Positions 1 through 64,000 of a stretch of 64,000 nt of DNA are shown here, one piece after another. Source of the stretch: Mycolicibacterium sp. MU0053 (GTDB taxonomy: Bacteria; Actinomycetota; Actinomycetes; Mycobacteriales; Mycobacteriaceae). Position 1 is the first letter of the stretch; each line of letters begins with the position of its first letter. The stretch spans positions 4,836,001-4,900,000 of the forward strand of contig NZ_OY726397.1 of NCBI RefSeq assembly GCF_963378095.1. The letters are read 5' to 3'. The position numbers were made by a program, and so were the translations under genes. Below the pieces are notes generated by a model, which was given only the letters and a program-made list of their open reading frames with translations, was not told the DNA's origin and did not search any database.

Positions 1-870
1 GTTCGGCAACAGCTCGGGGTGGTCCCGAGCGAAATCGTCGGCGGCGCACAGCATCCGGGCGCGGTCCAGCGTCACCCCCGAGCGCAGCGTCAGGTTGTTG
101 CGCAGCATGGTCCGCATCGAGATCGGGTAGCTGTCGTCGTCGGGCACGCCGAAGTAGAAGACGGTACCGCCGAAGGCCGCCGCCTCGATCGCATGGCTCA
201 GCGTCGCGACCTGGTGCCCCACCGCCTCGATCACGATGGCCGGACGATCGGTCGCGGACAGGTGGACCACCCAGCGGTCGCTGGTGGCGCGCACCATCTC
301 GTCGACGCCGAACGCCGCGGCCAGGGGGGCGCGGTCCACCGGGTCAACCCCGGTCACCTGGGCGGCGCCCAATGCCTTTGCGACATAGGAGAACAGCAGG
401 CCGATCGAGCCCTGGCCGATGACTGCCACCCGGCGGCCCGCGATCTCGGGGAGCTGTTCGAACGCGTACAGCACACATGCCAACGGCTGCAGTCCCACCG
501 CCTGGGCGGGGGTCAGGGCCGGGTCATAGGACGCCAGCCCGTTTCCGTCGGCCACAACGTAACCCATCAGGCCGTCGAATCCCGAGGCCCACCCCACCAC
601 CCGGTCCCCCGGCCGGTGGTGGGGATGCCGGCTGGCCAGCACCTCGCCGGCGATCTCATGCACCGGGAAGCCGTTCATCTCCGCCGCGCACGCCCCGGTG
701 TCACCGGGCAGCTTGCCCTGGGTGCCCCGGTACCCGGGCAGGTCGCTGCCGCAGATACCGGCCGCCTCGAACCTCAGCAGGACCTGTTGGTCGGCAAGGG
801 ATTCCGGTTCGGGGGCGGGCAGCTCCCGGCGCTCGAAAGTGTACGGGGCGGTCAGCCGATAGGACCACAT
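1..870 (-). CDS. Zinc-dependent alcohol dehydrogenase (MDR family), 3' end cut by window edge
   Basis: 290 codons are visible and the frame stays open to the window edge, so the C-terminus lies outside. It is a medium-chain dehydrogenase/reductase. Catalytic zinc ligands appear as Cys40 (GICGSD), His71-Glu72 (PVHEIAG, a GHE variant) and Cys132, and the NAD(P)-binding GQGSIG is at residues 152-157. The four-cysteine structural-zinc lobe is not evident. The ATG lies 3 bases after the stop of the upstream P450, so the two are probably co-transcribed, and the enzyme may oxidise the alcohol the P450 makes. Substrate unknown. Confidence 0.85.
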   Translation of the reverse strand, partial: MWSYRLTAPYTFERRELPAPEPESLADQQVLLRFEAAGICGSDLPGYRGTQGKLPGDTGACAAEMNGFPVHEIAGEVLASRHPHHRPGDRVVGWASGFDGLMGYVVADGNGLASYDPALTPAQAVGLQPLACVLYAFEQLPEIAGRRVAVIGQGSIGLLFSYVAKALGAAQVTGVDPVDRAPLAAAFGVDEMVRATSDRWVVHLSATDRPAIVIEAVGHQVATLSHAIEAAAFGGTVFYFGVPDDDSYPISMRTMLRNNLTLRSGVTLDRARMLCAADDFARDHPELLPN

Positions 871-873
871 GAG

Positions 874-2115
874 CTACACCTGCACCGGGATGTTGTTCCA
901 GCCCCATTGGAAGCTCGACGGCGGCCGCGACGCCGCCTCGGCATCGATCGAGAATTCCGGCACCCGCTTGAGGAACTCCTGGATCATGATGGTGATCTCG
1001 AGTCGGGCGACGTGCACCCCGAGGCAGAAGTGCTGTCCGCGACCGAAGGCCAGCAGACGTTCGATGGGCCGGTCCCAGCTGAACGCGTCCGGATCGGGGT
1101 ACTCGCGCTCGTCACGGGCCGCCGACGCCAGCAGGGCGATGACGCGCTGGCCGGGCTGAATCGTGGTGTCGTGAATCGGGTACGGCCGGCGCGCGGTTCG
1201 CGCGAACCACTGCGCCGGTGCGCTGTGGCGGATGATCTCCTCACGGGCGAGCGGGACATTGGTCGCCAGATCGGCGCGCACCGCGGCGAGTTGTTCGGGA
1301 TGCTTGCTGAGCTGCCACAGCCCCGTGGCGGTGATCTTCGGGACGGTTTCGGTCCCGCCGATGAACACCCCGAGCATCTGGGTCGCGGCCTCGACGTCGT
1401 TGAACGACGATCCGTCCGGCAACGAGAAGTTGATCAGACTGTCCGCGATCGGGACGCTGCCGTCGGCCCCTGCGGCGCGACGACGTTCGATGATCGGGGT
1501 CAGATACGACAGGTAGCCCGGCCGCGAGTTGCCCACCTCGACACCCTGGCCGGGCTGGGCCAGGCTGCCGGCGTTCACCGTGGCCAGCACCTCGCCAGCG
1601 AGATCGACTGGCAGACCTACGAATTCGCACACCATGGCCGCCGCGACGATGCCGCCGTAGTCCTGCGTGAGGTCGAAGCTGCCGCGGGGCAGCAACTCGT
1701 CGAGCCGCTCGTTGGCCAGCGTGCGGATGCGATCCGCGAGCTTGGCCGCGGACCGGGGCCGAAACTGCGCCGACGTGCAGCGCCGCACGTTCTCGTAGAT
1801 CGGGGAGTCGAAGTTGGCGTGGAACGGCATCGGATGCACCGGCGGATCGGGCACCGGTCCGTCGTTGTGCTTCGCCAGCACCGTGGCCGCCGGCAGCGTG
1901 CCCTCGGAGGCCACGAACGTTCCGTCGGTGAGCCCGAGCACCTGCCAGATGTCGTCGAACCGCGACAACGCGTAGGTGTCCCACTTCGGGATGTAGTACA
2001 CCGGATGCTCATCGCGCAGCACCCGGTAATAGGGCAGCGGATTCGCCATCACGTCCGGATCGAACGGATCGTAGCTGAAGTCCTGGGCGACACTGTGATT
2101 CATCGTGGGAGTCAT
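874..2115 (-). CDS. Cytochrome P450
   Basis: A 413-residue soluble bacterial P450 monooxygenase, which inserts one oxygen atom from O2 into a substrate using electrons from a ferredoxin/reductase. The I-helix oxygen-binding segment reads GVFIGGTET, the K-helix ExxR is EIIR, and the heme loop FGRGQHFCLG places the thiolate at about Cys364. The ATG chosen overlaps the stop of the upstream gene (ATGA), which favours it over the longer frame and over an ATG four codons later. It sits between a NIPSNAP-like gene and an alcohol dehydrogenase. Substrate not inferable. Confidence 0.93.
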   Translation of the reverse strand: MTPTMNHSVAQDFSYDPFDPDVMANPLPYYRVLRDEHPVYYIPKWDTYALSRFDDIWQVLGLTDGTFVASEGTLPAATVLAKHNDGPVPDPPVHPMPFHANFDSPIYENVRRCTSAQFRPRSAAKLADRIRTLANERLDELLPRGSFDLTQDYGGIVAAAMVCEFVGLPVDLAGEVLATVNAGSLAQPGQGVEVGNSRPGYLSYLTPIIERRRAAGADGSVPIADSLINFSLPDGSSFNDVEAATQMLGVFIGGTETVPKITATGLWQLSKHPEQLAAVRADLATNVPLAREEIIRHSAPAQWFARTARRPYPIHDTTIQPGQRVIALLASAARDEREYPDPDAFSWDRPIERLLAFGRGQHFCLGVHVARLEITIMIQEFLKRVPEFSIDAEAASRPPSSFQWGWNNIPVQV

Positions 2116-2822
2116 TTCAACGGCGACGGGGGCAGCGCGGCCAGAATGGAGTCCTCCCAGCCGTCGCGCAGGGCGGGCGCCACACTCATCCAGGTGACGA
2201 TCTCGGCAGGCGGCTCGCCCTTCCACGACGGGTAGTGGTTCTCGAAGCAATCCCAGTCACCGTCGAGCGCCCAGTAGTGGATGACCTCGTTGAACCGGAA
2301 CGTCGTGATGTAGGAGCCCAGCCAGCGCTTGCCGGTGCTCTCCGACCACGGCACGTAGAGGCGTTCCAGTTCACGGATGTAGTCGTCCTGGCGACCGGGC
2401 TTGGTCTGCATGATCTCCTGAATCACCAAGCCCGCCCGGAAGTCCGACTCCCGCAACTGCGCCAACGTCTTGTTGTACTTGCCGGCGTACATGATCCGGC
2501 CCTCGCCGCGGGCTCCGGTGCCGGCCAGGTACCGCGACCACGCCGCGGCCGTGTCGGCGTGGCTGCCGCCGCGGGCTTGCGCGCGCCCGATCCGGGCGTA
2601 GTCGGCGAACGCGTCGATCTCCCAGATGATCGTGACCTGCGGCCAGTGGCCGTTGTAGGGCGTGGTTTCCCAGATCGCGAACAGTCGGGCGCCGAGTTCG
2701 TGCATCATCGGTTGGTACAACTCGGTGAATGTCGCGGTGAACTCGTCGCTGCGCCCGGACCCCAGGTCAATGGTCTCGTGGAGGTAAAGCAGCGTATGGC
2801 CGTAGTACTTCTTCATGGCCAT
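2112..2822 (-). CDS. NIPSNAP-like dimeric alpha-beta barrel protein (hypothetical)
   Basis: About 236 residues with two roughly similar halves, each rich in Trp, Tyr and acidic residues (LFAIWETTPYNGHWPQ in the first, YITTFRFNEVIHYWALDGDW in the second). This resembles tandem NIPSNAP/EthD-like ferredoxin-fold proteins. No catalytic motif is recognisable. It is the first gene of an apparent operon with a P450 and an alcohol dehydrogenase (4-base overlap with the P450), so an accessory role in the same oxidation is inferred. The start is ATG at 2822 or, two codons on, 2816. A copy of the 27-bp CTTTACAA-N13-TGTCAC element lies 36 bases upstream and points at it. Confidence 0.7.
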   Translation of the reverse strand: MAMKKYYGHTLLYLHETIDLGSGRSDEFTATFTELYQPMMHELGARLFAIWETTPYNGHWPQVTIIWEIDAFADYARIGRAQARGGSHADTAAAWSRYLAGTGARGEGRIMYAGKYNKTLAQLRESDFRAGLVIQEIMQTKPGRQDDYIRELERLYVPWSESTGKRWLGSYITTFRFNEVIHYWALDGDWDCFENHYPSWKGEPPAEIVTWMSVAPALRDGWEDSILAALPPSPLK

Positions 2823-2857
2823 AACCGGGGGCCTGTTGACAGTGACACCTAGCGAGC

Positions 2858-2884
2858 GTGACACTTGTCCCGTGTTTTGTAAAG
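2858..2884 (-). promoter_or_regulatory. 27-bp regulon element, copy A (CTTTACAA-N13-TGTCAC)
   Basis: Read on the minus strand this is CTTTACAA, 13 bases, TGTCAC, followed by GCTCG. It ends 36 bases before the NIPSNAP-like/P450 operon start and also lies 26 bases before the divergent SMP-30 gene. TTTACA and the CACGCT that follows are 17 bases apart, so the element could double as a weak -35/-10 pair. The exact spacing and flank recur at six other places in this window. Confidence 0.7.
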
Positions 2885-2909
2885 GTAGACGGGCCGGGTC
2901 GAGGCAACC

Positions 2910-3731
2910 GTGCTGACAGTGACTCCATTGGCCAACGGTTTCTGCTTCGGCGAGGGCCCACGCTGGTTCGAAGGACTGCTCTGGTTCTCCGACATGCTCG
3001 GCGAGGCCGTGCACACCGTGACACTGGGCGGGGCCATGACCACCCTGCCCGTCGAGGGGCACGCGCCATCGGGGCTGGGGTTCTGCCCGGACGGCTGCCT
3101 GCTGGTGGTCTCCGGCGAGAAGCGGCAGGTCCTGCACTATGACGGCGAGGACGTCACCGGGTTCGCCGACCTGTCGGAGCTGGCACCGGCGAACCTGGGT
3201 GACATGGTGATCGACCCGCTCGGGCGCGCCTATGTCGGCTCCCAGGCCCGCTCCGGCGGGGTGATCATCCGCGTCGATCGCGACGGCAGCGCCCGGGTGG
3301 TCGCCGAGGATCTCGACTTCCCCAACGGCATGGTGATCACCGCCGACGGGTCGACGCTGATCGTCGCCGAATCGGTGGGGCGTCGGCTCAGCGCCTTCAG
3401 CATCGACGCGGCCGGGGCCCTGCACGACCGCCGGGTCTTCGCCGACGGTCTGGGTGCCCCACCGGACGGCATCGCGCTGGACGCCGAGGGCGGCGTCTGG
3501 ACCGCGATGACCCTGGGCTGCCGATTCGACCGCATCGAGGCCGGCGGCGCCGTCACCGACAGCATCGACATGGGCGAGCGCACCGCGATCGCATGCACGC
3601 TCGGCGGGCCGGAGCGCCGCACGCTGTTCCTGTTGTCGAGCACCGACGCCTATCCGGAGCGCCTGATCGGCACCAAGAACTCGCGCCTCGACGCCGTCAC
3701 CGTCGACGTCCCCGGGGCGGGATGGCCCTGA
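2910..3731 (+). CDS. SMP-30/gluconolactonase-family protein
   Basis: 273 residues forming a calcium-dependent beta-propeller of the SMP-30/gluconolactonase/LRE family, which typically hydrolyses lactones. Diagnostic segments are FGEGPRWFEGLLWFSDM near the N-terminus, DFPNGMVITADG near residue 137 and PPDGIALDAEGGVW near residue 186, which supply the conserved acidic and asparagine metal ligands. It starts at GTG with a GAGG five bases upstream. Its stop overlaps the ATG of the thioesterase gene by one base. It is divergent from a P450 operon across an 87-bp control region, so it may open a lactone formed in that pathway. Confidence 0.85.
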   Translation: MLTVTPLANGFCFGEGPRWFEGLLWFSDMLGEAVHTVTLGGAMTTLPVEGHAPSGLGFCPDGCLLVVSGEKRQVLHYDGEDVTGFADLSELAPANLGDMVIDPLGRAYVGSQARSGGVIIRVDRDGSARVVAEDLDFPNGMVITADGSTLIVAESVGRRLSAFSIDAAGALHDRRVFADGLGAPPDGIALDAEGGVWTAMTLGCRFDRIEAGGAVTDSIDMGERTAIACTLGGPERRTLFLLSSTDAYPERLIGTKNSRLDAVTVDVPGAGWP

Positions 3732-4540
3732 TGTCGGACTGCTACTACGAACTTCTCGACAGCGACCCCGACGGCGAGCGATTCGCCCCCACCGATCTGG
3801 TGCGCAGCACCTGGTCGGCGAGCATCCAGCACGGCGCGCCGGTCTCCGCGCTGCTGACCCGCGCGCTGGAGCGCTGCGCGCAGCGCGAGGACACCCGCCT
3901 GAGCCGGGTGGTGGTGGATCTGCTGGGCGCCGTTCCCGCCGAGGGCGACTGCTGGGTGCGGTCGCGGGTTGAGCGCAGCGGCAAGCAGATCGAGTTGGTC
4001 AGCGCCGAGATGCTCGGGCCCGGACCCGACGGCACCCCGCGTCCGGTGGCGATCGCGACCGGTTGGCGCATCCAGAAACTCGACACCGAAGCGCTGCTAC
4101 ACGCGCCCGCCGAGCCCATGCCGCCGCTGTCGGCGGCCAAGGCCCGCGACATGCGCAAGGACTGGGACCGCAACTACGTGCACAGCCTGGACTGGCGCTG
4201 GCTCACCAAGCCGTTGAATGAGGGACCCGGCGAATCCTGGATCAGGCCGCTGGTGGACCTGGTCAAGGGCGAGACCATGACGCCGCTCCAGCGGCTGTTC
4301 ACGGTCGCCGACGACGCCAACGGCCTCGGCAACAAGCTGGACATCCGCAAGTGGACGTTCATGAACACCGACCTCGCGGTCCACATCCATCGGGTGCCGC
4401 AGGGGGAATGGACCGGCATCCGCGCCGAAACCAGCTATGGCCCCGACGGCATCGGCGCCACGCTGGGCACGCTGTTCGACGAGCAGGGCCCAGTGGGCGC
4501 CATCGCGCAGTCCGTCCTGGTCCGCCCCCGCCCCCGCTAA
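3731..4540 (+). CDS. Acyl-CoA thioesterase-like protein (two hot-dog domains)
   Basis: 269 residues resembling the actinobacterial thioesterase family with an N-terminal and a C-terminal hot-dog domain. Supporting segments are the N-terminal FAPTDLVRSTWSASIQHGAP, the central WIRPLVDL, and the C-terminal GPVGAIAQSVLVRPR typical of TesB-like proteins. The start is ATG at 3731, sharing its A with the stop of the SMP-30 gene; an in-frame ATG at 3722 is the alternative. Translational coupling with the lactonase suggests release of a CoA thioester in the same catabolic route. Confidence 0.78.
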   Translation: MSDCYYELLDSDPDGERFAPTDLVRSTWSASIQHGAPVSALLTRALERCAQREDTRLSRVVVDLLGAVPAEGDCWVRSRVERSGKQIELVSAEMLGPGPDGTPRPVAIATGWRIQKLDTEALLHAPAEPMPPLSAAKARDMRKDWDRNYVHSLDWRWLTKPLNEGPGESWIRPLVDLVKGETMTPLQRLFTVADDANGLGNKLDIRKWTFMNTDLAVHIHRVPQGEWTGIRAETSYGPDGIGATLGTLFDEQGPVGAIAQSVLVRPRPR

Positions 4541-4556
4541 CCCCCTCACCCCTCAC

Positions 4557-4620
4557 CGCGAGCGGGCGTGTCCCCGGCCGACACGCCGGCCAAAACCCCG
4601 GGTCTGCGCACGCTCGCGCG
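4557..4620. repeat. 64-bp structured intergenic repeat, copy 1
   Basis: This stretch matches positions 26891-26954 at 58 of 64 bases. It is framed by CGCGAGCG and CGCTCGCG, which are mutually inverted, and contains an inner inverted pair GGCGTGT/ACACGCC. It lies between the converging ends of the thioesterase and P450 genes, as does copy 2 between other converging genes, so a bidirectional terminator or exported-RNA hairpin is plausible. Confidence 0.75.
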
Positions 4621-4652
4621 ACACCGGTCGCACACCGGTCTGACTGAAGGCC

Positions 4653-5909
4653 TCACTGAATGTGGGCGGGCACCCGCTTCACGCCGTGCACGAAGGTGCT
4701 GTACAGCAGGTCGGGTTCGCCGAACTCCACCTTCTTGAGCCGAGTCAGCAGCTCGCGGAACAGGTTTCGCAGCTCTGCCTTGGCCAGTTGACTGCCCAGG
4801 CAGAAGTGCGGGCCGCCGCCGCCGAAACCCAGATGAGGGTTGTATGAACGGGTCAGTTCGAATGCGCCGGGGTTGTCGAACACGGCCTCGTCGCGATTGG
4901 CCGAGCAGTAGAACAGTCCGACCTTGTCGCCGGCCGCGATGGTCTGACCGCCCACCTCGACGTCCTCGGTGGCGAACCGGGCGAACTGCATGACCGGGGT
5001 GGACCACCGCACGAATTCCTCCACCGCAGGCCCGATCCGGCCCTCGAAGTCCGCCATCAACCAGTCCCGCTGCTCCGGGTTGGCCGCCAGCGCCATCATG
5101 GCGTGCGTCGTGGTCTGCTTGGTGGTGTCGTTGCCGGCCGAGGCCAACAGGATCAGAAAGGCGCCAATCTCCTCGTCGGTGAGCCGATGCCCGTCCACCT
5201 CGGCATTCACGATGCTGGTCATCAGGTCGTCGCCGGGGTTCGCGCGGCGGAACTTCGCCAGTTCGATCCCGGTGTTGGAGATCAGCATGATCTCGTTGAT
5301 GGTGTCCATGGCGCGCTCTTCCAGCGTGCTGTACTCGTCGTCGCTCATGCTGAACAACTTTTCGGCGGCCGCGGCCAACGCCGGTTGGTCGGCCTTGGGC
5401 ACCCCGAGCATGTCGGAGATCGTGAGCATCGGCAGCCGCGCCGAACACGCCGCCACGAAATCGACGTCGCCCACCCCGATCAGATCGTCGACGATCTTGA
5501 CCGCGTTGGCCTGGATCTGTTCCTCGATCCGGCGGACGTTGCGGGGGGTGAACGCCGAGCTGATCAGTTTCCGATAGACGGTGTGCTGGGGCGGATCCAT
5601 GACCAAGAAGAACGCGGCAACCTGCTGCATCTCGGCGGGCATCGGGTCCAGTGCGACGCCGCGCGCCGAGGTGAACAGTTCGGGATGACTGCTGGCGAAG
5701 ACGATGTCGGCGCGCCGCGTCAACGCCCAGAACCCCGGCTCTTCCAGCTCGAACAGGGTGGGCAGCGGTGGATGCCAGCTCAGCCCTTCGCCCTGTCGAA
5801 GCTGTGCGAACGTCTGGTCGCGAACCGCGAACGGCCGGCTCCAGAAATCGTGCGAGGTGATGTCGTGCGGACTGTACTCACGTGCCTGTGCGGCGCTGGC
5901 GACCGTCAC
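4653..5909 (-). CDS. Cytochrome P450
   Basis: 418 residues. I-helix LASAGNDTTK, K-helix EFVR and the heme loop FGGGGPHFCLG (Cys370) identify a class I bacterial P450. The GTG start at 5909 is preferred over upstream ATGs because AGGAGGGAGG lies just before it and because a longer reading would place the regulatory element at 5962-5988 inside the gene. It is divergent from a TetR gene, and the 235-bp gap holds two oppositely oriented copies of the 27-bp element. The heme loop resembles that of sterol or terpenoid-oxidising mycobacterial P450s, but the substrate cannot be assigned. Confidence 0.93.
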   Translation of the reverse strand: MTVASAAQAREYSPHDITSHDFWSRPFAVRDQTFAQLRQGEGLSWHPPLPTLFELEEPGFWALTRRADIVFASSHPELFTSARGVALDPMPAEMQQVAAFFLVMDPPQHTVYRKLISSAFTPRNVRRIEEQIQANAVKIVDDLIGVGDVDFVAACSARLPMLTISDMLGVPKADQPALAAAAEKLFSMSDDEYSTLEERAMDTINEIMLISNTGIELAKFRRANPGDDLMTSIVNAEVDGHRLTDEEIGAFLILLASAGNDTTKQTTTHAMMALAANPEQRDWLMADFEGRIGPAVEEFVRWSTPVMQFARFATEDVEVGGQTIAAGDKVGLFYCSANRDEAVFDNPGAFELTRSYNPHLGFGGGGPHFCLGSQLAKAELRNLFRELLTRLKKVEFGEPDLLYSTFVHGVKRVPAHIQ

Positions 5910-5961
5910 TGGATGCCTCCCTCCTGGCCGCGGCGCGACGGCGGCGACTCCGGACATCAGC

Positions 5962-5988
5962 GTGACATTTACCCTCAAATTTGTAAAG
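5962..5988 (-). promoter_or_regulatory. 27-bp regulon element, copy B
   Basis: On the minus strand it reads CTTTACAA-N13-TGTCAC followed by GCT. It ends 53 bases before the GTG of the P450 and points at it. It is paired with copy F, 61 bases away in the opposite orientation and facing the TetR gene. Confidence 0.7.
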
Positions 5989-6049
5989 ACTGCGTGCGAT
6001 TGCCTCCGCGACTGGCGGCTTGCCATTTTCAGTGATCCGCCCCGCAGGC

Positions 6050-6076
6050 TTTTACAAGCGACCTAAGCTTTGTAAC
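6050..6076 (+). promoter_or_regulatory. 27-bp regulon element, copy F (variant)
   Basis: It reads TTTTACAA-N13-TGTAAC on the plus strand, with the same 13-base spacer and two substitutions from consensus. It points at the TetR gene 69 bases downstream, which suggests autoregulation of that TetR together with control of the divergent P450 through copy B. Confidence 0.6.
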
Positions 6077-6144
6077 GTTAGATGTTTCGCGGGCGGTTCG
6101 CCCCGCAACAGCAAAGGCAACGTCGACCGGCGAGGGGGTTTCCC

Positions 6145-6693
6145 GTGGAGGAAACGACGTTGCCCGGCCGCGATGATCCCGACGTCGAGGGAAGTTCGTC
6201 GCGGCAGCGGATCCTGCGCGCCACCGCCGAGGTGCTGGCCCGCAACGGGCAGACCAAGCTGAGCCTGTCCGAGGTGGCGGCGCAGGCCGGCGTATCCCGA
6301 CCCACGCTCTACCGGTGGTTCGCCTCCAAGGACGAACTGCTCACCGCGTTCGGCGCGTACGAGAAAAAAGGTTTCGACGACGGGATCATCGGTGCCACCG
6401 CGGGATTGCGCGGCACCGATCGCCTCGACGCGGCCTTGCGCTACATCGTCTCGTTCCAGCAGTCCTATTCCGGCGTGCGCATCATCGATGTCGAACCGGA
6501 GGCGGCGATCTCCCGGATCGCGCGCGTCATCCCGGTGATGCGCACGGGGCTGCAAAGCATGCTGCCCGGGCCCAACGGCGCCGAGAAGGCCGCGACCGCG
6601 GTGCGGGTTGCGGTGTCGCACTACATTGTTCGCAGTGATGACGCCGATCAGTTCCTGGCGCAGTTACGTCACGCCGTCGGACTCAGGCCCTGA
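6145..6693 (+). CDS. TetR-family transcriptional regulator
   Basis: About 182 residues from a GTG preceded by GAGGGGG; an upstream ATG at 6082 would add 21 residues without a convincing ribosome site. The N-terminal helix-turn-helix covers roughly residues 20-65 with the recognition helix AGVSRPTLYRWFASK, which is identical in the TetR at 46977. The C-terminal ligand domain is also closely related (DRLDAALRYIV, SHYIVRSDD). It is divergent from a P450 and has a 27-bp element on each side of the gap, making it a good candidate for the factor that binds this element. Ligand unknown. Confidence 0.88.
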   Translation: MEETTLPGRDDPDVEGSSSRQRILRATAEVLARNGQTKLSLSEVAAQAGVSRPTLYRWFASKDELLTAFGAYEKKGFDDGIIGATAGLRGTDRLDAALRYIVSFQQSYSGVRIIDVEPEAAISRIARVIPVMRTGLQSMLPGPNGAEKAATAVRVAVSHYIVRSDDADQFLAQLRHAVGLRP

Positions 6694-6713
6694 CCCGCAC
6701 CGGCAGGCGTCGG

Positions 6714-7904
6714 TCAGCGGGCCGGTTTCGGCGCTGAGTAGTTCGGCTTGCCCAATCCCAGGATGTGCGTGGCGATCATGTTGCGGAACACCTCCAGGGT
6801 GCCGCCGTAGATGCCGCACGGTCCAGCCAGCCGGTAGACGTATTCGGCGGCGCCGTCGTCGATCGCGCCGGGGGTGTCCGCGGGCAGCAGCGCGGCGGTG
6901 CCGAGGATGTCCATCAACTCCGGTGCCACCTCCCGCATGGCGGTCACGTTCGCGACCCGACCGAACATCTCCGGGGTGCTCAACGCCGCCTCCATCCGGG
7001 CCACGCTGCGCCCGAGCCGGTATTGCACCGCCGGATCATCGATCCGGCGGCCGCCATCGGGACCTCCGGCACCCACGATCGCCGCCGCCCGGTCCACAGC
7101 CTCCGCCATCAGCAGCGCATGTTCGGACATCATCGAGATCTTCTGCAGACCCTGCGAGTCTGGTTCCATCACACCGTGTTCGGCGTCCAACGCCACCCGC
7201 ATCACAGACCAGCCGCCGTTGACCTCTCCGATGCGGTAGCGGTCGTCGACCCGCACATCGCTGTAGTAGACGATGTTGGTGCGGTCGCCGTCGACGGTCC
7301 GCAGCCCCTGGATCTCGATGCCCGGGGTGTCGAGCGGAACCAGAAACATCGTCAGGCTCTGGTGCTTGGGCGCCGCCGGGTCGGTGTTGGTGAGCAGGAA
7401 GACGTACTGCGCATGCTGCGCATTGGAGGTGAACATCTTGGCGCCATTGATAATCCAACCATCGCCGTCGCGCACCGCGCGGGTCTTGCACGTCGCCACA
7501 TCGGAGCCGCCCTCGGGTTCGGTGTAGCCCAGGCACAGCCGGATGTGACCGGACAGCACTCCGGGCATGACCTCCTCGAGGATGTCCGCGGCGGCGAACT
7601 TGGCCACCAGGTGGGCCACCATCGCCGTCGTGCCCCAGTGGAACCACGGCGTGTGCGCGCGTCCGATCTCCAGATCCCAGATCCGGCGGCGCAGCCGGCT
7701 GAAGCCGCCGTCGCTCTCGTCCTTGAAGTCGGCGGCCAGCAGACCCTTGGCGCCCAACGCCAGGTGGACATCCTCGTCGAAGTTGTCTCCGGTCTCGCGG
7801 TCCCGCCGGATCACGTCGTCGGTGACGAGCTCGGTCAGGCAGGTGCGCAGTTCCGCTTGGAACGCCTGATCGTCGTCCGACAACGCAACGCGGGAAAAGT
7901 CCAC
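6714..7904 (-). CDS. Acyl-CoA dehydrogenase
   Basis: 396 residues of the FAD-dependent acyl-CoA dehydrogenase family, which oxidise an acyl-CoA to the 2-enoyl-CoA. The FAD/substrate segment is YTEPEGGSDVATCKTRA, followed by GWIINGAKMFTSNA. At the C-terminal position where classical enzymes have an EGTxE motif, this one reads IYGGTLEVFRN, so the usual catalytic glutamate is replaced by Tyr and the base may be elsewhere. The GTG start follows GGAGGACGA; a longer ATG start at 7922 is possible. Regulon element copy C lies 40 bases upstream. It is divergent from the DUF427 gene. Confidence 0.88.
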   Translation of the reverse strand: MDFSRVALSDDDQAFQAELRTCLTELVTDDVIRRDRETGDNFDEDVHLALGAKGLLAADFKDESDGGFSRLRRRIWDLEIGRAHTPWFHWGTTAMVAHLVAKFAAADILEEVMPGVLSGHIRLCLGYTEPEGGSDVATCKTRAVRDGDGWIINGAKMFTSNAQHAQYVFLLTNTDPAAPKHQSLTMFLVPLDTPGIEIQGLRTVDGDRTNIVYYSDVRVDDRYRIGEVNGGWSVMRVALDAEHGVMEPDSQGLQKISMMSEHALLMAEAVDRAAAIVGAGGPDGGRRIDDPAVQYRLGRSVARMEAALSTPEMFGRVANVTAMREVAPELMDILGTAALLPADTPGAIDDGAAEYVYRLAGPCGIYGGTLEVFRNMIATHILGLGKPNYSAPKPAR

Positions 7905-7943
7905 TCGTCCTCCGTGCTCCAACCGAATCCGCCACCTGCGAGC

Positions 7944-7970
7944 GTGACAGTGTTTGCCGGAGTTGTAAAG
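7944..7970 (-). promoter_or_regulatory. 27-bp regulon element, copy C
   Basis: On the minus strand it reads CTTTACAA-N13-TGTCAC followed by GCTCGC, the same right flank as copies A and D. It ends 40 bases before the acyl-CoA dehydrogenase start and lies 59 bases before the divergent DUF427 gene. Confidence 0.7.
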
Positions 7971-8028
7971 CCCGCGTTAGGCTGGCGGCCATGCCGGACC
8001 AACCGTGGAATCACCTGGAGCCAGCGCG

Positions 8029-8736
8029 ATGAGCCTGGTGGCGGGCCGCGGACCGTTCGGCAGCGATCCGGCAGGGTGGTTCTCGGCCCCGGTACCGGCC
8101 GACATCGTCTTCGTCGAACCCCACCCGCGCCGCGTGCAGGCCCTCCTGGCCGGCCACAGCGTGATCGACACCGAGCACGCGCTGTTGGTGCATCGCCTCG
8201 GCCGCCCACTGAGCTACGCCTTTCCGGAGGCCGAAACCACCGGATTGCCAAGCGAACCCGTACCCGAGGCGCCCGGCTACGTGTCCGTGCCGTGGGAGGC
8301 GGTCGACACCTGGCTCGAAGAGGACCGCCAGCTGGTGCACTACCCGCCCAACCCGTATCACCGCGTCGATTGCCGGCCCACCCGGCGCGGGCTGCGGGTC
8401 CGCGTCGGCGACACCACGCTGGTGGACACCACGACCACCACGATCGTGTTCGAGACCTCGCTGGCGCCGCGGCTCTACGTGGACCCGGCGCTGGTGCGCA
8501 CCGATCTGCTGCATCGCACCGCCACCACGAGCTACTGCAACTACAAGGGCTACGCGACGTACTGGGGCGCGACCTTGCCCGACGGCAGCGCCGTCGAGGA
8601 CATCGCATGGAGCTACGAGGATCCGCTGCCCGAATCGCTGCCGATCAAGGGGTTCCTCAGCTTCGACGCCGAGCGGGTGGAGATGCTGGCCGAACTGCCC
8701 GACGCCGGCGGCGGCGATTGCGGCTGCCCGACGTAA
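8029..8736 (+). CDS. DUF427 domain protein (tandem)
   Basis: 235 residues. Two copies of the DUF427 fold are suggested by repeated beta-rich segments: one around residues 50-100 (DTEHALLVHRLGRP) and one around 110-215 (GDTTLVDTTTTTIVFET, then TTSYCNYKGYATYW, which holds the family's YCxYKG signature). No enzymatic function is established for the family in general. The C-terminus ends in a Cys pair (GGGDCGCPT). ATG at 8029 has GGAG eight bases upstream. It is divergent from an acyl-CoA dehydrogenase and may share its control region. Confidence 0.82.
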   Translation: MSLVAGRGPFGSDPAGWFSAPVPADIVFVEPHPRRVQALLAGHSVIDTEHALLVHRLGRPLSYAFPEAETTGLPSEPVPEAPGYVSVPWEAVDTWLEEDRQLVHYPPNPYHRVDCRPTRRGLRVRVGDTTLVDTTTTTIVFETSLAPRLYVDPALVRTDLLHRTATTSYCNYKGYATYWGATLPDGSAVEDIAWSYEDPLPESLPIKGFLSFDAERVEMLAELPDAGGGDCGCPT

Positions 8737-8959
8737 CCAATTCGCGACCTGAGCGCGGGTGTGTCGCAGGCGCGCGGCACCGCGCCCAGTGCTGAGATTG
8801 CAGGATGTCAGCGGTGGCGAGCGCGCGGTCGGCGGTCGGTGCCGCCGGCCCGGGTGCCGTTCACGACATGCACTGCAGTAACAAATCCGCGATGATCTGC
8901 GACTTTCCTGGTAGTTCGGCCGGTTCATTACGATCGGTGATTCTGGGTACGGCGAAAGG

Positions 8960-9724
8960 ATGACCATCGTGCGGCAGGCGCTCCGCTACACCTTGGCTTT
9001 GCTGGGGATCGTGACACTCACGCAGACCGCGTGGGTCGCCGTCGGCTCCGCCGCCGTGTCCGCCCCGATCTCCGATGTCAGCGTGGTCGATGTGCAACCC
9101 CGGTCGGGCACGCCGGTCGGCGTCGGCCATCCGATCATCGTGACCTTCGGCGAGGCCGTCGCCAACCGGGCGCGCGCCGAGGGTTCCATCCGGGTCGTCT
9201 CCCCCACCGCGGTCAGCGGTGCGTACGACTGGGTCAGCCCCACCACCGTGCATTTCGTGCCCGACGCCCCCTGGCCGGCGCACTCCGAGATCAAGCTGCT
9301 GGCCGGCGGGATGCCCACGAGCTTCCAGACCGGGGCGGCCGTCAGCGCGGTCGCGGACATCTCCGCCTACACCTTCACCGTCAGCATCGACGGCGAGGTG
9401 GTCCGCCAGATGCCGGCCTCGATGGGCAAGTCCAAGTTCCCGACACCCCAGGGCCGGTTCACGGTGCTGGGCAAGGAGAACCCCGTCGTGATGGATTCCC
9501 GCACCATCGGCATCCCGTTGGACGACCCGGAGGGTTACAAGCTCACCGTCAACCACGCGGTCCGGATCACCTGGGGCGGGGTCTACGTCCACTCCGCACC
9601 GTGGTCGGTCGGGTCGCAGGGCTACGCCAACGTCAGCCACGGCTGCATCAACCTGAGCCCCGACAACGCCGCCTGGTACTACAACAACGTGGGCCTCGGC
9701 GACCTGGTGACCGTCCAGGCCTGA
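8960..9724 (+). CDS. L,D-transpeptidase (YkuD domain) with one Ig-like domain
   Basis: 254 residues, an exported cell-wall enzyme that forms 3-3 peptidoglycan cross-links. Residues 1-34 form a signal peptide or signal anchor (hydrophobic LALLGIVTLTQTAWVAV). Residues about 38-135 form a bacterial Ig-like domain with WVSPTTVHFVPDAPW. The YkuD domain follows and holds His211 and the nucleophile motif S226-H-G-C229-IN. It is shorter than the two-Ig-domain mycobacterial enzymes. The 223 bases upstream of it hold no gene and no feature beyond a GGGTAC about 15 bases before the start. Confidence 0.92.
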   Translation: MTIVRQALRYTLALLGIVTLTQTAWVAVGSAAVSAPISDVSVVDVQPRSGTPVGVGHPIIVTFGEAVANRARAEGSIRVVSPTAVSGAYDWVSPTTVHFVPDAPWPAHSEIKLLAGGMPTSFQTGAAVSAVADISAYTFTVSIDGEVVRQMPASMGKSKFPTPQGRFTVLGKENPVVMDSRTIGIPLDDPEGYKLTVNHAVRITWGGVYVHSAPWSVGSQGYANVSHGCINLSPDNAAWYYNNVGLGDLVTVQA

Positions 9725-9737
9725 GCCGCGCGGCGTT

Positions 9738-9763
9738 GTTTGGCCCCCTCGATGGGCGGGCAT
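9738..9763 (+). promoter_or_regulatory. Possible SigF-type promoter (weak)
   Basis: GTTT, 16 bases, GGGCAT lies just before the DUF5709-like gene. The -10 differs from the SigF consensus GGGTAT at one base. The implied transcript would start only a few bases before the ATG at 9773. Confidence 0.3.
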
Positions 9764-9772
9764 CCGGCAGGA

Positions 9773-10108
9773 ATGCAGGCAGACAACGACGAAGAACACA
9801 TGCTCGAACCGTCCGAGAGCCTGGACTCCGACGAGGTCCGCAACGATGACGGCGACGAGGTGGTCGACCCGCCCGAGAAGTGGCTACCGGCCGACGACGA
9901 CCGCACCCTCGATGAGCGCCTCGCCGAGGAGGTGCCCGACGTGACACCCGCGGACGTCGACCCCGCCGATGCCGACGCCGAGCGGACGGTCGTCCCGACC
10001 CCCGATGATCAACTGGACCGCGCCGATCCCGACCGACACGGCCGCGACAGCGGACAGGTCGACGGCAGCCCCGAGGACGGGGAGTCGTTCTTCACGATCG
10101 TGGAGTGA
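9773..10108 (+). CDS. Small acidic protein, DUF5709-like
   Basis: About 111 residues, extremely acidic (long runs of Asp and Glu) and without hydrophobic segments, so probably disordered and cytosolic. The segments LEPSESLDSDEV, PPEKW and TLDERLAEEVPDV match the general plan of actinobacterial DUF5709 proteins. The ATG at 9773 is preferred over the one at 9740 because family members begin near this point. Its stop overlaps the GTG of the M42 peptidase gene (GTGA), implying coupled translation. Function unknown; a stress role is inferred only from the weak SigF-like box. Confidence 0.7.
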   Translation: MQADNDEEHMLEPSESLDSDEVRNDDGDEVVDPPEKWLPADDDRTLDERLAEEVPDVTPADVDPADADAERTVVPTPDDQLDRADPDRHGRDSGQVDGSPEDGESFFTIVE

Positions 10109-11241
10109 GTGCCACGATGGGTGCCGATGCGATCCGGCCCGCCGACACCGGTGGAGCAGCGGGCGGTGACGAACAGTTCGAGCTGTTGCAGGAGTTGCTC
10201 TGGGCGTATGGCCCCTGCGGGCAGGAAGACGCGGTCCGCGACATCTGCCGCCGCGAACTGGCCCCGCACGTGGACGACACCTGGGTCGATCCGGCGGGCA
10301 ACGTGGTGGGGCTACTGCGCGGACGGCGTTTCGGCGACGACGACAACGCCGAGCGCCCGCCGATCACCCGGGTGATGGCGCACATGGATGAGCTCTCGAT
10401 GCTGGTCAAACGTGTCTTCGAGGACGGCTCGCTGCATCTGACGCATCTGGGGACCATGTACCCGGGCAACTTCGGGCTGGGACCCGTGGCGGTGCTCGGC
10501 GATGAGGAGACGCTGCGCGCGGTCCTGACGCTGGGCTCAGAGCACACCACGAGCGAGAGTCCGCGGATCTACGCCACCAAGCCCGATCAGGGTGGCAAGG
10601 CCCTGGACTGGAGCGATGTCTACGTCTTCACCGGCCGGACCCCGGCGCAGTTGACGGCCGCCGGGGTACACCCCGGCACCCGGGTGTGCGTCGACACCAG
10701 CAAGCGCACCCTGTTGGCATTCGGCGACTACATCGGCAGCTACTTTCTCGACGACCGGGCGGCCATCGCCGTCGTGTTGGACGTCGCCCGCGCGCTGCAC
10801 GACGGGCCGCGACCACCGTCGGACGTGTACTTCGTGTTCACCACGAACGAGGAGGTGGGCGGTGTCGGCGGCTCGTATGCCAGCCGCACGCTGCCCGGAG
10901 ATCTGACCCTCGGGGTGGAGGTGGGCCCCACCGAGGAGGAGTACGGAACCCGCGTGGCGGCTGGGCCGATCGTGGTCTACAGCGATGCGGAGTGCGTCTA
11001 CGACAAGGCGGTCGCCGATCGGCTGATGGAGATCGGCACGAAGCTCGGCACGCAGCCGCAGCCCGCGGTGGTCGGGGCCTTCGAGGCCGACCCGTCGCAC
11101 GCCAAGGCCAACGGGCTCACTCCCCGCGCCGCCCTGCTGTGCCTACCGACGCTCAGCACGCACGGCTACGAAGTGATTGCCCGGCAAGCCATCCCGGCGG
11201 TCACCGAGGTCCTGACCGAGTTCCTGCTGCACCCGCAGTGA
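10105..11241 (+). CDS. M42-family metallopeptidase
   Basis: 378 residues. The di-zinc aminopeptidase/cellulase-M (MEROPS M42) fold is recognised from MAHMDELS (His93), FLDDRAA (Asp216/217), TTNEEVGGVGG (Glu249 as base, Glu250), GVEVG and a late LSTHGYEV histidine. These enzymes usually remove N-terminal residues from peptides in the cytosol. The GTG start is embedded in the stop of the preceding gene; an ATG at 10117 is the alternative. It converges on the following SDR gene with only three bases between the stops. Confidence 0.87.
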   Translation: MSATMGADAIRPADTGGAAGGDEQFELLQELLWAYGPCGQEDAVRDICRRELAPHVDDTWVDPAGNVVGLLRGRRFGDDDNAERPPITRVMAHMDELSMLVKRVFEDGSLHLTHLGTMYPGNFGLGPVAVLGDEETLRAVLTLGSEHTTSESPRIYATKPDQGGKALDWSDVYVFTGRTPAQLTAAGVHPGTRVCVDTSKRTLLAFGDYIGSYFLDDRAAIAVVLDVARALHDGPRPPSDVYFVFTTNEEVGGVGGSYASRTLPGDLTLGVEVGPTEEEYGTRVAAGPIVVYSDAECVYDKAVADRLMEIGTKLGTQPQPAVVGAFEADPSHAKANGLTPRAALLCLPTLSTHGYEVIARQAIPAVTEVLTEFLLHPQ

Positions 11242-11244
11242 CTC

Positions 11245-12108
11245 TCAGCCCGGCAGGGTCTCCCCGCCGATGGGGGCAAGCACCTCGCCGCTGTAGTACG
11301 ACGACAGCCGGTTGGCGGCAAAGAACACGTAGGACGGCGCGATCTCGTCCGGCTGTGCCGCGCGGTTCATCGGGACCTGCTCGCCGAAGGACTCGGTCCG
11401 TTCGGCGTCCATGGTCGCCGGGATCAGCGGCGTCCAAACCGGGCCCGGTGCAACGCAATTGACCCGAATCCGGCGCTCGACCAAGGTCTGCGCCAGCGAA
11501 TAGGTCAGTGCGATCACCGCACCCTTGGTGGCCGAGTAGTCGATCAGGGTCTTGTTACCGCGCAGGCCGTTGATCGATCCGGTGTTGATGATCGCCGACC
11601 CGTCGGGCAGATGGTTCAAGGCCGCCTTGGTGACGTGGAAGAAACTGTCGATGTTCACCGCAAACGTGTGCCGCCATTGCTCCTCACTGAGGTCGGCGAG
11701 ACTCTCCACCGGCGATTGATAGGCGACGTTGTTGACCAGAATATCAAGCCCGCCAAGCTGTTTGACGGTCTGATCGACGACGGATCGGCAGTGGGCCGGA
11801 CTCGCGAGATCCCCGGCAATCTCCATCCCGGTGCGGCCGGCGGCTTCGATCAGCGCGACGGTGTGGGCGGCGTCCTCGGTTTCCTCGAGATAGGCGATCG
11901 CCACGTCGGCCCCCTCCTTGGCGAAGGCGACGGCGACGGCGCGCCCGATGCCCGAATCCCCACCGGTGATCAGCGCGCGTTTACCGGCCAACAGATCGGA
12001 GCCGGTGTAGTCGCGCATCTCATCGCGCGGATGCTCGGACATTTCCGCGGTGCGCCCGGGGTAGGGGATGACGCCATGCGGGGCGGGGTCGGTGGGGTCC
12101 TTTGACAT
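11245..12108 (-). CDS. Short-chain dehydrogenase, YhdF/YghA-type
   Basis: 287 residues with an N-terminal extension of about 40 residues (PYPGRTAEMSEHPRDEM) typical of the general-stress SDR group. The cofactor motif is TGGDSGIG, the structural motif NNVA, and the active site includes the Ser of NTGSINGL and YSATK. It probably oxidises or reduces an alcohol or aldehyde with NAD(P). A good SigF-type promoter sits so close upstream that the mRNA would be nearly leaderless, consistent with stress induction. Confidence 0.87.
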   Translation of the reverse strand: MSKDPTDPAPHGVIPYPGRTAEMSEHPRDEMRDYTGSDLLAGKRALITGGDSGIGRAVAVAFAKEGADVAIAYLEETEDAAHTVALIEAAGRTGMEIAGDLASPAHCRSVVDQTVKQLGGLDILVNNVAYQSPVESLADLSEEQWRHTFAVNIDSFFHVTKAALNHLPDGSAIINTGSINGLRGNKTLIDYSATKGAVIALTYSLAQTLVERRIRVNCVAPGPVWTPLIPATMDAERTESFGEQVPMNRAAQPDEIAPSYVFFAANRLSSYYSGEVLAPIGGETLPG

Positions 12109-12117
12109 GGCCGACGC

Positions 12118-12142
12118 ATACCCCGGCTAAAGCCGTCCAAAC
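12118..12142 (-). promoter_or_regulatory. SigF-type promoter of the SDR gene
   Basis: On the minus strand GTTT at 12142-12139 is followed by 15 bases and GGGTAT at 12123-12118, matching the mycobacterial SigF pattern GTTT-N15-17-GGGTAT. Transcription would begin roughly three bases before the ATG at 12108. Confidence 0.55.
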
Positions 12143-12153
12143 CGGCGCGGTGC

Positions 12154-13614
12154 TCAGGCCACCACGCGGATGCGGTCCAGCGACGGGTCGGCGGGGTCGG
12201 GCAGCGTCATGCCGGCGGTCAGTCCACCGCGCAGGTAGTCGAGAACGGCGTCGTTGAGCCGCTCGCCCGGCACCACCGCCGGAATGCCGGGCGGGTACGG
12301 GGTGATCTGTTCGGCGGCAATCCGGCCGCCGGCCTGCTGGACGGGGACCATCTCGGTGGCGCCGAAGAAGGCGTCGCGGGGCAACATCGCGCTTTCCAGC
12401 TGTAGCTCGGCGGGGGCCGGCAGTCGGATCTCGGGCGGGGTGGCAAAAGTCTCGGCGGCCGCGCGCCACGCGGTCATCGCCTGCACCAGCCGCTCGGTGG
12501 TGGCGTGGTCGTCCGCGAAGGACATGGTGGCCAGAATCCGGCGGTGGTCACTCATCCCGACATCGAGCCGGCAATGGCTGCGCAGCCAGTCGGCGGCCTG
12601 ATAGCCGGTGGTCCCGGTCTCGGAGACGTCCATCAAGATCTGCAGCCGGTCCAAGTCGTCGGAGGCCTCGACGCCCAACAGTTCCTGCTCGAGCACCTGC
12701 AGGCCTGGGATGTCGTCCAGCCGAGCCCGCACGGACTTCGCCAGCCCGAGGGCCTCGCCCAACAACGTGGTGCCGTGCTCGACCATCTGGCGACGCCAAC
12801 CGTCGAGCGCGCAGTACAGCATCACGTTGGGGCTGGTGGTCATCAGCAGATCAGCGCAGGCGGAAAGCCGGTCCCGGTCGATCAGATCGCCCTGCACATG
12901 GAACACCGAACCCTGCTCGAATCCGGCGCCCATCTTGTGCACGCTGACCACACAGACGTCGGCGCCGGCATCCATCGCCCAGGTGGGCAGGTCGTCGTGG
13001 AAGGGCAGGTGCGCGCCCCAGGCCTCGTCGACAATCAACGGCTTCCCGCGCTCATGACACACCTCGGCGATCCCGGCGATGTCGGCGCAGGTCCCGTACG
13101 GGCTGGGACTGACGATCAGCGCGCCCGCCGCGTCGGGGTTCTCCTCCCACGCGTCGCGGACCTGTTGCGGCGACGGGGGATGCGACATGTGGTGCTCGGC
13201 GTCCCAGCGCGGCGCGATCCAGCCTGGCTGCACACCGGAGAAGATCAGCCCCGCCACAATCGACTTGTGGCTGTCCCGGGCGACCAGCAGGCCACCGTCG
13301 GAACCGCCGGCGACGGCCATCATCGCCGCCTTCACCGACAGCGAGCTGCCGCAGGTCGAGAAGAAGGCGTACTCGGCGCCGACCGCGTCGGCCATCAACG
13401 CCTCGGCGTCAGCCAGATATCCGTTACTGGAATGCCAATCGTCCAGTCCTCCCGAAGCCAACACGTCGTTGCGAAAGGGCTCGGAGCCCATGACGTCCAG
13501 CACTCGCGAGTCGGTCCCCCGGCCCTGCCGGTGCCCGGGCGGGGTGAAGCCGTATCGGTCGGCGCGATGGTATTCGGCAAGCGCCGTCAGCAGCGGCGCG
13601 CGACAATGATCCAT
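12154..13614 (-). CDS. Orn/Lys/Arg decarboxylase family PLP enzyme
   Basis: 486 residues, fold-type I pyridoxal-phosphate enzyme of the ornithine/lysine/arginine decarboxylase class, which makes polyamine precursors from basic amino acids. The PLP lysine is Lys227 in SVHKMGAG, the carboxylate that contacts the ring nitrogen is in VDEAWGAH, and the PLP-phosphate segment is STCGSS. The N-terminus carries YGFTPPGHRQG typical of the family. ATG at 13614 is the first residue of that conserved region; the longer frame would run into the next gene. Substrate among the three amino acids is undetermined. Confidence 0.87.
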   Translation of the reverse strand: MDHCRAPLLTALAEYHRADRYGFTPPGHRQGRGTDSRVLDVMGSEPFRNDVLASGGLDDWHSSNGYLADAEALMADAVGAEYAFFSTCGSSLSVKAAMMAVAGGSDGGLLVARDSHKSIVAGLIFSGVQPGWIAPRWDAEHHMSHPPSPQQVRDAWEENPDAAGALIVSPSPYGTCADIAGIAEVCHERGKPLIVDEAWGAHLPFHDDLPTWAMDAGADVCVVSVHKMGAGFEQGSVFHVQGDLIDRDRLSACADLLMTTSPNVMLYCALDGWRRQMVEHGTTLLGEALGLAKSVRARLDDIPGLQVLEQELLGVEASDDLDRLQILMDVSETGTTGYQAADWLRSHCRLDVGMSDHRRILATMSFADDHATTERLVQAMTAWRAAAETFATPPEIRLPAPAELQLESAMLPRDAFFGATEMVPVQQAGGRIAAEQITPYPPGIPAVVPGERLNDAVLDYLRGGLTAGMTLPDPADPSLDRIRVVA

Positions 13615-13657
13615 GCGAGCGGCGTACCCGATTCCCGGTTCGGTAATCGGTGCGCAA

Positions 13658-15166
13658 TCAGGCGCGCCCCGCCAGATCCGAGGTTGCCGGGCCTTCCAGG
13701 AGGCGGCCGTCGGGCGCGAACCGCGAACCATGCAGCGGACACTCCCACGCGTGGTCCACCTCATTCCAGTTCAGCACGCCGCCCAGGTGCGGGCACACCG
13801 CCGACACTGAGTGCTCGGCGCCGTCGACGCAGCTTTCGGCGCGCAGCCGCCACGGCGGCCCGGAGACCGCCGCCGCGCCGTCCGCGGAGACCCGCCGACC
13901 GACCCGCGGCGTCGCCCAGCCGCGGGCCAGGTGAAAGCCCACCTCCAGGTTGGCCTTCAATGCCGCACCGACACCGGCGAACTCGTGCGGGCTCCAGCTC
14001 GCGAAGGCCCCGGCCCACGGCAGGTGGCCGCCGAGTACCCGCCCGGACAAGGCGAGACCGGCGGCGACCGCGTTGGTCATGCCCCACTTGTCGAAGCCGG
14101 TGGCCACGAGAATCCCGTCGACTCCCGGCAGAATTGGTCCCACATAAGGCAATTCGTCGGCAGGTGAGTAGTCCTGGGCCGACCACAGGTGGGTCTGCTG
14201 CGCCCCCGGGTAGTAGCGGGTCGTCCACTCGGTCAGTTCATCGAGTCCGCTGCGTTCGTCCCGGCCGCGTCCGACCGTGTGTCCGGCGCCGCCGACGATC
14301 AGGTGTTCGGCTCCCGACGCCGACGTCGCGTAGCGCACCGATCGGGTGGGTGCGTCGGTGGACAACAGCATCGGTCGGGTCACCCCGCCCGGCACCTCGA
14401 AGGCCAGGCAGTACGACCGTTCGGGAACGACCCGGGCGAAGAACCCGCCACGGTCGAGGATCGGGATGCCGGTGGCCAGGACGCAGTGCCGGGCGTCGAC
14501 GGTGATCTGCTCCGGCGGCTGGTCGTTCCGGACCCGGACCTTGATACGCACCGGCCCGCTACCGGACACCGATTCCGCGCGCACGCCCTGCAGGCAGCGT
14601 CCACCGTGTTCTTCGAGTTCCACCAGCAGGCTGTCGAGCACCGGCAGGGGGTCCAGTTGCGCCTGCTCGGGCAACCGGACGCCGCCGTGGAACGGGAACG
14701 GGACATCGGCCTCCATGGCCCAGCTGACCGGCAGTCCGGCCTCGCGGGCGGCCCGAAGTTCGGCGTCGGCGTCGGCCAGACCGGTGGTGGACTGCGCGTA
14801 CGTGTAGGCGTCCTCGATCTGGGTCGACAACCCGTGGCTCTCGCAGTAGCGCAGCAGCCAGCTTTGACCTTCACTGTTGCCGGTCAGGTAGTCGCGCACG
14901 GTGTCGGGGCTGTGCTTGGCCCGTATCCGGGACAGTTTGGTGCCTTGCAGGAGGCTGACCTTGCCGGTGGTGTTGCCGGTCGTGCCGTCGCCCACATGCC
15001 GGGCCTCCAGCACGACGACGTCCTTGCCCGCCCGGGCCAGCAGCACCGCCGTGACCAGTCCGGTCAAGCCGGCTCCGATCACGGCGACATCGACGGTCCC
15101 GGCCGCTCGCGCCTCTGCTGCGCTGGCGGAGCGCTCGGCGCGGTCCGCGTTCCATAGTGACGGCAC
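13658..15166 (-). CDS. FAD-dependent oxidoreductase with C-terminal Rieske domain
   Basis: 502 residues. An N-terminal DAO-type FAD domain (IGAGLTGLVTAVLLARAG around residue 30) is fused to a C-terminal Rieske [2Fe-2S] domain, whose ligands are C458-P-H460 and C476-P-L-H479. The fusion suggests an oxidase or dehydrogenase that passes electrons from a flavin to an on-board cluster. It starts at GTG. It is divergent from a pyruvate-oxidase-like gene and both have SigF-like promoters in the 99-bp gap, so the pair may act in stationary-phase redox metabolism. Substrate unknown. Confidence 0.87.
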   Translation of the reverse strand: MPSLWNADRAERSASAAEARAAGTVDVAVIGAGLTGLVTAVLLARAGKDVVVLEARHVGDGTTGNTTGKVSLLQGTKLSRIRAKHSPDTVRDYLTGNSEGQSWLLRYCESHGLSTQIEDAYTYAQSTTGLADADAELRAAREAGLPVSWAMEADVPFPFHGGVRLPEQAQLDPLPVLDSLLVELEEHGGRCLQGVRAESVSGSGPVRIKVRVRNDQPPEQITVDARHCVLATGIPILDRGGFFARVVPERSYCLAFEVPGGVTRPMLLSTDAPTRSVRYATSASGAEHLIVGGAGHTVGRGRDERSGLDELTEWTTRYYPGAQQTHLWSAQDYSPADELPYVGPILPGVDGILVATGFDKWGMTNAVAAGLALSGRVLGGHLPWAGAFASWSPHEFAGVGAALKANLEVGFHLARGWATPRVGRRVSADGAAAVSGPPWRLRAESCVDGAEHSVSAVCPHLGGVLNWNEVDHAWECPLHGSRFAPDGRLLEGPATSDLAGRA

Positions 15167-15176
15167 AGCTGCGATC

Positions 15177-15201
15177 TACCCGTTTCGGATCGACCCGAAC
15201 C
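15177..15201 (-). promoter_or_regulatory. SigF-like promoter of the DAO-Rieske gene
   Basis: On the minus strand GGTTC is followed by 15 bases and GGGTA. The -35 has GTTC in place of GTTT. It lies 11 bases before the GTG at 15166. Confidence 0.4.
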
Positions 15202-15204
15202 CTC

Positions 15205-15229
15205 GTTTGGCCATCCCCGTCTCGGGTAT
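15205..15229 (+). promoter_or_regulatory. SigF-type promoter of the ThDP enzyme gene
   Basis: GTTT, 15 bases, GGGTAT matches the mycobacterial SigF pattern exactly. It leaves a leader of about 30 bases that contains GAGGAG just before the ATG at 15266. Confidence 0.55.
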
Positions 15230-15265
15230 GCGACGTCAAAGCCGATCCTCGGCCAGAGGAGTGAG

Positions 15266-17062
15266 ATGAGCCAGACAGTTGCCGACGTCGTCCTGAGTCG
15301 GCTGCGCCAATGGGGCGTCGAGCAGGTCTTCGGCTACCCGGGTGATGGCATCAACGGCCTGGTCGCGGCGTTTGGCAAGGCCGATGACGCGCCCGAATTC
15401 GTCCAGTCGCGCCACGAAGAGATGTCCGCGTTCGCCGCGGTCGGTTTCGCCAAGTTCTCCGGCGACGTCGGGGTGTGCATGGCGACCTCCGGGCCCGGGG
15501 CCATCCACCTGCTCAACGGCCTCTACGACGCGAAACTCGACCATGTGCCGGTGGTGGCGATCGTCGGGCAGACCGCGCGCTCGGCGATGGGCGGCAGTTA
15601 TCAGCAGGAGGTGGACCTACAACGACTCTTCGGCGATGTCGCCGGGGAGTATCTGGTCGAAGTCAACGTCGCCGAACAGCTGCCCAACGCGTTGGACCGG
15701 GCGATGCGCACGGCGCGCACCCGCCGGGGGCCCGCCGTCGTCGTCATTCCGGCGGACCTGCAGGAGGAGCCCTACAGCCCGCCGGAGCACGAGTTCAAAC
15801 AGGTGCCGTCCAGCGCGCCCAACGACTACGCCGGGGCGTACAGCCCGCCGGATGAGGCCGTGGCGCGCGCCGCCGCGATCATCAACGCGGGCTCGAAGCT
15901 GGCGATCCTGATCGGCCAAGGCGCCCGCGGCGCGGCCGAACAGGTCCGTCACCTCGCCGACTTGACCGGCGCCGGGGTGGCCAAGGCGCTGCTGGGCAAA
16001 GACGTGCTCTCCGACGAATTACCTTATGTGACAGGCTCTATCGGCCTGTTGGGCACGCGTCCGAGTTATGAGCTGATGCGCGACTGCGACACTCTGCTGA
16101 TCATCGGTTCCAACTTTCCGTACAGCCAGTTCCTGCCCTCCTACGGACAAGCCCGCGCGATCCAGATCGACATCGACGGCACCTCGATCGGCATGCGCTA
16201 TCCCACCGAACTCAACATCGTCGGAGACGCCGCCGCCACCCTGGACCGGTTGATCCCGCTACTGCGACCGGAGTTGGACCGCTCCTGGAGCGAGACCGTC
16301 GCGGCCAACGTCACCGAGTGGTGGGAGGTCCTGGAACAGCAGGCGATGGTCTCGGCAGAACCGGTCAATCCCATGCGGGTCACCTGGGAGCTTTCGCAAC
16401 GGTTGCCGCGCAACGCGATCGTCACAGCCGACTCGGGTTCGTCGACCACCTGGTATGCCCGCTGTCTGAAGTTCGGTGACGAGATCCGGGGCTCCCTTTC
16501 GGGCACGTTGGCGACCATGGGCTGCGCGGTCCCGTACGCGATCGGTGCGAAGTTCGCCCACCCGGACCGGCCGGTGATCGCGCTCGTCGGGGATGGCGCG
16601 ATGCAGATGAACGGGCTGGCCGAACTGCTCACCATCGGCCGGTACCGCCACCGGTGGGACAACCAGCAACTGGTCGTCTGCGTATTCCACAACAACGATC
16701 TCAACATGGTCACCTGGGAGTTGCGCGGGATGGGTGGCGCCCCCAAGTTCGAAGAGTCCCAGTCGATTCCGGATCTCGACTATGCCGCGGTGGCCCGCGA
16801 CATGGGTATGCGAGCGATCCGAGTGGATGAGGACGAGGCCGTGGCCGACGCCTGGGAACAGGCGCTGCGCGCCGAGGAGCCCGTGTTACTGGACGTCTAC
16901 TGCGATCCGGAGGTGGCCCCCATTCCGCCGAACACCACCGCGGCTCAGCTCAAAGACCTCGGCTCCGCGGTGCTCAAGGGCGATCCGAATGCGGGACATC
17001 TGCTGTTCCAGAACGCGAAAACCAAGGTGCAGGAGTGGGTCAGCACTCGCCGCGGCGACTGA
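15266..17062 (+). CDS. Pyruvate oxidase/dehydrogenase-like thiamine-diphosphate enzyme
   Basis: 598 residues with the three-domain plan of PoxB-like enzymes. The N-terminal Pyr domain carries the activating Glu51 (HEEMSAF), a central cofactor domain follows, and the C-terminal PP domain holds the ThDP/Mg motif beginning LVGDGAMQMNGLAEL and ending near HNNDLNMV. Family members oxidatively decarboxylate pyruvate or a related 2-keto acid and pass electrons to quinone or O2. GAGGAG precedes the ATG. The gene is divergent from the DAO-Rieske oxidoreductase, with a SigF-type promoter. Exact keto acid and acceptor are not determined by sequence. Confidence 0.87.
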   Translation: MSQTVADVVLSRLRQWGVEQVFGYPGDGINGLVAAFGKADDAPEFVQSRHEEMSAFAAVGFAKFSGDVGVCMATSGPGAIHLLNGLYDAKLDHVPVVAIVGQTARSAMGGSYQQEVDLQRLFGDVAGEYLVEVNVAEQLPNALDRAMRTARTRRGPAVVVIPADLQEEPYSPPEHEFKQVPSSAPNDYAGAYSPPDEAVARAAAIINAGSKLAILIGQGARGAAEQVRHLADLTGAGVAKALLGKDVLSDELPYVTGSIGLLGTRPSYELMRDCDTLLIIGSNFPYSQFLPSYGQARAIQIDIDGTSIGMRYPTELNIVGDAAATLDRLIPLLRPELDRSWSETVAANVTEWWEVLEQQAMVSAEPVNPMRVTWELSQRLPRNAIVTADSGSSTTWYARCLKFGDEIRGSLSGTLATMGCAVPYAIGAKFAHPDRPVIALVGDGAMQMNGLAELLTIGRYRHRWDNQQLVVCVFHNNDLNMVTWELRGMGGAPKFEESQSIPDLDYAAVARDMGMRAIRVDEDEAVADAWEQALRAEEPVLLDVYCDPEVAPIPPNTTAAQLKDLGSAVLKGDPNAGHLLFQNAKTKVQEWVSTRRGD

Positions 17063-17100
17063 GCCGCTCCCGGTGACGCCGAACATCCGGATTCATCCGC

Positions 17101-17121
17101 GACACGCCGCGATCGCGTGTC
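17101..17121. terminator. Hairpin between converging genes
   Basis: GACACGC, seven bases, GCGTGTC forms a perfect 7-bp stem between the ends of the ThDP enzyme and ferredoxin genes. No T-run follows, as is usual in mycobacteria. Confidence 0.5.
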
Positions 17122-17151
17122 AATCCGCAGGCTCGACGACGTCCCCCGCGG

Positions 17152-17340
17152 TCAGCTCTCGCTGATCGCGTGTTCCGGGCAGGCCTCGATCGCTTCCCGG
17201 ACCGCGTCGTGGTGCTCCGGCGCGACGTCGTTCTCGATCGCCTCGGCACCACCCCAGTCGGCGAGGGTGAACACCTCCGGGCAGATCCCAACACACACGC
17301 CGTGCCCGCGGCACAGGCCGTCGTTGACCGATACTTTCAT
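17152..17340 (-). CDS. Ferredoxin with a histidine-containing cluster motif
   Basis: 62 residues. The cluster motif reads C-R-G-H-G-V-C-V-G-I-C-P with a distal C-P near residue 54. The second usual cysteine is replaced by His (CxxHxxCxxxCP), a variant known among P450-associated mycobacterial ferredoxins. It starts 19 bases after the P450 gene in the same operon, so it is very probably the electron donor of that P450. AGGAA lies about ten bases before the ATG. Confidence 0.92.
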   Translation of the reverse strand: MKVSVNDGLCRGHGVCVGICPEVFTLADWGGAEAIENDVAPEHHDAVREAIEACPEHAISES

Positions 17341-17359
17341 CGCTGTCCCATTCCTGGCT

Positions 17360-18649
17360 TCACGCCCCCGCAGCGTTCTCGGCGACGGTGAACTCGAGGT
17401 GCAACTCGGTCAATCCGCGCAGGATGAACGTCGGCACGTAGGTGAACCGGCGCGCGTCGGCGGGGCCGTGATGCTCCTCCGACAACCGGATGTCGGTGGT
17501 CCGGGCCAGGATCCGCTCTAGGCTCACCCGGGTCTCCGACCGCGCCAGCGGCGCCCCCGGACAGCTGTGCACACCGCGCCCGAAGGCGATGTGGCGCCGC
17601 GCATTCGAGCGGGTGATGTCCAGCTCGGCGGGCTTCTCGAACAGCCGCGGATCGCGGTTGGCCGCGCCGTTCATCACCATCACCGTGGTCCCGGCCGGAA
17701 CGTCGACGCCGCCGATCGTGGTGTTGCGCTTGGCCAGCCGGAAGTCGCCCTTGACGGGGCTTTCGAAGCGCAGGCATTCCTCGATGAAGTTGGGGATCTT
17801 GTCGGTCTCGGTGCGCAACCGCTGCTGCAGTGCCGGGTCTTCGGCGATGATCTTCAGCGCGGTGCTCAACAGCCGCACCGTGGTCTCCTGGCCCGCGGTG
17901 TACAGGTTGGCCGCGATGCGCACCACGTCCATCACCTCCGGGGTGGACCCGTCCGGGAACTTCGCCGCGGCCATCTCGGTCAGCGCGTCCGCGCGGGGTT
18001 CGGCGCGGCGCTCTTCGATATAGGCGGAGAACTTCTGATACAGGTACTCCAGCGGGCTGTGCGGCAGGTTGCCGCCGCCGGTGGCGCCCACTCCGCCCTG
18101 GCTGTGGTCCATGTACTTACTGAACTCCGGGCGGTCCTCCTCCGGGACGCCGAGCAGGTCGGCGATGATCGCCAGCGTGAAGGGGGCCGCGAAACCCTTG
18201 ATGAAGTCGCCGCCGGTCGCGAGGTAGGGCTCGAGCATGGTGTCGGCGTGCCGCCACATGAACTCTTCGTTTTCCTTCAGGCGCTTCGGCGTGATCAGCC
18301 CCATCAGCAGCGCGCGGTGCGCGGTGTGCTTGGGCGGGTCCATCACCGTGACCTGATCGCTGAACGGCAACTGCTCGCGATACTCCTCGATGATGTCGGA
18401 CACGTCGTCGGCCTGACCCTCGATCGGCACCGGGAATCCCGGGAAGGGCCCGGTGACCGCGGTGCACGACGAGAACGTGTCGGCGTCGCCGAACACCGCG
18501 ACCGCCTCCTCGTACCCGGTGACGACCAGGACGTTGTGGTGCGGTTCGCGGCGAACCGGGCAGCCGGCGCGCATGGCCTCCATATACGGATACGGATCGC
18601 CGACCACGCTCTGGTCTTTGAAGAAATTTATCTGGTCCAGTTCGGTCAT
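17360..18649 (-). CDS. Cytochrome P450
   Basis: 429 residues. I-helix motif YTAGQETT, K-helix ECLR and heme loop FGRGVHSCPG with the thiolate at about Cys363. The proline after the Cys is a subfamily feature. It is co-transcribed with its ferredoxin and divergent from a TetR gene across a 113-bp gap that contains a 39-bp near-perfect palindrome, so the P450 is probably repressed by that TetR until its substrate or a product binds. A downstream SDR on the other strand may act on the hydroxylated product. Confidence 0.94.
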   Translation of the reverse strand: MTELDQINFFKDQSVVGDPYPYMEAMRAGCPVRREPHHNVLVVTGYEEAVAVFGDADTFSSCTAVTGPFPGFPVPIEGQADDVSDIIEEYREQLPFSDQVTVMDPPKHTAHRALLMGLITPKRLKENEEFMWRHADTMLEPYLATGGDFIKGFAAPFTLAIIADLLGVPEEDRPEFSKYMDHSQGGVGATGGGNLPHSPLEYLYQKFSAYIEERRAEPRADALTEMAAAKFPDGSTPEVMDVVRIAANLYTAGQETTVRLLSTALKIIAEDPALQQRLRTETDKIPNFIEECLRFESPVKGDFRLAKRNTTIGGVDVPAGTTVMVMNGAANRDPRLFEKPAELDITRSNARRHIAFGRGVHSCPGAPLARSETRVSLERILARTTDIRLSEEHHGPADARRFTYVPTFILRGLTELHLEFTVAENAAGA

Positions 18650-18683
18650 CGTGGTCGCTTTCGGTCATTCGGGCGGCATCGAG

Positions 18684-18722
18684 CTTTACGATCGACTAGT
18701 AAGTTACTATACGATCGTAAAG
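18684..18722. promoter_or_regulatory. 39-bp near-perfect palindrome, probable TetR operator
   Basis: The outer arms are CTTTACGATCG and CGATCGTAAAG (11 of 11 paired) and the centre is AGTAA-G-TTACT (5 of 5 paired), both dyads centred on 18703. Only three pairs between them mismatch. It lies between a P450 start and a TetR start, the classical position for an autoregulating TetR operator. Confidence 0.8.
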
Positions 18723-18762
18723 TTGGTCCAGGCAATCATCGATCAGTGCAGGAGGGCGCTAC

Positions 18763-19359
18763 GTGGGTCAAGCCGCAGCCGACGCCGCGACTGCGGACGC
18801 CGACCATTCGCGCCAGGACACCCGGCAGCGCCTGATCGACGTCGCGGTCGAACTCTTCATCCGGCACAGCTTCGCGGGCACCTCGCTGCAGATGATCGCC
18901 GACGAGCTCGGCTTCACCAAGGCGGCCATCTACCACCACTTTCGGACCCGCGAACAGTTGCTCTACGCGGTCGTCGGACCCATGTTGGAGCGGCTCAAGA
19001 CCGTCATCGCCGAGGCCGAGAAGCTGCGCGGCGCCAACGCCCGCGCGGACTATCTGCTCACCGGGTTCGCCGAGCTGGCCGTGGAGAATCGGGTGGTGGC
19101 GGTCCTGGCCACCGACCCCGCCGTCGCCAAGATGCTGCGCGCAAGCGAGTGGGACGAACTCATCCAACGCCAGATGGCGCTGCTCGCCGACGTCGACCCC
19201 GGTCCGGCCGGCCTGGTGAAGGCCACCATGGTGTTCGCCGGTGTCGCCAGCGCCTCCGGCCCGATGTCCGCCACCCTCGGCCGCGATGAACTGCTGGGCT
19301 ATCTGGTCGACACCGGTCGCCGTGCCCTGGGTCTGCGCGCGCCCCGCCCCAAGCCCTGA
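18763..19359 (+). CDS. TetR-family transcriptional regulator
   Basis: 198 residues from a GTG preceded by CAGGAGG at good spacing. The helix-turn-helix spans about residues 20-66 with recognition segment LGFTKAAIYHHFRTREQLL. It differs from the other two TetR proteins in the window and has its own palindromic operator beside it. Adjacent SDR gene starts 41 bases downstream, probably in the same transcript. Inferred role: repressor of the divergent P450-ferredoxin operon and of itself. Confidence 0.9.
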   Translation: MGQAAADAATADADHSRQDTRQRLIDVAVELFIRHSFAGTSLQMIADELGFTKAAIYHHFRTREQLLYAVVGPMLERLKTVIAEAEKLRGANARADYLLTGFAELAVENRVVAVLATDPAVAKMLRASEWDELIQRQMALLADVDPGPAGLVKATMVFAGVASASGPMSATLGRDELLGYLVDTGRRALGLRAPRPKP

Positions 19360-19400
19360 ACTCTCCATTCTCAAGCCAGCCCCACCGGAAGGAAACAGTT

Positions 19401-20120
19401 ATGTCGGAGACGAACGCCCCGAAGGTCGCATTGGTGACCGGCGGCGGATCGGGTATCGGTAAAGCGATCGCCGAACGCCTCGGCGCCGACGGCTATCGCG
19501 TCGCGACGCTCGACCTGCAATCCTCCGATGCGCCGCATTGCTATACCGCCGACGTGACCGACCGCGACCAGATCGATGCGGCCCTGACGAGCATCCACGA
19601 CGAACTCGGGCCGGTGGGCATCCTGGTCAACGCGGCCGGCCTGGACGGGTTCAAGCCGTTCCTGAAGATCTCCTTCGAGGACTGGCAGCGGGTCGTCAAC
19701 GTCAACCTGCACGGCGTCTTCCACATGATTCAGGCGGTGCTGCCGGAGATGATCGAGGCGGGCTGGGGACGCATCGTCAACATCTCTTCGTCGAGCACCC
19801 ACTCCGGCACGCCCTACATGTCGCACTACGTCTCGGCCAAGTCCGGCGTCAATGGGCTGACCAAAAGCCTTGCGCTGGAATACGGTCCGGCCGGGGTCAC
19901 CGTCAACGCGGTGCCACCGGGCTTCATCGACACCCCGATGCTGCGCAAGGCAGCGGACAAGGGTTACCTCGGCGACATCGAGAAGACCATCGAGGCCACC
20001 CCGGTGCGCCGGATCGGCAAGCCCGCGGACATCGCCGCGGCCGTGGCGTTCCTGGTGTCCGAGGAGGCCGGCTACATCACCGGTCAGATCCTCGGGGTCA
20101 ACGGCGGCCGCAACACCTGA
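19401..20120 (+). CDS. Short-chain dehydrogenase (FabG-like)
   Basis: 239 residues, classical SDR. TGGGSGIG binds the cofactor, NAAG stabilises the fold, and Ser in NISSSS with YVSAK supplies the catalytic Ser-Tyr-Lys. An acidic residue at the end of the second strand (TLDLQS) suggests NAD(H) preference. GGAAGGA precedes the ATG. Its position after the TetR gene and opposite a P450-ferredoxin operon suggests oxidation of the P450's alcohol product. Confidence 0.88.
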   Translation: MSETNAPKVALVTGGGSGIGKAIAERLGADGYRVATLDLQSSDAPHCYTADVTDRDQIDAALTSIHDELGPVGILVNAAGLDGFKPFLKISFEDWQRVVNVNLHGVFHMIQAVLPEMIEAGWGRIVNISSSSTHSGTPYMSHYVSAKSGVNGLTKSLALEYGPAGVTVNAVPPGFIDTPMLRKAADKGYLGDIEKTIEATPVRRIGKPADIAAAVAFLVSEEAGYITGQILGVNGGRNT

Positions 20121-20121
20121 T

Positions 20122-20149
20122 CCCGCGGGCGGGCCGCCCCGCCCGCGGG
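20122..20149. terminator. Bidirectional hairpin terminator
   Basis: A perfect 12-bp inverted repeat (CCCGCGGGCGGG and its complement) with a 4-base loop occupies the gap between the converging SDR and DUF1330 genes. Confidence 0.65.
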
Positions 20150-20158
20150 CCGGACGTC

Positions 20159-20452
20159 CTAGGAGGGGAAGCCGCTGAGGATGACGCCGTTGCACTCGGC
20201 GGCGGCCTGCCGCAGCTTGAGGGCGGCCTGGTACTGATCGGAGTTGTACCACTCGCGGGCGGCCTCGACCGACTCGAATTCCAGCACCACGGTCTGGCTA
20301 CCGTGCCAGCTACCTTCGAGCACCTCGGGCTTGGTGTCGACCGCGACGATCTTGGCGTTGCCCATCGCCGGCCCCGCCAGCTTGGCGTACTCCTTCATCC
20401 CTTCCGGGTCCTTGATGTCCTCGGTGATGATGATGTAGCCCTTGGCTGCCAA
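20159..20452 (-). CDS. DUF1330 family protein
   Basis: 97 residues, a small ferredoxin-fold (dimeric alpha-beta barrel) protein. KGYIIITEDIKDPEGMKEYAKLA at the start and a late FESVEAAREWYNSDQYQ are hallmark DUF1330 segments. The start is TTG, supported by AGGGAGA six bases upstream. No catalytic assignment exists for most members. It stands alone between two convergent or tandem neighbours. Confidence 0.87.
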   Translation of the reverse strand: MAAKGYIIITEDIKDPEGMKEYAKLAGPAMGNAKIVAVDTKPEVLEGSWHGSQTVVLEFESVEAAREWYNSDQYQAALKLRQAAAECNGVILSGFPS

Positions 20453-20553
20453 CTGAGTCTCCCTTTTTTAATCGCGGCGTCTCGAGAACGTCGCTCTCTG
20501 AATCGGAATATGAGATTTCCAGAGTTGCCCCGGCGCGTCAATCGCCCAAGGAC

Positions 20554-21690
20554 TCACCCGGCGCCGGCGGCCGTGGCCACGTCGTCGCCGAACCACTTTT
20601 CCCTGATGATGTTGTAGGTGCCGTCCTCGCGCATGCGAAACAGCGCCTGGTTGATCGGTTTGCGCAGCTCACTGTTGATGTCGAGGACGAATCCCTGGCT
20701 CTCCTCCTGGAACACCGGCCCGGCCATCACCGCCACACCCTCGCCGCGGTGGGCCACGTAGTAACGCAGCACCGGGGCATCGAAGACCACCGCGTCATAG
20801 CCCTCCTCGCGCAGCAGGTGATAGGAGTCCTCGACGGTGGTCGTCTCGGTCGCGTCGATCCCCATGCTGCGCAGGAACGCGGAGGCGGTGGTGTCGGCGA
20901 CGGTGGCCACCGACTTCTCGTAGAGGTCGGCCGGCCCATTGACCTTCGCGTCCAGCTTGGCCACGGTCAGCGTCGCGCTCAGGTTGGCCGAGTAGAACGC
21001 CACGAAGACGATGCCCGCGAAGGCCCACAAAATGGCCAGACCCTGAGTGACGGCCCGGGTCGCGGTGGTGGTGCGGGCGCCGACCAGCGAGCCGATCCCC
21101 CACCCGAACGACTGGAAGATGCCCGGGAAGTAGGACCGCGACACCACCGGCTTGGCGCTGCGGCGCTCGATGAACCAAAAGATGTGCGCGGGCAGCACGC
21201 TGACCACCACCGCGGCACTGAGCCAGATCAGCATGGTCCGGGAGAACAGCAGTTCCAGGTAACCACCGAGGCCGGGCACCGACGCCCGAGTGTCGTGCAC
21301 CGGGACGATGATCTGCGATCCGCCGTCCATCGTCGGGTGGGTGAAATCGAAGGACTGTTCGCGCTCGGCGGTCAACGACACGGCCCCGGCCGCCACCTGG
21401 GCGCGCCGCTCGGCCACCGCCGCCAGTTGGTCGCGCACGTCGTCGGTCATCAGGTAGTCGGTGGTCCAGTTCAGCCGGTTGGCGACTTCGTTCCACAAGT
21501 CGATGCTGAAACCGGTCAGCTCCCCGCCGCTGGTCGCCATCACGAAGGGTTCCAGGGTGTGGATGGCGACGGTGACCGTGCGGTCGTCCGGCTCCGGTTG
21601 GGCCTCCGCGGCCGGGGCGAACGCCGAAGCGATCCCGAACAGGCACGCCATGAACACCAGGGCGGTCACCACCCCATACCGCGGACCCAT
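20554..21690 (-). CDS. Bacterial ionotropic glutamate receptor homologue (ligand-gated channel)
   Basis: 378 residues. A signal peptide (1-30) precedes ligand-binding lobe S1 (about 36-138), where SLTAEREQSFDFTHP holds the conserved alpha-carboxylate-binding Arg110. Next come membrane helix M1 (about 150-173), a re-entrant pore loop (about 186-205) and M3 (about 213-238) ending in YSANLSATLT, the counterpart of the receptor signature SYTANLAAF. Lobe S2 (about 245-370) includes Asp304. The pore loop reads SFGWGIGSLVG and lacks the potassium filter TVGYG found in GluR0, so ion selectivity is open. An alternative reading is a sensor fused to a non-conducting membrane segment. Confidence 0.82.
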   Translation of the reverse strand: MGPRYGVVTALVFMACLFGIASAFAPAAEAQPEPDDRTVTVAIHTLEPFVMATSGGELTGFSIDLWNEVANRLNWTTDYLMTDDVRDQLAAVAERRAQVAAGAVSLTAEREQSFDFTHPTMDGGSQIIVPVHDTRASVPGLGGYLELLFSRTMLIWLSAAVVVSVLPAHIFWFIERRSAKPVVSRSYFPGIFQSFGWGIGSLVGARTTTATRAVTQGLAILWAFAGIVFVAFYSANLSATLTVAKLDAKVNGPADLYEKSVATVADTTASAFLRSMGIDATETTTVEDSYHLLREEGYDAVVFDAPVLRYYVAHRGEGVAVMAGPVFQEESQGFVLDINSELRKPINQALFRMREDGTYNIIREKWFGDDVATAAGAG

Positions 21691-21806
21691 GCACTCACAT
21701 CCTCTTTGATCGGGCGCACTCGCACCCTATCGACCTTGGCCATGACGGCGGCGATGTCGGGCTGCTATACACGTTCACAACCAGTACGACAGCCCCGAGG
21801 AGGGCC

Positions 21807-23459
21807 ATGACCGACCAGGTGAGCTTCAACCTGTCGAAGGTGTTTTCCACCGTCGCGGCCGAATTGCCCGACCAGGACTTCCTGGTCTGGCGCGACAAGC
21901 GGTTGAGCTACGCCGAGGTCGAGGCCCGCGTCGACGGGGTCGCGCACTTTTTGACCGAGCAAGGCCTCGGTTGCCACACCGAGCGCGCGCACCTGCGTGG
22001 CCACCAGAGCGGGCAGGACCATCTCGGGCTCTACCTGCGCAACGGCAACGAATACCTCGAGGCGATGATCGCCGGGTACCGGGCCCGGGTCGCACCCTTC
22101 AACGTCAGTTACCGCTACGTCGACGAGGAGTTGCTGTATCTGCTCAACGACAGCAAGGCCACGGCGCTGGCCTACAACGCGGAGTTCGCGCCGCGGGTGG
22201 CCGCGATCCGCGACCGACTCCCGCATCTGCGGGTGCTCATCCAGGTGGCCGACGAGTCCGGCAATGAGCTGCTACCCGGCGCCGTCGACTACGAATCCAT
22301 CACTGGCACAACCGCTCCCGCGGGGGGACTGCCCGAGCCGACCGCTGACGACCTCTACATTCTCTACACCGGCGGCACCACCGGCATGCCCAAGGGTGTG
22401 TTGTGGCGCCAACACGACATCTTCATCTCCGCGATGGGTGGGCGCCCGTTCGGCAGCGACACCCCGCTGGGCTCGTATGCGGAGTTGGCCGAGCGCGCCA
22501 AGATGACCGGCGGCGCGATGTCGATCCTGATGCTGCCGCCGTTCATGCACGGCGCCGCGCAGTGGGCCGCGTACAACATCATCACGATGGGCGGGCGGAT
22601 CGTGATCCCCGACGACGTCGAACGTCTCCAGATCGACGATGTGCTGCGCCTGGTGGAACGCGAACGCGTGCTGAGCATTCCGGTGGTCGGTGACGCCATG
22701 GCCCGACCGTTGATCGACGCGATCGAGGCCGGCGATTACGACCTGTCCGGCCTGGCGTCGGTGACCAACGGCGGCGCCCCGATGTCCCCGGGCGTGCGCG
22801 ACCGCATCCGCGCGGCGCTGCCCAACGTGCTGCTCATCGATGCGGTCGGTTCCTCGGAGGCGGGCCAGCAGATGAACACCGTGGCCACCGACGAGGAACA
22901 GTCCGCGGTGTTCAATCCGCAGGCCGACACCGCGGTGGTGTCCGCCGACTACGACCGGGTGCTGACCCCCGGCGACGACGAGACGGGTTGGTTGGCCCGG
23001 CGCGACATCATCCCGCTGGGCTATCTCGGGGATGAGGCCAAGACCGCGCGCACCTTCCCCACCATCGACGGTGTGCGGTGGTCGGTGCCCGGCGACCGGG
23101 CCCGCTACCTCCACGACGGCCGCATCGAGTTGCTTGGCCGCGACTCGGTGACCATCAACTCCGGCGGCGAGAAGATCTTCGCCGAAGAGGTCGAACGGGC
23201 CATCGCGGCCCACCCCCACATCTACGACGTCGTCGTGGTGGGCCGGCCCTCGGAACGCTGGGGCAGCGAGGTGGTGGCGGTGGTGCAGTTCGCCGAGGGC
23301 ACCACGGTCAGCGACGAGGAACTCGTCGAGACCTGCAACCGCAGCATCGCCCGCTACAAGGTGCCCAAGTGCTTCATCCGCACCGACAAGGTGCTGCGCT
23401 CGCCGGCGGGCAAGGCCGACTACCGCTGGGCCAAGGACATCGCCACCTCGTCCCCGTAA
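21807..23459 (+). CDS. Acyl-CoA synthetase, FadD19-like
   Basis: 550 residues, an ATP-dependent AMP-forming CoA ligase. The phosphate loop is LYTGGTTGMPKG, the adenine-side motif GSSEAGQQ, and the C-terminal hinge and lysine region SINSGGEKIF-type is followed by SPAGKADYRWAK, which closely matches the mycobacterial FadD19 group acting on steroid side chains. Odd: an extra His-rich stretch of about 13 residues (GCHTERAHLRGHQSG, near residue 55) interrupts the region before GLYLRNGNEYLEAM. GAGGAGGG precedes the ATG. Substrate class inferred only by family. Confidence 0.87.
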   Translation: MTDQVSFNLSKVFSTVAAELPDQDFLVWRDKRLSYAEVEARVDGVAHFLTEQGLGCHTERAHLRGHQSGQDHLGLYLRNGNEYLEAMIAGYRARVAPFNVSYRYVDEELLYLLNDSKATALAYNAEFAPRVAAIRDRLPHLRVLIQVADESGNELLPGAVDYESITGTTAPAGGLPEPTADDLYILYTGGTTGMPKGVLWRQHDIFISAMGGRPFGSDTPLGSYAELAERAKMTGGAMSILMLPPFMHGAAQWAAYNIITMGGRIVIPDDVERLQIDDVLRLVERERVLSIPVVGDAMARPLIDAIEAGDYDLSGLASVTNGGAPMSPGVRDRIRAALPNVLLIDAVGSSEAGQQMNTVATDEEQSAVFNPQADTAVVSADYDRVLTPGDDETGWLARRDIIPLGYLGDEAKTARTFPTIDGVRWSVPGDRARYLHDGRIELLGRDSVTINSGGEKIFAEEVERAIAAHPHIYDVVVVGRPSERWGSEVVAVVQFAEGTTVSDEELVETCNRSIARYKVPKCFIRTDKVLRSPAGKADYRWAKDIATSSP

Positions 23460-23460
23460 C

Positions 23461-23480
23461 GCCCAAACTCACCTTTGGGC
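23461..23480. terminator. Hairpin between converging genes
   Basis: GCCCAAA, six bases, TTTGGGC directly follows the acyl-CoA synthetase stop and precedes the end of the converging transporter gene. Confidence 0.5.
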
Positions 23481-23528
23481 CGGTTTGTGCGAGTGCCGTC
23501 CGGCATTTCGTCAATCTCGGCGCGGGGG

Positions 23529-24821
23529 TCAGGCCGTCACCAACGGCTTGCCGGCGGTCTCGCGCAGGGTTAGTACCGTCACCAGGGAGATCAGGGCGGC
23601 GACCACGATGTAGTAGGCCGGCGCAATCGGATCCGCGCTGGACGCGGTCAGCCAGGTCACGATGTAGGGCGTGGTGCCGCCGAACACCGCGACACACAGG
23701 TTGTAGCCGACCCCGAACCCGCTGTAGCGGACCCGGGTCGCGAACATCTCCACACCCGCCGACACCGCGACCGCGATGTACACGCATTCGATGACCGCCA
23801 GCCCGATGTGCGCGGCGATCGCCGCCGCCAACGAACCCGAATTCAGCAGCAGGAACAGCGGATACGCGAAGACCGCGAACCCCACCGACCCCGCGATCAG
23901 CATGGGCCGACGCCCGATCCGGTCCGACAGCGCGGCCAACGGCAGGATCAGCACGATGGCCACCAGGCACGCCGCCGTGATGGAGATGAACGCCGCGGCC
24001 TCGGAGAACTCCAAGGTCCGGATGAAGTACGTCGGCAGATACGCGAACACCACGTAGTAGCCCACGTTGAAGATCACGAACATCCCGATGACCTGCAGGA
24101 TCTGCCGCCACGACGTCCGAAGCGATTCCCGCAGCGGCGATTTCGCGACGTCGTCGTTGTCGCTGAGTTCCTTGAACTCCGGGGTGTCGTCCAGCTTCAG
24201 CCGAATGTAGAGCCCCACCAGGCCCAGCGGTCCCGCGATCAGGAACGGAATCCGCCAGCCGTAGCTGTGCATGGCCTCGGCCGACAACGCCGCCTCCAGC
24301 AGCGTCACGGTGATCGAGCCGAGCAGAAAACCCACCACCCCCGACCACACCATGAAGGTGATGGTGCGCCCCCGGGTGCGGTCCTCGGCGAACTCAGCCA
24401 GATAGACTGCGCCGCCGCCGTATTCGCCGCCGGCCGAGAAGCCCTGGAGGCAGCGCATCAACAGCAGCAGCAACGGCGCGGCCACCCCAATGGCGGCGTA
24501 GGTGGGCAGCAACCCGATGGCCAGCGTGGCCGCCGACATCAGCAGGATCACCAGCGCCAGCACCCGATGCCGCCCGATCCGGTCGCCGAGCGGACCGAAG
24601 ACGAATCCGCCGAGCGGCCGCATGAAGAATGCGGCGGCGAAGATCGCGAACGTGTTCAGCAGGGCCGCGGTGTCGTTGCCCGCGGGGAAGAAGTTCGCCG
24701 CGATGAACGTTGCGAGGAATCCGTAGATGGCGAAGTCGAACCATTCGACGGCGTTGCCCACCGACGCCCCGATGATGACCTTGCGCAGGGTCACGTTGTC
24801 CGTCTCGCTGACCTGCGTCAT
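23529..24821 (-). CDS. MFS transporter, metabolite:H+ symporter (ProP-like) family
   Basis: About 430 residues with twelve predicted membrane helices. The MHS-type signatures are present: [14 protein letters not shown] in the first helix, [18 protein letters not shown] in loop 2-3, and [12 protein letters not shown] in helix 4. This group imports small organic acids, betaine or proline with protons. The ATG at 24821 is preferred over one three codons earlier on spacing to GAGAGG. Placement between a CoA ligase and a reductase suggests uptake of the compound they process, but the cargo is unknown. Confidence 0.88.
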
Positions 24822-24931
24822 GAAAACCATCCTCTCATCGACCGAGAAGGCAGTTTACAAGCCAGGCCCGCGCGGGTTGCCCCAGGAACGGTGCGTCGAG
24901 GAACCGGCCCCGAAAGCTGCGGGTGCGCAGC

Positions 24932-26011
24932 TCAGTTCGGTGGCCGATAAACCCCGCGGCCGGTCCCCAGCGGAAGATCCAATGTGGTGTGCAGTCCGGG
25001 GGCGGCCGCGACGACGTCGGGAATCGCGTTGACGATCCGGCCGGCGGCGGCCAGGATCGCGGCGTAGTTGTGGTCGCCGCGACTGCTGCTGGGGCAGATG
25101 TCGACCGCGTAGGACGGCTCGCCGGTGATCTCCAACCGGTAGGAACCGCCGGGCTGCGCCGGTTGCGTCCAGTCCGGGCGCAGGTCGTCCCGCAACCGGG
25201 TGATGTGCTCGACCACGACCGCGGGGTGGCCGTCGACCAGTCCCCGGATCTCGAACCGCAACGCCGCCACGGTGCCCTTCTTGATCCGCCCGACCGCGAC
25301 GTCGAGATCCTCGGGGGCCGGTTCCTGTTCGACGGAGTCGGTGATCTCGTCGACCTCGATGCCCAGTCCGGCGGCCAGTTGCCGGATGGCGGTGCCCCAC
25401 GCCAGCGACAGGATGCCGGGCTGGAACAGCAACGGCAGATCACCGATCTCGTTGCCGAACCCCATGACGTCGAACATCACCTCCTTGCCGTCGTAGCTGG
25501 CGTAGTCGGCGATCTCCAGGGTGCGGATCTGCTCGATGCGCTGACAGGTGCTGGCGAACGCGAACGGGATCAGGTCGGTGACGAAACCCGGGTCGACCCC
25601 GGTGATAAAGATGCTCGAGTTGCCCTGTCGGGCTGCCTCTTCCAGCCGGTCGATGGCCTTGCCCGGTACCAGGCCCCACGGGTACTGCAGGGTGCCCGGT
25701 GCGGAGCCGACGACATTGACCCCGGCCGCCAGCGCGCGCATCACGTCGGCGGTCGCCTCGACGGGGCGGGTGTCGCCCATCGCGCAATACACCAGGCAGT
25801 CCGGCGCGGTCGCCAGCGCCGCCTCCATGCCGAGGGTGGCCGTGATCCCGGTGACGACGTCGACTCCGGCGAGTTGGCCCGCGTCCTGGCCCACCTTGTC
25901 CGCGGTGGACACTCCGACGGCAGTCAGTTCGAACCGCGGATCCTCGATCAGCTGGATCAGGGCGAGCCGCCCGCAGTTCCCGGTGCCGATCAGCGCGACG
26001 CGGATGGTCAT
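24932..26011 (-). CDS. Dihydrodipicolinate reductase-like NAD(P)-binding protein
   Basis: 359 residues. The N-terminal Rossmann fold begins IRVALIGTGNCGRLAL, and the body resembles the DapB-like proteins found in mycobacterial lipid and steroid clusters rather than the true 245-residue lysine enzyme. NVVGSAPGTLQYPWGL and GVDPGFVTDL are distinctive segments. It is divergent from FabG3 with a KstR-type palindrome between the two starts, which argues for a catabolic role in steroid-type metabolism. Reaction unknown. Confidence 0.8.
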   Translation of the reverse strand: MTIRVALIGTGNCGRLALIQLIEDPRFELTAVGVSTADKVGQDAGQLAGVDVVTGITATLGMEAALATAPDCLVYCAMGDTRPVEATADVMRALAAGVNVVGSAPGTLQYPWGLVPGKAIDRLEEAARQGNSSIFITGVDPGFVTDLIPFAFASTCQRIEQIRTLEIADYASYDGKEVMFDVMGFGNEIGDLPLLFQPGILSLAWGTAIRQLAAGLGIEVDEITDSVEQEPAPEDLDVAVGRIKKGTVAALRFEIRGLVDGHPAVVVEHITRLRDDLRPDWTQPAQPGGSYRLEITGEPSYAVDICPSSSRGDHNYAAILAAAGRIVNAIPDVVAAAPGLHTTLDLPLGTGRGVYRPPN

Positions 26012-26058
26012 ACCTGTCTCCTCACGGTGGCGTTTCCAGGGCAGTATGCGCGGTTCTC

Positions 26059-26088
26059 GGCAAAATTGGAACAGGTTCTAATTTTGCC
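26059..26088. promoter_or_regulatory. KstR-type palindromic operator
   Basis: A 30-bp palindrome pairs GGCAAAATTGGAAC with GTTCTAATTTTGCC (13 of 14). Its core at 26067-26080, TGGAACAGGTTCTA, fits the KstR consensus TNNAACNNGTTNNA exactly. It lies between the divergent DapB-like and FabG3 genes, 27 bases from the FabG3 ATG. Confidence 0.75.
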
Positions 26089-26114
26089 CGCGCGGTGCGG
26101 TAACCTGACGCCCC

Positions 26115-26861
26115 ATGGGACGTGTGGCCGGAAAAGTCGTATTGATCAGCGGCGGAGCCCAGGGCATGGGCGCCGCACACGCACGCATGCTTGTCGCCGA
26201 GGGCGCCAAGGTGGTCATCGGCGACATCCTCGATGAACCGGGTTCGGCGCTGGCCGACGAACTCGGGGACGCCGCTCGCTACGTCCATCTCGATGTGACC
26301 CAGGCCGATCAGTGGGATGCGGCGGTCGCGATGGCGGTCGAGGCCTTCGGCGCCGTGACGTCGTTGGTGAACAACGCCGGGATTGTCGCGATGGGCAAGA
26401 TCGGCAAGTTCGATATGACCCAGTGGCAGAAGGTCATCGACGTCAACCTCACCGGCACCTTCCTCGGCATGCAGGCCGTGGTCGGTCCGATGAAGGCCGC
26501 CGGCAGCGGGTCCATCATCAACATCTCCTCGATCGAGGGCCTGCGCGGCGCCCCGCTGGTGCACCCGTACGTCGCGTCGAAGTGGGCCGTGCGCGGATTG
26601 GCGAAGTCCGCGGCGCTCGAGTTGGGCCGGCACAACATTCGGGTGAACTCGGTGCATCCCGGCTTCATCCGCACCCCCATGACCGAGCACTTCCCCGAGG
26701 ACATGGTGACCGCCCCGCTGGGCCGGTCCGGCCGGTCCGAGGAGGTCTCGACGTTCGTGGTGTTCCTGGTCAGCGACGAGTCCTCGTTCGCCACCGGCGC
26801 CGAGTTCGTCGTCGACGGCGGCCTGGTCACCGACGTCAACCACAAGGACAACATCTTCTAG
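26115..26861 (+). CDS. fabG3: 3-alpha/20-beta-hydroxysteroid dehydrogenase (FabG3/Rv2002-like SDR)
   Basis: 248 residues. The sequence tracks M. tuberculosis FabG3 along its length: GGAQGMGAAHARMLVAEGAKV, GDILDE, ARYVHLDVTQ and NISSIEGLRG, with catalytic YVASK and C-terminal SDESSFATGAEFVVDGG. FabG3 interconverts hydroxy- and ketosteroids with NAD(H). A KstR-type operator directly upstream supports a steroid role. It is divergent from a DapB-like reductase and ends before a structured repeat. Confidence 0.85.
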   Translation: MGRVAGKVVLISGGAQGMGAAHARMLVAEGAKVVIGDILDEPGSALADELGDAARYVHLDVTQADQWDAAVAMAVEAFGAVTSLVNNAGIVAMGKIGKFDMTQWQKVIDVNLTGTFLGMQAVVGPMKAAGSGSIINISSIEGLRGAPLVHPYVASKWAVRGLAKSAALELGRHNIRVNSVHPGFIRTPMTEHFPEDMVTAPLGRSGRSEEVSTFVVFLVSDESSFATGAEFVVDGGLVTDVNHKDNIF

Positions 26862-26890
26862 CCCCAGCCCGTGCCGCTGCCCCTTCTTGG

Positions 26891-26954
26891 CGCGAGCGGG
26901 CGTGTTCCCGGCCGACACGCCGGGCGGATCACCGGGTCTGCGCACGCTCGCGCG
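26891..26954. repeat. 64-bp structured intergenic repeat, copy 2
   Basis: 58 of 64 bases match copy 1 at 4557-4620, including both outer inverted ends and the inner GGCGTGT/ACACGCC stem. It again lies between converging genes, here FabG3 and an acyl-CoA dehydrogenase. Confidence 0.75.
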
Positions 26955-26997
26955 AGGTTGGGAGCGCGCAAGGTTGAGAGCGCGCGAGGTTGGGAGC
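26950..26997. repeat. Three tandem 16-bp units
   Basis: Units one and three read GCGCGAGGTTGGGAGC and unit two differs at two bases. The first unit starts in the last bases of the structured repeat, so the array may have grown from its right end. Confidence 0.75.
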
Positions 26998-27007
26998 GAG
27001 CGCGCGC

Positions 27008-28057
27008 TCAGGAGCGCTGAGCGGTGAGCCAATGACGGTGCTCGGCAGGCGAACCGAACAGCGCGCGGTTCAGCGTGGCCCGCTTGAGGTAGGTGTGGAT
27101 ACCGGCTTCCCAGGTGTAGCCGATGCCGCCGTGCAGTTGCAAGGCCTTACCGGCCACCTGCACCGCTATCTCACCGGCGTAGGCCTTGGCCATCGCCGCG
27201 GCGCGGGCGGCGTCCGGGCCGTCCGCGACCATCGCGGCGACGCCGGCATCGATCAACTGCCGCGCGACCGTGATCTGCACCAACATGTCCGCGCAGGCGT
27301 GCTTGACCGCCTGGAAAGATCCGATCGGCCGCCCGAACTGCTCGCGCACGCCCAGATAGGCCACCGTGGCGTCCAGCATCGCGGCAGCCAATCCCACGCT
27401 GTCGCAGGCGAGGGCGAGGTACCCGCGGTCCAGCACGGCGGCCAACCCGTCGGGGCACCGCGACACCGCACCCTCGTCCACCTGGACGTCAACCGCCGAA
27501 ACCGCTGCCAGCAAACGGGTTTCGTCCACGACGGGCTGACCGACCACGCTCAGCCCGTCCGCATCGGCCTGAACCGCGACGACGACGAGTTCACCGTCGG
27601 GGTCGGTGGCGGGGATCAGTAGCCACGGTGCGGCGCCGTCGATGACGAAGGAGACCGCGCCGCCCACCCGCCGCTGCGCGTCGAGCGTGAACGCCGGGCC
27701 GGCGCCGCGTTGCGCCGCGGACAGCGCGACCGCCACCGCGTTCGAGCCCGCCGCGACCTCGGCCAGCAGCTGATCTCGAACGGGGCTGCGCGGCAGCATG
27801 TTCAGCAGTCCGACCCCGAGCACGACACCGCCCAGGTATCCGCTGCGGGCCGCGGCGCGGCCCATCTCCTCGCAGATGAGCGCCGTTTCCCGGAAGGTGG
27901 CGTCGGCGCCGCCGCACTCCTCGGCGATCTCCAGGCCGGTCCAGCCGGCCTGCGCCAACAGCGGGGCGCCGATCTCGGCGCCGGATGCCTTGCCCAGCAC
28001 ATCGCCGGCGATGGCACGCAACTCGTCGTGCAGCTCACTGAAATCCGGTCCGGTCAC
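27008..28057 (-). CDS. Acyl-CoA dehydrogenase, small subunit type
   Basis: 349 residues, shorter than the usual 380-400. The N-terminal and C-terminal helical domains are kept (YLGVREQFGRPIGSFQAVKH, ALQLHGGIGYTWE) but the canonical FAD-side F-x-EPxxGSD segment of the middle domain is absent. It follows a large acyl-CoA dehydrogenase with a GTGA overlap, the arrangement of the mycobacterial heterotetrameric steroid enzymes in which FAD pocket and catalytic residues are divided between subunits. It is the last gene of the ten-gene operon. Confidence 0.85.
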   Translation of the reverse strand: MTGPDFSELHDELRAIAGDVLGKASGAEIGAPLLAQAGWTGLEIAEECGGADATFRETALICEEMGRAAARSGYLGGVVLGVGLLNMLPRSPVRDQLLAEVAAGSNAVAVALSAAQRGAGPAFTLDAQRRVGGAVSFVIDGAAPWLLIPATDPDGELVVVAVQADADGLSVVGQPVVDETRLLAAVSAVDVQVDEGAVSRCPDGLAAVLDRGYLALACDSVGLAAAMLDATVAYLGVREQFGRPIGSFQAVKHACADMLVQITVARQLIDAGVAAMVADGPDAARAAAMAKAYAGEIAVQVAGKALQLHGGIGYTWEAGIHTYLKRATLNRALFGSPAEHRHWLTAQRS

Positions 28058-29220
28058 TGCACACTCGGTTCCCGCGGCAACCCCAGGCCGCGCTCGGCGA
28101 TGATGTTGCGTTGGATCTCGCTGGCCCCGCCCGGAATGGTCCACTCCCACGAGCCGATGAAATCCAGTACCCAGGCGCCGGATTCCCAGCCGCTGGACAT
28201 CGGTTTGGTCAGCACGGTGTGGGCGGCCACGCCGCCGATCTGCACGCCGAAGTCGGTCATCCGCTGCAGCAACTCGCTGTAGAACAGCTTCACCACCGAT
28301 GCGTCGGCGGCTCCGGCGGTGCCGGCCTCGCTGCGCTCCACCAGGTCCCGGCACAGCCCGCGCAGACCGGCGATCTCGATCTCGAACGCGCTGACCTGAT
28401 CCTGCACCGCGGAGTCTGGGTTGTCGCGGCAAGCCTGCACCAGCCAACGAAATCCGGCGTTGCCCAGCCGTTCGGCCAACTCCAGCATGGTCATGCCACG
28501 CTCGGCCCCCAGGGTGGCCTGGGCCACCTGCCAGCCGGCGTTCTCGGCACCCACCAGGTTGGCCGCCGGGATGTGCACGTCGTTGAGGAAGATCTCGCAG
28601 AAGTGGGATTCGCCGATCGCGTTGCGGATGGGCCGCACCTCCACACCGGGGCTGGACATGTCCATCAGGAAGTACGAAATCCCCTTGCGTTTGGGCGCGC
28701 TCGGGTCGGTGCGCGCCAGGAGCAGGCACCAGTGCGCGTGCGATGCGCCGCTGGCCCACACCTTCTGCCCGGTCACCACGAACCCGTCACCGTCGCGGCG
28801 GGCGGTGGTCCGCAACGACGCCAGGTCCGAGCCGGCTTCCGGTTCGGAGAAACCCTGCACCCAGATCTCGCCGTCCAAAATGGCCGGCAGGTGGCGCTGC
28901 CGTTGTTCCTCGGTGCCGGCCACCAGCAGCGTCGACGCCGCGTGGTGGATGCCGACGAACGCCAACACCAGCCGCGGCGCGTCGCGCGCGGCCAGTTCCT
29001 GATACAGCACAACCTGTTCGGCCACCGACATGCCGCCGCCCCATTCGGCCGGCCAGTGCGGCACCGCATAACCGACGGCGTGCAGCTTGGCGAACCAGTC
29101 CTGCTGGAACGCCACGAACTCGTCCTCGGTGGTGGCGGCCTGCGTTTGCCGCCAGTCCGCCGGCACGTTGGCGGCGCACCATGCCCGGACCTCGGCGCGA
29201 AACTCGTCCAGCGCGGTCAC
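28054..29220 (-). CDS. Acyl-CoA dehydrogenase, large subunit type
   Basis: 388 residues with the flavin-side motif GFSEPEAGSDLASLRTTARRD-type near residue 125 and GQKVWASG. The C-terminal segment reads IPGGASEIQRNIIAERG; Pro-Gly-Gly stands where classical enzymes carry the catalytic glutamate (EGTxE), so the partner subunit may supply it. GTG start overlapping the preceding stop; its own stop overlaps the start of the small subunit. Predicted to form an alpha2beta2 complex with the 27008-28057 product. Confidence 0.88.
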   Translation of the reverse strand: MTALDEFRAEVRAWCAANVPADWRQTQAATTEDEFVAFQQDWFAKLHAVGYAVPHWPAEWGGGMSVAEQVVLYQELAARDAPRLVLAFVGIHHAASTLLVAGTEEQRQRHLPAILDGEIWVQGFSEPEAGSDLASLRTTARRDGDGFVVTGQKVWASGASHAHWCLLLARTDPSAPKRKGISYFLMDMSSPGVEVRPIRNAIGESHFCEIFLNDVHIPAANLVGAENAGWQVAQATLGAERGMTMLELAERLGNAGFRWLVQACRDNPDSAVQDQVSAFEIEIAGLRGLCRDLVERSEAGTAGAADASVVKLFYSELLQRMTDFGVQIGGVAAHTVLTKPMSSGWESGAWVLDFIGSWEWTIPGGASEIQRNIIAERGLGLPREPSVQ

Positions 29221-30149
29221 GTCGAGTACAGCCCGGTCAGACCGCGCCGCCCGACTTGGGCGGTGAGCAGATCACGGGTCGCCGACAAACCAAAGGGCAG
29301 GCGCCGCAACGGCTGACTGTAGCGCGAGAGCCACGACAGCGTCGTCTCGTCGCAGAACCCGACCGCGCCGTGCAACTGATGGCACACCCGGAACACCACC
29401 TCGGCGGCCTCGATCGCCGCCATCCGCAACGCCAGCGCGTCCGCGAGCGCCTCGGCCGCCGAACTCGGCGACGACGACCCCGCGCTCCACAGGGCGTGCT
29501 TGGCCAGGATTTCCAGCCCGCCGCGCTCCACCTCGGCGTCGGTCAGTTGGAACTGCACGCTCTGGAACGACGACAGCGGCTGACCGAACTGCTGACGCAG
29601 CCGGACATGGGCGATGGTCAGTTCCAGTGCCCGGTCCAGCATCCCGAGCAGCGTCCAGCACGGCAGCACCAGCGCCAGCGCGACGTCACTTGGGGTCGAC
29701 GTGCTCGTCGATGACAGTTCGAGTTCGGCGACGAAGCCGGGCCGCGCCGACGAGGTTCCGGCGACGGTGTGGCACCGGCCGTCCAGTGTCACCGCCGACC
29801 ACGGCAACTGCACGCCGACGACCGGCGCCGACGGGTTGTTCTCGGCCACCACCAACAGGCCGGCGGTGTCGCCGTCGGCTGGGCGGGACAGCCGTTCGGC
29901 GACCGGATACGGCAGCGCCCAGTAACCCGCGCTGCGACACAATGCGGCAGCGGCCTCCAGGCTGTCGGTGTCGCCCCGCGGTTCCAGCTCCCAGGCGCCG
30001 AGTCCGGTGAGAACCGAACCGACCAGCGCCTCCCGCGCTTGCGGCTTGGCCTCGGCCTCCTGCAACAACTGGTCACCGCCGGCGGCCTCGAACGCGCGCA
30101 GCGCCTGCCGGCCGAATTCGGCGGCCTCGGGGCTCAAGTCCAGGATCAT
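29217..30149 (-). CDS. Acyl-CoA dehydrogenase, small subunit type
   Basis: 310 residues, the shortest of the family here. It keeps the C-terminal helical domain (RLRQQFGQPLSSFQSVQFQL and CHQLHGAVGFCDETTLSWL) but the middle domain is reduced and has no GSD motif. ATGA overlap with the upstream large subunit. The sequence from SSTSTST to SSSPSSAAEAL is unusually Ser-rich. Likely the partner of the 30146-31294 product in a heteromeric enzyme. Confidence 0.83.
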   Translation of the reverse strand: MILDLSPEAAEFGRQALRAFEAAGGDQLLQEAEAKPQAREALVGSVLTGLGAWELEPRGDTDSLEAAAALCRSAGYWALPYPVAERLSRPADGDTAGLLVVAENNPSAPVVGVQLPWSAVTLDGRCHTVAGTSSARPGFVAELELSSTSTSTPSDVALALVLPCWTLLGMLDRALELTIAHVRLRQQFGQPLSSFQSVQFQLTDAEVERGGLEILAKHALWSAGSSSPSSAAEALADALALRMAAIEAAEVVFRVCHQLHGAVGFCDETTLSWLSRYSQPLRRLPFGLSATRDLLTAQVGRRGLTGLYST

Positions 30150-31294
30150 GACGCCGCCAACAGCGCGCGGGACAGCAGGATCCGCTGCATTTCGATGCTG
30201 CCGGAGGACACCGTGGACGCCTGCGAGTACCGCCAGTGGTCCTCGACCTCGTCGCGGAATCGTTGCACCGCGGGGTCGGCCGCGTCGGCGGCCGCAATGA
30301 TCTCCATCAACACCTCGGCGCTGTCCTGGTCCAGCTTCGTCACCGCGATCCGGTAGCCGGACGCGTCCCCGGGGCGCACCTGCCCCTTGCTTTGCAGCTC
30401 CACCAGCCGATACGCCAGCAGCCTGGCCCGACGGCAATGCACCTGCATCCGGGTCCACCTGGCGCGCAATTCATCCGGCAGTTGGTCCCAGGCCGCCCCG
30501 AGCGCTTCGGGAGCGTCGAGCAGCAACTTCTCGCACCGGGCGTACCGGGCGATGCCGACCCGTTCGAACGACAGCACATCCTGCACAATCGACCAGCCGG
30601 CACCGACCTCGCCCAGCACTTCGGCGTCGGTGACCCGCAGATCGTCGAAGAACACCTCGTTGAGGTGGTGCGGGCCCATGATGCAGCGGATCGGCCGGAC
30701 CTGGATCGCCGGATCGGACATCGGCACCAAGAAGATCGTCAGACCCTGCTGCTTCTTGCCCTCCTTGGAGGTCCGCGCGAGCAGAAAGCACCACTGTGCC
30801 ATGGTCGCGTACGACGTCCAGATCTTCTGACCACTCACCAGCCAGCCGTCGCCGTCGCGGCGGGCGGTGGTGCGCAGCGACGCCAGGTCGGAACCGGCCT
30901 CGGGTTCGGAAAACCCTTGGCACCAGATCACTTCGCCGTTGGCGATCAGCGGCAGGTGCCGGCGCTGCTGTTCGGCGGTGCCGTGGCGCATGATGATCGG
31001 GCCCACCCAGTTGACGCCCATGTACTGGGCCCCGCGCGGTTCGTGGTGCGCCCACATCTCCTCACGCACCACGGTCTGTTCCCACACCGAGGCGTCCCGG
31101 CCACCGAACTCGGCCGGCCACGACATGCACAGCAGACCCTCGTCGGCCAGCGTGCGGCAGAACTGTTGCGCGGCTGCCAAATCCGCGGGGTCGTCGGTGA
31201 ACGCGCCCATGAAGTCGGCGGGCAGGTGCTCGGCCACCAGGTTGCGGAGCTTGCCGCGCAGCGCGCCGGCCTGCTCCCCCATCTCGAAATCCAC
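30146..31294 (-). CDS. Acyl-CoA dehydrogenase, large subunit type
   Basis: 382 residues. GFSEPEAGSDLASLRTTA and GQKIWTSYA define the FAD-binding middle domain. The C-terminus reads VSSGSIEMQRILLSRALL, with Ser in the classical catalytic-glutamate position. GTG start preceded by GGGGA, nine bases after the CoA-transferase stop. With the small gene that follows it probably forms one of two heteromeric dehydrogenases in this operon. Confidence 0.88.
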   Translation of the reverse strand: MDFEMGEQAGALRGKLRNLVAEHLPADFMGAFTDDPADLAAAQQFCRTLADEGLLCMSWPAEFGGRDASVWEQTVVREEMWAHHEPRGAQYMGVNWVGPIIMRHGTAEQQRRHLPLIANGEVIWCQGFSEPEAGSDLASLRTTARRDGDGWLVSGQKIWTSYATMAQWCFLLARTSKEGKKQQGLTIFLVPMSDPAIQVRPIRCIMGPHHLNEVFFDDLRVTDAEVLGEVGAGWSIVQDVLSFERVGIARYARCEKLLLDAPEALGAAWDQLPDELRARWTRMQVHCRRARLLAYRLVELQSKGQVRPGDASGYRIAVTKLDQDSAEVLMEIIAAADAADPAVQRFRDEVEDHWRYSQASTVSSGSIEMQRILLSRALLAAS

Positions 31295-31303
31295 TGTGGT
31301 CCC

Positions 31304-32509
31304 CTATCCCGAACCCAGTACGGGCTCGGCGTCGTTCTCCGGCGCCGACGGCGCGGTCGCCAGCACACCCAACTCCGCCAACACGGCGGCGGTGTCGGCG
31401 CCGAGTTCCGGGGCCGGCCCCCGGACATGACCGGGAGTGCGCGAAAACCAGGTCGGCACACCGGGAAAGCGCACCGGCCCGTGCGGCGTCTGCACGGTTT
31501 CGAACAGGCCGACGGCGTTGAGCTGCGGGTGGTCGAACAGCGCATCCGGGGTGTTGATGGGCGCCGCGGGAATCTCCAGCTGTTCGAACAGCGTCAACCA
31601 CTGCTCGGTGGTGCGTTCCTTAAGGGTCTCGGCCACAAAGCCGTAGACCACGTCGATCTGGCGGGCCCGATGCTCCAAGGTGGCGTACGCCGCCGGATCC
31701 GCTGCCGCCCAGGGCGGCCGGACCGCCTCGATGAACGCATTCCAGTGCTTGTCGTTGTAGATCAGTACCGCGATGTGCCCGTCCTTGGTTTCATACGGGC
31801 GACGGTTGGGGGCCACGGTCCGTGGATAGACCGCCGGTCCCAGCGGCGGATCGAACATCGCGCCGTTGGCGTGTTCGACGAGCATGAACGAGGCCATCGT
31901 CTCGAACATGCTGACCTCGACCTCCTGGCCCTCCCCGGTCCGTTCCCGATGGAACAGCGCCATCATGGTGGCGTAGAGCGCGGTCAGGCCGGCGACCTTG
32001 TCGGCGATGATGGTCCCGACGTAGTTCGCCTCGCCGGTCAGTTGCTCCTGGACCGCCGGTAACCCGCATTCGGCCTGGATGGTGTCGTCGTAGGCGGGTC
32101 GGTCGGCTGCGGGCCCGCGTCGGCTGTAGCCGTAACAGTTGGTATAGACGATCGTCGGGTTGATGGCCGCCACGTCGTCATACGAAAAGCCCAGACTGGC
32201 CACCGCTTTGGCCCGCATCGAGTGGATGAACACGTCCGCCGACTCGATCAGGGCCCGCAACGCGGCCGTGCCCTCATCCGAACGCAGATCGAGCACCGCG
32301 CTGCGCTTGCCGCGGTTGACGTTCACGAACACCCCGCTCATGCCGGGTGCCGGGCCCACCGAGATGAACCGGGTGTTGTCACCCTGCGGCGGTTCGACCT
32401 TGATGACCTCGGCGCCCATGTCCGCCATGATCTGCGTGCAGTACGGACCCATCACCATCGCGGTGAGGTCCACCACCCGCACACCGGCCAGCGGGCCCGC
32501 GGCGCTCAC
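31304..32509 (-). CDS. Family III CoA-transferase (CaiB/BaiF)
   Basis: 401 residues. These enzymes move CoA between an acyl-CoA and a free carboxylic acid through a mixed anhydride on an aspartate. Hallmarks are LAGVRVVDLTAMVMGPYCTQIMADMGAEVIKVEP-type N-terminus and NVNRGKRSAVLDL; Asp170 in IIADKVAG is the candidate nucleophile, matching Asp169 of formyl-CoA transferase. GTG start overlapping the upstream SDR stop. In this operon it could recycle CoA onto the ring-opened acid. Confidence 0.9.
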   Translation of the reverse strand: MSAAGPLAGVRVVDLTAMVMGPYCTQIMADMGAEVIKVEPPQGDNTRFISVGPAPGMSGVFVNVNRGKRSAVLDLRSDEGTAALRALIESADVFIHSMRAKAVASLGFSYDDVAAINPTIVYTNCYGYSRRGPAADRPAYDDTIQAECGLPAVQEQLTGEANYVGTIIADKVAGLTALYATMMALFHRERTGEGQEVEVSMFETMASFMLVEHANGAMFDPPLGPAVYPRTVAPNRRPYETKDGHIAVLIYNDKHWNAFIEAVRPPWAAADPAAYATLEHRARQIDVVYGFVAETLKERTTEQWLTLFEQLEIPAAPINTPDALFDHPQLNAVGLFETVQTPHGPVRFPGVPTWFSRTPGHVRGPAPELGADTAAVLAELGVLATAPSAPENDAEPVLGSG

Positions 32510-33429
32510 GTCTCCACCGCCTGCGACGCCATCCCGAAGCTGTACCGGATGTGGTCGGCGTGGCCGTCGGGGACGACGGGAAAGACGATCTGATGGGCGG
32601 TGTCCCGGATCTCCGCCAGGTTCTGCGCGACGTCCTCGAGGGTCCACGACGGCCGGTACACACCGCGGGTTTCGGCGATGTAGGCGCGGGCGACCCGACC
32701 GGCCAACGCCACCATGATTTCGCCGGTGACCGAACAGGTCTCGTGGGCGAGCCAGCCGACCGTGGGTGCGACGAGTTCCGCCCCCATCGGCGGGTAGGCC
32801 GAGGTGTCCAGGCCGTCGGCCATCCGAGTGACCGCGGCCGGCACGATCACATTGCAGGCCACATTCGCCGCGGCGCCCTCGAGCGCGGCCACGTTGGACA
32901 GTCCGATGATGCCCGCCTTGGCGACACCGTAGTTGGCGACGTCGTGGTTGCCGTACAGTCCGCCGATCGACGAGGTCAGCACGATGCGGCCGTAGCCCGC
33001 GGCGAGCATGTGCGAAAACGCGGGCCGCACCACGTGAAACGCACCGCGCAGGTGCACGTCGACGACGGCGTCGAAGTCCTCGTAGGACATCTCGGCGAGC
33101 GGTGCGCGGCGCACGTTTCCGGCGTTGTGGATCAGGATGTCGACCCGGCCGTATTCGCGCAGCGCAGTATCGACGATCGCCTTACCGCCTTCGGCGGTGG
33201 CCACCGATTCGGTGCAGGCCACCGCCTGCCCACCGGCGGCGGCGATCTCGCCGACCACCGTGCTGGCCGGACCCGCGTCGGCACCGTCGCCGGTGAGCGT
33301 GCCGCCGACGTCGTTGACCACGACCTTGGCCCCACGCGCCGCCAACAGCAGCGCGTACTCGCGGCCCAGCCCGCGGCCGCCGCCGGTGATGACGGCCACC
33401 CGGTCATCGAATCTCAGGGCGGCACTCAA
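32506..33429 (-). CDS. Short-chain dehydrogenase, multifunctional-enzyme-type 2 group
   Basis: 307 residues. TGGGRGLGREYALLLAARGAKVVVNDVGG near the N-terminus resembles the hydroxyacyl-CoA dehydrogenase domain of peroxisomal MFE-2, including the Asp that selects NAD. Catalytic Ser in LTSSIGG and YGVAK are present. It starts at TTG, overlapping the BVMO stop (TTGA), with CTGGAGA upstream. Could oxidise a hydroxyacyl-CoA in the pathway or the alcohol formed by the Rieske oxygenase. Confidence 0.86.
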   Translation of the reverse strand: MSAALRFDDRVAVITGGGRGLGREYALLLAARGAKVVVNDVGGTLTGDGADAGPASTVVGEIAAAGGQAVACTESVATAEGGKAIVDTALREYGRVDILIHNAGNVRRAPLAEMSYEDFDAVVDVHLRGAFHVVRPAFSHMLAAGYGRIVLTSSIGGLYGNHDVANYGVAKAGIIGLSNVAALEGAAANVACNVIVPAAVTRMADGLDTSAYPPMGAELVAPTVGWLAHETCSVTGEIMVALAGRVARAYIAETRGVYRPSWTLEDVAQNLAEIRDTAHQIVFPVVPDGHADHIRYSFGMASQAVET

Positions 33430-35279
33430 CGAATCTCCAGTCCCTCGAGGTCGCCCTGGTCCCGCCACTGTGCAATGAGTTCGTCGAAGGCGTAGAACCC
33501 CGGCGAGTAGAAGTCGCCCAGGAACGCCCCGTTGCGTTCGGCACCGCCGCGGCCCTCGTTGTTGTAATAACCGGGCGTGCAGGACAGTTCGAACGCCGAG
33601 TTGTCGATCGCCAATTCGCCGACGGTCGCCACCCAGGCGTCCTGCCCCTCCTGGGTGGGCTCCACCAGGCTGGCGCCGCGGGTCTGTGCCTCGGCGATGA
33701 GGTAGGCGATGTGCTTGGCCTGCTGTTCGAACATGGCCGTGGTGTTGGCCGACACGCCGCCCTGGATGAACCCCATGAAGAACTGGTTGGGGAATCCGCG
33801 GCTGGTCATCCCGTGCAGCGTCTTGTAGTCGTCGCGCCAGTGGTCGAACAGGGACAGCCCGTCGCGGCCCACGATGCGATCGATCGCGAAGCGACGGCTG
33901 ATCTCGGTGGAGATCTCGAAGCCGCTGGCGAAGATCACGCAGTCGACTTCGTACTCCACCCCGTTGGCGACGATGCCCTTCTCGGTGAGACGTTCGACGC
34001 CCTTGGACTCCGACACATCGACCAGCGTCACGTTGGGTCGATTGAACGTGGCCAGGTAGTGCTCGCTGGACGTCGGGCGCTTGCACATGAAGCGGTAGTA
34101 GGGCTTGAGCGCCTCCGCGGTGGCCGGGTCCGCCACGACCTCGGCGACCAGGCGGCGCAGCCGCTCCATGATCTTGAAGTCCTCCTCCTCCCGGAATGCC
34201 ATGATCTGCTCGATGGTCACCGCGGCCGGGTCCGCGGTGGCCGCGATCCGTGCGGTCAGGTTGCGCCCCAGTTCGGTCCAGAAGTCGCACACCAGGTCCG
34301 GTTCGCCGAACACCACACCCACGAACGGCGACCAGTTGTGGAAGTTGCGTTTGCGTTCTTCCTGCCAGCCAGGCTGCAGCGCGGCTGCCCAGGCCGGGTC
34401 GGTGGGCGGGTTGGTGCGGGCGTCGACCGAGGACGGCGTGCGCTGGAAGACGTAGAGCTGCTGGGCGTCCCGGCCCAGGTGCGGCACCAGCTGGATACCG
34501 GTGGCGCCGGTGCCGACCAGCGCGACCCGCTTGTCGGCCAGCTTGTGCAGGCCACCATCGGCGTTGCCGCCGGTGTAGTCGTAATCCCAGCGCGCGGAAT
34601 GGAACACGTGGCCGGTGAAATCCTTGATGCCCGGGATGCCCGGCAGTTTCGGGCGGTTGTAGGAACCCTGCGCCATCACCACGAAGCGGGCCCGGATCTC
34701 GTCACCGCGGTCGGTGCGGATCGACCAGCGTTGCGGTGCGTCCTCCCACTGCAATTCGCGCACCTGGGTGGAGAAGAGCGCACCGTCGTAGAGGCCGAAG
34801 TGTTTGCCGATGTTGCGGCAGTGCTGGAAGATCTCGGCACCGTCGGCGAACTTCTTACTCGGCATGAAGTCGAGTTCTTCCAGCAGCGGGATATAGCAGT
34901 AGGCGTCGTTGTCGCACTGGATGCCGGGAAACCGGTTCCAGTACCACACGCCGCCGAAATCTCCGGCCATCTCGATGACCCGAATCCCGTCCACCCCGGC
35001 CTTTTTCAGGTAGGCCCCGGCCAGCAGACCGGCGAAGCCGCCACCGAGGATGACGACGTCGACGTCCTCGGTGATCGGGTCTCGTTCGACGGGGGTGGTG
35101 TAGGGGTCGACCTCGTAGAAATCGGCGAAATCGCCTTCGAGTTCCAGGTATTGGTCGCCGCCCTCGGGTCGCAGCCGCTTGGCGCGTTCCGCGGCGTAGC
35201 GTTCCCGGATGGCCGGGATGTCGATGTCGGTCGGGGTGTCGGTGGGCCCGCACTCGGTGCCCGGCGGGGTCGCGGTCAT
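33426..35279 (-). CDS. Baeyer-Villiger monooxygenase (class B flavoprotein)
   Basis: 617 residues. GGGFAG (79-84) binds FAD, GTGATG (256-261) binds NADPH, and the fingerprint FxGxxxHxxxWD is complete as F221-T-G-H-V-F-H227-S-A-R-W231-D. The enzyme inserts oxygen beside a ketone to give an ester or lactone. An N-terminal extension of about 70 residues is typical of the larger steroid/cyclopentadecanone-type enzymes. Its ATG overlaps the stop of the upstream luciferase-like gene. It is the ring-opening candidate of the operon, with a lactonase-like gene in the divergent operon. Confidence 0.94.
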   Translation of the reverse strand: MTATPPGTECGPTDTPTDIDIPAIRERYAAERAKRLRPEGGDQYLELEGDFADFYEVDPYTTPVERDPITEDVDVVILGGGFAGLLAGAYLKKAGVDGIRVIEMAGDFGGVWYWNRFPGIQCDNDAYCYIPLLEELDFMPSKKFADGAEIFQHCRNIGKHFGLYDGALFSTQVRELQWEDAPQRWSIRTDRGDEIRARFVVMAQGSYNRPKLPGIPGIKDFTGHVFHSARWDYDYTGGNADGGLHKLADKRVALVGTGATGIQLVPHLGRDAQQLYVFQRTPSSVDARTNPPTDPAWAAALQPGWQEERKRNFHNWSPFVGVVFGEPDLVCDFWTELGRNLTARIAATADPAAVTIEQIMAFREEEDFKIMERLRRLVAEVVADPATAEALKPYYRFMCKRPTSSEHYLATFNRPNVTLVDVSESKGVERLTEKGIVANGVEYEVDCVIFASGFEISTEISRRFAIDRIVGRDGLSLFDHWRDDYKTLHGMTSRGFPNQFFMGFIQGGVSANTTAMFEQQAKHIAYLIAEAQTRGASLVEPTQEGQDAWVATVGELAIDNSAFELSCTPGYYNNEGRGGAERNGAFLGDFYSPGFYAFDELIAQWRDQGDLEGLEIR

Positions 35280-36457
35280 GCGCGAACCCCTTCTGGCAGC
35301 GCGGCCGGGTGCAGTGGCGCGGCCATCTCGTGAACGGCGGGCAGCACTTCGGCGGCGAACAGCTTGGTGCTCTCGAAAGCGTCCTCGTACGGCATGGTGC
35401 CGAACTGCGGAACGATGGTGACCTCGGAGAACGAACACGCCTCCTGCGCGGCCTTGAGCTTCTCGAACACCACCTCGGGCGTGCCGATCAGCAGGTTCGA
35501 CGCGTGGTATCCGGGCGGGCCGCCCTTCTTCTGATCTCCGGTGACCGCCGAGGCGAGTACCGCGGTCGCGGTGGCCTCGCGGGCCGCGTACGCCTCATAT
35601 CCCTTGACACCCTTGAAGTTCGACGAGTCGGCGAACCCATAGTGCACGTTGACGTCGCGGTTGGCCGTCCAGATCCATTCCTCGGTCAGCGCCGCGAGCC
35701 GGTCGTCTTCCTTGGCCGTGCAGTACATGAACATCACGTTCTTGGGCTGACACGGCTCGAACCCCTCCTCGGCGCGGAAGGTGTTGACCTTGGCCACCTC
35801 GGCGCCGGCGTCCCAGATCGGCTTGTTGCCCACGAACAGCGGCACCATGCCGCGGCGGGACAGGATCTCCAGCGATTCGGCCGTCGAGGACGAACTGTAG
35901 ATCCGGGAGAACAGGTCGGTGCTGATGGGCTCGGGCCGCAGCGACATCTCCGGAAAGCTGAAGATCTCACCGTCGTAGGAGAAGCGTTCACCGGAGAAGG
36001 CGAGCTCCAAAATGTCGAGGGTCTCGTTGAACCGCTGTCGGCTCTCCTCGCGGGGCACCCCGACCGCGTCGAACTCGGTCTTGGACACGCCGCGCCCGAT
36101 TCCGATGGTGTTGTAGCGACCGTTGGACACGATGTCGAGGTAGGCGATCTGATGCGCCAGTCGCACCGGGTTCCACCACGGCGCCACCGCCACGAAGGTA
36201 CCGAGGCTGACCCGCTCGGTGCGACCCGCGAAGTAGGTCAACGCCTGAATCGGGTTGGGCGTCATGCCATACGGGGTGCCCTGATGTTCCGGGAACCAGA
36301 TGCCGTCGAAGCCCAGCGGCTCGGCGAGGTCGCCGAGCGCCAGCGCGGCCTGCACGCACTGATAGTCCGGTGTCTCCGGCGGGGTGCTGAAATCCCCGGC
36401 CATGACGCGTTCCCAGTCACGAGAGTTCTGCGCTCCGGTGCCCAGATTGACTTTCAT
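35276..36457 (-). CDS. Luciferase-like flavin-dependent monooxygenase (LLM family)
   Basis: 393 residues of the bacterial luciferase TIM-barrel family, using reduced flavin or F420. Recognisable segments are FDGIWFPEHQGTPYGMTPNP, GTFVAVAPWWNPVRLAHQIAYLDIVSNGR and GIGRGVSKTEFDAVGV. The ATG at 36457 has GAAGGAGAAG upstream. It overlaps the BVMO start by four bases, so the two are tightly co-expressed. It may be a second oxygenase of the pathway or a dehydrogenase; the cofactor cannot be decided here. Confidence 0.88.
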   Translation of the reverse strand: MKVNLGTGAQNSRDWERVMAGDFSTPPETPDYQCVQAALALGDLAEPLGFDGIWFPEHQGTPYGMTPNPIQALTYFAGRTERVSLGTFVAVAPWWNPVRLAHQIAYLDIVSNGRYNTIGIGRGVSKTEFDAVGVPREESRQRFNETLDILELAFSGERFSYDGEIFSFPEMSLRPEPISTDLFSRIYSSSSTAESLEILSRRGMVPLFVGNKPIWDAGAEVAKVNTFRAEEGFEPCQPKNVMFMYCTAKEDDRLAALTEEWIWTANRDVNVHYGFADSSNFKGVKGYEAYAAREATATAVLASAVTGDQKKGGPPGYHASNLLIGTPEVVFEKLKAAQEACSFSEVTIVPQFGTMPYEDAFESTKLFAAEVLPAVHEMAAPLHPAALPEGVRA

Positions 36458-36530
36458 CTTCTTCTCCTTCGGGGTGATTTCGGTGCGCTCGGCGGCGCTG
36501 AGCGCCCCCACGCGCACCGAAATCGCGGGG

Positions 36531-37922
36531 CTACAGGTCGCGGGGTTCGCCGGTACCCATGTACTTGGACAGTTGGTGGTGCAGGTTGACGGTGCTGCGT
36601 TCGCGGTACGGATTGGGCCGGGTGCCGGGGAATCCCATCGACTTCATGCCCTGCTGCACGGCGGCCATGTTGGAGAAGTCCTGCGGCAGCACCGACCGCC
36701 AGCGCGGGTCGCCCACCGGCGTGTACTCCCAATCATTCTCCGGCTCTTGCCCTTCCGGGTACAGCTCGAAGACCGAGACCTCGAAGATGCATTTGTTCGG
36801 GTCGTAACCGGGGTCCGGGCGGGCGCCGTAGCACAACGCCGAGGTCAGACCCTGCCCGATCTGGAAGTTCGGGAACAGCTGCCAGGCGGTGCCGCTCTGG
36901 CCGAGGATCTCCGGCGGGATCGTCGGCCAGATCACGCCGCGGGCCGCGTCGTCACGGCGCGCCGAGCTCAGCCAGTGCTCGAGAACCTTGTCCGGCGGGG
37001 TGCCCTCCGGCAGTTCGTCGACGAGCCGCAACGCGGCGTTGACCAGCGTCTGCGTGGTGGTGGCGTTGGTCTCTTCCATGGTGTAGACCTGCATCTCGGC
37101 CGTCGAGATGCGGGGGTCACCGGTGCCGAGGCGGATCTTGGACTTGGTCTCCTCGAGATCCTTGGGCGCGTCGTAGCCGATGTTGCTGTGCCGGCCCTGG
37201 GCCTTCGCCCAACCCTTGAACTCGCCGAACTTGTTGAACTCCGGATGGGTGGTGAACACGTGGTAGGTCTCGTTGAATGCCTCCAGCGCCACCTTCCAGT
37301 TGCAGTCGAAGTTCACGAACTTGCGCCACTTGCAGCGCATGTTCTGCAGCCCGAACGGGTCGAGGATCTTGGCGGCGGGATGCAGGTAGTCGGCCAGCGA
37401 TTCGCAGTCGGGGTCCATGTTGATCCACAGCCAGCCGCCCCAGGTGTCGACGCTGACCCGCGCCAGGTGCGTGTTCTCCGGCGTCAGGGTGCCCTGCCAG
37501 TCGTCCTGCTCCCGGATGTGGGTGCAGGCGCCGTCCAGACCATAGGTCCAGCCGTGGAATCCGCAGATGAACGACTTGCGCGCCCGACCTCGAGCGTTCT
37601 TGGCACCCTCGGGCACATCGACGAGCCGGCGCCCGCGGTGCATGCACACGTTGTGGTGGGCGGCGAAACTCTCGGCGGACGAGCCGGTTCCGGTGCGCAC
37701 CACCAGAATCGAGTCGTCGAGGATGTCGTAGGTGAGGTAGCTGCCTACCTCGGGCAGTTCCTCGACCCGGCCCACCTGCTGCCACACCTTGCGCCACAAC
37801 TTGTCTCGCTCGGCTCGGGCGTACTCCGGCGAGGTGTAGGCCTCGGTCGGGATGGTCGTCGGGGCCGACAGTTCTTCGCACCTGTCGACGTCGATGTTCG
37901 CATCGTTGGGGGCGTCGGTCAT
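36531..37922 (-). CDS. Rieske non-heme iron oxygenase, alpha subunit
   Basis: 463 residues. The [2Fe-2S] ligands are C93-M-H95 and C120-G-F-H123, and the catalytic iron site begins NETYHVFTTH (His221, His226). No dedicated ferredoxin, reductase or beta subunit is adjacent, so electrons must come from a shared system. GAGGA lies five bases before the ATG. Within the operon it would hydroxylate or demethylate the primary substrate. Sequence resembles terpenoid or steroid-active single-subunit oxygenases, but the substrate is not established. Confidence 0.92.
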   Translation of the reverse strand: MTDAPNDANIDVDRCEELSAPTTIPTEAYTSPEYARAERDKLWRKVWQQVGRVEELPEVGSYLTYDILDDSILVVRTGTGSSAESFAAHHNVCMHRGRRLVDVPEGAKNARGRARKSFICGFHGWTYGLDGACTHIREQDDWQGTLTPENTHLARVSVDTWGGWLWINMDPDCESLADYLHPAAKILDPFGLQNMRCKWRKFVNFDCNWKVALEAFNETYHVFTTHPEFNKFGEFKGWAKAQGRHSNIGYDAPKDLEETKSKIRLGTGDPRISTAEMQVYTMEETNATTTQTLVNAALRLVDELPEGTPPDKVLEHWLSSARRDDAARGVIWPTIPPEILGQSGTAWQLFPNFQIGQGLTSALCYGARPDPGYDPNKCIFEVSVFELYPEGQEPENDWEYTPVGDPRWRSVLPQDFSNMAAVQQGMKSMGFPGTRPNPYRERSTVNLHHQLSKYMGTGEPRDL

Positions 37923-37968
37923 GCGGTCCTCGCTTTCGCTGGTGGCCAGTGCTGCGCTGGCGCTGCCA

Positions 37969-38823
37969 TCAGGGCTCCCATCGGGTGATGGCGGCGCGGA
38001 AATTTTCGTCCTTGAGGAACAACGACGTGTTGTCGGCACCGAGGTGCGTCCAGCGCAGATTCAGTCCGCCGTCGACCAGCAGGGTCTGTCCGGTGACATA
38101 GCTCGACAGCTGCGACAACAGGAACAGGACGGCACCGGCCTGTTCCTCGGGGGTGCCCCGGCGGCCCATCGCGATGGCACGGTGGTCGCGTTCGGGGTCG
38201 TCGTCGACATAGGTGCCCGAGGCCGGGGTCTCGGTGACGCCGGGCGCCACGACGTTCACCCGGATGTTCGCGGCGGCCAGTTCGACGGCCATGGTGCGGG
38301 TGGCGGCGATGACCGCGGCCTTGGCGGTCCCGTAGGCGATGTGGAACGGCGCGGTGTTCACACCGCTGATCGAGGAGATCGAGACGATCGAACCCGGCCG
38401 TTGCTCGCCGCGCAGTTCCGCGGCGACGGCCTGGCTCATGAAGAACATGGTCTCCAGGTTCTGGGTGAACAACGCCCGCCAGTCCGCCCGACTCACCCGG
38501 GTACTGGGCATCCAGGTGTTCGGGGCCGCGCCGCCGGCGACGTTGACCAGACCGTACAAGTCACCGTCGACGTCGCGAGCCTGCTCCAGGACGGTGGCAA
38601 TGCCCTCGTCGGTGGCGGCGTCGGCGGCCACCGGGACCACCGGCAGACCCTCTTCGATCAGCGGGCCGATGTGCTGGTTGAGGTTGTCCAGCGAACGGCT
38701 CACGGCCACGACCGTGGCCCCGGACCGGGCGACGGCGCGGGTGATCATGGTGCCGATCCCGCCGCCGCCGGCGCCCGACACGATCACCACGCGGCCCGTC
38801 AGCCCCAGCAGATCGTCACCCAT
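37969..38823 (-). CDS. Short-chain dehydrogenase
   Basis: 284 residues. The glycine motif reads SGAGGGGIG, the fold motif NVAGG, and the active site Ser in ISSISG with YGTAK. First gene of the ten-gene operon and directly after the operator region. The ATG at 38823 is preferred; a GTG at 38838 is possible. Plausibly converts the hydroxylated product to the ketone that the Baeyer-Villiger enzyme needs. An unusual C-terminal tail of about 30 residues (TSLFLKDENFRAAITRWEP) extends past the standard fold. Confidence 0.87.
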   Translation of the reverse strand: MGDDLLGLTGRVVIVSGAGGGGIGTMITRAVARSGATVVAVSRSLDNLNQHIGPLIEEGLPVVPVAADAATDEGIATVLEQARDVDGDLYGLVNVAGGAAPNTWMPSTRVSRADWRALFTQNLETMFFMSQAVAAELRGEQRPGSIVSISSISGVNTAPFHIAYGTAKAAVIAATRTMAVELAAANIRVNVVAPGVTETPASGTYVDDDPERDHRAIAMGRRGTPEEQAGAVLFLLSQLSSYVTGQTLLVDGGLNLRWTHLGADNTSLFLKDENFRAAITRWEP

Positions 38824-38842
38824 GTTTACGCGGCCCACCTAA

Positions 38843-38854
38843 TTGTCCGGACAA
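38843..38854. promoter_or_regulatory. GntR-type operator 1
   Basis: TTGTCCGGACAA is a perfect 12-bp palindrome 20 bases upstream of the ten-gene operon's first ATG. It lies 98 bases from a related site and close to a divergent operon that encodes a GntR regulator. Confidence 0.65.
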
Positions 38855-38921
38855 ATAATCGGCATGTACCGATTTGAGAACATCATTCTGCACGGGCTCG
38901 CCGCTAGTCAAGGGCGGATTG

Positions 38922-38938
38922 GGAAACTACGGGTTTCC
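38922..38938. promoter_or_regulatory. Inverted repeat in the divergent control region
   Basis: GGAAAC and GTTTCC flank five bases, lying just before operator 2. It could be a separate binding site or part of the promoter region. Confidence 0.35.
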
Positions 38939-38940
38939 TA

Positions 38941-38952
38941 TTGTCTGGACTT
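38941..38952. promoter_or_regulatory. GntR-type operator 2
   Basis: TTGTCTGGACTT matches operator 1 at 9 of 12 bases. It ends about 40 bases before the ATG of the SMP-30-like gene, the promoter-proximal position expected for repression of the divergent operon. Confidence 0.55.
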
Positions 38953-38991
38953 ATTTACGTTGATAGGGTCCGTGCCGTGAACGGTGGACCG

Positions 38992-40587
38992 ATGACACGC
39001 GCTGGCCAGTTCTCGACCGCGCCGGGCAGCGCCACAGGTTGGCGCATCGATCGAATCACCGCCCCGAGCCGGCTGTTCGGCGCCAACGGGCTGCGGACCG
39101 GCCCGGACGGCCGGGTCTACATCGCGCAGGTCACCGGCAGTCAGATCAGCGCGCTGGACCTCGGCTCCGGTCAGATCGACGCGATCAGCCCCAAGGGCGG
39201 TGCGATCGTCGCCCCGGACGACGTCGCCTTCGCCGACGACGGCACGCTGTTCGCCACCGAGGTGATGGACGGCCGGGTCAGCGCGTACGCGAACGGCCAC
39301 ACCCGCGTCCTGCGCGACGATCTGCCCTCGGCCAACGGCATCACCGTGCACCGCGGCCGGTTGTTCGTCGGCGAGTGCCGCGAGGGCGGCCGACTGCTCG
39401 AGCTCGACCTGGCCGGCGGCCCGCCCCGGGTGCTGCTCGAGGATGTCCCCTCCCCCAACGCCATGGAGTTCGGCCCGGACGGGCTGCTGTATTTCCCGGT
39501 CATGGGCGCCAATGAGATCTGGCGCATCGACCCGGACCAGTCCGGATCCAGCACCGCCGAGAAGGTCGCGGGTGACCTCGGCGTCCCGGACGCGGTCAAG
39601 TTCGATGCCGACGGGCAGATCGTCTCGACCCAGGTCGCCAGCGGTCAGGTGCTGCGGATCGACCCCAAGACCGGCGCCCAGACTGTGCTCGCGACGCTCA
39701 CCCCCGGATTGGACAACCTCACCTTCGCCGACGGCCGGTTGCTGGTGTCGAACTTCACCGGCGAGATCACCGAGATCGTCGACGGCGCCGCGCGCACCGT
39801 GTTGCCCGGCGGTCTGAACTGGCCGCTGGACCTGGCCGTCGGCGCCGATGGCCACCTCTATGTCGCCGACGGCACGTACTTCTATCGGCTGGGCGAAGGC
39901 GGCGCACTGCAAACCGTCGGAATGCTGTTCAGCCCGGGCTATCCCGGCTTCCTGCGCGGTATCGCCGCGTCGGGAACCGACGAATTCGTGGTGACCACCT
40001 CGGGTGGTCAGGTCGCGCGGTACCGGCCCGGGGCCGCCGAGACCGAATACTTGGCCGACGGCTTCGATCAGCTCTACGGGGTCGCCCTGGCACCCGGCGG
40101 CGCCGCGGTGGTCGCCGAATTCGGCACGGGCCAAGTGCTTTCGGTGCAGTCCGGCCAGACCAGCGTGTTGGCCACCGGGCTGGCCGAGCCGGTCGGCGTC
40201 CTCGTCGATACCGCCGGCACCGTCCTGGTCACCGAGTCCGGCGGCGGCCGGGTGGCCAGACTCGCGGGCGGCGGCGCCGAAACAGTGCTCGACGGGCTGG
40301 TCAGTCCGCAGGGCCTGGCGGAGTTCGGTGGCCGGCTCTATGTCGTGGACGCCGGCGACAAGTCGGTCGTCGAATTCGATCCGGCCACCGGCGCGCGCCG
40401 CACGATCGCGACGGGGTTGCCGCTGGGTGTACCACCGGGAGTCACGCCCCGGCCGCTGCACGGAATGCCGCCGTTCTCGGGTCCGCAGGGGCCCTTCGCC
40501 GGCATCACCGCCGACGCCGACGGCACCCTTTTCGTCTCGGCCGACGGCGACGGCAGCGTCCTTGCCTTGCGCCGCACGACGGCATGA
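38992..40587 (+). CDS. SMP-30/NHL-type beta-propeller protein, lactonase-like
   Basis: 531 residues from ATG 38992, preceded by GGTGGA; GTG at 38977 is possible. At least eight repeats of the kind NGLRTGPDGRVYIAQ, APDDVAFADDGTLFATE, SPNAMEFGPDGLLYFP and LYGVALAPGG span the chain, so it may hold two propellers. The family includes gluconolactonases and virginiamycin B lyase. No signal peptide. It heads the divergent operon with the GntR gene four bases downstream. Proposed role: hydrolysis of the lactone made by the Baeyer-Villiger enzyme. Confidence 0.82.
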   Translation: MTRAGQFSTAPGSATGWRIDRITAPSRLFGANGLRTGPDGRVYIAQVTGSQISALDLGSGQIDAISPKGGAIVAPDDVAFADDGTLFATEVMDGRVSAYANGHTRVLRDDLPSANGITVHRGRLFVGECREGGRLLELDLAGGPPRVLLEDVPSPNAMEFGPDGLLYFPVMGANEIWRIDPDQSGSSTAEKVAGDLGVPDAVKFDADGQIVSTQVASGQVLRIDPKTGAQTVLATLTPGLDNLTFADGRLLVSNFTGEITEIVDGAARTVLPGGLNWPLDLAVGADGHLYVADGTYFYRLGEGGALQTVGMLFSPGYPGFLRGIAASGTDEFVVTTSGGQVARYRPGAAETEYLADGFDQLYGVALAPGGAAVVAEFGTGQVLSVQSGQTSVLATGLAEPVGVLVDTAGTVLVTESGGGRVARLAGGGAETVLDGLVSPQGLAEFGGRLYVVDAGDKSVVEFDPATGARRTIATGLPLGVPPGVTPRPLHGMPPFSGPQGPFAGITADADGTLFVSADGDGSVLALRRTTA

Positions 40588-40591
40588 GCCG

Positions 40592-41332
40592 ATGACCGAG
40601 GCCCGCACCGCCGATCCCCGCTACCTGCAAGTCGCGCGCGCCCTGCGGCAGGACATCGTCGACGGGGTCTATCCCGTGGGGTCCCAGCTGCCCACCGAAC
40701 ATGCGCTGTGTGAACGCTTTTCGGTGAGCCGCTACACGGTCCGCGAGGCCCTGCGCCGCCTGCGGGAGGATCATCTGATCTCCTCACGGCCCCGGGCCGG
40801 GACCCTGGTCGTCCCGCGCACGTCGACGAGTTCCTACGCCCAGGACGTGATGTCCATCGACGATCTGATGGCCTTCGCCACCGGCGCCCGCTTCGTGATC
40901 CACGCCAACAAGATGCTCACCGTCGACGCCGACCTGGCTGATCGGACCGGACTTCCCATCGGTGAGGAATGGCTGGCCGTGGGTGGATTCCGACAGGTCG
41001 AGGGCGCGCCCAACCCGGTGTGCTTCACCGAGTACTACATCAATCGATCGTTCGCCGCGGTCGGCCGGTTGCTCCAGCGCCACCAGGGACCGGTCTTTCC
41101 GCTGATCGAGGACATGTTCGGCCGCAGCGTCGTCGAGGTCCATCAAGAGATCTCGGCCGTGCTGATGCGATCCGATCTCGCTGCCCGCCTCGATGTCGAC
41201 CCGGGCACCGCGGCGCTGGAACTGCGTCGCACCTACAAGACCTCCGACGGTGAGATCGCCCAGGTGACCATCAACACCCACCCCTCGTCCCGCTACCGCC
41301 ACTCGATGACCCTGCGGCGGGTAAAGGGCTAG
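40592..41332 (+). CDS. GntR-family regulator (HutC/UTRA type)
   Basis: 246 residues. The N-terminal winged helix-turn-helix (residues about 10-75) contains LPTEHALCERFSVSRYTVREALRRL, and the C-terminal UTRA ligand domain (about 95-240) contains FTEYYINRSFA and ALELRRTY. It is encoded in the operon it probably controls, and TTGTCCGGACAA-type sites lie in the divergent promoter region. UTRA domains bind small effectors, here likely a pathway intermediate. Confidence 0.9.
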   Translation: MTEARTADPRYLQVARALRQDIVDGVYPVGSQLPTEHALCERFSVSRYTVREALRRLREDHLISSRPRAGTLVVPRTSTSSYAQDVMSIDDLMAFATGARFVIHANKMLTVDADLADRTGLPIGEEWLAVGGFRQVEGAPNPVCFTEYYINRSFAAVGRLLQRHQGPVFPLIEDMFGRSVVEVHQEISAVLMRSDLAARLDVDPGTAALELRRTYKTSDGEIAQVTINTHPSSRYRHSMTLRRVKG

Positions 41333-41343
41333 GACGCAACACG

Positions 41344-42915
41344 ATGAACAGCACCATAATTCGAGACGCGGCCTACCAACGGGGGCTGTGGGTGACCGAC
41401 ACCCTGGCCGATGCGCTCCACGACGCGGCCACCCACACCCCCGACCGGGTGCTGCTGGTCGACGGTGAGGTGCGGTTGGACGGTGCGACATTGCAGCGTC
41501 AGGCCCGCGCGCTGGCGCAATCGCTGTTGTCGCGGATCCCCACCGGCAGCGTGGTGTCGTTCATGTTGCCGAACTGGCATGAGGCCGCCGTGGTCTACCT
41601 CGGCGCCACGCTGGCCGGGATGATCGTCAACCCCATCCTGCCCTCCCTGCGGGACCACGAACTGGCGTTCATCCTGGACGACGTCGACTCCCGAATGATC
41701 TTCATTCCCGCCACCTTTCGCGGCCACGACTACGCGGCGATGCTGGCCCGGGTCACGGCTCAGCTGAGCGCACCGCCGGAGGTGGTGGTGGTGCGCGGCG
41801 ACGGACACACCCCGTACGCCGCCGTGCTCGCGCCGCACACCCAGCACACCGAGCTGCCGCAGCTGGATCCGGACGCGGTGCGGATGGTGCTGTACACCTC
41901 GGGCACCACCGGCCGCGCCAAAGGTGTGCTGCACAGCCACAATTCGCTGCACGCCCTGATCAGCCAGCTGCGCGACAACTGGCTGGTGAGCCCTGGCGAC
42001 ACCTTCCTGGTGCCCTCGCCGATCGCCCACATCGGTGGCTCCATCTACGCATTCGAATGTCCGCTGCTGCTCGGCACCACCGCGGTCCTGATGGAGCAGT
42101 GGGATCCCGACGCGGCCGTGACGCTGCTGACCGCTGAGCGCTGCTCGCACATGGCCGGGGCGACACCGTTTCTGGCCGGTGTGCTCGGTGCCGCCGAACG
42201 CGCCGGCACCCGACTGCCGGACCTGAAAGTCTTCATCTGCGGTGGTGCGTCGGTGCCGCCCTCGCTGATCCGGGCCGCCACCGCGTACTTCGACAAGGCG
42301 GTGGTCAGTCGCGTCTACGGATCCACCGAGGTTCCGGTGACCACGGTGGGGTCGATGACCCCCGGCGATGTAGAGCATGCCGCGGAGACCGACGGGCGGC
42401 CCGGCATCGCGGAGGTCATCCTCGCGGACGGGGAGATCCGGGCCCGGGGCGCCCAGATGCTGCTGGGTTATCTGCATCCCGAGGACAACGACACCGCATT
42501 TGACGCACACGGTTACTTCCGCACGGGCGACCTCGGGGCCTGGGTCGACGACGGCTACCTGGTGGTGACCGGGCGCGCCAAGGACATCATCATCCGCAAC
42601 GGCGAGAACATCTCCCCCAAGGAGATCGAGGACATCCTCCTGGCGGTGCCGGAGATTGCCGAGATCGCGATCGTCGGTGTACCCGACGACCGCACCGGCG
42701 AGCGGGCCTGCGCCGTCATCGTGCCCGGGCCGGCAGGCGCCCCGGATGTGCACCGCCTGCACGAGGTGCTGCTTGGCCACGGCGTGGCGAGGTTCAAGGT
42801 CCCCGAGCAGGTGGTGATCTGGGATGAGCTGCCCAAGAACGACGCCGGCAAGGTACTCAAGCACCAGATTCGCGCGGCGCTGACCGAGGCCGTCGACGCG
42901 GAGTCCGACCGCTGA
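41344..42915 (+). CDS. AMP-forming acyl-CoA ligase (cyclohexanecarboxylate-CoA ligase-like)
   Basis: 523 residues. The phosphate loop is LYTSGTTGRAKGV, the A5-type motif VYGSTEVP, the hinge YFRTGDLG then GRAKDIIIRNGENISPKEIE, and the adenylation lysine lies in LPKNDAGKVLK. The overall sequence resembles AliA-type ligases for alicyclic acids, consistent with activation of a ring-opened or cyclic carboxylate. Third gene of the plus-strand operon, 11 bases after the GntR stop. Confidence 0.88.
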   Translation: MNSTIIRDAAYQRGLWVTDTLADALHDAATHTPDRVLLVDGEVRLDGATLQRQARALAQSLLSRIPTGSVVSFMLPNWHEAAVVYLGATLAGMIVNPILPSLRDHELAFILDDVDSRMIFIPATFRGHDYAAMLARVTAQLSAPPEVVVVRGDGHTPYAAVLAPHTQHTELPQLDPDAVRMVLYTSGTTGRAKGVLHSHNSLHALISQLRDNWLVSPGDTFLVPSPIAHIGGSIYAFECPLLLGTTAVLMEQWDPDAAVTLLTAERCSHMAGATPFLAGVLGAAERAGTRLPDLKVFICGGASVPPSLIRAATAYFDKAVVSRVYGSTEVPVTTVGSMTPGDVEHAAETDGRPGIAEVILADGEIRARGAQMLLGYLHPEDNDTAFDAHGYFRTGDLGAWVDDGYLVVTGRAKDIIIRNGENISPKEIEDILLAVPEIAEIAIVGVPDDRTGERACAVIVPGPAGAPDVHRLHEVLLGHGVARFKVPEQVVIWDELPKNDAGKVLKHQIRAALTEAVDAESDR

Positions 42916-42940
42916 CTTCGGTGACGAGAGGGGATTGGCG

Positions 42941-43726
42941 ATGCAGGTAGCGATAGTCACCGGGGCCAGCAGCGGCATCGGGTTCGGTTGCGCGACAATG
43001 CTGGCCGAACAGGGCATGGCCGTGTTGGGCACCGGCCGCGACGAGCAGCGCCTCGCCGCGCTGACCGAGGCCGTGACCGCGGCGACCGGTGATCCGACGC
43101 GGGTCGCCACCGTCGCACTGGACCTGACCGCCGATGACAGCCCGGCGCGCATCGTCGAGACCGCCCTGAACCGGTGGGGTCGCATTGACTTCCTGGTCAA
43201 CAACGCCGGGGTGGGCAGTCCCAAGCCGCTGCATGAGACCGATGACGAAGATCTGGACTACTTCCTGGGCTTGATGTTGCGCGCGCCGTTCCGGCTGGCC
43301 CGCGACGTGGTCGGGCATATGCAACCGGGTTCGGCGATCATCAACATCACCTCCACCTTCGCGGTGGTCGGCGGGTTGCGGGGCGGCGCCTATTCGGCGG
43401 CCAAGGGCGGCCTGACCGCATTGACCACCCACATCGCCTGTCAGTATGGGGCGCAGGGGATCCGGTGCAACGCGGTGGCCCCGGGCGTGACCGTCACCCC
43501 GATGGTCGAGAAACGGCTCGAAGACGAGCGCTTCCGCAAGATCAACACCGAGATGACCCCGCACGAACGGTTGGGCCGCGTCGAGGACATCGCGAGCACC
43601 GTCGCCTTCCTCTGTTCCCCCGGCGGCAGCTTCATCAACGGCCAGACCATCGTCGTCGACGGTGGCTGGAGTTCGACCAAGTTCCTATCGGACTTCGCGC
43701 TCGGTTCCGAATGGGTGCCGCGGTGA
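42941..43726 (+). CDS. Short-chain dehydrogenase
   Basis: 261 residues. TGASSGIG, NNAG and the catalytic YSAAK are present; the serine position reads ITSTFAVVGG. GAGAGGGG precedes the ATG at 42941. Its stop overlaps the next start (GTGA). The fold and the operon position between two CoA ligases fit a hydroxyacyl or cyclic-alcohol dehydrogenase. Confidence 0.88.
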   Translation: MQVAIVTGASSGIGFGCATMLAEQGMAVLGTGRDEQRLAALTEAVTAATGDPTRVATVALDLTADDSPARIVETALNRWGRIDFLVNNAGVGSPKPLHETDDEDLDYFLGLMLRAPFRLARDVVGHMQPGSAIINITSTFAVVGGLRGGAYSAAKGGLTALTTHIACQYGAQGIRCNAVAPGVTVTPMVEKRLEDERFRKINTEMTPHERLGRVEDIASTVAFLCSPGGSFINGQTIVVDGGWSSTKFLSDFALGSEWVPR

Positions 43727-45219
43727 ACATCTTCACCATGCTCGACCGGGCCGCGACCCGCTACCCCGACGAGGGCGCGCTGTATCTCGGCGATCGCTGC
43801 GTGGTGTCCTGGCGCGAGTTGCGGGAGCGCGCGCTGCGATTGGCCGCCTCGATTCGGCGCAGCGCCGCACCCGGTACCCGGGTCGCGGTGGCCAGCGAGA
43901 ACCGGCCGGAGATCGTCGAGTTGATGTTCGGCATCTGGGCCGCCGGATGTGTCTTTGTCCCAATGAATTTCAAGCTGCACCCGCGCGAGATGGCCGACAT
44001 CCTCAGCGACTGCGAGGCGGCCCTGGTGGTTGCCTCGCCGAAGCTCGCCACCGCCCTGGCCGCGCACACCGGGATCGCGATCGACGTGTTGGACAGTCCG
44101 GCGTACCGGGACCGCTTCGACTGTCCGCCGATGAGTCCGGCCGACGTCGCCCCGGACGCGCTCGCGTGGTTGTTCTACACCAGCGGCACCACCGGCCGGT
44201 CCAAGGGCGCGATGCTCTCGCACCGCAACCTGACCGCGATGACCGTCGCCCATCTGGCCGATATCGACGATCCGGACCAGGGCTGCAGCCTGGTGCACGC
44301 CGCGCCCATGTCGCACGGCTCCGGCCTGTACATCCCCGCCTATGTGCTACGCGGCGCCCGACAGGTGGTACCCGCCTCCGGCGCGTTCGACGCCGACGAA
44401 TTCCTGGACCTGTGCGCCGCTCATCCCGGCTGCACCGCGTTCCTGGCCCCGACGATGGTGCAGCGGCTGGTCGATACCGGCCGCTCGGCGCCCGACGCGC
44501 TGCGCAGCATCATCTACGGCGGCGGCCCGATGTATGTCGAGAGCCTGAAACAGGCGTTGGCCGCGTTCGGTCCGATCTTCGCCCAGATCTACGGCCAGGG
44601 CGAATCCCCGATGACCATCACCGGTCTGCGCCGGGCCGATCACGAGTGCGGTGACGATGCGATCCTGGGCTCGGTCGGTGACGCTCGCTCGGGCGTCGAG
44701 GTGGCGGTGCTACGGCCCGACGGCACCCGGGCCGATCCGCACGAGATCGGCGAGATCGTCTGTCGCGGCGACGTGGTGATGACGGGGTACTGGAACAACC
44801 CGGCGGCGACCGCGGAGACGCTGGCCGGCGGTTGGCTGCACACCGGCGACCTCGGTTCCTTCGATGAGCACGGCTACCTGACCCTGCGCGACCGCTCCAA
44901 GGACGTCGTCATCAGCGGTGGCTCCAACGTCTACCCCCGCGAGGTCGAGGAGGTGCTGCTCGAACACCCCGAGGTTCGGGAGGCCTGCGTCGTCGGGACA
45001 CCCGACGCCGAATGGGGCGAGGCGGTGGTGGCTTTCATTGTGGGCGAGGCGGATCCGAGGTCGCTCGACGCGTACCTGCTGGAGCGCATCGCCCGGTTCA
45101 AACGACCCAAACGGTATCTGTTCGTCGAGGACCTGCCCAAGAACAGCTACGGCAAGGTACTCAAACGTGCACTCCGGGCCCGCCTGAGCTCGGAACCGGT
45201 TACGGGCCCGAATACCTGA
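43723..45219 (+). CDS. AMP-forming acyl-CoA ligase
   Basis: 498 residues. FYTSGTTGRSKGAMLSH is the phosphate loop, IYGQGESPM the A5-type motif, LHTGDLGSFDEHGYLTLRDRSKDVVISGG the hinge region, and LPKNSYGKVLKR carries the adenylation lysine. The GTG start overlaps the SDR stop; an ATG at 43711 is the alternative. Last gene of the divergent operon. Its end overlaps the converging 181-aa gene by 20 bases. A second ligase implies that two different acids arise in the pathway. Confidence 0.88.
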   Translation: MNIFTMLDRAATRYPDEGALYLGDRCVVSWRELRERALRLAASIRRSAAPGTRVAVASENRPEIVELMFGIWAAGCVFVPMNFKLHPREMADILSDCEAALVVASPKLATALAAHTGIAIDVLDSPAYRDRFDCPPMSPADVAPDALAWLFYTSGTTGRSKGAMLSHRNLTAMTVAHLADIDDPDQGCSLVHAAPMSHGSGLYIPAYVLRGARQVVPASGAFDADEFLDLCAAHPGCTAFLAPTMVQRLVDTGRSAPDALRSIIYGGGPMYVESLKQALAAFGPIFAQIYGQGESPMTITGLRRADHECGDDAILGSVGDARSGVEVAVLRPDGTRADPHEIGEIVCRGDVVMTGYWNNPAATAETLAGGWLHTGDLGSFDEHGYLTLRDRSKDVVISGGSNVYPREVEEVLLEHPEVREACVVGTPDAEWGEAVVAFIVGEADPRSLDAYLLERIARFKRPKRYLFVEDLPKNSYGKVLKRALRARLSSEPVTGPNT

Positions 45220-45745
45220 CACCGCCGGCGAAGAAGCGTTCGGTGCGGGTGGCCGCAGCCGGGGCGGATGCCATTACGAGGGCACGGCTCTTGAACGCAT
45301 GCGCTGCCGCGGTCAGCCGGTGCTCGACGACCGTCGTCGCGGTGTCGACCGTGGCCGGCAACGCCGCGCCCCAGAACGTCACCTCGGTGCGGCCGCGACG
45401 CAAGGCCGAGACCACCTCGCGGCTGATCCGCAGGTCCCGGGCGAACATGTCCGAGGACACCGCGAGCGCTTCCGGGCGGCGGCTGTCGGCTGCCGCCGGG
45501 CGCAACGCCGTCTCGAGGTCGAACACCCGGGCACCCACGATCGACAATGGTCGGATGTCGCCGGGCTCCGCCAGCAGCACGTTGACTTCCCAGCCTGCCA
45601 TCACGCGGTCGAACAGCCAGCCGCCCGAAGCCGAGACCGCGTCGAGCACCGAGGAGGCCACCACGTTGAGCTGGTACTTCAGCGAATCCTCGCCGGGGAC
45701 CCCGCCGAGGGTGAATTCGTCATGCTCCAGGGTCGCAGATGTCAC
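45200..45745 (-). CDS. Conserved-looking protein of unknown function (181 aa)
   Basis: I do not recognise a family. The protein is soluble, without signal peptide or membrane helix, mixed alpha/beta by composition. Distinctive segments are LKYQLNVVASSVLDAVSASGGWLFDRVMAGWEVNVLL near the N-terminus and FARDLRISREVVSALRRGRTEVTFWG in the second half. Two copies of the 27-bp element lie upstream, one (D) 43 bases away and pointing at the start, so it is probably a member of that regulon and may be regulatory itself. Confidence 0.75.
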   Translation of the reverse strand: MTSATLEHDEFTLGGVPGEDSLKYQLNVVASSVLDAVSASGGWLFDRVMAGWEVNVLLAEPGDIRPLSIVGARVFDLETALRPAAADSRRPEALAVSSDMFARDLRISREVVSALRRGRTEVTFWGAALPATVDTATTVVEHRLTAAAHAFKSRALVMASAPAAATRTERFFAGGVRYSGP

Positions 45746-45787
45746 TGGAAACCTCCGTGTCGGCGTGCTGAGCTCCGTCCCACGAGC

Positions 45788-45814
45788 GTGACAGTTTTAT
45801 CGAGATATGTAAAG
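45788..45814 (-). promoter_or_regulatory. 27-bp regulon element, copy D
   Basis: On the minus strand it reads CTTTACAT-N13-TGTCAC then GCTCG, the same right flank as copies A and C. It ends 43 bases before the ATG of the 181-aa gene. Confidence 0.65.
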
Positions 45815-45845
45815 GCTCGATTTGGCCACAGCGGGCGCGTCGCCT

Positions 45846-45872
45846 GTTTACAGTTCGACGCTTGGCTGTCAC
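45846..45872 (+). promoter_or_regulatory. 27-bp regulon element, copy G (variant)
   Basis: It reads GTTTACAG-N13-TGTCAC on the plus strand with the invariant spacer. It faces away from copy D, 31 bases from it, and has no plus-strand gene downstream, so it looks like a partner site rather than a promoter. Confidence 0.5.
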
Positions 45873-45897
45873 AGGTGGAGCAGGGCCGTCCGGTGCC

Positions 45898-46326
45898 TCA
45901 GGCGAGCGCCGAGGACAGGTCGCCGATCCGATCGAAGCGCATCCGGACGGTGGTCCCGTGTGCCGAGCAGTCGATGACCACCTCGTCGGCGAGGGCTTCC
46001 ATCAGCGGAATGCCACGCCCGCGCAGCTGCGGATTGCCCGCGTCGGTGGGTTCACGCCAGGCACCCTCGTCGGTCACCGTGACCGCCAACGATCCGTTGG
46101 TCGGGTCGCAGGCCGCGGTCAGGGTGACAGATCCCGGCTCACGCTGGTGCCGGTACGCGAACTCTGCGGTGTTCGCGAGGGCCTCGTTGACCGCCAGCAC
46201 CAAATCGTTGTGCCGGTAGGTGGCGAGACCGAATTGGCGCAGCCAGCGACCGAACTCTTCGCGAAGACGGCCGACGCTCAGGGCATCGGCGGTTTCGCTG
46301 CGGTGGTGGGACTCGGCTGCGGGCAT
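45898..46326 (-). CDS. Anti-sigma factor kinase (RsbW/SpoIIAB-like ATPase)
   Basis: 142 residues of the GHKL ATPase fold. The N box is AVNEALANTAEFAY, the G1 box VTDEGAW, and the G2 region LRGRGIPLMEALAD. Such kinases phosphorylate an anti-anti-sigma protein and sequester a sigma factor. It follows the STAS gene by 33 bases on the same strand, the usual partner order. No sigma factor gene lies beside the pair, so the target must be encoded elsewhere; SigF is the usual mycobacterial partner. Confidence 0.88.
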   Translation of the reverse strand: MPAAESHHRSETADALSVGRLREEFGRWLRQFGLATYRHNDLVLAVNEALANTAEFAYRHQREPGSVTLTAACDPTNGSLAVTVTDEGAWREPTDAGNPQLRGRGIPLMEALADEVVIDCSAHGTTVRMRFDRIGDLSSALA

Positions 46327-46359
46327 GTCGGAAGTTGGGTTACCCGTTTTCGCTGGCCA

Positions 46360-46743
46360 CTACGCCGCCAGCTTTTCCAACGCCTCTTCCAGCGTTGTGT
46401 ATACGTCAACGATGTCGGCGACGCCGACCAATTTCAGTGGCCGACCGGTGACCGGACCGTCGGCGACCACGGCGAACCGGACGCCCTCGGGGACCTGCTG
46501 GTTGGCGGCGATCAACACGCTCATCCCGGCGGAGGCGAGGAACTCGACGTCAGTAAGGTCCACCACCAGTGCCGCCGGCTTCTGCACCAGCGCCGCCGCG
46601 ATCCGCTCTTCGAGCTTGGGCGAGGTCAGCATGTCGACGGTGCCGGCCGCGGAGACCACGGCGACCCGATCGAACCACTTCTCCTCGACCACGCACTCCG
46701 GCGGCAGGATCACGTCGTCGGTGATGTTCGTTTCTTCTGGCAT
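46360..46743 (-). CDS. Anti-anti-sigma factor (STAS domain)
   Basis: 127 residues from an ATG preceded by GTGAGG. The STAS domain covers residues about 24-125, and the phosphorylation region reads DVEFLASAGMSVLI, with Ser71 the candidate. An N-terminal tail of about 20 residues is extra. Upstream lies an inverted repeat at 46757-46778. It should release a sigma factor by competing for the downstream RsbW-like kinase. Confidence 0.88.
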   Translation of the reverse strand: MPEETNITDDVILPPECVVEEKWFDRVAVVSAAGTVDMLTSPKLEERIAAALVQKPAALVVDLTDVEFLASAGMSVLIAANQQVPEGVRFAVVADGPVTGRPLKLVGVADIVDVYTTLEEALEKLAA

Positions 46744-46756
46744 CAGGCACCTCACT

Positions 46757-46778
46757 GTAATCGCACTCTGCCGATTAC
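46757..46778. promoter_or_regulatory. Inverted repeat upstream of the STAS gene
   Basis: GTAATCG, eight bases, CGATTAC lies 14 bases before the STAS ATG and could be an operator. The rest of the 233-bp gap to the TetR gene shows nothing I can name. Confidence 0.45.
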
Positions 46779-46976
46779 GTCACTCACGTTGCAAGGCTTC
46801 GGGCTGAACCTGGCATGGTCGTCTCGAGAAGGATACTGCCCTGCTCACGACGGCCTGGCGGCTAGGGCGCAACGCCCGGGCGTTCCGGGTGTTGCAGCCA
46901 ACCACAACCGCTTTACCTCTACGATCTGGTTCATCATACGTACATCGCACCAACCGACCCGGGTAGGACCTGCGCA

Positions 46977-47534
46977 GTGAACCGACCTAGCACCACCACC
47001 GCTGCGGTGGATGCCGTCGACGACAACTCGACGCGGCAGCGAATTCTGGCCGCTACCGCCGAGGTGCTGAGCCGCAGCGGGCAGACGAAGCTCAGCTTGT
47101 CGGACGTGGCTCAGCAGGCCGGGGTGTCCAGGCCGACCCTGTACCGGTGGTTTGCCTCCAAGGAGGCGCTGCTCGATGCGTTCGCAGTCTACGAGCGGCA
47201 GATGTTCGACACCGGGGTCAGCCGCGCGACCGCGGAGTTGCGCGGTTCCGACCGCCTCGATGCGGCACTGCGGTTTATCGTCGACTATCAGCACTCCTAC
47301 TCCGGGGTGCGCGCGGTGGACATCGAACCCGAGGTGGTCATCGCCCGGTTGTCCCAGGTCATCCCGGTGATGCGGGCCCGGCTGGAACGCCTCCTCAGCG
47401 GACCCAGCGCGCAGGTCAAGGCAGCCACCGCGATCCGCGTCGCGGTGTCGCACTACATCGTCCGCAGCGACGACGACGACGGCTTCCTCGACCAGTTACG
47501 GCACGCCGTCGGCATCAAGCCCACCAGCAGGTAG
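46977..47534 (+). CDS. TetR-family transcriptional regulator (paralogue of the one at 6145)
   Basis: 185 residues from a GTG. The recognition region LSDVAQQAGVSRPTLYRWF and the following ASK match the 6145 protein almost residue for residue, and the C-terminal domains share DRLDAAL, SYSGVR and AVSHYIVRSDD. The two are clear paralogues 41 kb apart and should bind similar operators. No copy of the 27-bp element lies directly upstream of this gene; the nearest are at 45.8 kb. Confidence 0.88.
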   Translation: MNRPSTTTAAVDAVDDNSTRQRILAATAEVLSRSGQTKLSLSDVAQQAGVSRPTLYRWFASKEALLDAFAVYERQMFDTGVSRATAELRGSDRLDAALRFIVDYQHSYSGVRAVDIEPEVVIARLSQVIPVMRARLERLLSGPSAQVKAATAIRVAVSHYIVRSDDDDGFLDQLRHAVGIKPTSR

Positions 47535-47549
47535 TCGGACGCGGCGCCG

Positions 47550-48425
47550 TCAGCTGATGATGACGGCGCCGCCGAACATGTCCAGCAGGACCCCGGTTCG
47601 CCACCACACCAGAGCCACGAACACCACCAGGAACGCCGCGGTCACCGTGGCCGCCACCGCGGTGCGCTGCTTGGCGGGGGCGTAGACGAAGGCTGCGGCC
47701 ACCAGCGCGCCCGTGATCAATCCACCGAGGTGGCCCTGCCAGCTGATCGCGCCCGCGCCGGCCAGCGGCGCCACGAACGTGATGACCAGGTTCAGCCCGA
47801 TCAAGATCACCACGCCTCGGACGTCGAGGTTCAGTCGGCGGCCGATCACGAAGGCCGCACCGAACAGGCCGAAGATGGCGCCCGAGGCCCCGGCGGTCGC
47901 GGTGTTGAGCGGCGACAGCAGATAGACCAGCAACGAACCGCCCAGCGCGCTGAGGCCGTAGAGCAGCCCGAACCGCAGCCGCCCGAGGGCCAGCTCCAGC
48001 TGGGGACCCACCACGTAGAGGGCCAGCATGTTGAACAGGATGTGCATGGTGCCGTAGTGCAGGAAAGCCGACGTGACCAGCCGGTAGACCTCGCCGTCGG
48101 CGACCGCCGGCGGCCACAGGGTCAATTCGCGCTCGAGCTGACCGGAGGCCATTTGCAGGACGAACATCACCACGTTGATGCCGATCAGCGTCCAGGTGAC
48201 GATCGGCTTGCCGGAGCCGTGCCACCGACCCCCCAGTGCGGTGCGGGGTTGGCGCACGCTGGCCGCACCCGCGCGCACGCAGTCCACACACTGCTGCCCG
48301 ACCGCGGCCGACCGCATGCAATCGCCGCAGGCATAACGCTGGCAACGGTTGCACCGGACATAGGTGGTGCGGTCGGGGTGCCGATAACAGACCGGCGTCG
48401 ATCCCGGTGCGCTCGGGTAACTCAT
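47550..48425 (-). CDS. Rhomboid-family intramembrane serine protease with N-terminal zinc-binding domain
   Basis: 291 residues. Residues 13-49 form a cysteine-rich B-box-like module (C13, H16, C25, C28, C33, C36, C46, C49). Six membrane helices follow from about residue 75. The catalytic pair is Ser181 (GASGAIFG) and His232 (GHLGG), with Asn132 in the HILFNM segment. The combination is common in actinobacteria. ATG at 48425. Substrate unknown. Confidence 0.92.
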   Translation of the reverse strand: MSYPSAPGSTPVCYRHPDRTTYVRCNRCQRYACGDCMRSAAVGQQCVDCVRAGAASVRQPRTALGGRWHGSGKPIVTWTLIGINVVMFVLQMASGQLERELTLWPPAVADGEVYRLVTSAFLHYGTMHILFNMLALYVVGPQLELALGRLRFGLLYGLSALGGSLLVYLLSPLNTATAGASGAIFGLFGAAFVIGRRLNLDVRGVVILIGLNLVITFVAPLAGAGAISWQGHLGGLITGALVAAAFVYAPAKQRTAVAATVTAAFLVVFVALVWWRTGVLLDMFGGAVIIS

Positions 48426-48504
48426 GCCAATAACGTACTTGGGCGCTGCCCCGCACATCGTCGGGCGAGGGCACCGGCGAGGCGGTGTTCTGCCCGGCGC
48501 CGAA

Positions 48505-50760
48505 CTAGGTCTCCGACTCGTCCGATTCCGACGCCTCGACCAGCAGCGCCATGCCGTGATGCGGGGGCATCTCGACGGCGAAGCTGTGCAGATCGTCCAC
48601 CGTCGCGAATGCGTGGCCGCTGAACATGTCCGAGACCGTGGACCCGGGCGGCAGCGTGTCGGAACGCACGGTGCCGGCAATGGGCTCGTCGGCGAAGTTG
48701 AGCACGGTGAGCTGGTACTGCTGCGGATTCTCGAGTTGATGGACCATCACCAGCATGGCCCGGTGCGACACCTCCGGGATGTCGATCTGCCGGCTGGTGG
48801 CGATGCCGTAGTGCGCCCGCACCCGCAAGATCGCCTGCAGCTGCCGCAGGAAGCTGGTCTCGTCCGCCAGCTGATCCGGAATCGACCCGTAAAGACTTCT
48901 GCCCCTCGGCATTCCGGCCATCGACTGGGTCGCGGTGGGGTTGACCCCCATCAGGTCGTGCGCGGCGCGGTGGATCCAGCGGGTGTCGCCGAACCGCAAC
49001 AGTTCGGCGACGTCGTCGACCGGCAATGTCAACATGCCGCACAGGTCCCAGCCGGACAGCGCGAACACGCCCGGCTGCAGCGCGTTGAACATCGCCAACA
49101 GCAGATGGGCGCGACGCACCCGGTCGACGTCGTCGGGGTCCTGAAGGTCGTCGAGAGCGCTGAAACCGAGCGTGGCGGCGATCAAAGATGCGGTGGTGCA
49201 GGCGATCCCGTTGGTGGTGAAGACGCGGTTGTACGGCGCATTGTCGCCGGTGAGCTTTTCGATCAGGTCCCCCCGGACGATCTCGCCGAGTTCCTCGCCG
49301 GTGACCTCGGCGGACTTGTAGGTGAAGCGGTCGTCGCGGTGGCCGGCGGACCAGTGCACCAGCTCATAGGTCAGCTCGTCGTGGTTCTGCAACGCATGCA
49401 CCAGCGACGCCGGATCGACGCCGAGCTCCAAGGTGGTGCGCAATGTCAGCCGCAGAAACTCGGTGTCGGCCATGGCGAAGGCGTGCTGATAGGCGGGCCG
49501 GTTGATGAAATCGTAGGACAGGTCGGCGCCGGCCTCACCGATCTGCCGGATGTCGTCGATGGTCAGATTCAGTTCCTGGAAGGTGAACCCGCCGAGTTTG
49601 CGCACCATGCTGGCGATCAGGTGGTTGGCGGCTTCGGACAGCGGGTGTCCCTCCGACCATCCCGGGTTGTCGTCGGCGGCCGTCTTCTCGGCACCCAGAA
49701 AGCCGTTGGCGTCCAGCCGCAGTCCACCGGTACCGAGGTCGGTCAGCGAGTGCAGGGCATCGCCGATCACCAGGCGCATCCCGGCGAACGACGGGTCCAG
49801 CCAGTTGATCGACGGCTGCCCGTCCTTGAAGTAGTGCAGATACACCCAGCGGCGCTCGACCCCGTCGACCCCGAGCACCGGGCGGGTCACGCTCCAGTTG
49901 GTCTCCTTGACGCCCTCGGCGTAGAAGATCACCCGCTGCAGGCGGCCGATGATGTAGCCGGCCTTGTCCAGCCAGTCCTCGCAGGCCGCATCGATGTTGA
50001 CCGAATCGGCGCCCACCGGCACCGCGGGCAGGTGCTCCCAGTCCCGCGGATCGATCTCGACCATGTGATAGATGCCCGGATAGTCCGCGTACTTCATCTC
50101 GGCGAGCCGGAAGTCCGCGCCCTTGCCGGTGTGGCCGGGCACGATGTCGTCGATGATGGTGCCGCCGTACCAGTTGGCCGTGCCGCACAGCTGCCGGAAA
50201 TCGTCCTCGGTGCCGAAGGCCGGGTCTATCTGGGTGCTGATCCGGTCGAAGTGCCCGTCCACGCTCGGGGTGTGGGTCCATCCGGAGATGCCGCCGGCGC
50301 GTTTCACCGGGCCGGTGTGGACGCCCTCGATGCCGATCTCGGCGAAGGCCTTCCACATCGCCTCGTCGGCCATCGCCTTGAGGAAGGACTCATCGGACCG
50401 GGTGATCAGCGAAAGCGGGTAGGCGGTGAACCACACCGAGGCGGTCTCGACGGCACCGCGCGGCATGGGCGTCGCGTACGGGTTCTGCCACATCGAGCCC
50501 TGTCCGGAGAACTGCTGGCTGATCGTGTTGGCGTCGGCCAGCATCGACTGGGAGAGCAACCAGGACACATAGGCCGGGTTGCCCGCGAACGGAGAGCCGT
50601 CCTGCGCGATGGACTTCCGGGTGAACGACGCCTTGACCCGCGGCCGATACCGCAGCGTCCGCGGACGGGCGGGATGCAGGTGTTCGTCGAAGGTGAGCTC
50701 GGGGGTTTCGCTGTGCTGCTCCGGTTGCTCGCCGGGCACCGACTCCACCGGTTGCGACAT
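48505..50760 (-). CDS. GH13 alpha-amylase-superfamily enzyme (trehalose-synthase-like)
   Basis: 751 residues. The GH13 catalytic residues appear as Asp350 (GLRLD, nucleophile), Glu396 (FQELN, acid/base) and His460-Asp461 (QNHDELT), with region I near DDIVPGHTG (205-212). The size, the QNHDELT region and an N-terminal extension resemble trehalose synthase or maltosyltransferase-type enzymes rather than simple amylases, but the 40-residue Pro/Glu-rich N-terminus and region I are atypical. It likely rearranges or transfers alpha-glucosyl units in storage-sugar metabolism; exact reaction uncertain. Confidence 0.85.
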
Positions 50761-50904
50761 CGAACCCCTTCCGTGTGGTCAGACCGAACCGCGTATTCCA
50801 CGAGCCTACGGACGGGGGTCCCCGTTGCCGTGCGTGCCCGTTGCTGCGAGGTCAGTATTGCCACGCCGGTCGAACGCCGAAACCCGGGCGTCCACGGCGA
50901 TCCG

Positions 50905-51726
50905 CTATTCGGCGCTGCCCATCGCTTCGGCGATGGCCGCGGCCAGGAACGAGACGGCCTGGTTGCGGCTGACCGACCCGAGCAGTTGCGCCGCCGCGCG
51001 CATGTCGTCGCCGACGAAGACCGTAGGTCCCTCCTTCAGGCTGGCGAACGCCTCGGCTACCACGGACGAGACCTCGACAGCGCCGGGCGGGGCGTGGTCC
51101 TCGGCCGCGATCTGTCCGCGGCTGTATTCGAGGCGTCGCAGCGCCGGGGTGTTGGTCTTGCCCAGGATCAGACCCACGACGTCGACCCCGGCTGGGTTCA
51201 ACTCGGTCCACAAGGCCTCGGCGAAGACCATGTCGAAGGCCTTGCTCGCGGAGTAGGCGACCATGTTGGGTCCACCGGCCAGGCCGGCCCCCGAACCGAA
51301 GATCACGATGCCGCCGCGGCCACGTTCCACCATCCCGGCGGCGTAGTGATGGCACAGCCGCAGCAGCGTGACGCAGTTGCGCTGCACCATTGCCACCGCG
51401 GCGTCCGCCGAGGTGTCGAGGAAGGGCTGGAAGGCCGGATCGGCCCCGGCGCAGTAGACCAGAAATCCGACCGCCAGGTCCTCGGTGGCCGCAATGATCT
51501 GTGCCGCAGCGTCGTCGGCCGCGAGATCAACCGCCAGCGTGCGGGTTCGGACTCCGGTGCGCGCGGCGATGCCGGCCGCCACCTCCTCGAGTACGGCCGC
51601 GCGCCGCGCCAGTAACACCACGTTGATTCCGCGTTCGGCCAGTCCTTCGGCGAATGCGGCGCCCACTCCGTCGGAGGCGCCGGCCACCACCGCCCACGGC
51701 CCGTACTCGTCGGCGAAGGTGCTCAC
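50905..51726 (-). CDS. Short-chain dehydrogenase
   Basis: 273 residues. AGASDGVGAAFAEGLAERG binds the cofactor, VYCAG replaces the NNAG motif, and the active site has Ser in FGSGAG and YSASK. The GTG start overlaps the stop of the SnoaL-like gene (GTGA). The 144 bases upstream of the next gene to the left hold no recognisable signal. Confidence 0.86.
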   Translation of the reverse strand: MSTFADEYGPWAVVAGASDGVGAAFAEGLAERGINVVLLARRAAVLEEVAAGIAARTGVRTRTLAVDLAADDAAAQIIAATEDLAVGFLVYCAGADPAFQPFLDTSADAAVAMVQRNCVTLLRLCHHYAAGMVERGRGGIVIFGSGAGLAGGPNMVAYSASKAFDMVFAEALWTELNPAGVDVVGLILGKTNTPALRRLEYSRGQIAAEDHAPPGAVEVSSVVAEAFASLKEGPTVFVGDDMRAAAQLLGSVSRNQAVSFLAAAIAEAMGSAE

Positions 51727-52136
51727 GCGCCACCGACCGGGCTGACCCGCACCGTCGTGAAGCGGCGCCGGGCAATTCGCCAGCCGTCGCCGGTGCGCGC
51801 CAGGTCGTCGTCGTAGCACCCGACCGCGTTGACCCCGGATTGATTGTCCTGCGACAGGATCAGGGCGTCCACATAGGCGCGCGCTTGGGCCCGATCCCCG
51901 TCGACGGTGACGACGATATTGCTCAACCGGTGCAGCGTGTGGCCGGCCATGGCGTGGGTCTGTGTCATGAAATCGGTGACCGCGTCGACCCCTTTCCACG
52001 CCCCGATCTCGCCGTAGTCGAGTTCGCAGTCGGCGGTGAAAACCGTTCGGAACAATGGCCAATCCCGGCGGTCGATGCCGGTGGCGTATCGGATCAGGAC
52101 ATCGGCGATGTCCCGGTGGTCATCGGTCTGTGCCAT
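51723..52136 (-). CDS. SnoaL-like/NTF2-fold protein
   Basis: 137 residues, a cone-shaped alpha+beta barrel of the SnoaL or ring-hydroxylating-beta-like superfamily. The N-terminal IADVLIRYATGIDRRDWPLFRTVF and the central GHTLHRLSNIVV are typical. Members act as small isomerases, cyclases, dehydratases or non-catalytic subunits. GGGAGG six bases before ATG 52136. It is translationally coupled to an SDR and divergent from the molybdopterin oxidoreductase. Confidence 0.85.
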   Translation of the reverse strand: MAQTDDHRDIADVLIRYATGIDRRDWPLFRTVFTADCELDYGEIGAWKGVDAVTDFMTQTHAMAGHTLHRLSNIVVTVDGDRAQARAYVDALILSQDNQSGVNAVGCYDDDLARTGDGWRIARRRFTTVRVSPVGGA

Positions 52137-52168
52137 GACGGCCTCCCGTTCGTACGGACGCAAGCAGG

Positions 52169-52195
52169 CTTTACAACTATCGCTACCAGTGTCAC
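52169..52195 (+). promoter_or_regulatory. 27-bp regulon element, copy E
   Basis: It reads CTTTACAA-N13-TGTCAC on the plus strand and ends 52 bases before the ATG of the molybdopterin oxidoreductase, pointing at it. The divergent SnoaL start is 33 bases to the other side. Confidence 0.7.
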
Positions 52196-52246
52196 CCTAG
52201 GCGAATGACCCAGCCGCACGGAGCCGGTTGGCCGGGGAGGAAATCC

Positions 52247-54481
52247 ATGACCGCGTCCCCCGTCGTGGACGGCCCCGGTGCCACCGACCGCGTGTACACG
52301 TTCTGCCGGTATTGCCTGGCGGCCTGCGGTGTCGAGGTCACGGTCGAGGGCAACCGGGTCACCAAGATCGCCGCGGACAAGCAGAATCCGCACAGCTGGC
52401 AGGACTTCTGCGCCAAGGGCCGCAACGCGCAGCAACTGGTCGAGCATCCACGCCGGATCCTCGCTCCGATGAAACGCGTCGGAGATCGCTACGTGGCGGC
52501 CGGCTGGGACGAGGCGATCGCCGACATCTCCGCGCGGCTCACGGCGCTGATCGCCACCGACGGACCCGACACGGTCGGCGCCTACTACGGAAACCCGGCC
52601 GGATTCTCGTCGTCCAACCTGATCTTCTTGAACGGCTGGCTCGACGGCATCGGCACTCGGAGTCGCTACGCGGTGGGCTCGGTGGACCAGAACGCGCTGC
52701 ACGTCGTGGCCGAGGCCATGTACGGCTCGGCGATCATGGTGCCGGTCTCCGACATCGATGCCTGCGACTACTTTCTGCTGGTCGGCACGAATCCGGCCGT
52801 GAGCGCGTGGAACTGGGTGGAAACCGTGCCGGGCGGCTGGCGGCGCGCGCTGCAGCGGCAACGCGGCGGCGCGAAGATCGTCGTGGTCGACCCGCTGCGC
52901 ACCGAGAGCGCCGACCTGGCCGACACCCACATCGCGGTGCGGCCCGGCCAGGACTGGGCGCTGCTGCTCGCGCTGGTCAAGGTCATTCTCGACGAGGGCC
53001 TCGAACACCGGCAGGACTGCGCCGAGCGGGTCAACGGGATGGGCGAGTTGCGCGCGTTGGTCGCTGCGGCCGACCTCGATGACCTGGCCGCCCGCTGCGA
53101 CGTGCCGCGCGCGCTGATCCAGGACACCGCGCGGGATTTCGCGGCCGCGCGCGGCGCGATGGTGGTGACCCGTACCGGGGTGTCGCTGCACCTGGCCGGC
53201 ACGGTCGGGGAATGGCTCGGGCACGTTCTGAACGTGATCACCGGCCGGATGGACCGCCCCGGCGGACGCCGGTTCGAGCCCGGCTACGTCGACGCATTGC
53301 GGCTGGCGGGCCTGGCGAAGACGCCCGAGCACCGCAACCGGGTTTCTGGCCGGCCGATGGTCGCCGGGGCGCACTCGCTGAGCGACCTGGCGAACGAGAT
53401 CGCCACGCCGGGACGCGGCCGGATCCGCGCGATGGTGATCGACGCGGGCAACCCGGTGGTCTCCGGCCCGGATGGCGCCGCCCTGGACCGGGCTTTTCAG
53501 CAGCTGGATCTGTTGGTGGCCATCGACTTCGTCCAGCGCGAGAGTCACCGGCACGCGCACTGGCTGCTGCCGGCCGTGCATTGGCTCGAACGCGACGACC
53601 TACTGGCGCTCACCAGCAACATGCACGACGAGCCGTTTGTCCAGTACGGCGCCCAGGCGGTGCAACCGCCGCCCGAGGCCCGACCCGAGTGGCGAATCTT
53701 CGCCGACCTGGCCATCGCGATGCGCACGCCACTGTTCGGTGTCCGCGGGCTCAACGGTTTCCTCAAGGCCACGGCCGCGCTTGCGCGGCTCACCCGACGC
53801 CCGGGCCTGGCATTCAGCCCGGCGTGGCTCGACCGGTTGATGATCGCCACCTCGCGCAAGGTCAACGGGCGGCGGCTGCGGTGGCGCGACCTGGTGCGGA
53901 ATCCGCACGGACTGGTGCTCGGTCCCCGCGAATACGGCCACTTCACGACGGCGCTGCGCACCGCGGACAAGCTGATCCAACTCGCCCCGGCCGAACTTGT
54001 CGCCCGCACCCGGGAGTTGCTCGCGGCGCCGCACCCGGTGGCGCCGCGCGGGTACCCGTTCCAGCTCGGGAACCGCCGCCATCGGCACTCGATGAACTCG
54101 TACCTGAACGAACTCCCCGGCTTGCATCCCGGCGGCCGGGGTAACCGGGTGCTGATGAACTCCGATGATGCGGCCGCTCTCGGTGTCGCCGACGGCGACC
54201 GGGTATCGGTGTTCTCGGCGGTCGGCGAGGTGGAGTTGGAGGCCGAGATCAGTGACCGGCCCCGCCGCGGTCTGCTCGTGCTGGACCACGGCTGGGGTTC
54301 ACGGGTTTTCGACCCACGCGGGTCAGAGCCGGCGCAGTCCCATGGCGTGAACCGCAACCTGTTGATCGACGCCAACCCGGTAGATCCGCTGTCGCAGACG
54401 CCCGCGCTGAGTTCTGGATACGTGGGAGTTCGGCGATGCGCGGTCGAACGAGCCCCTACACTGGCAAGTTATGAGGTCTAA
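52247..54481 (+). CDS. Molybdopterin-dependent oxidoreductase (DMSO-reductase family)
   Basis: 744 residues. An N-terminal [4Fe-4S] site uses C20, C23, C27 and C55, followed by the molybdopterin-binding domains and a C-terminal dinucleotide-binding domain (MNSDDAAALGVADGDRVSV). No twin-arginine signal is seen, so it is cytosolic. I could not identify a Cys, Sec or Ser metal ligand with confidence. ATG 52247 has GGGGAGG at ideal spacing; a weaker ATG is at 52205. Regulon element copy E points at it. Substrate unknown; electron-transfer partner not adjacent. Confidence 0.88.
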   Translation: MTASPVVDGPGATDRVYTFCRYCLAACGVEVTVEGNRVTKIAADKQNPHSWQDFCAKGRNAQQLVEHPRRILAPMKRVGDRYVAAGWDEAIADISARLTALIATDGPDTVGAYYGNPAGFSSSNLIFLNGWLDGIGTRSRYAVGSVDQNALHVVAEAMYGSAIMVPVSDIDACDYFLLVGTNPAVSAWNWVETVPGGWRRALQRQRGGAKIVVVDPLRTESADLADTHIAVRPGQDWALLLALVKVILDEGLEHRQDCAERVNGMGELRALVAAADLDDLAARCDVPRALIQDTARDFAAARGAMVVTRTGVSLHLAGTVGEWLGHVLNVITGRMDRPGGRRFEPGYVDALRLAGLAKTPEHRNRVSGRPMVAGAHSLSDLANEIATPGRGRIRAMVIDAGNPVVSGPDGAALDRAFQQLDLLVAIDFVQRESHRHAHWLLPAVHWLERDDLLALTSNMHDEPFVQYGAQAVQPPPEARPEWRIFADLAIAMRTPLFGVRGLNGFLKATAALARLTRRPGLAFSPAWLDRLMIATSRKVNGRRLRWRDLVRNPHGLVLGPREYGHFTTALRTADKLIQLAPAELVARTRELLAAPHPVAPRGYPFQLGNRRHRHSMNSYLNELPGLHPGGRGNRVLMNSDDAAALGVADGDRVSVFSAVGEVELEAEISDRPRRGLLVLDHGWGSRVFDPRGSEPAQSHGVNRNLLIDANPVDPLSQTPALSSGYVGVRRCAVERAPTLASYEV

Positions 54482-55013
54482 GCAAACCGTCGGGCTGGCC
54501 GCCACGCTGGCCCTCGTCGGCTGGTGCGCCTCGGCGGCGATCGCGGTTGCCGAGCCCGAACCCGCGCCGGCTCCGCCACCGGGTCCCGTCACGACGTTCG
54601 AAGGCGACGGCACCTATGCCGTCGGCACCGAGATCACGCCGGGAACCTACAGTTCAGCGGGTCCGGTCGAGGGCGGCGGCGCGTGCTACTGGAAGCGGGT
54701 CAGCAACGGCAAACTCGTCGACAACGCGATGAGCAAGAAGGCCCAGGTCGTCAAGATCGAGGCCGGCGACACGTCCTTCAAGACCAGCGACTGCCAGCAG
54801 TGGAACAAGATCAACGACTGCCTGCCCGGGTGCGGGCCGCAGGGCGCCAATCCCGCCGCGATCCTGGGCCAGCTCGGACAGATCGTGCTCGGCAATCCCG
54901 GCGGCCCGCCGCCCGCGTCTCCGGCCGCTCCGGCTGCCCCCGCCGCCGAGGCCGCCCCGGCCGCTCCGGCCGGCACCGGCCCGGCCCCTGGTCCCGCCGA
55001 AGCCGCCTCCTGA
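54471..55013 (+). CDS. Secreted protein with Pro/Ala-rich C-terminus
   Basis: 180 residues. A signal peptide spans about residues 1-27 (LAATLALVGWCASAAIAVAEP). The mature domain contains GDGTYAVGTEITPGTYSSAGP and ACYWKRV, a pattern seen in small exported mycobacterial proteins, with four more cysteines likely paired. The last 50 residues are a Pro/Ala-rich tail. The ATG lies inside the end of the preceding gene (11-base overlap). Function unknown. Confidence 0.83.
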   Translation: MRSKQTVGLAATLALVGWCASAAIAVAEPEPAPAPPPGPVTTFEGDGTYAVGTEITPGTYSSAGPVEGGGACYWKRVSNGKLVDNAMSKKAQVVKIEAGDTSFKTSDCQQWNKINDCLPGCGPQGANPAAILGQLGQIVLGNPGGPPPASPAAPAAPAAEAAPAAPAGTGPAPGPAEAAS

Positions 55014-55072
55014 TCCACCGGCACCACACATTCCCGGCGCTGCGTCGCTGACGCTTTAGTAAGGTTCAGCGG

Positions 55073-55615
55073 GTGAGCATGCCGTCCGCGCGCGCCCGCC
55101 GCCCGCGCGGCGCGTTGATCGGTGGCTGTTCCGCGCTGGTCACCGCGGCCGCGCACGCGGGCGCCGGCGGTGGGCTGCCGGGCGGCGGCACCCTGATGGT
55201 GCTCGCCCTCGTCTCGATCACCATCGGTGTCAGCGCCGGCCGGTTCCGGATCGAGGATCGGCGCGGCCAGGTCGGCGCGCTCGTCGCCGCGCTGCTGGCC
55301 GCCCAGGCGCTCGGCCACCTGACGCTGGCGTTGACCGCCGGCCATGCGCATGAGTCCCTGCTGCCGTCGGTGCCGATGCTGCTGTTCCATACCGCCGCCG
55401 CGGTCGGACTCGCCGTGCTCATCGCGGCGGTCGAGCATCTCTACGCGGTGTGCGAATCGGTGCTCTGCTGGCTTCGGCTGTTCCTGGTCGGACGAACCCG
55501 GCCCGCCGTCAGACCACGCCGATTCCGTGCGACCGATGTTGTCGCACAACCGATTCTGTCGTATTGCGGGTTGGGCATGCGCGCCCCGCCCGGTCTCGCG
55601 TCGCACGGCGCCTAG
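55073..55615 (+). CDS. Small membrane protein
   Basis: 180 residues starting at GTG. Four membrane helices are suggested (about residues 15-30, 40-55, 67-90 and 103-125), rich in Ala, Gly and Leu, with HAHESLLPS in a loop. It precedes the PepSY gene, so it may belong to a metal- or heme-related module, and the His-containing loop fits that. No family assignment. Confidence 0.75.
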   Translation: MSMPSARARRPRGALIGGCSALVTAAAHAGAGGGLPGGGTLMVLALVSITIGVSAGRFRIEDRRGQVGALVAALLAAQALGHLTLALTAGHAHESLLPSVPMLLFHTAAAVGLAVLIAAVEHLYAVCESVLCWLRLFLVGRTRPAVRPRRFRATDVVAQPILSYCGLGMRAPPGLASHGA

Positions 55616-55664
55616 CGCCGCTCCCCACCGCCCCCGGCCCCGCCCGGCGGGCATTCCAGGGCAC

Positions 55665-55691
55665 CGCAACCGAACCGTCGGTTCGGTTGCG
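55665..55691. promoter_or_regulatory. Perfect 12-bp inverted repeat with 3-base loop
   Basis: CGCAACCGAACC, GTC, GGTTCGGTTGCG lies 32 bases before the PepSY gene. It is followed by no T-run. It may be a terminator for the upstream gene or an operator. Confidence 0.6.
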
Positions 55692-55722
55692 CCCTCCTCT
55701 TCGACGCAGACGAAAGCGCACC

Positions 55723-57162
55723 ATGACCACTACCCAACCCGAAACACCACCCCCGAACGACGAGGTCCTCGCCTCCGAACCGAACCGGCGTCCACCCGGC
55801 TTTGCCGCGCTGCTGCGCCGGTTGCATTTCTACGCCGGCGTGTTCATCGGCCCGTTCATCCTGATCGCGGCGGTGACCGGCCTGCTGTATGCCCTGATCC
55901 CCCAGATCGACACCGTTGTGCACCGTGAGCAGTTGACCGTCGACCGGGTCGGCGATCAGCGCCTCCCGTTGGCCGACCAACTCGCCGCCGCCCGCCTCGC
56001 GTACCCCGAGGGCGCGGTGGAAAGCATCCGGCCACCGGCGGCGCCCGACGAGACGACCTGGGTCACCCTCGCCGTCGACGACGTTCCGCCGGATTACGCC
56101 CGCACGGTGTTCGTCGACCCGTACAGCGGCGAGGTCCGCGGCGCGCTGACCACCTACGGCCAATGGTTGCCCGTGCGAGCCTGGTTCGACGAACTGCACC
56201 GCAACCTGCACCTGGACGCCGTGGGTCGCCATTACAGCGAACTGGCCGCGAGCTGGCTGTGGATCACCGCGCTCGCCGGGCTGTGGTTATGGATCGGGCA
56301 TCGTCGTCAGACCGGATCCTGGCGTCGCATCGCGGTCCCCGACCGCACCGGCAGGGGGCGACGACGGACCCGGTCCTGGCACGCCGCGATCGGGGTGTGG
56401 ATTCTGGTGGGTCTGCTCGGCCTCTCGGTCACCGGTATCACCTGGTCCCGGTACGGCGGGGCGTCGATCGACGCGGTGCAGCAGGCGTTGCACACCACCG
56501 CGCCCGCGGTCGACACCACCCTGACCGCCAACGGACCTGCCCCGGCGGCCGGGGCGCACTCCCATCACGGTGAATCCGTAAGCGCGGGAGTCGATTTCCT
56601 GAACGGCGCCGATCACGCGTTGCATGCCGCGCACGGCGCGGGCCTGACGGAACCGATGTGGATGTACCCGCCGGGCAACAGCGCGGAGGGCTGGCTGGTC
56701 GCCGAGAACAAGCGGGACTGGCCGACCCGCAACGACGCGATCTCGGTGGACCCGGACACCGGGGCGATCACCGACCGCGTCGACTTCGCGCAGTGGCCGT
56801 TCCTGGCCAAGCTCACCCGCTGGTCCATCGACACCCACATGGGGATCCTGTTCGGGGTGCCCAATCAAATTGTGTTGGCGCTCACGGCAATCGGATTGAT
56901 CTTCCTGATCATCCACGGCTACCGGATGTGGTGGCAGCGCCGCCCGACGCGTGGGTCGGCGTGGTCCGCCGGCCGGCCCCCGCTGCGGGGCGCGATCCGG
57001 AGCCTGTCACCGGTGGCGGCCGTCGCGCTGGTGGTCGCGGCCGCCGCGGTGGGCTGGTTCCTGCCGCTGTTCGGGCTGAGCCTGCTTGCGTTCGTCGTCG
57101 TCGATGCGATCATCGGTGTCGTCAAGCGCAATCGCCGCGCTCAACCGGCGGCGGCGGACTAG
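55723..57162 (+). CDS. PepSY-associated membrane protein
   Basis: 479 residues. TM1 (about 36-58, LHFYAGVFIGPFILIAAVTG) carries the HxxG-type start of PepSY_TM proteins. A periplasmic PepSY-like region (about 60-165) is followed by TM helices near 185, 225, 390 and 425-460. A His-rich stretch (AHSHHGES and HALHAAHGAG, residues 288-310) could bind metal. Such proteins are linked to iron-siderophore reduction or metal handling. The short gap to the carboxyltransferase gene suggests readthrough. Confidence 0.85.
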   Translation: MTTTQPETPPPNDEVLASEPNRRPPGFAALLRRLHFYAGVFIGPFILIAAVTGLLYALIPQIDTVVHREQLTVDRVGDQRLPLADQLAAARLAYPEGAVESIRPPAAPDETTWVTLAVDDVPPDYARTVFVDPYSGEVRGALTTYGQWLPVRAWFDELHRNLHLDAVGRHYSELAASWLWITALAGLWLWIGHRRQTGSWRRIAVPDRTGRGRRRTRSWHAAIGVWILVGLLGLSVTGITWSRYGGASIDAVQQALHTTAPAVDTTLTANGPAPAAGAHSHHGESVSAGVDFLNGADHALHAAHGAGLTEPMWMYPPGNSAEGWLVAENKRDWPTRNDAISVDPDTGAITDRVDFAQWPFLAKLTRWSIDTHMGILFGVPNQIVLALTAIGLIFLIIHGYRMWWQRRPTRGSAWSAGRPPLRGAIRSLSPVAAVALVVAAAAVGWFLPLFGLSLLAFVVVDAIIGVVKRNRRAQPAAAD

Positions 57163-57176
57163 CGACAGGAGCGGCG

Positions 57177-58745
57177 ATGCCCGACGGCGGACTACCGGAC
57201 GATCATGTGGAGTTGCTCCGCCGTCGGGCACTCACCGAGGACCAGGCCCGACCCGAGGCGGTGCAGCGCCGCCACGGCGCCGGTGCCCGCACCGCCCGGG
57301 AGAACATCGCCGACCTGGTCGACCCCGGATCCTTCGTCGAATACGGCCGATTCGCGATCGCCGCGCAACGACAGCGGCGGCCCGTCGACGAACTGATCGA
57401 ACGGACCCCGGCCGACGGGCTGGTGGCCGGCACGGCGCGGGTCAACGGCGAGCTGTTCGGGCCGCGGCGCAGCGCCTGCGCGGTGCTGTCCTACGACTAC
57501 ACCGTGCTGGCCGGCACCCAGGGCGTGTTCGGGCACCGCAAGAAGGACCGACTCTTCGACCTGATCGAGCGGATGCGATTGCCGACGGTGTTCTTCGCCG
57601 AGGGCGGCGGCGGACGTCCCGGCGACACCGACTATCCGACGGTCTCCTCGCTGGAGGTCCGCGCGTTCAAGCTGTGGGCGGCGCTGTCGGGGCTGGTTCC
57701 GCGCATCGCGGTGGTCAAGGGCCGCTGTTTTGCCGGCAACGCCGTCATCGCGGGATCCGCCGATCTGATCGTGGCCACCGCCGACACGTCCATCGGGATG
57801 GGCGGCCCGGCGATGATCGCCGGCGGCGGCCTCGGCGACGTGGCCCCCGATGACGTCGGCCCGATCTCGGTGCAGGAACCCAACGGCGTCGTGGACGTGG
57901 TGGTGGCCGATGAGGCCGAGGCGGTCGCGGTCACCAAGCGGTTGCTGTCCTATTTCCAGGGTGTCACCGAACCCGGCCCGGCCGCCGACCAAACCGGTTT
58001 GCGCACAATACTTCCCGAACGCGCCCGGCGGGCCTACCTGGTCGACCCGATCATCACCACCCTCGCCGACCAGGACTCGGTGACGTTTCTGCGGCCCCGG
58101 TTCGCGCCCGAGTTGGTGACCGCGCTGGCGCGCATCGAGGGCCGTCCGGTCGGGATCATCGCCAACAACACCCGGGTGATGGCGGGGGCGATCACCGCGG
58201 CGGCCGCCGACAAGGCCGCGCGCTTCCTGCAACTGTGCGATGCCTTCGACCTGCCGGTGGTGTCCCTGGTGGACTGTCCGGGTTTCATGGTCGGCCCGGA
58301 CGCCGAGGCGCAGGCCCTGGTCCGGCGCGCGTCCCGGATGCTGGTGGCCGGCGCCGCGCTGGAGGTGCCGCTGATCGCAGTGATCCTGCGCCGCGGCTAC
58401 GGCCTGGGTGCGCAGGCGATGACCGGCGGCAGCCTGCAGGAACCGCTGCTGACGGTGGCCTGGCCGGGTGCCCACCTCGGGCCGATGGGGCTCGAGGGTG
58501 CGGTGCGCCTGGGACTGCGCAAGGAACTCGAGGCCATCGCGGACCCCGCCGAACGCGAGGACCGGGTGCGGCAGGCCACCGAGGCGGCGCAGGACAACGC
58601 CAAGGCGCTCAACGCCGCGCAACTCTTCGAGATCGACGACGTCATCGACCCCGCCGAGACCCGCGCGCTGATTGCGGCGACGCTGAACGCCGCCGCGCTG
58701 CACGAGCGCGGCCCGCGCCGGCCCAGGTTCGTCGACACCTGGTAG
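57177..58745 (+). CDS. Biotin-dependent acyl-CoA carboxylase, carboxyltransferase (beta) subunit
   Basis: 522 residues. The two crotonase-like halves carry oxyanion-type segments GRCFAGNAVIAGSAD and LVDCPGFMVGPDAE, with GYGLGAQAMTGG near the C-terminus and ILRRGYG. The family transfers carboxyl from carboxybiotin to acetyl-, propionyl- or longer acyl-CoA. No biotin-carboxylase gene is adjacent. AGGAG precedes the ATG. It sits upstream of two acyl-CoA dehydrogenases, which suggests acyl-CoA breakdown through a carboxylated intermediate, as in leucine or geranyl-CoA routes. Confidence 0.87.
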   Translation: MPDGGLPDDHVELLRRRALTEDQARPEAVQRRHGAGARTARENIADLVDPGSFVEYGRFAIAAQRQRRPVDELIERTPADGLVAGTARVNGELFGPRRSACAVLSYDYTVLAGTQGVFGHRKKDRLFDLIERMRLPTVFFAEGGGGRPGDTDYPTVSSLEVRAFKLWAALSGLVPRIAVVKGRCFAGNAVIAGSADLIVATADTSIGMGGPAMIAGGGLGDVAPDDVGPISVQEPNGVVDVVVADEAEAVAVTKRLLSYFQGVTEPGPAADQTGLRTILPERARRAYLVDPIITTLADQDSVTFLRPRFAPELVTALARIEGRPVGIIANNTRVMAGAITAAAADKAARFLQLCDAFDLPVVSLVDCPGFMVGPDAEAQALVRRASRMLVAGAALEVPLIAVILRRGYGLGAQAMTGGSLQEPLLTVAWPGAHLGPMGLEGAVRLGLRKELEAIADPAEREDRVRQATEAAQDNAKALNAAQLFEIDDVIDPAETRALIAATLNAAALHERGPRRPRFVDTW

Positions 58746-58802
58746 GACCCGAATCACACCCCGCCCTATCTTGACGGGTGTCTGTTCCATATCGTGGCTC
58801 AC

Positions 58803-59999
58803 ATGAGCACCGCTGCTGATTCCGAACGGGTCGCCGACCTTGCCCGGCAGGTCCTCGCCGACCACGACCCGAAATCCGTTCCCATCCCCGACTACCTCGG
58901 CGCCTGCTACGACGCCGGGCTGGCGTGGGTGCACTTCCCCGAAGGCCAGGGCGGGCTCGGCGTCTCGCGCGGCCTGCAGGCCGTGGCCGACGGGATCCTG
59001 CAGGGCGCCGGCGGTCCGGTTCCGCTGAGCCTGAACCCGATGGGCTACGGCATGGCCGCGCCCACCATCCGCGAGCATGCGCAGTCCGACGACCTCAAGA
59101 AGTCCTGGCTGCGGCCGCTGGCCACCACCGAGGACATCTGGTGCCAGCTGTTCTCCGAGCCCGGCGCGGGTTCGGACCTGGCCGGCCTGGCCACCTCCGC
59201 GGTGGTCGACGGTGACGACTGGGTGATCAACGGCCAGAAGGTGTGGACCAGCCTGGCGCACCGGGCCCGGTGGGGCCTGTTGCTGGCGCGCTCCAATCCG
59301 GACGTGCCCAAGCACAAGGGCCTCACCTACTTCGTCGTTGACATGCACGGCCCCGGCGTGGAGACCCGTCCGCTGCGCCAGCTGACCGGCCAAGCCGAGT
59401 TCAACGAGGTCTACTTCACCGACGCCCGGATTCCCGACGCCCACCGTCTCGGCGCCGTCGGCAACGGCTGGGGCGTGGCGATGACCACCCTGATGAACGA
59501 ACGCAGCGCCCTCGGCGGCAGCGGCAGCCGGCGCGGCGCCGGGACCATCTCCGATGCGGTCGCGTTGTGGGCCGCGCGGCCCGAGTTGCGCACCCCGGTG
59601 TTGCGCGATCAACTGACCCAGCTGTGGCTGCGGTCCGAGGCGCAGCGCCTGACCGCGGAGCGCTCGCGCGCCACCGCCGGGGTCGGCGGGCCGGGCCCCG
59701 AGGGGTCGATCGGCAAGCTGGTCGGCGCCGAGCTGAATCAGCACATCTACCAGTGGTGCATGGATCTGCTTGGGCCCGAAGGCATTCTGTACCACAACTA
59801 CAACCTGTTGGACGAGCGGGATTCCGAGGCCGACTGGCGCGGACCGGTTCAGCAGCGGTTCCTGCGCAGCCGCGCCAACACCATCGAAGGCGGCACGTCG
59901 GACGTGATGCGCAACATTCTCGGCGAGCGGGTCCTGGGCCTGCCGGGCGACCTGCGTGCCGATGCCGGCATGCCCTGGAAGGAGATCCCCCGTGGCTGA
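58803..59999 (+). CDS. Acyl-CoA dehydrogenase
   Basis: 398 residues. QLFSEPGAGSDLAGLATSA and GQKVWTSLA define the FAD domain; the C-terminal TIEGGTSDVMRNILGERVLGLP retains a Glu at the classical catalytic position, unlike the enzymes at 28 and 30 kb. ATG 58803 (GTG 58794 possible). Its stop overlaps the next dehydrogenase start by 8 bases. Pairs with the next gene, possibly as a heteromer. Confidence 0.9.
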   Translation: MSTAADSERVADLARQVLADHDPKSVPIPDYLGACYDAGLAWVHFPEGQGGLGVSRGLQAVADGILQGAGGPVPLSLNPMGYGMAAPTIREHAQSDDLKKSWLRPLATTEDIWCQLFSEPGAGSDLAGLATSAVVDGDDWVINGQKVWTSLAHRARWGLLLARSNPDVPKHKGLTYFVVDMHGPGVETRPLRQLTGQAEFNEVYFTDARIPDAHRLGAVGNGWGVAMTTLMNERSALGGSGSRRGAGTISDAVALWAARPELRTPVLRDQLTQLWLRSEAQRLTAERSRATAGVGGPGPEGSIGKLVGAELNQHIYQWCMDLLGPEGILYHNYNLLDERDSEADWRGPVQQRFLRSRANTIEGGTSDVMRNILGERVLGLPGDLRADAGMPWKEIPRG

Positions 60000-61158
60000 G
60001 TTCACGTTCACCACCGAGCAGCAGGAGCTGCGCAACGCGGTGCGCAAGTTCGCCGCCGACAACTTCGACGAGGCCACGGTGCGGCGGCTGATGGAGTCCG
60101 ATCCGACCTTCGACCCGAAGGTGTGGGCCCGGCTCGGTGCCGAACTCGGCGTGCTGGGCCTGGCCGTTCCCGAGTCGGCCGGTGGGGTCGGTGGCACGCT
60201 CGTCGACCAGGCGGTCGCGGTCGAGGAACTGGGCGCCGCATTGGCCTGCGGTCCGCTGTTCGGCACCGTGTACCTGGCCATTCCGGCCTTGGTGGCCGCC
60301 TCCGCTGGGGCGGCGCGCGACGAGCTGCTGCCCGAGCTGATCGAGGGTCGCAAGACCGCGGCGTTCGCGGTCGGCGACCACGGCGGGGCCTTCGCTGCCG
60401 CGCAGGTCCCGTTGACCGCGGTAGCCACCGGTGACGGTGTCGCGATCACCGGCACTGCTGACCGGGTCGTCGATGCCGGCGCCGCCGATGTACTGCTGGT
60501 CGCGGCAACCGGACCCGACGGCGTGGGCCTGTACGCGGTCGAGGCCGCCGGCCCCGGGGTGCAACGCACGAATCTGGTCACCCTGGATCTGACCCGTCCC
60601 CAAGCCACCGTCGAATTCCACGAGGCCCCAGCACAATTGGTCTCCGCCGCCGACGAGGCCGAACGCGTCATCAACCACGCGCTGCAGGTGGGGTCGGTGC
60701 TGCTGGCCGTCGAGCAGGTCGGCGCCAGCCAGCACCTGCTCGACATCGCGGTGGACTACGCCAAGACCCGGTTGCAGTTCGGCCGGCCGATCGGCTCCTT
60801 CCAGGCCGTCAAGCATCGGTTGGCCGATCTGCTGGTCGACGTCGAGCACGCCAGATCGACTGCCTACCACGCAGTCTGGGCGCTGACCGACGGCAGCGAC
60901 GACCCGGCGCTCGCAGCCAGCATCGCGCAGGCCGTCGGATCGGAGGCGTTCAGTCGCGTCGCCCGCGACACCATCCAGACGCTCGGCGGCATCGGGTTCA
61001 CGTGGGAGCATCAGACGCACTTGTACTTCAAGCGCGCCACCACCGATGCGGCACTGTTGGGTTCGGCCGAACAGCATCGCTCACGGGTGGCCGATATGGT
61101 GCTCGACACCGCAGCCGCGGACCGCGTTCCGGATGTGGCGGTGGGCGTCCCCGGCTGA
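59992..61158 (+). CDS. Acyl-CoA dehydrogenase
   Basis: 388 residues from a GTG embedded in the end of the previous gene, with AGGAG upstream. It keeps TRLQFGRPIGSFQAVKHRLADLLVD and TLGGIGFTWEHQTHLYFKRA but the middle domain lacks the EPxxGSD FAD segment, resembling the small-subunit type at 27 kb. This fits a heteromeric dehydrogenase with the 58803 product. A 23-bp hairpin ends the transcript. Confidence 0.87.
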   Translation: MAEFTFTTEQQELRNAVRKFAADNFDEATVRRLMESDPTFDPKVWARLGAELGVLGLAVPESAGGVGGTLVDQAVAVEELGAALACGPLFGTVYLAIPALVAASAGAARDELLPELIEGRKTAAFAVGDHGGAFAAAQVPLTAVATGDGVAITGTADRVVDAGAADVLLVAATGPDGVGLYAVEAAGPGVQRTNLVTLDLTRPQATVEFHEAPAQLVSAADEAERVINHALQVGSVLLAVEQVGASQHLLDIAVDYAKTRLQFGRPIGSFQAVKHRLADLLVDVEHARSTAYHAVWALTDGSDDPALAASIAQAVGSEAFSRVARDTIQTLGGIGFTWEHQTHLYFKRATTDAALLGSAEQHRSRVADMVLDTAAADRVPDVAVGVPG

Positions 61159-61181
61159 GTCCGCGGGGGCCACCCCCCAAT

Positions 61182-61245
61182 AGCGCGAGCGCTCACTGGG
61201 GTACGGAATCCGCACGATTTCTGTACCCCAGTGGCCGCTCGCGCT
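61182..61245. terminator. Large bidirectional hairpin terminator
   Basis: Two 23-base arms pair at 21 positions around an 18-base loop, with AGCGCGAGCG at one end and ACTGGGGTAC next to the loop. It fills the gap between the converging dehydrogenase and P450 genes. Confidence 0.7.
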
Positions 61246-61260
61246 GGTGTTGGGAGGTGC

Positions 61261-62469
61261 CTACCTTCGCAGGACCTGCACGGGCACCCGGTTGTATCCC
61301 GCGACGTTCTGCATCTGAACCCGCGCCAGGCGATCCCACTGCACCTCGTAGCGCGGCATGAAATCGAGCAGCCGCTCCAGCGCGATCGTGGTCTCGAGCC
61401 TGGCCAGCGCCGCCCCGAGGCAGCTGTGGATCCCGTAGCCGAAACCCAGGTTCTGCGCCTCGCTGCGATCGCGGTCGATGTCGAAGACGTGCGCGTCGGT
61501 GAACGCCCGCGGATCCCGATTGGCCGCCGCCTTCATCAGGAACACCGGTTTGCCCGCCGGAATGGTGACGCCGTGCAGATGCGCCTCTTTCAGCGTGTAC
61601 CGCACGTTGTAATGCACCGGACCGTCGAAGCGCAGCATCTCCTCGACCGCGGCCGGCACCTTGGTGCGGTCATCAAGCAGCTTCTGCCACTGCTCGGGGT
61701 TCTTGGCGAAGGTCACCATCGCGTTGCCGATCAGCTTGGTGACGGTCTCGGCGCCGGCCCCGCCCAGGAGTGCGGTGAACCCGGCGACCTCGATGTCGTC
61801 GAGGGTCCGGACCTGACCGTCCTCGCCCACGATCTCGGCGGTGATCAGCCGGCTGATCATGTCGTCCTGCGGGTTGGCCCGACGCTCCAGAGCCAGCTGG
61901 TAGTAGTACGTGCCCGATTCGATGGCCGCCTGCGTGCCGGCCTCGGTGAAGCCCATGTTGCCGGGTTCGCGGGCCAGTGAAATGTCGATCCACTCCCGCA
62001 CCCGCTGGCGATAATCCTCGGGCACGCCGGCCATCCGGGTGATGACCTCCACCGGGAACGGGCCGGAGAAGTCCTGCACGACGTCGAAGTTGTCGGGATC
62101 GGCCTGACTCAGGTAGTGATCGATCAACTCCTCGACCGTCGCGCGCTGCGACTGGATCGCACGCGGGGTGAACGCCTTGTTCACCAGGCTGCGCATCACG
62201 CGGTGATCCGGCGGATCCATGAAGATGATCACCTTCGCCTGCGGGCCGTCGCCGGCCTGCACGGTCGCCAGGTCGCAACCCTGCGACGAGGAGTAGGTCT
62301 CGTGGTCCTTCAGTGCGGCCGCGACATCGGCGTGCCGGGTCAACGCGAAGAAATCGAGTTCCTCGCTGTGATAAACCGGGGCATCGTCCTGCATCCGCAG
62401 GTAGATGTCATAGGGATCGGTGAAGTACTCGTCGGAGAACGGGTCGAAAACTACCTGCGGCTTGGTCAT
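61261..62469 (-). CDS. Cytochrome P450
   Basis: 402 residues. I-helix LLGGAGAETV, K-helix EMLR and heme loop FGYGIHSCLG with Cys350. The ATG has GAGAAAGAT just upstream. It follows a VOC-fold gene by 36 bases on the same strand. I-helix Ala-Gly-Ala-Glu-Thr keeps the acid-alcohol pair needed for O2 activation. Substrate unknown. Confidence 0.93.
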   Translation of the reverse strand: MTKPQVVFDPFSDEYFTDPYDIYLRMQDDAPVYHSEELDFFALTRHADVAAALKDHETYSSSQGCDLATVQAGDGPQAKVIIFMDPPDHRVMRSLVNKAFTPRAIQSQRATVEELIDHYLSQADPDNFDVVQDFSGPFPVEVITRMAGVPEDYRQRVREWIDISLAREPGNMGFTEAGTQAAIESGTYYYQLALERRANPQDDMISRLITAEIVGEDGQVRTLDDIEVAGFTALLGGAGAETVTKLIGNAMVTFAKNPEQWQKLLDDRTKVPAAVEEMLRFDGPVHYNVRYTLKEAHLHGVTIPAGKPVFLMKAAANRDPRAFTDAHVFDIDRDRSEAQNLGFGYGIHSCLGAALARLETTIALERLLDFMPRYEVQWDRLARVQMQNVAGYNRVPVQVLRR

Positions 62470-62505
62470 GGATCTTTCTCGAGTTGACGGGGTGAAACGC
62501 ACCGG

Positions 62506-62922
62506 TCAGCCGACCGGTTTGGCCTTGCGTTCGAATGCGTCCCGGTCTTCCTGCGGGCGCAGCGGATTCAGGGCGTAGACGACACAGAATTGCTTTCCGG
62601 CCGGATCGGCCATGATCACCCACTTTCCCGGATGGTCCACGAAGGAGTCGTCGACCACCGTCGCGCCCAGGCCTTTGAGTCGTTCCACCTCGGCTTCCAG
62701 ATCGTCGGTGTGGATATCGAAGTGCACACCGGCCTGACCCGAGTGCGCGTTCTGGACCACCACCCGGTAGTCGTCCGAAGCGCCTTCGAGGATCCGGTAA
62801 TCGCGGCCACCGCGCGGCCGGAACGCTTCGGCGTCGAGCGCCCCGGCCCAGAATTCGGTCGTCTTCTCGAAGACATCCGACGGCGCATCGATCAGGAAGG
62901 TGCTGAGCAGTATGCGATGCAT
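62506..62922 (-). CDS. VOC-superfamily (glyoxalase/dioxygenase fold) protein
   Basis: 138 residues with paired beta-alpha-beta-beta-beta units. The N-terminal unit contains TEFWAGALDAEAF, the C-terminal unit DIHTDDLEAEVERLKGLGATVVDD and a late DPAGKQFCVVYAL. Conserved metal-ligand His/Glu positions appear partly kept. It lies between two P450 genes and may tune or continue their reaction. Confidence 0.86.
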   Translation of the reverse strand: MHRILLSTFLIDAPSDVFEKTTEFWAGALDAEAFRPRGGRDYRILEGASDDYRVVVQNAHSGQAGVHFDIHTDDLEAEVERLKGLGATVVDDSFVDHPGKWVIMADPAGKQFCVVYALNPLRPQEDRDAFERKAKPVG

Positions 62923-62934
62923 GTGGTCCTCGGG

Positions 62935-64000
62935 TCAGGGGACGAAGGTGGGCATGGCGGCCCAGCCGCGTACGGCGGCGGTCTCCGACGGAGCCGCGTT
63001 GGCCCAGTCGACCTCCCACTCGGGGAAGCGCTTGAGAATCTCTTCCATGGCGATGCGAAGCTCCAGCCGAGCCAGCGCGTTACCCATGCAGAAGTGAGTA
63101 CCCGCACCAAAGGTCATGTGTGCGCGCTGTTCCCGATGGATATCGAAGACATCACCGTTCGGGAACCGCCGCGGGTCCCGGTTGGCCGCGCCGACCAGCA
63201 GCAGCATCGCCGAACCCTCCGGCACGGTTTGGCCGTAGTACTCGACGTCGCGGGTGACGTAGCGCGCGAGCTGCAGCGCCGGCGGCTCCCAGCGCAGGAT
63301 CTCCTCCATCGCCTGGGGAATCAGGCTCGGATTCTGCACGAGGTCGCGACGCTGATCCGGAACCTCGGCCAATGTCTTGCCGGCCCAGCCCAGCATCCGG
63401 GTGGTGGTCTCGGAGCCCGCCGTCGCGATCACCGTCAAGTACAGCAGGAGCTCATCTCGGCGCAGTTTGCGCACCGTGCCGGTCTCGTCCTCGAACTCAG
63501 CGTTCAGCAGTTCGGTCATGATGTCATCGGAGGGGTTCTCGATGCGCCAGTCGACGAACTCCGCAAACACCTCACCGGTGGCCAACGAATCGACCTTGTC
63601 CTTCTTGAGCGTCTCCTCACCGTGGTCGGTGATGGCCTGCTGCCGGTCTTCCGGTATACCGAGCAACATGCCGATCACCCGCATCGGCATCTGTTCGCCG
63701 AGGTCGTTGACGAAATCGAACTTCCCCGTCCCCACCACTGGGTCCAGGCATCGGGTGGTGAACTCGCGGATTTGCGGCTCGAGGGCCAGCACCTTGCGCG
63801 GGGTGAATACCCGCGACAGCAGGTTGCGGTGGATGTTGTGGATCGGCGGGTCCTCGAAGATCAAGGTGCCGGGCGGCATCTCCATCCCCGATTTGATGAG
63901 CTCCAGCAAAGCCCCGCGACCCGAGATGAAGGTCTCGTGGTCGATGACGCCCTTGTTGACGTCGTCCCAGCGACTCAGCGCATAGAAGTCGTGCTGCTCG
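62935..64000 (-). CDS. Cytochrome P450, 5' end cut by window edge
   Basis: About 355 codons are visible and the frame runs off the right edge, so the true start is outside. I-helix IATAGSETTT, K-helix EILR and heme loop FGAGTHFCMG are complete. The fragment begins EQHDFYALSRWDDV, which corresponds to the B-helix region, so about 50-60 residues are missing. It lies 12 bases upstream of the VOC gene and is probably the first visible gene of a P450-VOC-P450 operon. Confidence 0.92.
   Translation of the reverse strand, partial: EQHDFYALSRWDDVNKGVIDHETFISGRGALLELIKSGMEMPPGTLIFEDPPIHNIHRNLLSRVFTPRKVLALEPQIREFTTRCLDPVVGTGKFDFVNDLGEQMPMRVIGMLLGIPEDRQQAITDHGEETLKKDKVDSLATGEVFAEFVDWRIENPSDDIMTELLNAEFEDETGTVRKLRRDELLLYLTVIATAGSETTTRMLGWAGKTLAEVPDQRRDLVQNPSLIPQAMEEILRWEPPALQLARYVTRDVEYYGQTVPEGSAMLLLVGAANRDPRRFPNGDVFDIHREQRAHMTFGAGTHFCMGNALARLELRIAMEEILKRFPEWEVDWANAAPSETAAVRGWAAMPTFVP

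Follow-up and report, generated by a model that had tools for sequence, protein, structure and literature searches.

A 32-bp inverted repeat in Mycolicibacterium sp. MU0053 as a probable TetR-family operator embedded in core promoters

Locus and Element

The window analyzed here is a stretch of 64,000 nt from Mycolicibacterium sp. MU0053 (GCF_963378095.1; NZ_OY726397.1 positions 4,836,001-4,900,000). It carries two paralogous TetR-family genes, a set of catabolic-type genes and several copies of a spaced sequence element (Table 1). TetR1, a protein of 182 aa with a single TetR_N domain, has a GTG start preceded by the Shine-Dalgarno-like GAGGGGG. TetR2 is 69% identical to TetR1 over the aligned part; element 5 and the weak copy at 45846 are both ~1.1 kb away from it. 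These are the only two close copies of this TetR in the genome, the next best match reaching 31% identity. Among the neighboring genes, the NIPSNAP-like assignment rests on a match of 20.4 bits, just under the Pfam cut-off of 22.3, and the 181-aa protein had no match in Pfam or NCBIfam at E 0.001.

Table 1. Coordinates of the elements and neighboring genes in the window.
Feature	Position	Strand	Description
Element 1	2855..2886	-	between NIPSNAP-like/P450 operon (-) and SGL/thioesterase genes (+); exact core; 17/18 symmetric
Element 2	5959..5990	-	upstream of CYP268-like P450 (-), divergent from TetR1; exact core; 16/18
Element 3	6048..6079	+	upstream of TetR1; 2 core mismatches; 14/18; PWM -3.1
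Element 4	7941..7972	-	between acyl-CoA dehydrogenase (-) and DUF427 protein (+); exact core; 17/18
Element 5	45785..45816	-	upstream of 181-aa protein (-); 1 mismatch; 16/18
Weak copy	45844..45875	+	2 mismatches; 12/18; PWM -8.8
Element 6	52167..52198	+	upstream of molybdopterin oxidoreductase (+); exact core; 16/18
P450 ORF behind NIPSNAP-like gene	874..2250	-	longest ORF, start tentative
NIPSNAP-like protein	2112..2822	-	first in operon behind element 1; E 6.1e-4
SMP-30/gluconolactonase-like protein (SGL)	2910..3731	+	other side of element 1
Acyl-CoA thioesterase-like protein	3593..4540	+	longest ORF
P450 behind element 2	4653..5912	-	closest solved structure CYP268A2 (6bld, E 3.5e-128)
TetR1	6145..6693	+	proposed binder; Pfam TetR_N E 8.6e-14
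Acyl-CoA dehydrogenase	6714..7922	-	behind element 4; longest ORF
DUF427 protein	8005..8736	+	other side of element 4; longest ORF
181-aa protein	45200..45745	-	
RsbW-like kinase and anti-sigma antagonist-like gene	45898-46755		
TetR2	46977..47534	+	paralogue, second proposed binder; TetR_N E 9.6e-14
Molybdopterin oxidoreductase	52205..54481	+	behind element 6

The core CTTTACAA-N13-TGTCAC has four exact matches in the window (2858, 5962 and 7944 on the minus strand, 52169 on the plus strand) and none in 100 shuffles, and these four are its only exact matches in the whole genome. The looser pattern TTTACA[ATG]-N13-TGT[CA]AC has seven matches in the window, where spacers of 5-12 and 14-23 gave none. 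An earlier note on this DNA had counted seven copies; four are exact, the copy at 45788 has one mismatch, and those at 6050 and 45846 have two. Its description of the copies as always intergenic holds for the preferred gene starts and breaks down for the longest ORFs, 2112-3425 and 4653-6026, which would overrun the copies at 2858 and 5962. Six copies had also been placed 33-69 bases from a start codon that they face. This stands for four, at 35 nt (2858), 49 nt (5962), 68 nt (6050) and 42 nt (45788) from the preferred start, and the starts of the acyl-CoA dehydrogenase (21 or 39 nt) and the molybdopterin oxidoreductase (9 or 51 nt) are ambiguous.

In full, the element spans 32 bp as an inverted repeat, AGCKTKACA-N14-TGTMAMGCT, derived from 164 unique sites in which the core letters were preselected and the outer bases were not. 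The PWM was likewise built from sites picked by their core letters, and only the outer bases of its dyad are independent (A and G before the core; G, C and T after it); the PWM scores used exclude loci with minus-strand matches. Symmetry was scored over the 18 symmetric positions of the palindrome. Searching the genome with the symmetric pattern at up to two mismatches returned six places, five of them inside the window. The centers of the half-sites are ~23 bp apart. That the element is an inverted repeat of 32 bp, able to act towards both sides, had been overlooked in the earlier note.

Among 148 genomes of the genus, a spacer of 13 gave 322 matches in 114 genomes, and spacers 14-24 pooled gave six matches, no more than the reversed control. 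In 80 named loci scanned at spacers 5-23, spacer 13 accounted for 114 matches against one at all other spacers. Counts at spacer 13 no higher than at other spacers had been named beforehand as grounds for dismissing the element, and the counts fell clearly the other way. The element is genuine and far exceeds what chance would give. A chance similarity or mobile repeat could be argued from the three imperfect copies among the seven, but this reading is already contradicted by the empty shuffles, by the 322-to-6 ratio between spacers and by copies that keep their halves while their interiors vary, and we consider its probability negligible. With crude gene calls, which cover 95% of the bases in these loci, 125 of 160 sites are intergenic and 35 fall within calls; those of the 35 that were viewed looked like over-extended gene starts.

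The copies differ in quality. Element 1 keeps its position in relatives. As at element 2, an exact site precedes 44 of the 46 P450 matches in the loci searched. Element 3 scores far below the sites used to build the PWM (at least 23.0) and is a candidate, and probable, autoregulatory site of TetR1. The 45788 copy (element 5) looks genuine, and genes related to its 181-aa protein also carry a site in relatives. The copy at 45846, counted in the earlier note, is weak: it has the lowest symmetry (12/18), a PWM score of -8.8 and no gene start downstream. It is probably degenerate or non-functional and is not supported as a real site. None of the seven copies has a KstR or KstR2 motif within 60 bp, nor the SigF promoter motif GTTT-N15-17-GGGTA; the earlier note had likewise not matched the element to any of these.

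Co-Occurrence with the TetR Family

The exact motif is present in 114 of the 123 genus genomes that carry the TetR gene and in none of the 25 that lack it (Fisher p 4e-21, a value that takes no account of relatedness among the genomes). A family survey of 301 genomes, run with a version of the motif extended by one base on its right side and shortened by one on its left, found the motif in 29 genomes, every one a TetR carrier. These were 27 of the 29 carriers of the same genus and both carriers of genus g20; nine of the 38 TetR carriers in the survey were without it. In the genera g23 and g11, with TetRs of 47-57% identity, the best palindrome of ~10.5 kb sits just upstream of the TetR gene in 6/6 loci, beginning 65-82 nt before codon 18. 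Together with the 114/123 against 0/25 distribution, these distant loci support the two TetR paralogues as the candidate binders, as had been suggested. For ten TetR loci without the motif (the nine in the genus survey and one from the family survey), a site of at least 15/18 was found within ~5 kb in four and none in the other six.

The P450 and other cluster genes also accompany the motif, and co-occurrence alone therefore cannot separate TetR from them. A different regulator of the cluster, outside the TetR1/TetR2 family, could then be the protein that binds the element. This is very improbable, as TetR is the gene common to the sites in g23 and g11, where, within the gene set searched, the P450 relatives reach only 30-36% identity and the g11 locus yielded none. 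Residues S51-R57, in the recognition-helix region, are invariant in 53 diverse aligned TetR copies. A site with up to two mismatches lies within 300 nt upstream in only 71 of 136 TetR matches, and in the window the palindrome scan found no site of at least 14/18 upstream of TetR2.

Comparison with Known TetR Systems

Structure prediction gave TetR1 an all-helical, TetR-like fold. Its nearest solved relatives are TetR regulators of mycobacteria connected with lipids: by sequence profile Mce3R (E 4.2e-12) and KstR (E 1.4e-9), and by fold FasR, the best match at 21% identity, none of the 50 fold matches listed exceeding 24%. The NCBIfam models for FasR, KstR and MftR scored far under their cut-offs. 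In Mce3R two TetR domains are fused in one protein, the solved chain (9b7y) having 406 residues, whereas TetR1, with its one TetR_N domain, matches part of Mce3R only.

The arrangement resembles that of TetR autorepressors with divergent operators, with which it shares the TetR_N helix-turn-helix, the predicted fold and a palindromic site that precedes the regulator gene itself or separates it from divergent catabolic-type genes. It differs from them in the 32-bp length of the site, in the distance between half-sites and in start codons that peak at 6 nt (see below). A distance of ~23 bp between half-site centers is long for one TetR dimer. QacR/CprB-type operators, which are also long palindromes, are bound by two TetR dimers, and each site here may hold two as well. 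The six g23/g11 sites show, by eye, an extra inner TGTAA half-site; it is not conserved in Mycobacterium.

Start-Codon Geometry and Proposed Mechanism

Start codons are most frequent at exactly 6 nt outside the ends of the palindrome, a distance seen for 78 of 218 gene sides (the next value being 19) and absent from the other 140. For 41 of these 78 starts, the searched range holds no alternative in-frame start, and two of the 78 are preceded by a Shine-Dalgarno-like stretch, compared with 40 of 94 far starts. A 6-nt start is found on both sides in 18 of 74 divergent sites. In the window, the starts of the P450 and of TetR1 are Shine-Dalgarno-led. The molybdopterin gene is counted among the 78, and we do not claim a leaderless start for it, since an alternative ATG at 52247 is preceded by the Shine-Dalgarno-like GGGGAGGAAA. 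TTTACA and GTGACA each match TTGACA at five of six positions, and the putative -10 hexamer has no T at -12. This geometry fits an overlap of operator and promoter, and with the co-occurrence and the position of the sites it supports the earlier note's suggestion of a regulon whose shared element is either a regulated promoter or an operator that overlies a promoter.

The fixed spacing, the start codons at a fixed distance, the single orientation for the P450, NIPSNAP and thioesterase-2 genes and the RsbW-like kinase and anti-sigma antagonist-like gene in the window could all speak for a promoter of an alternative sigma factor that contacts both hexamers. We find this quite improbable: a sigma promoter would not be expected to show a dyad, reverse-oriented sites also precede TetR and SGL genes, the motif tracks the TetR gene across genomes, and among 20 loci (the window, 10 named and 9 fetched) the RsbW-like gene was seen in the window only. 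Given the dyad and the reverse-oriented sites, any promoter-only reading is insufficient.

We favor, with a probability of roughly 80%, a model where a TetR-family regulator (TetR1, with TetR2 as its paralogue) has the element as its operator, set within the core promoters that the element controls. In either direction, the far half-site would supply the -35 hexamer (TTTACA or GTGACA) and, 17 bp after it, the near half-site an extended -10 (TGT followed by CACGCT or AAAGCT), with transcription starting 7 nt outside the palindrome, in many cases directly at the start codon. Operator and core promoter would then coincide on both strands, and bound TetR would keep RNA polymerase from the genes on either side, including tetR itself in many loci, until a pathway substrate or acyl-CoA intermediate released it. 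A stricter proposal is that the palindrome is a single self-complementary module, each half-site serving as -35 one way and as extended -10 the opposite way. Two leaderless mRNAs would diverge from it, each with its start codon exactly 6 nt outside the palindrome. This proposal is offered tentatively, as slightly short of an even bet.

The same TetR family could instead bind the element and activate, lifting weak promoters. The -10 hexamers depart from TANNNT at -12, as those of activator-dependent promoters can, and FasR, the best solved fold match, reportedly acts as an activator. This is nonetheless unlikely. If transcripts start where the start-codon peak implies, the site would extend from about -38 to -7, over the core promoter itself, a position better suited to occlusion. 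Many of the sites also separate TetR from a divergent neighbor, the usual layout for autorepressing TetRs.

The motif has the specificity needed to predict members of the regulon from sequence searches. It ties a binding site (114/148 genus genomes) and a TetR family (123/148) to a catabolic-type gene set of P450s, acyl-CoA dehydrogenase, thioesterases, ecdysteroid-kinase-like and NIPSNAP-like proteins. If the self-complementary module holds, one TetR operator would switch both directions and outside DNA would not be needed, which would make the element a very compact two-way promoter/operator for the study of leaderless transcription.

Spacing and anatomy of the element

The earlier note described two half-sites always separated by 13 bases, and this spacing held when other spacers were searched. 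The exact pattern gave 322 matches in 114 of the 148 genomes of the genus, with the reversed control matching in 2 of these genomes, while spacers 14-24 pooled gave 6 matches, as many as the reversed control of the same search. Spacers below 13 were covered in the window and in 80 named loci; in the latter, spacer 13 accounted for 114/115 matches over spacers 5-23. At the family level, TTTACAA-N13-TGTCACG was found in 29 of 301 genomes (27/29 in the own genus and 2/2 in genus g20). The element is more frequent than chance.

The 80 loci, titled Mycobacterium, Mycolicibacterium or Mycobacteriaceae, are the nearest by TetR1 and were chosen via the TetR gene, the motif playing no part. Allowing one mismatch, these loci yielded 164 unique sites, whose consensus is A-G-CTTTACAAA...AAGTGTCACGCT, an inverted repeat AGCKTKACA-N14-TGTMAMGCT whose centre is that of the element. 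Because the sites were chosen by their core letters, independent evidence of symmetry comes from the outer bases (A, G before and G, C, T after the core). More symmetric versions (TTTACAA...TTGTAA or similar) were seen at ecdysteroid-kinase-like (EcKL) genes of two compared loci (L122, 6819-7919; L072, 6758-7897).

Copies in the host genome

Seven copies had been claimed for the window; four carry the exact core CTTTACAA-N13-TGTCAC and the other three have 1-2 mismatches. A genome-wide pattern search of the 5.45 Mb host genome, of which the window covers bases 4836001-4900000, found no exact core elsewhere. With up to two mismatches the symmetric pattern occurs at six places, five of them in the window; with up to three it occurs at 13, versus 7 for the reversed control.

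By eye, the minus-strand block GGTGYCACTGTCAAC (window 2835-2849), within which TGTCA is repeated, comes after element 1, and similar blocks come after sites preceding other gene families in relatives; it could be a 5'-end signal or contain further half-sites. The same spacing is seen in a sister pattern, CGATACAAA or GATTACAAA ... TGTCAA/T, which is repeated in the host genome and is possibly a related regulon. Near its copy in locus L031 there is an ORF (627432-627572) that matches TetR1 weakly.

Features and families associated with the element. Target counts come from the window, the 80 named and 19 fetched loci (site with up to 2 mismatches within 300 nt upstream); genes close to locus ends may lose sites.
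Feature	Position	Symmetric positions or matches with site upstream
Window copies	2855, 5959, 7941, 45785, 52167	16-17/18
Window copy	6048	14/18
Window copy	45844	12/18 only
Place with up to 2 mismatches, flanked by minus-strand ORF and aldo/keto reductase	genome 2505343	
One of the places gained at up to 3 mismatches, 4.6 kb left of window, upstream of protein with weak Polyketide_cyc2 match	genome 4831331	
Sister pattern	L030 and L031 near 1501; genome 613837, 628122, 4695499, 4706937	
CYP268-like P450		44/46
Thioesterase-2		28/28
SGL		41/47
NIPSNAP (assignment of the window protein slightly under Pfam cut-off)		22/35
Ecdysteroid-kinase-like		12/38
Acyl-CoA dehydrogenase		4/24
181-aa protein		2/2
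TetR		71/136

Association with TetR

A TetR1 relative (E 1e-20 or better) was present in 123 of the 148 genus genomes. All 114 motif genomes were among these carriers and the motif was found in 0/25 others (Fisher p 4e-21, kinship ignored), the counts being per genome. The exact motif was absent from 9/123 carriers. Among ten motif-less TetR loci (those nine genomes and one alike from the family survey), four had a site of 15/18 or better within ~5 kb of the TetR gene and six had none. In the family survey, TetR was found in 38/301 genomes, nine of them without the motif (two of the own genus, five g23, one g11, one g24); the g24 genome has a 15/18 site beside its TetR.

The sharpest test of the link is provided by the distant genera g23 and g11, whose TetR proteins are 47-57% identical. 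In 6/6 loci, the best palindrome of the ~10.5-kb stretch was just upstream of the TetR gene. These palindromes score 13 to 17 of 18 and five base shuffles per stretch peak at 12-15, so the argument rests on shared position, not score.

The host genome encodes only two such TetRs, both in the window and 69% identical to each other, the next best being at 31%. The S51-R57 stretch of the recognition-helix region is unchanged across 53 diverse copies. The modeled regulator has an ordinary TetR fold (pLDDT 87.9), with FasR as best fold match at 21% identity. A third TetR-family gene (window 18763-19359) showed no close TetR1 match, and no element copy nearby at up to three mismatches; it adjoins a P450 and, by eye, a short ferredoxin-like ORF. 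Beside TetR2, at window 45898-46755, are two genes, one for an RsbW-like protein (HATPase_c_2) and the other for an anti-sigma antagonist-like protein.

Start-codon geometry and proposed mechanism

Sites commonly lie in divergent intergenic stretches, NIPSNAP-P450 versus SGL-thioesterase or P450 versus TetR (20 loci); the nearest solved structure to the P450 behind element 2 is CYP268A2. For sites scoring 15/18 or better, we measured the distance from palindrome end to in-frame start codon, covering 218 gene sides. The distance peaked at exactly 6 nt (78/218, next highest value 19), also once similar copies were thinned (31/109 versus 7). TetR (46/65) and P450 (29/51) make up this peak, the other three being a molybdopterin, a kinase-like and a thioesterase-2 gene; no such start was found for SGL (0/24), NIPSNAP (0/21) or acyl-CoA dehydrogenase (0/3). 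The 6-nt spacers comprise 45 different sequences, and a Shine-Dalgarno-like stretch precedes 2/78 of these starts versus 40/94 far starts. The far half-site hexamer is GTGACA in 46 and TTTACA in 32.

In the distant genera, sites of six loci (L187-L192) read TTTAC(A/G)-N5-TGTAA-N4-TGTAA, the inner TGTAA being, by eye, an extra half-site absent in Mycobacterium. Since the span is long and g23 and g11 have this inner half-site, our guess would be two dimers per site. Leaderless transcripts would start at the 6-nt codons, the far half-site (GTGACA or TTTACA) serving as -35 and the near hexamer, with TG in front, as -10, with 17 bp between them. On this geometry, the operator of the proposed repressor would double as the core promoter of either strand.
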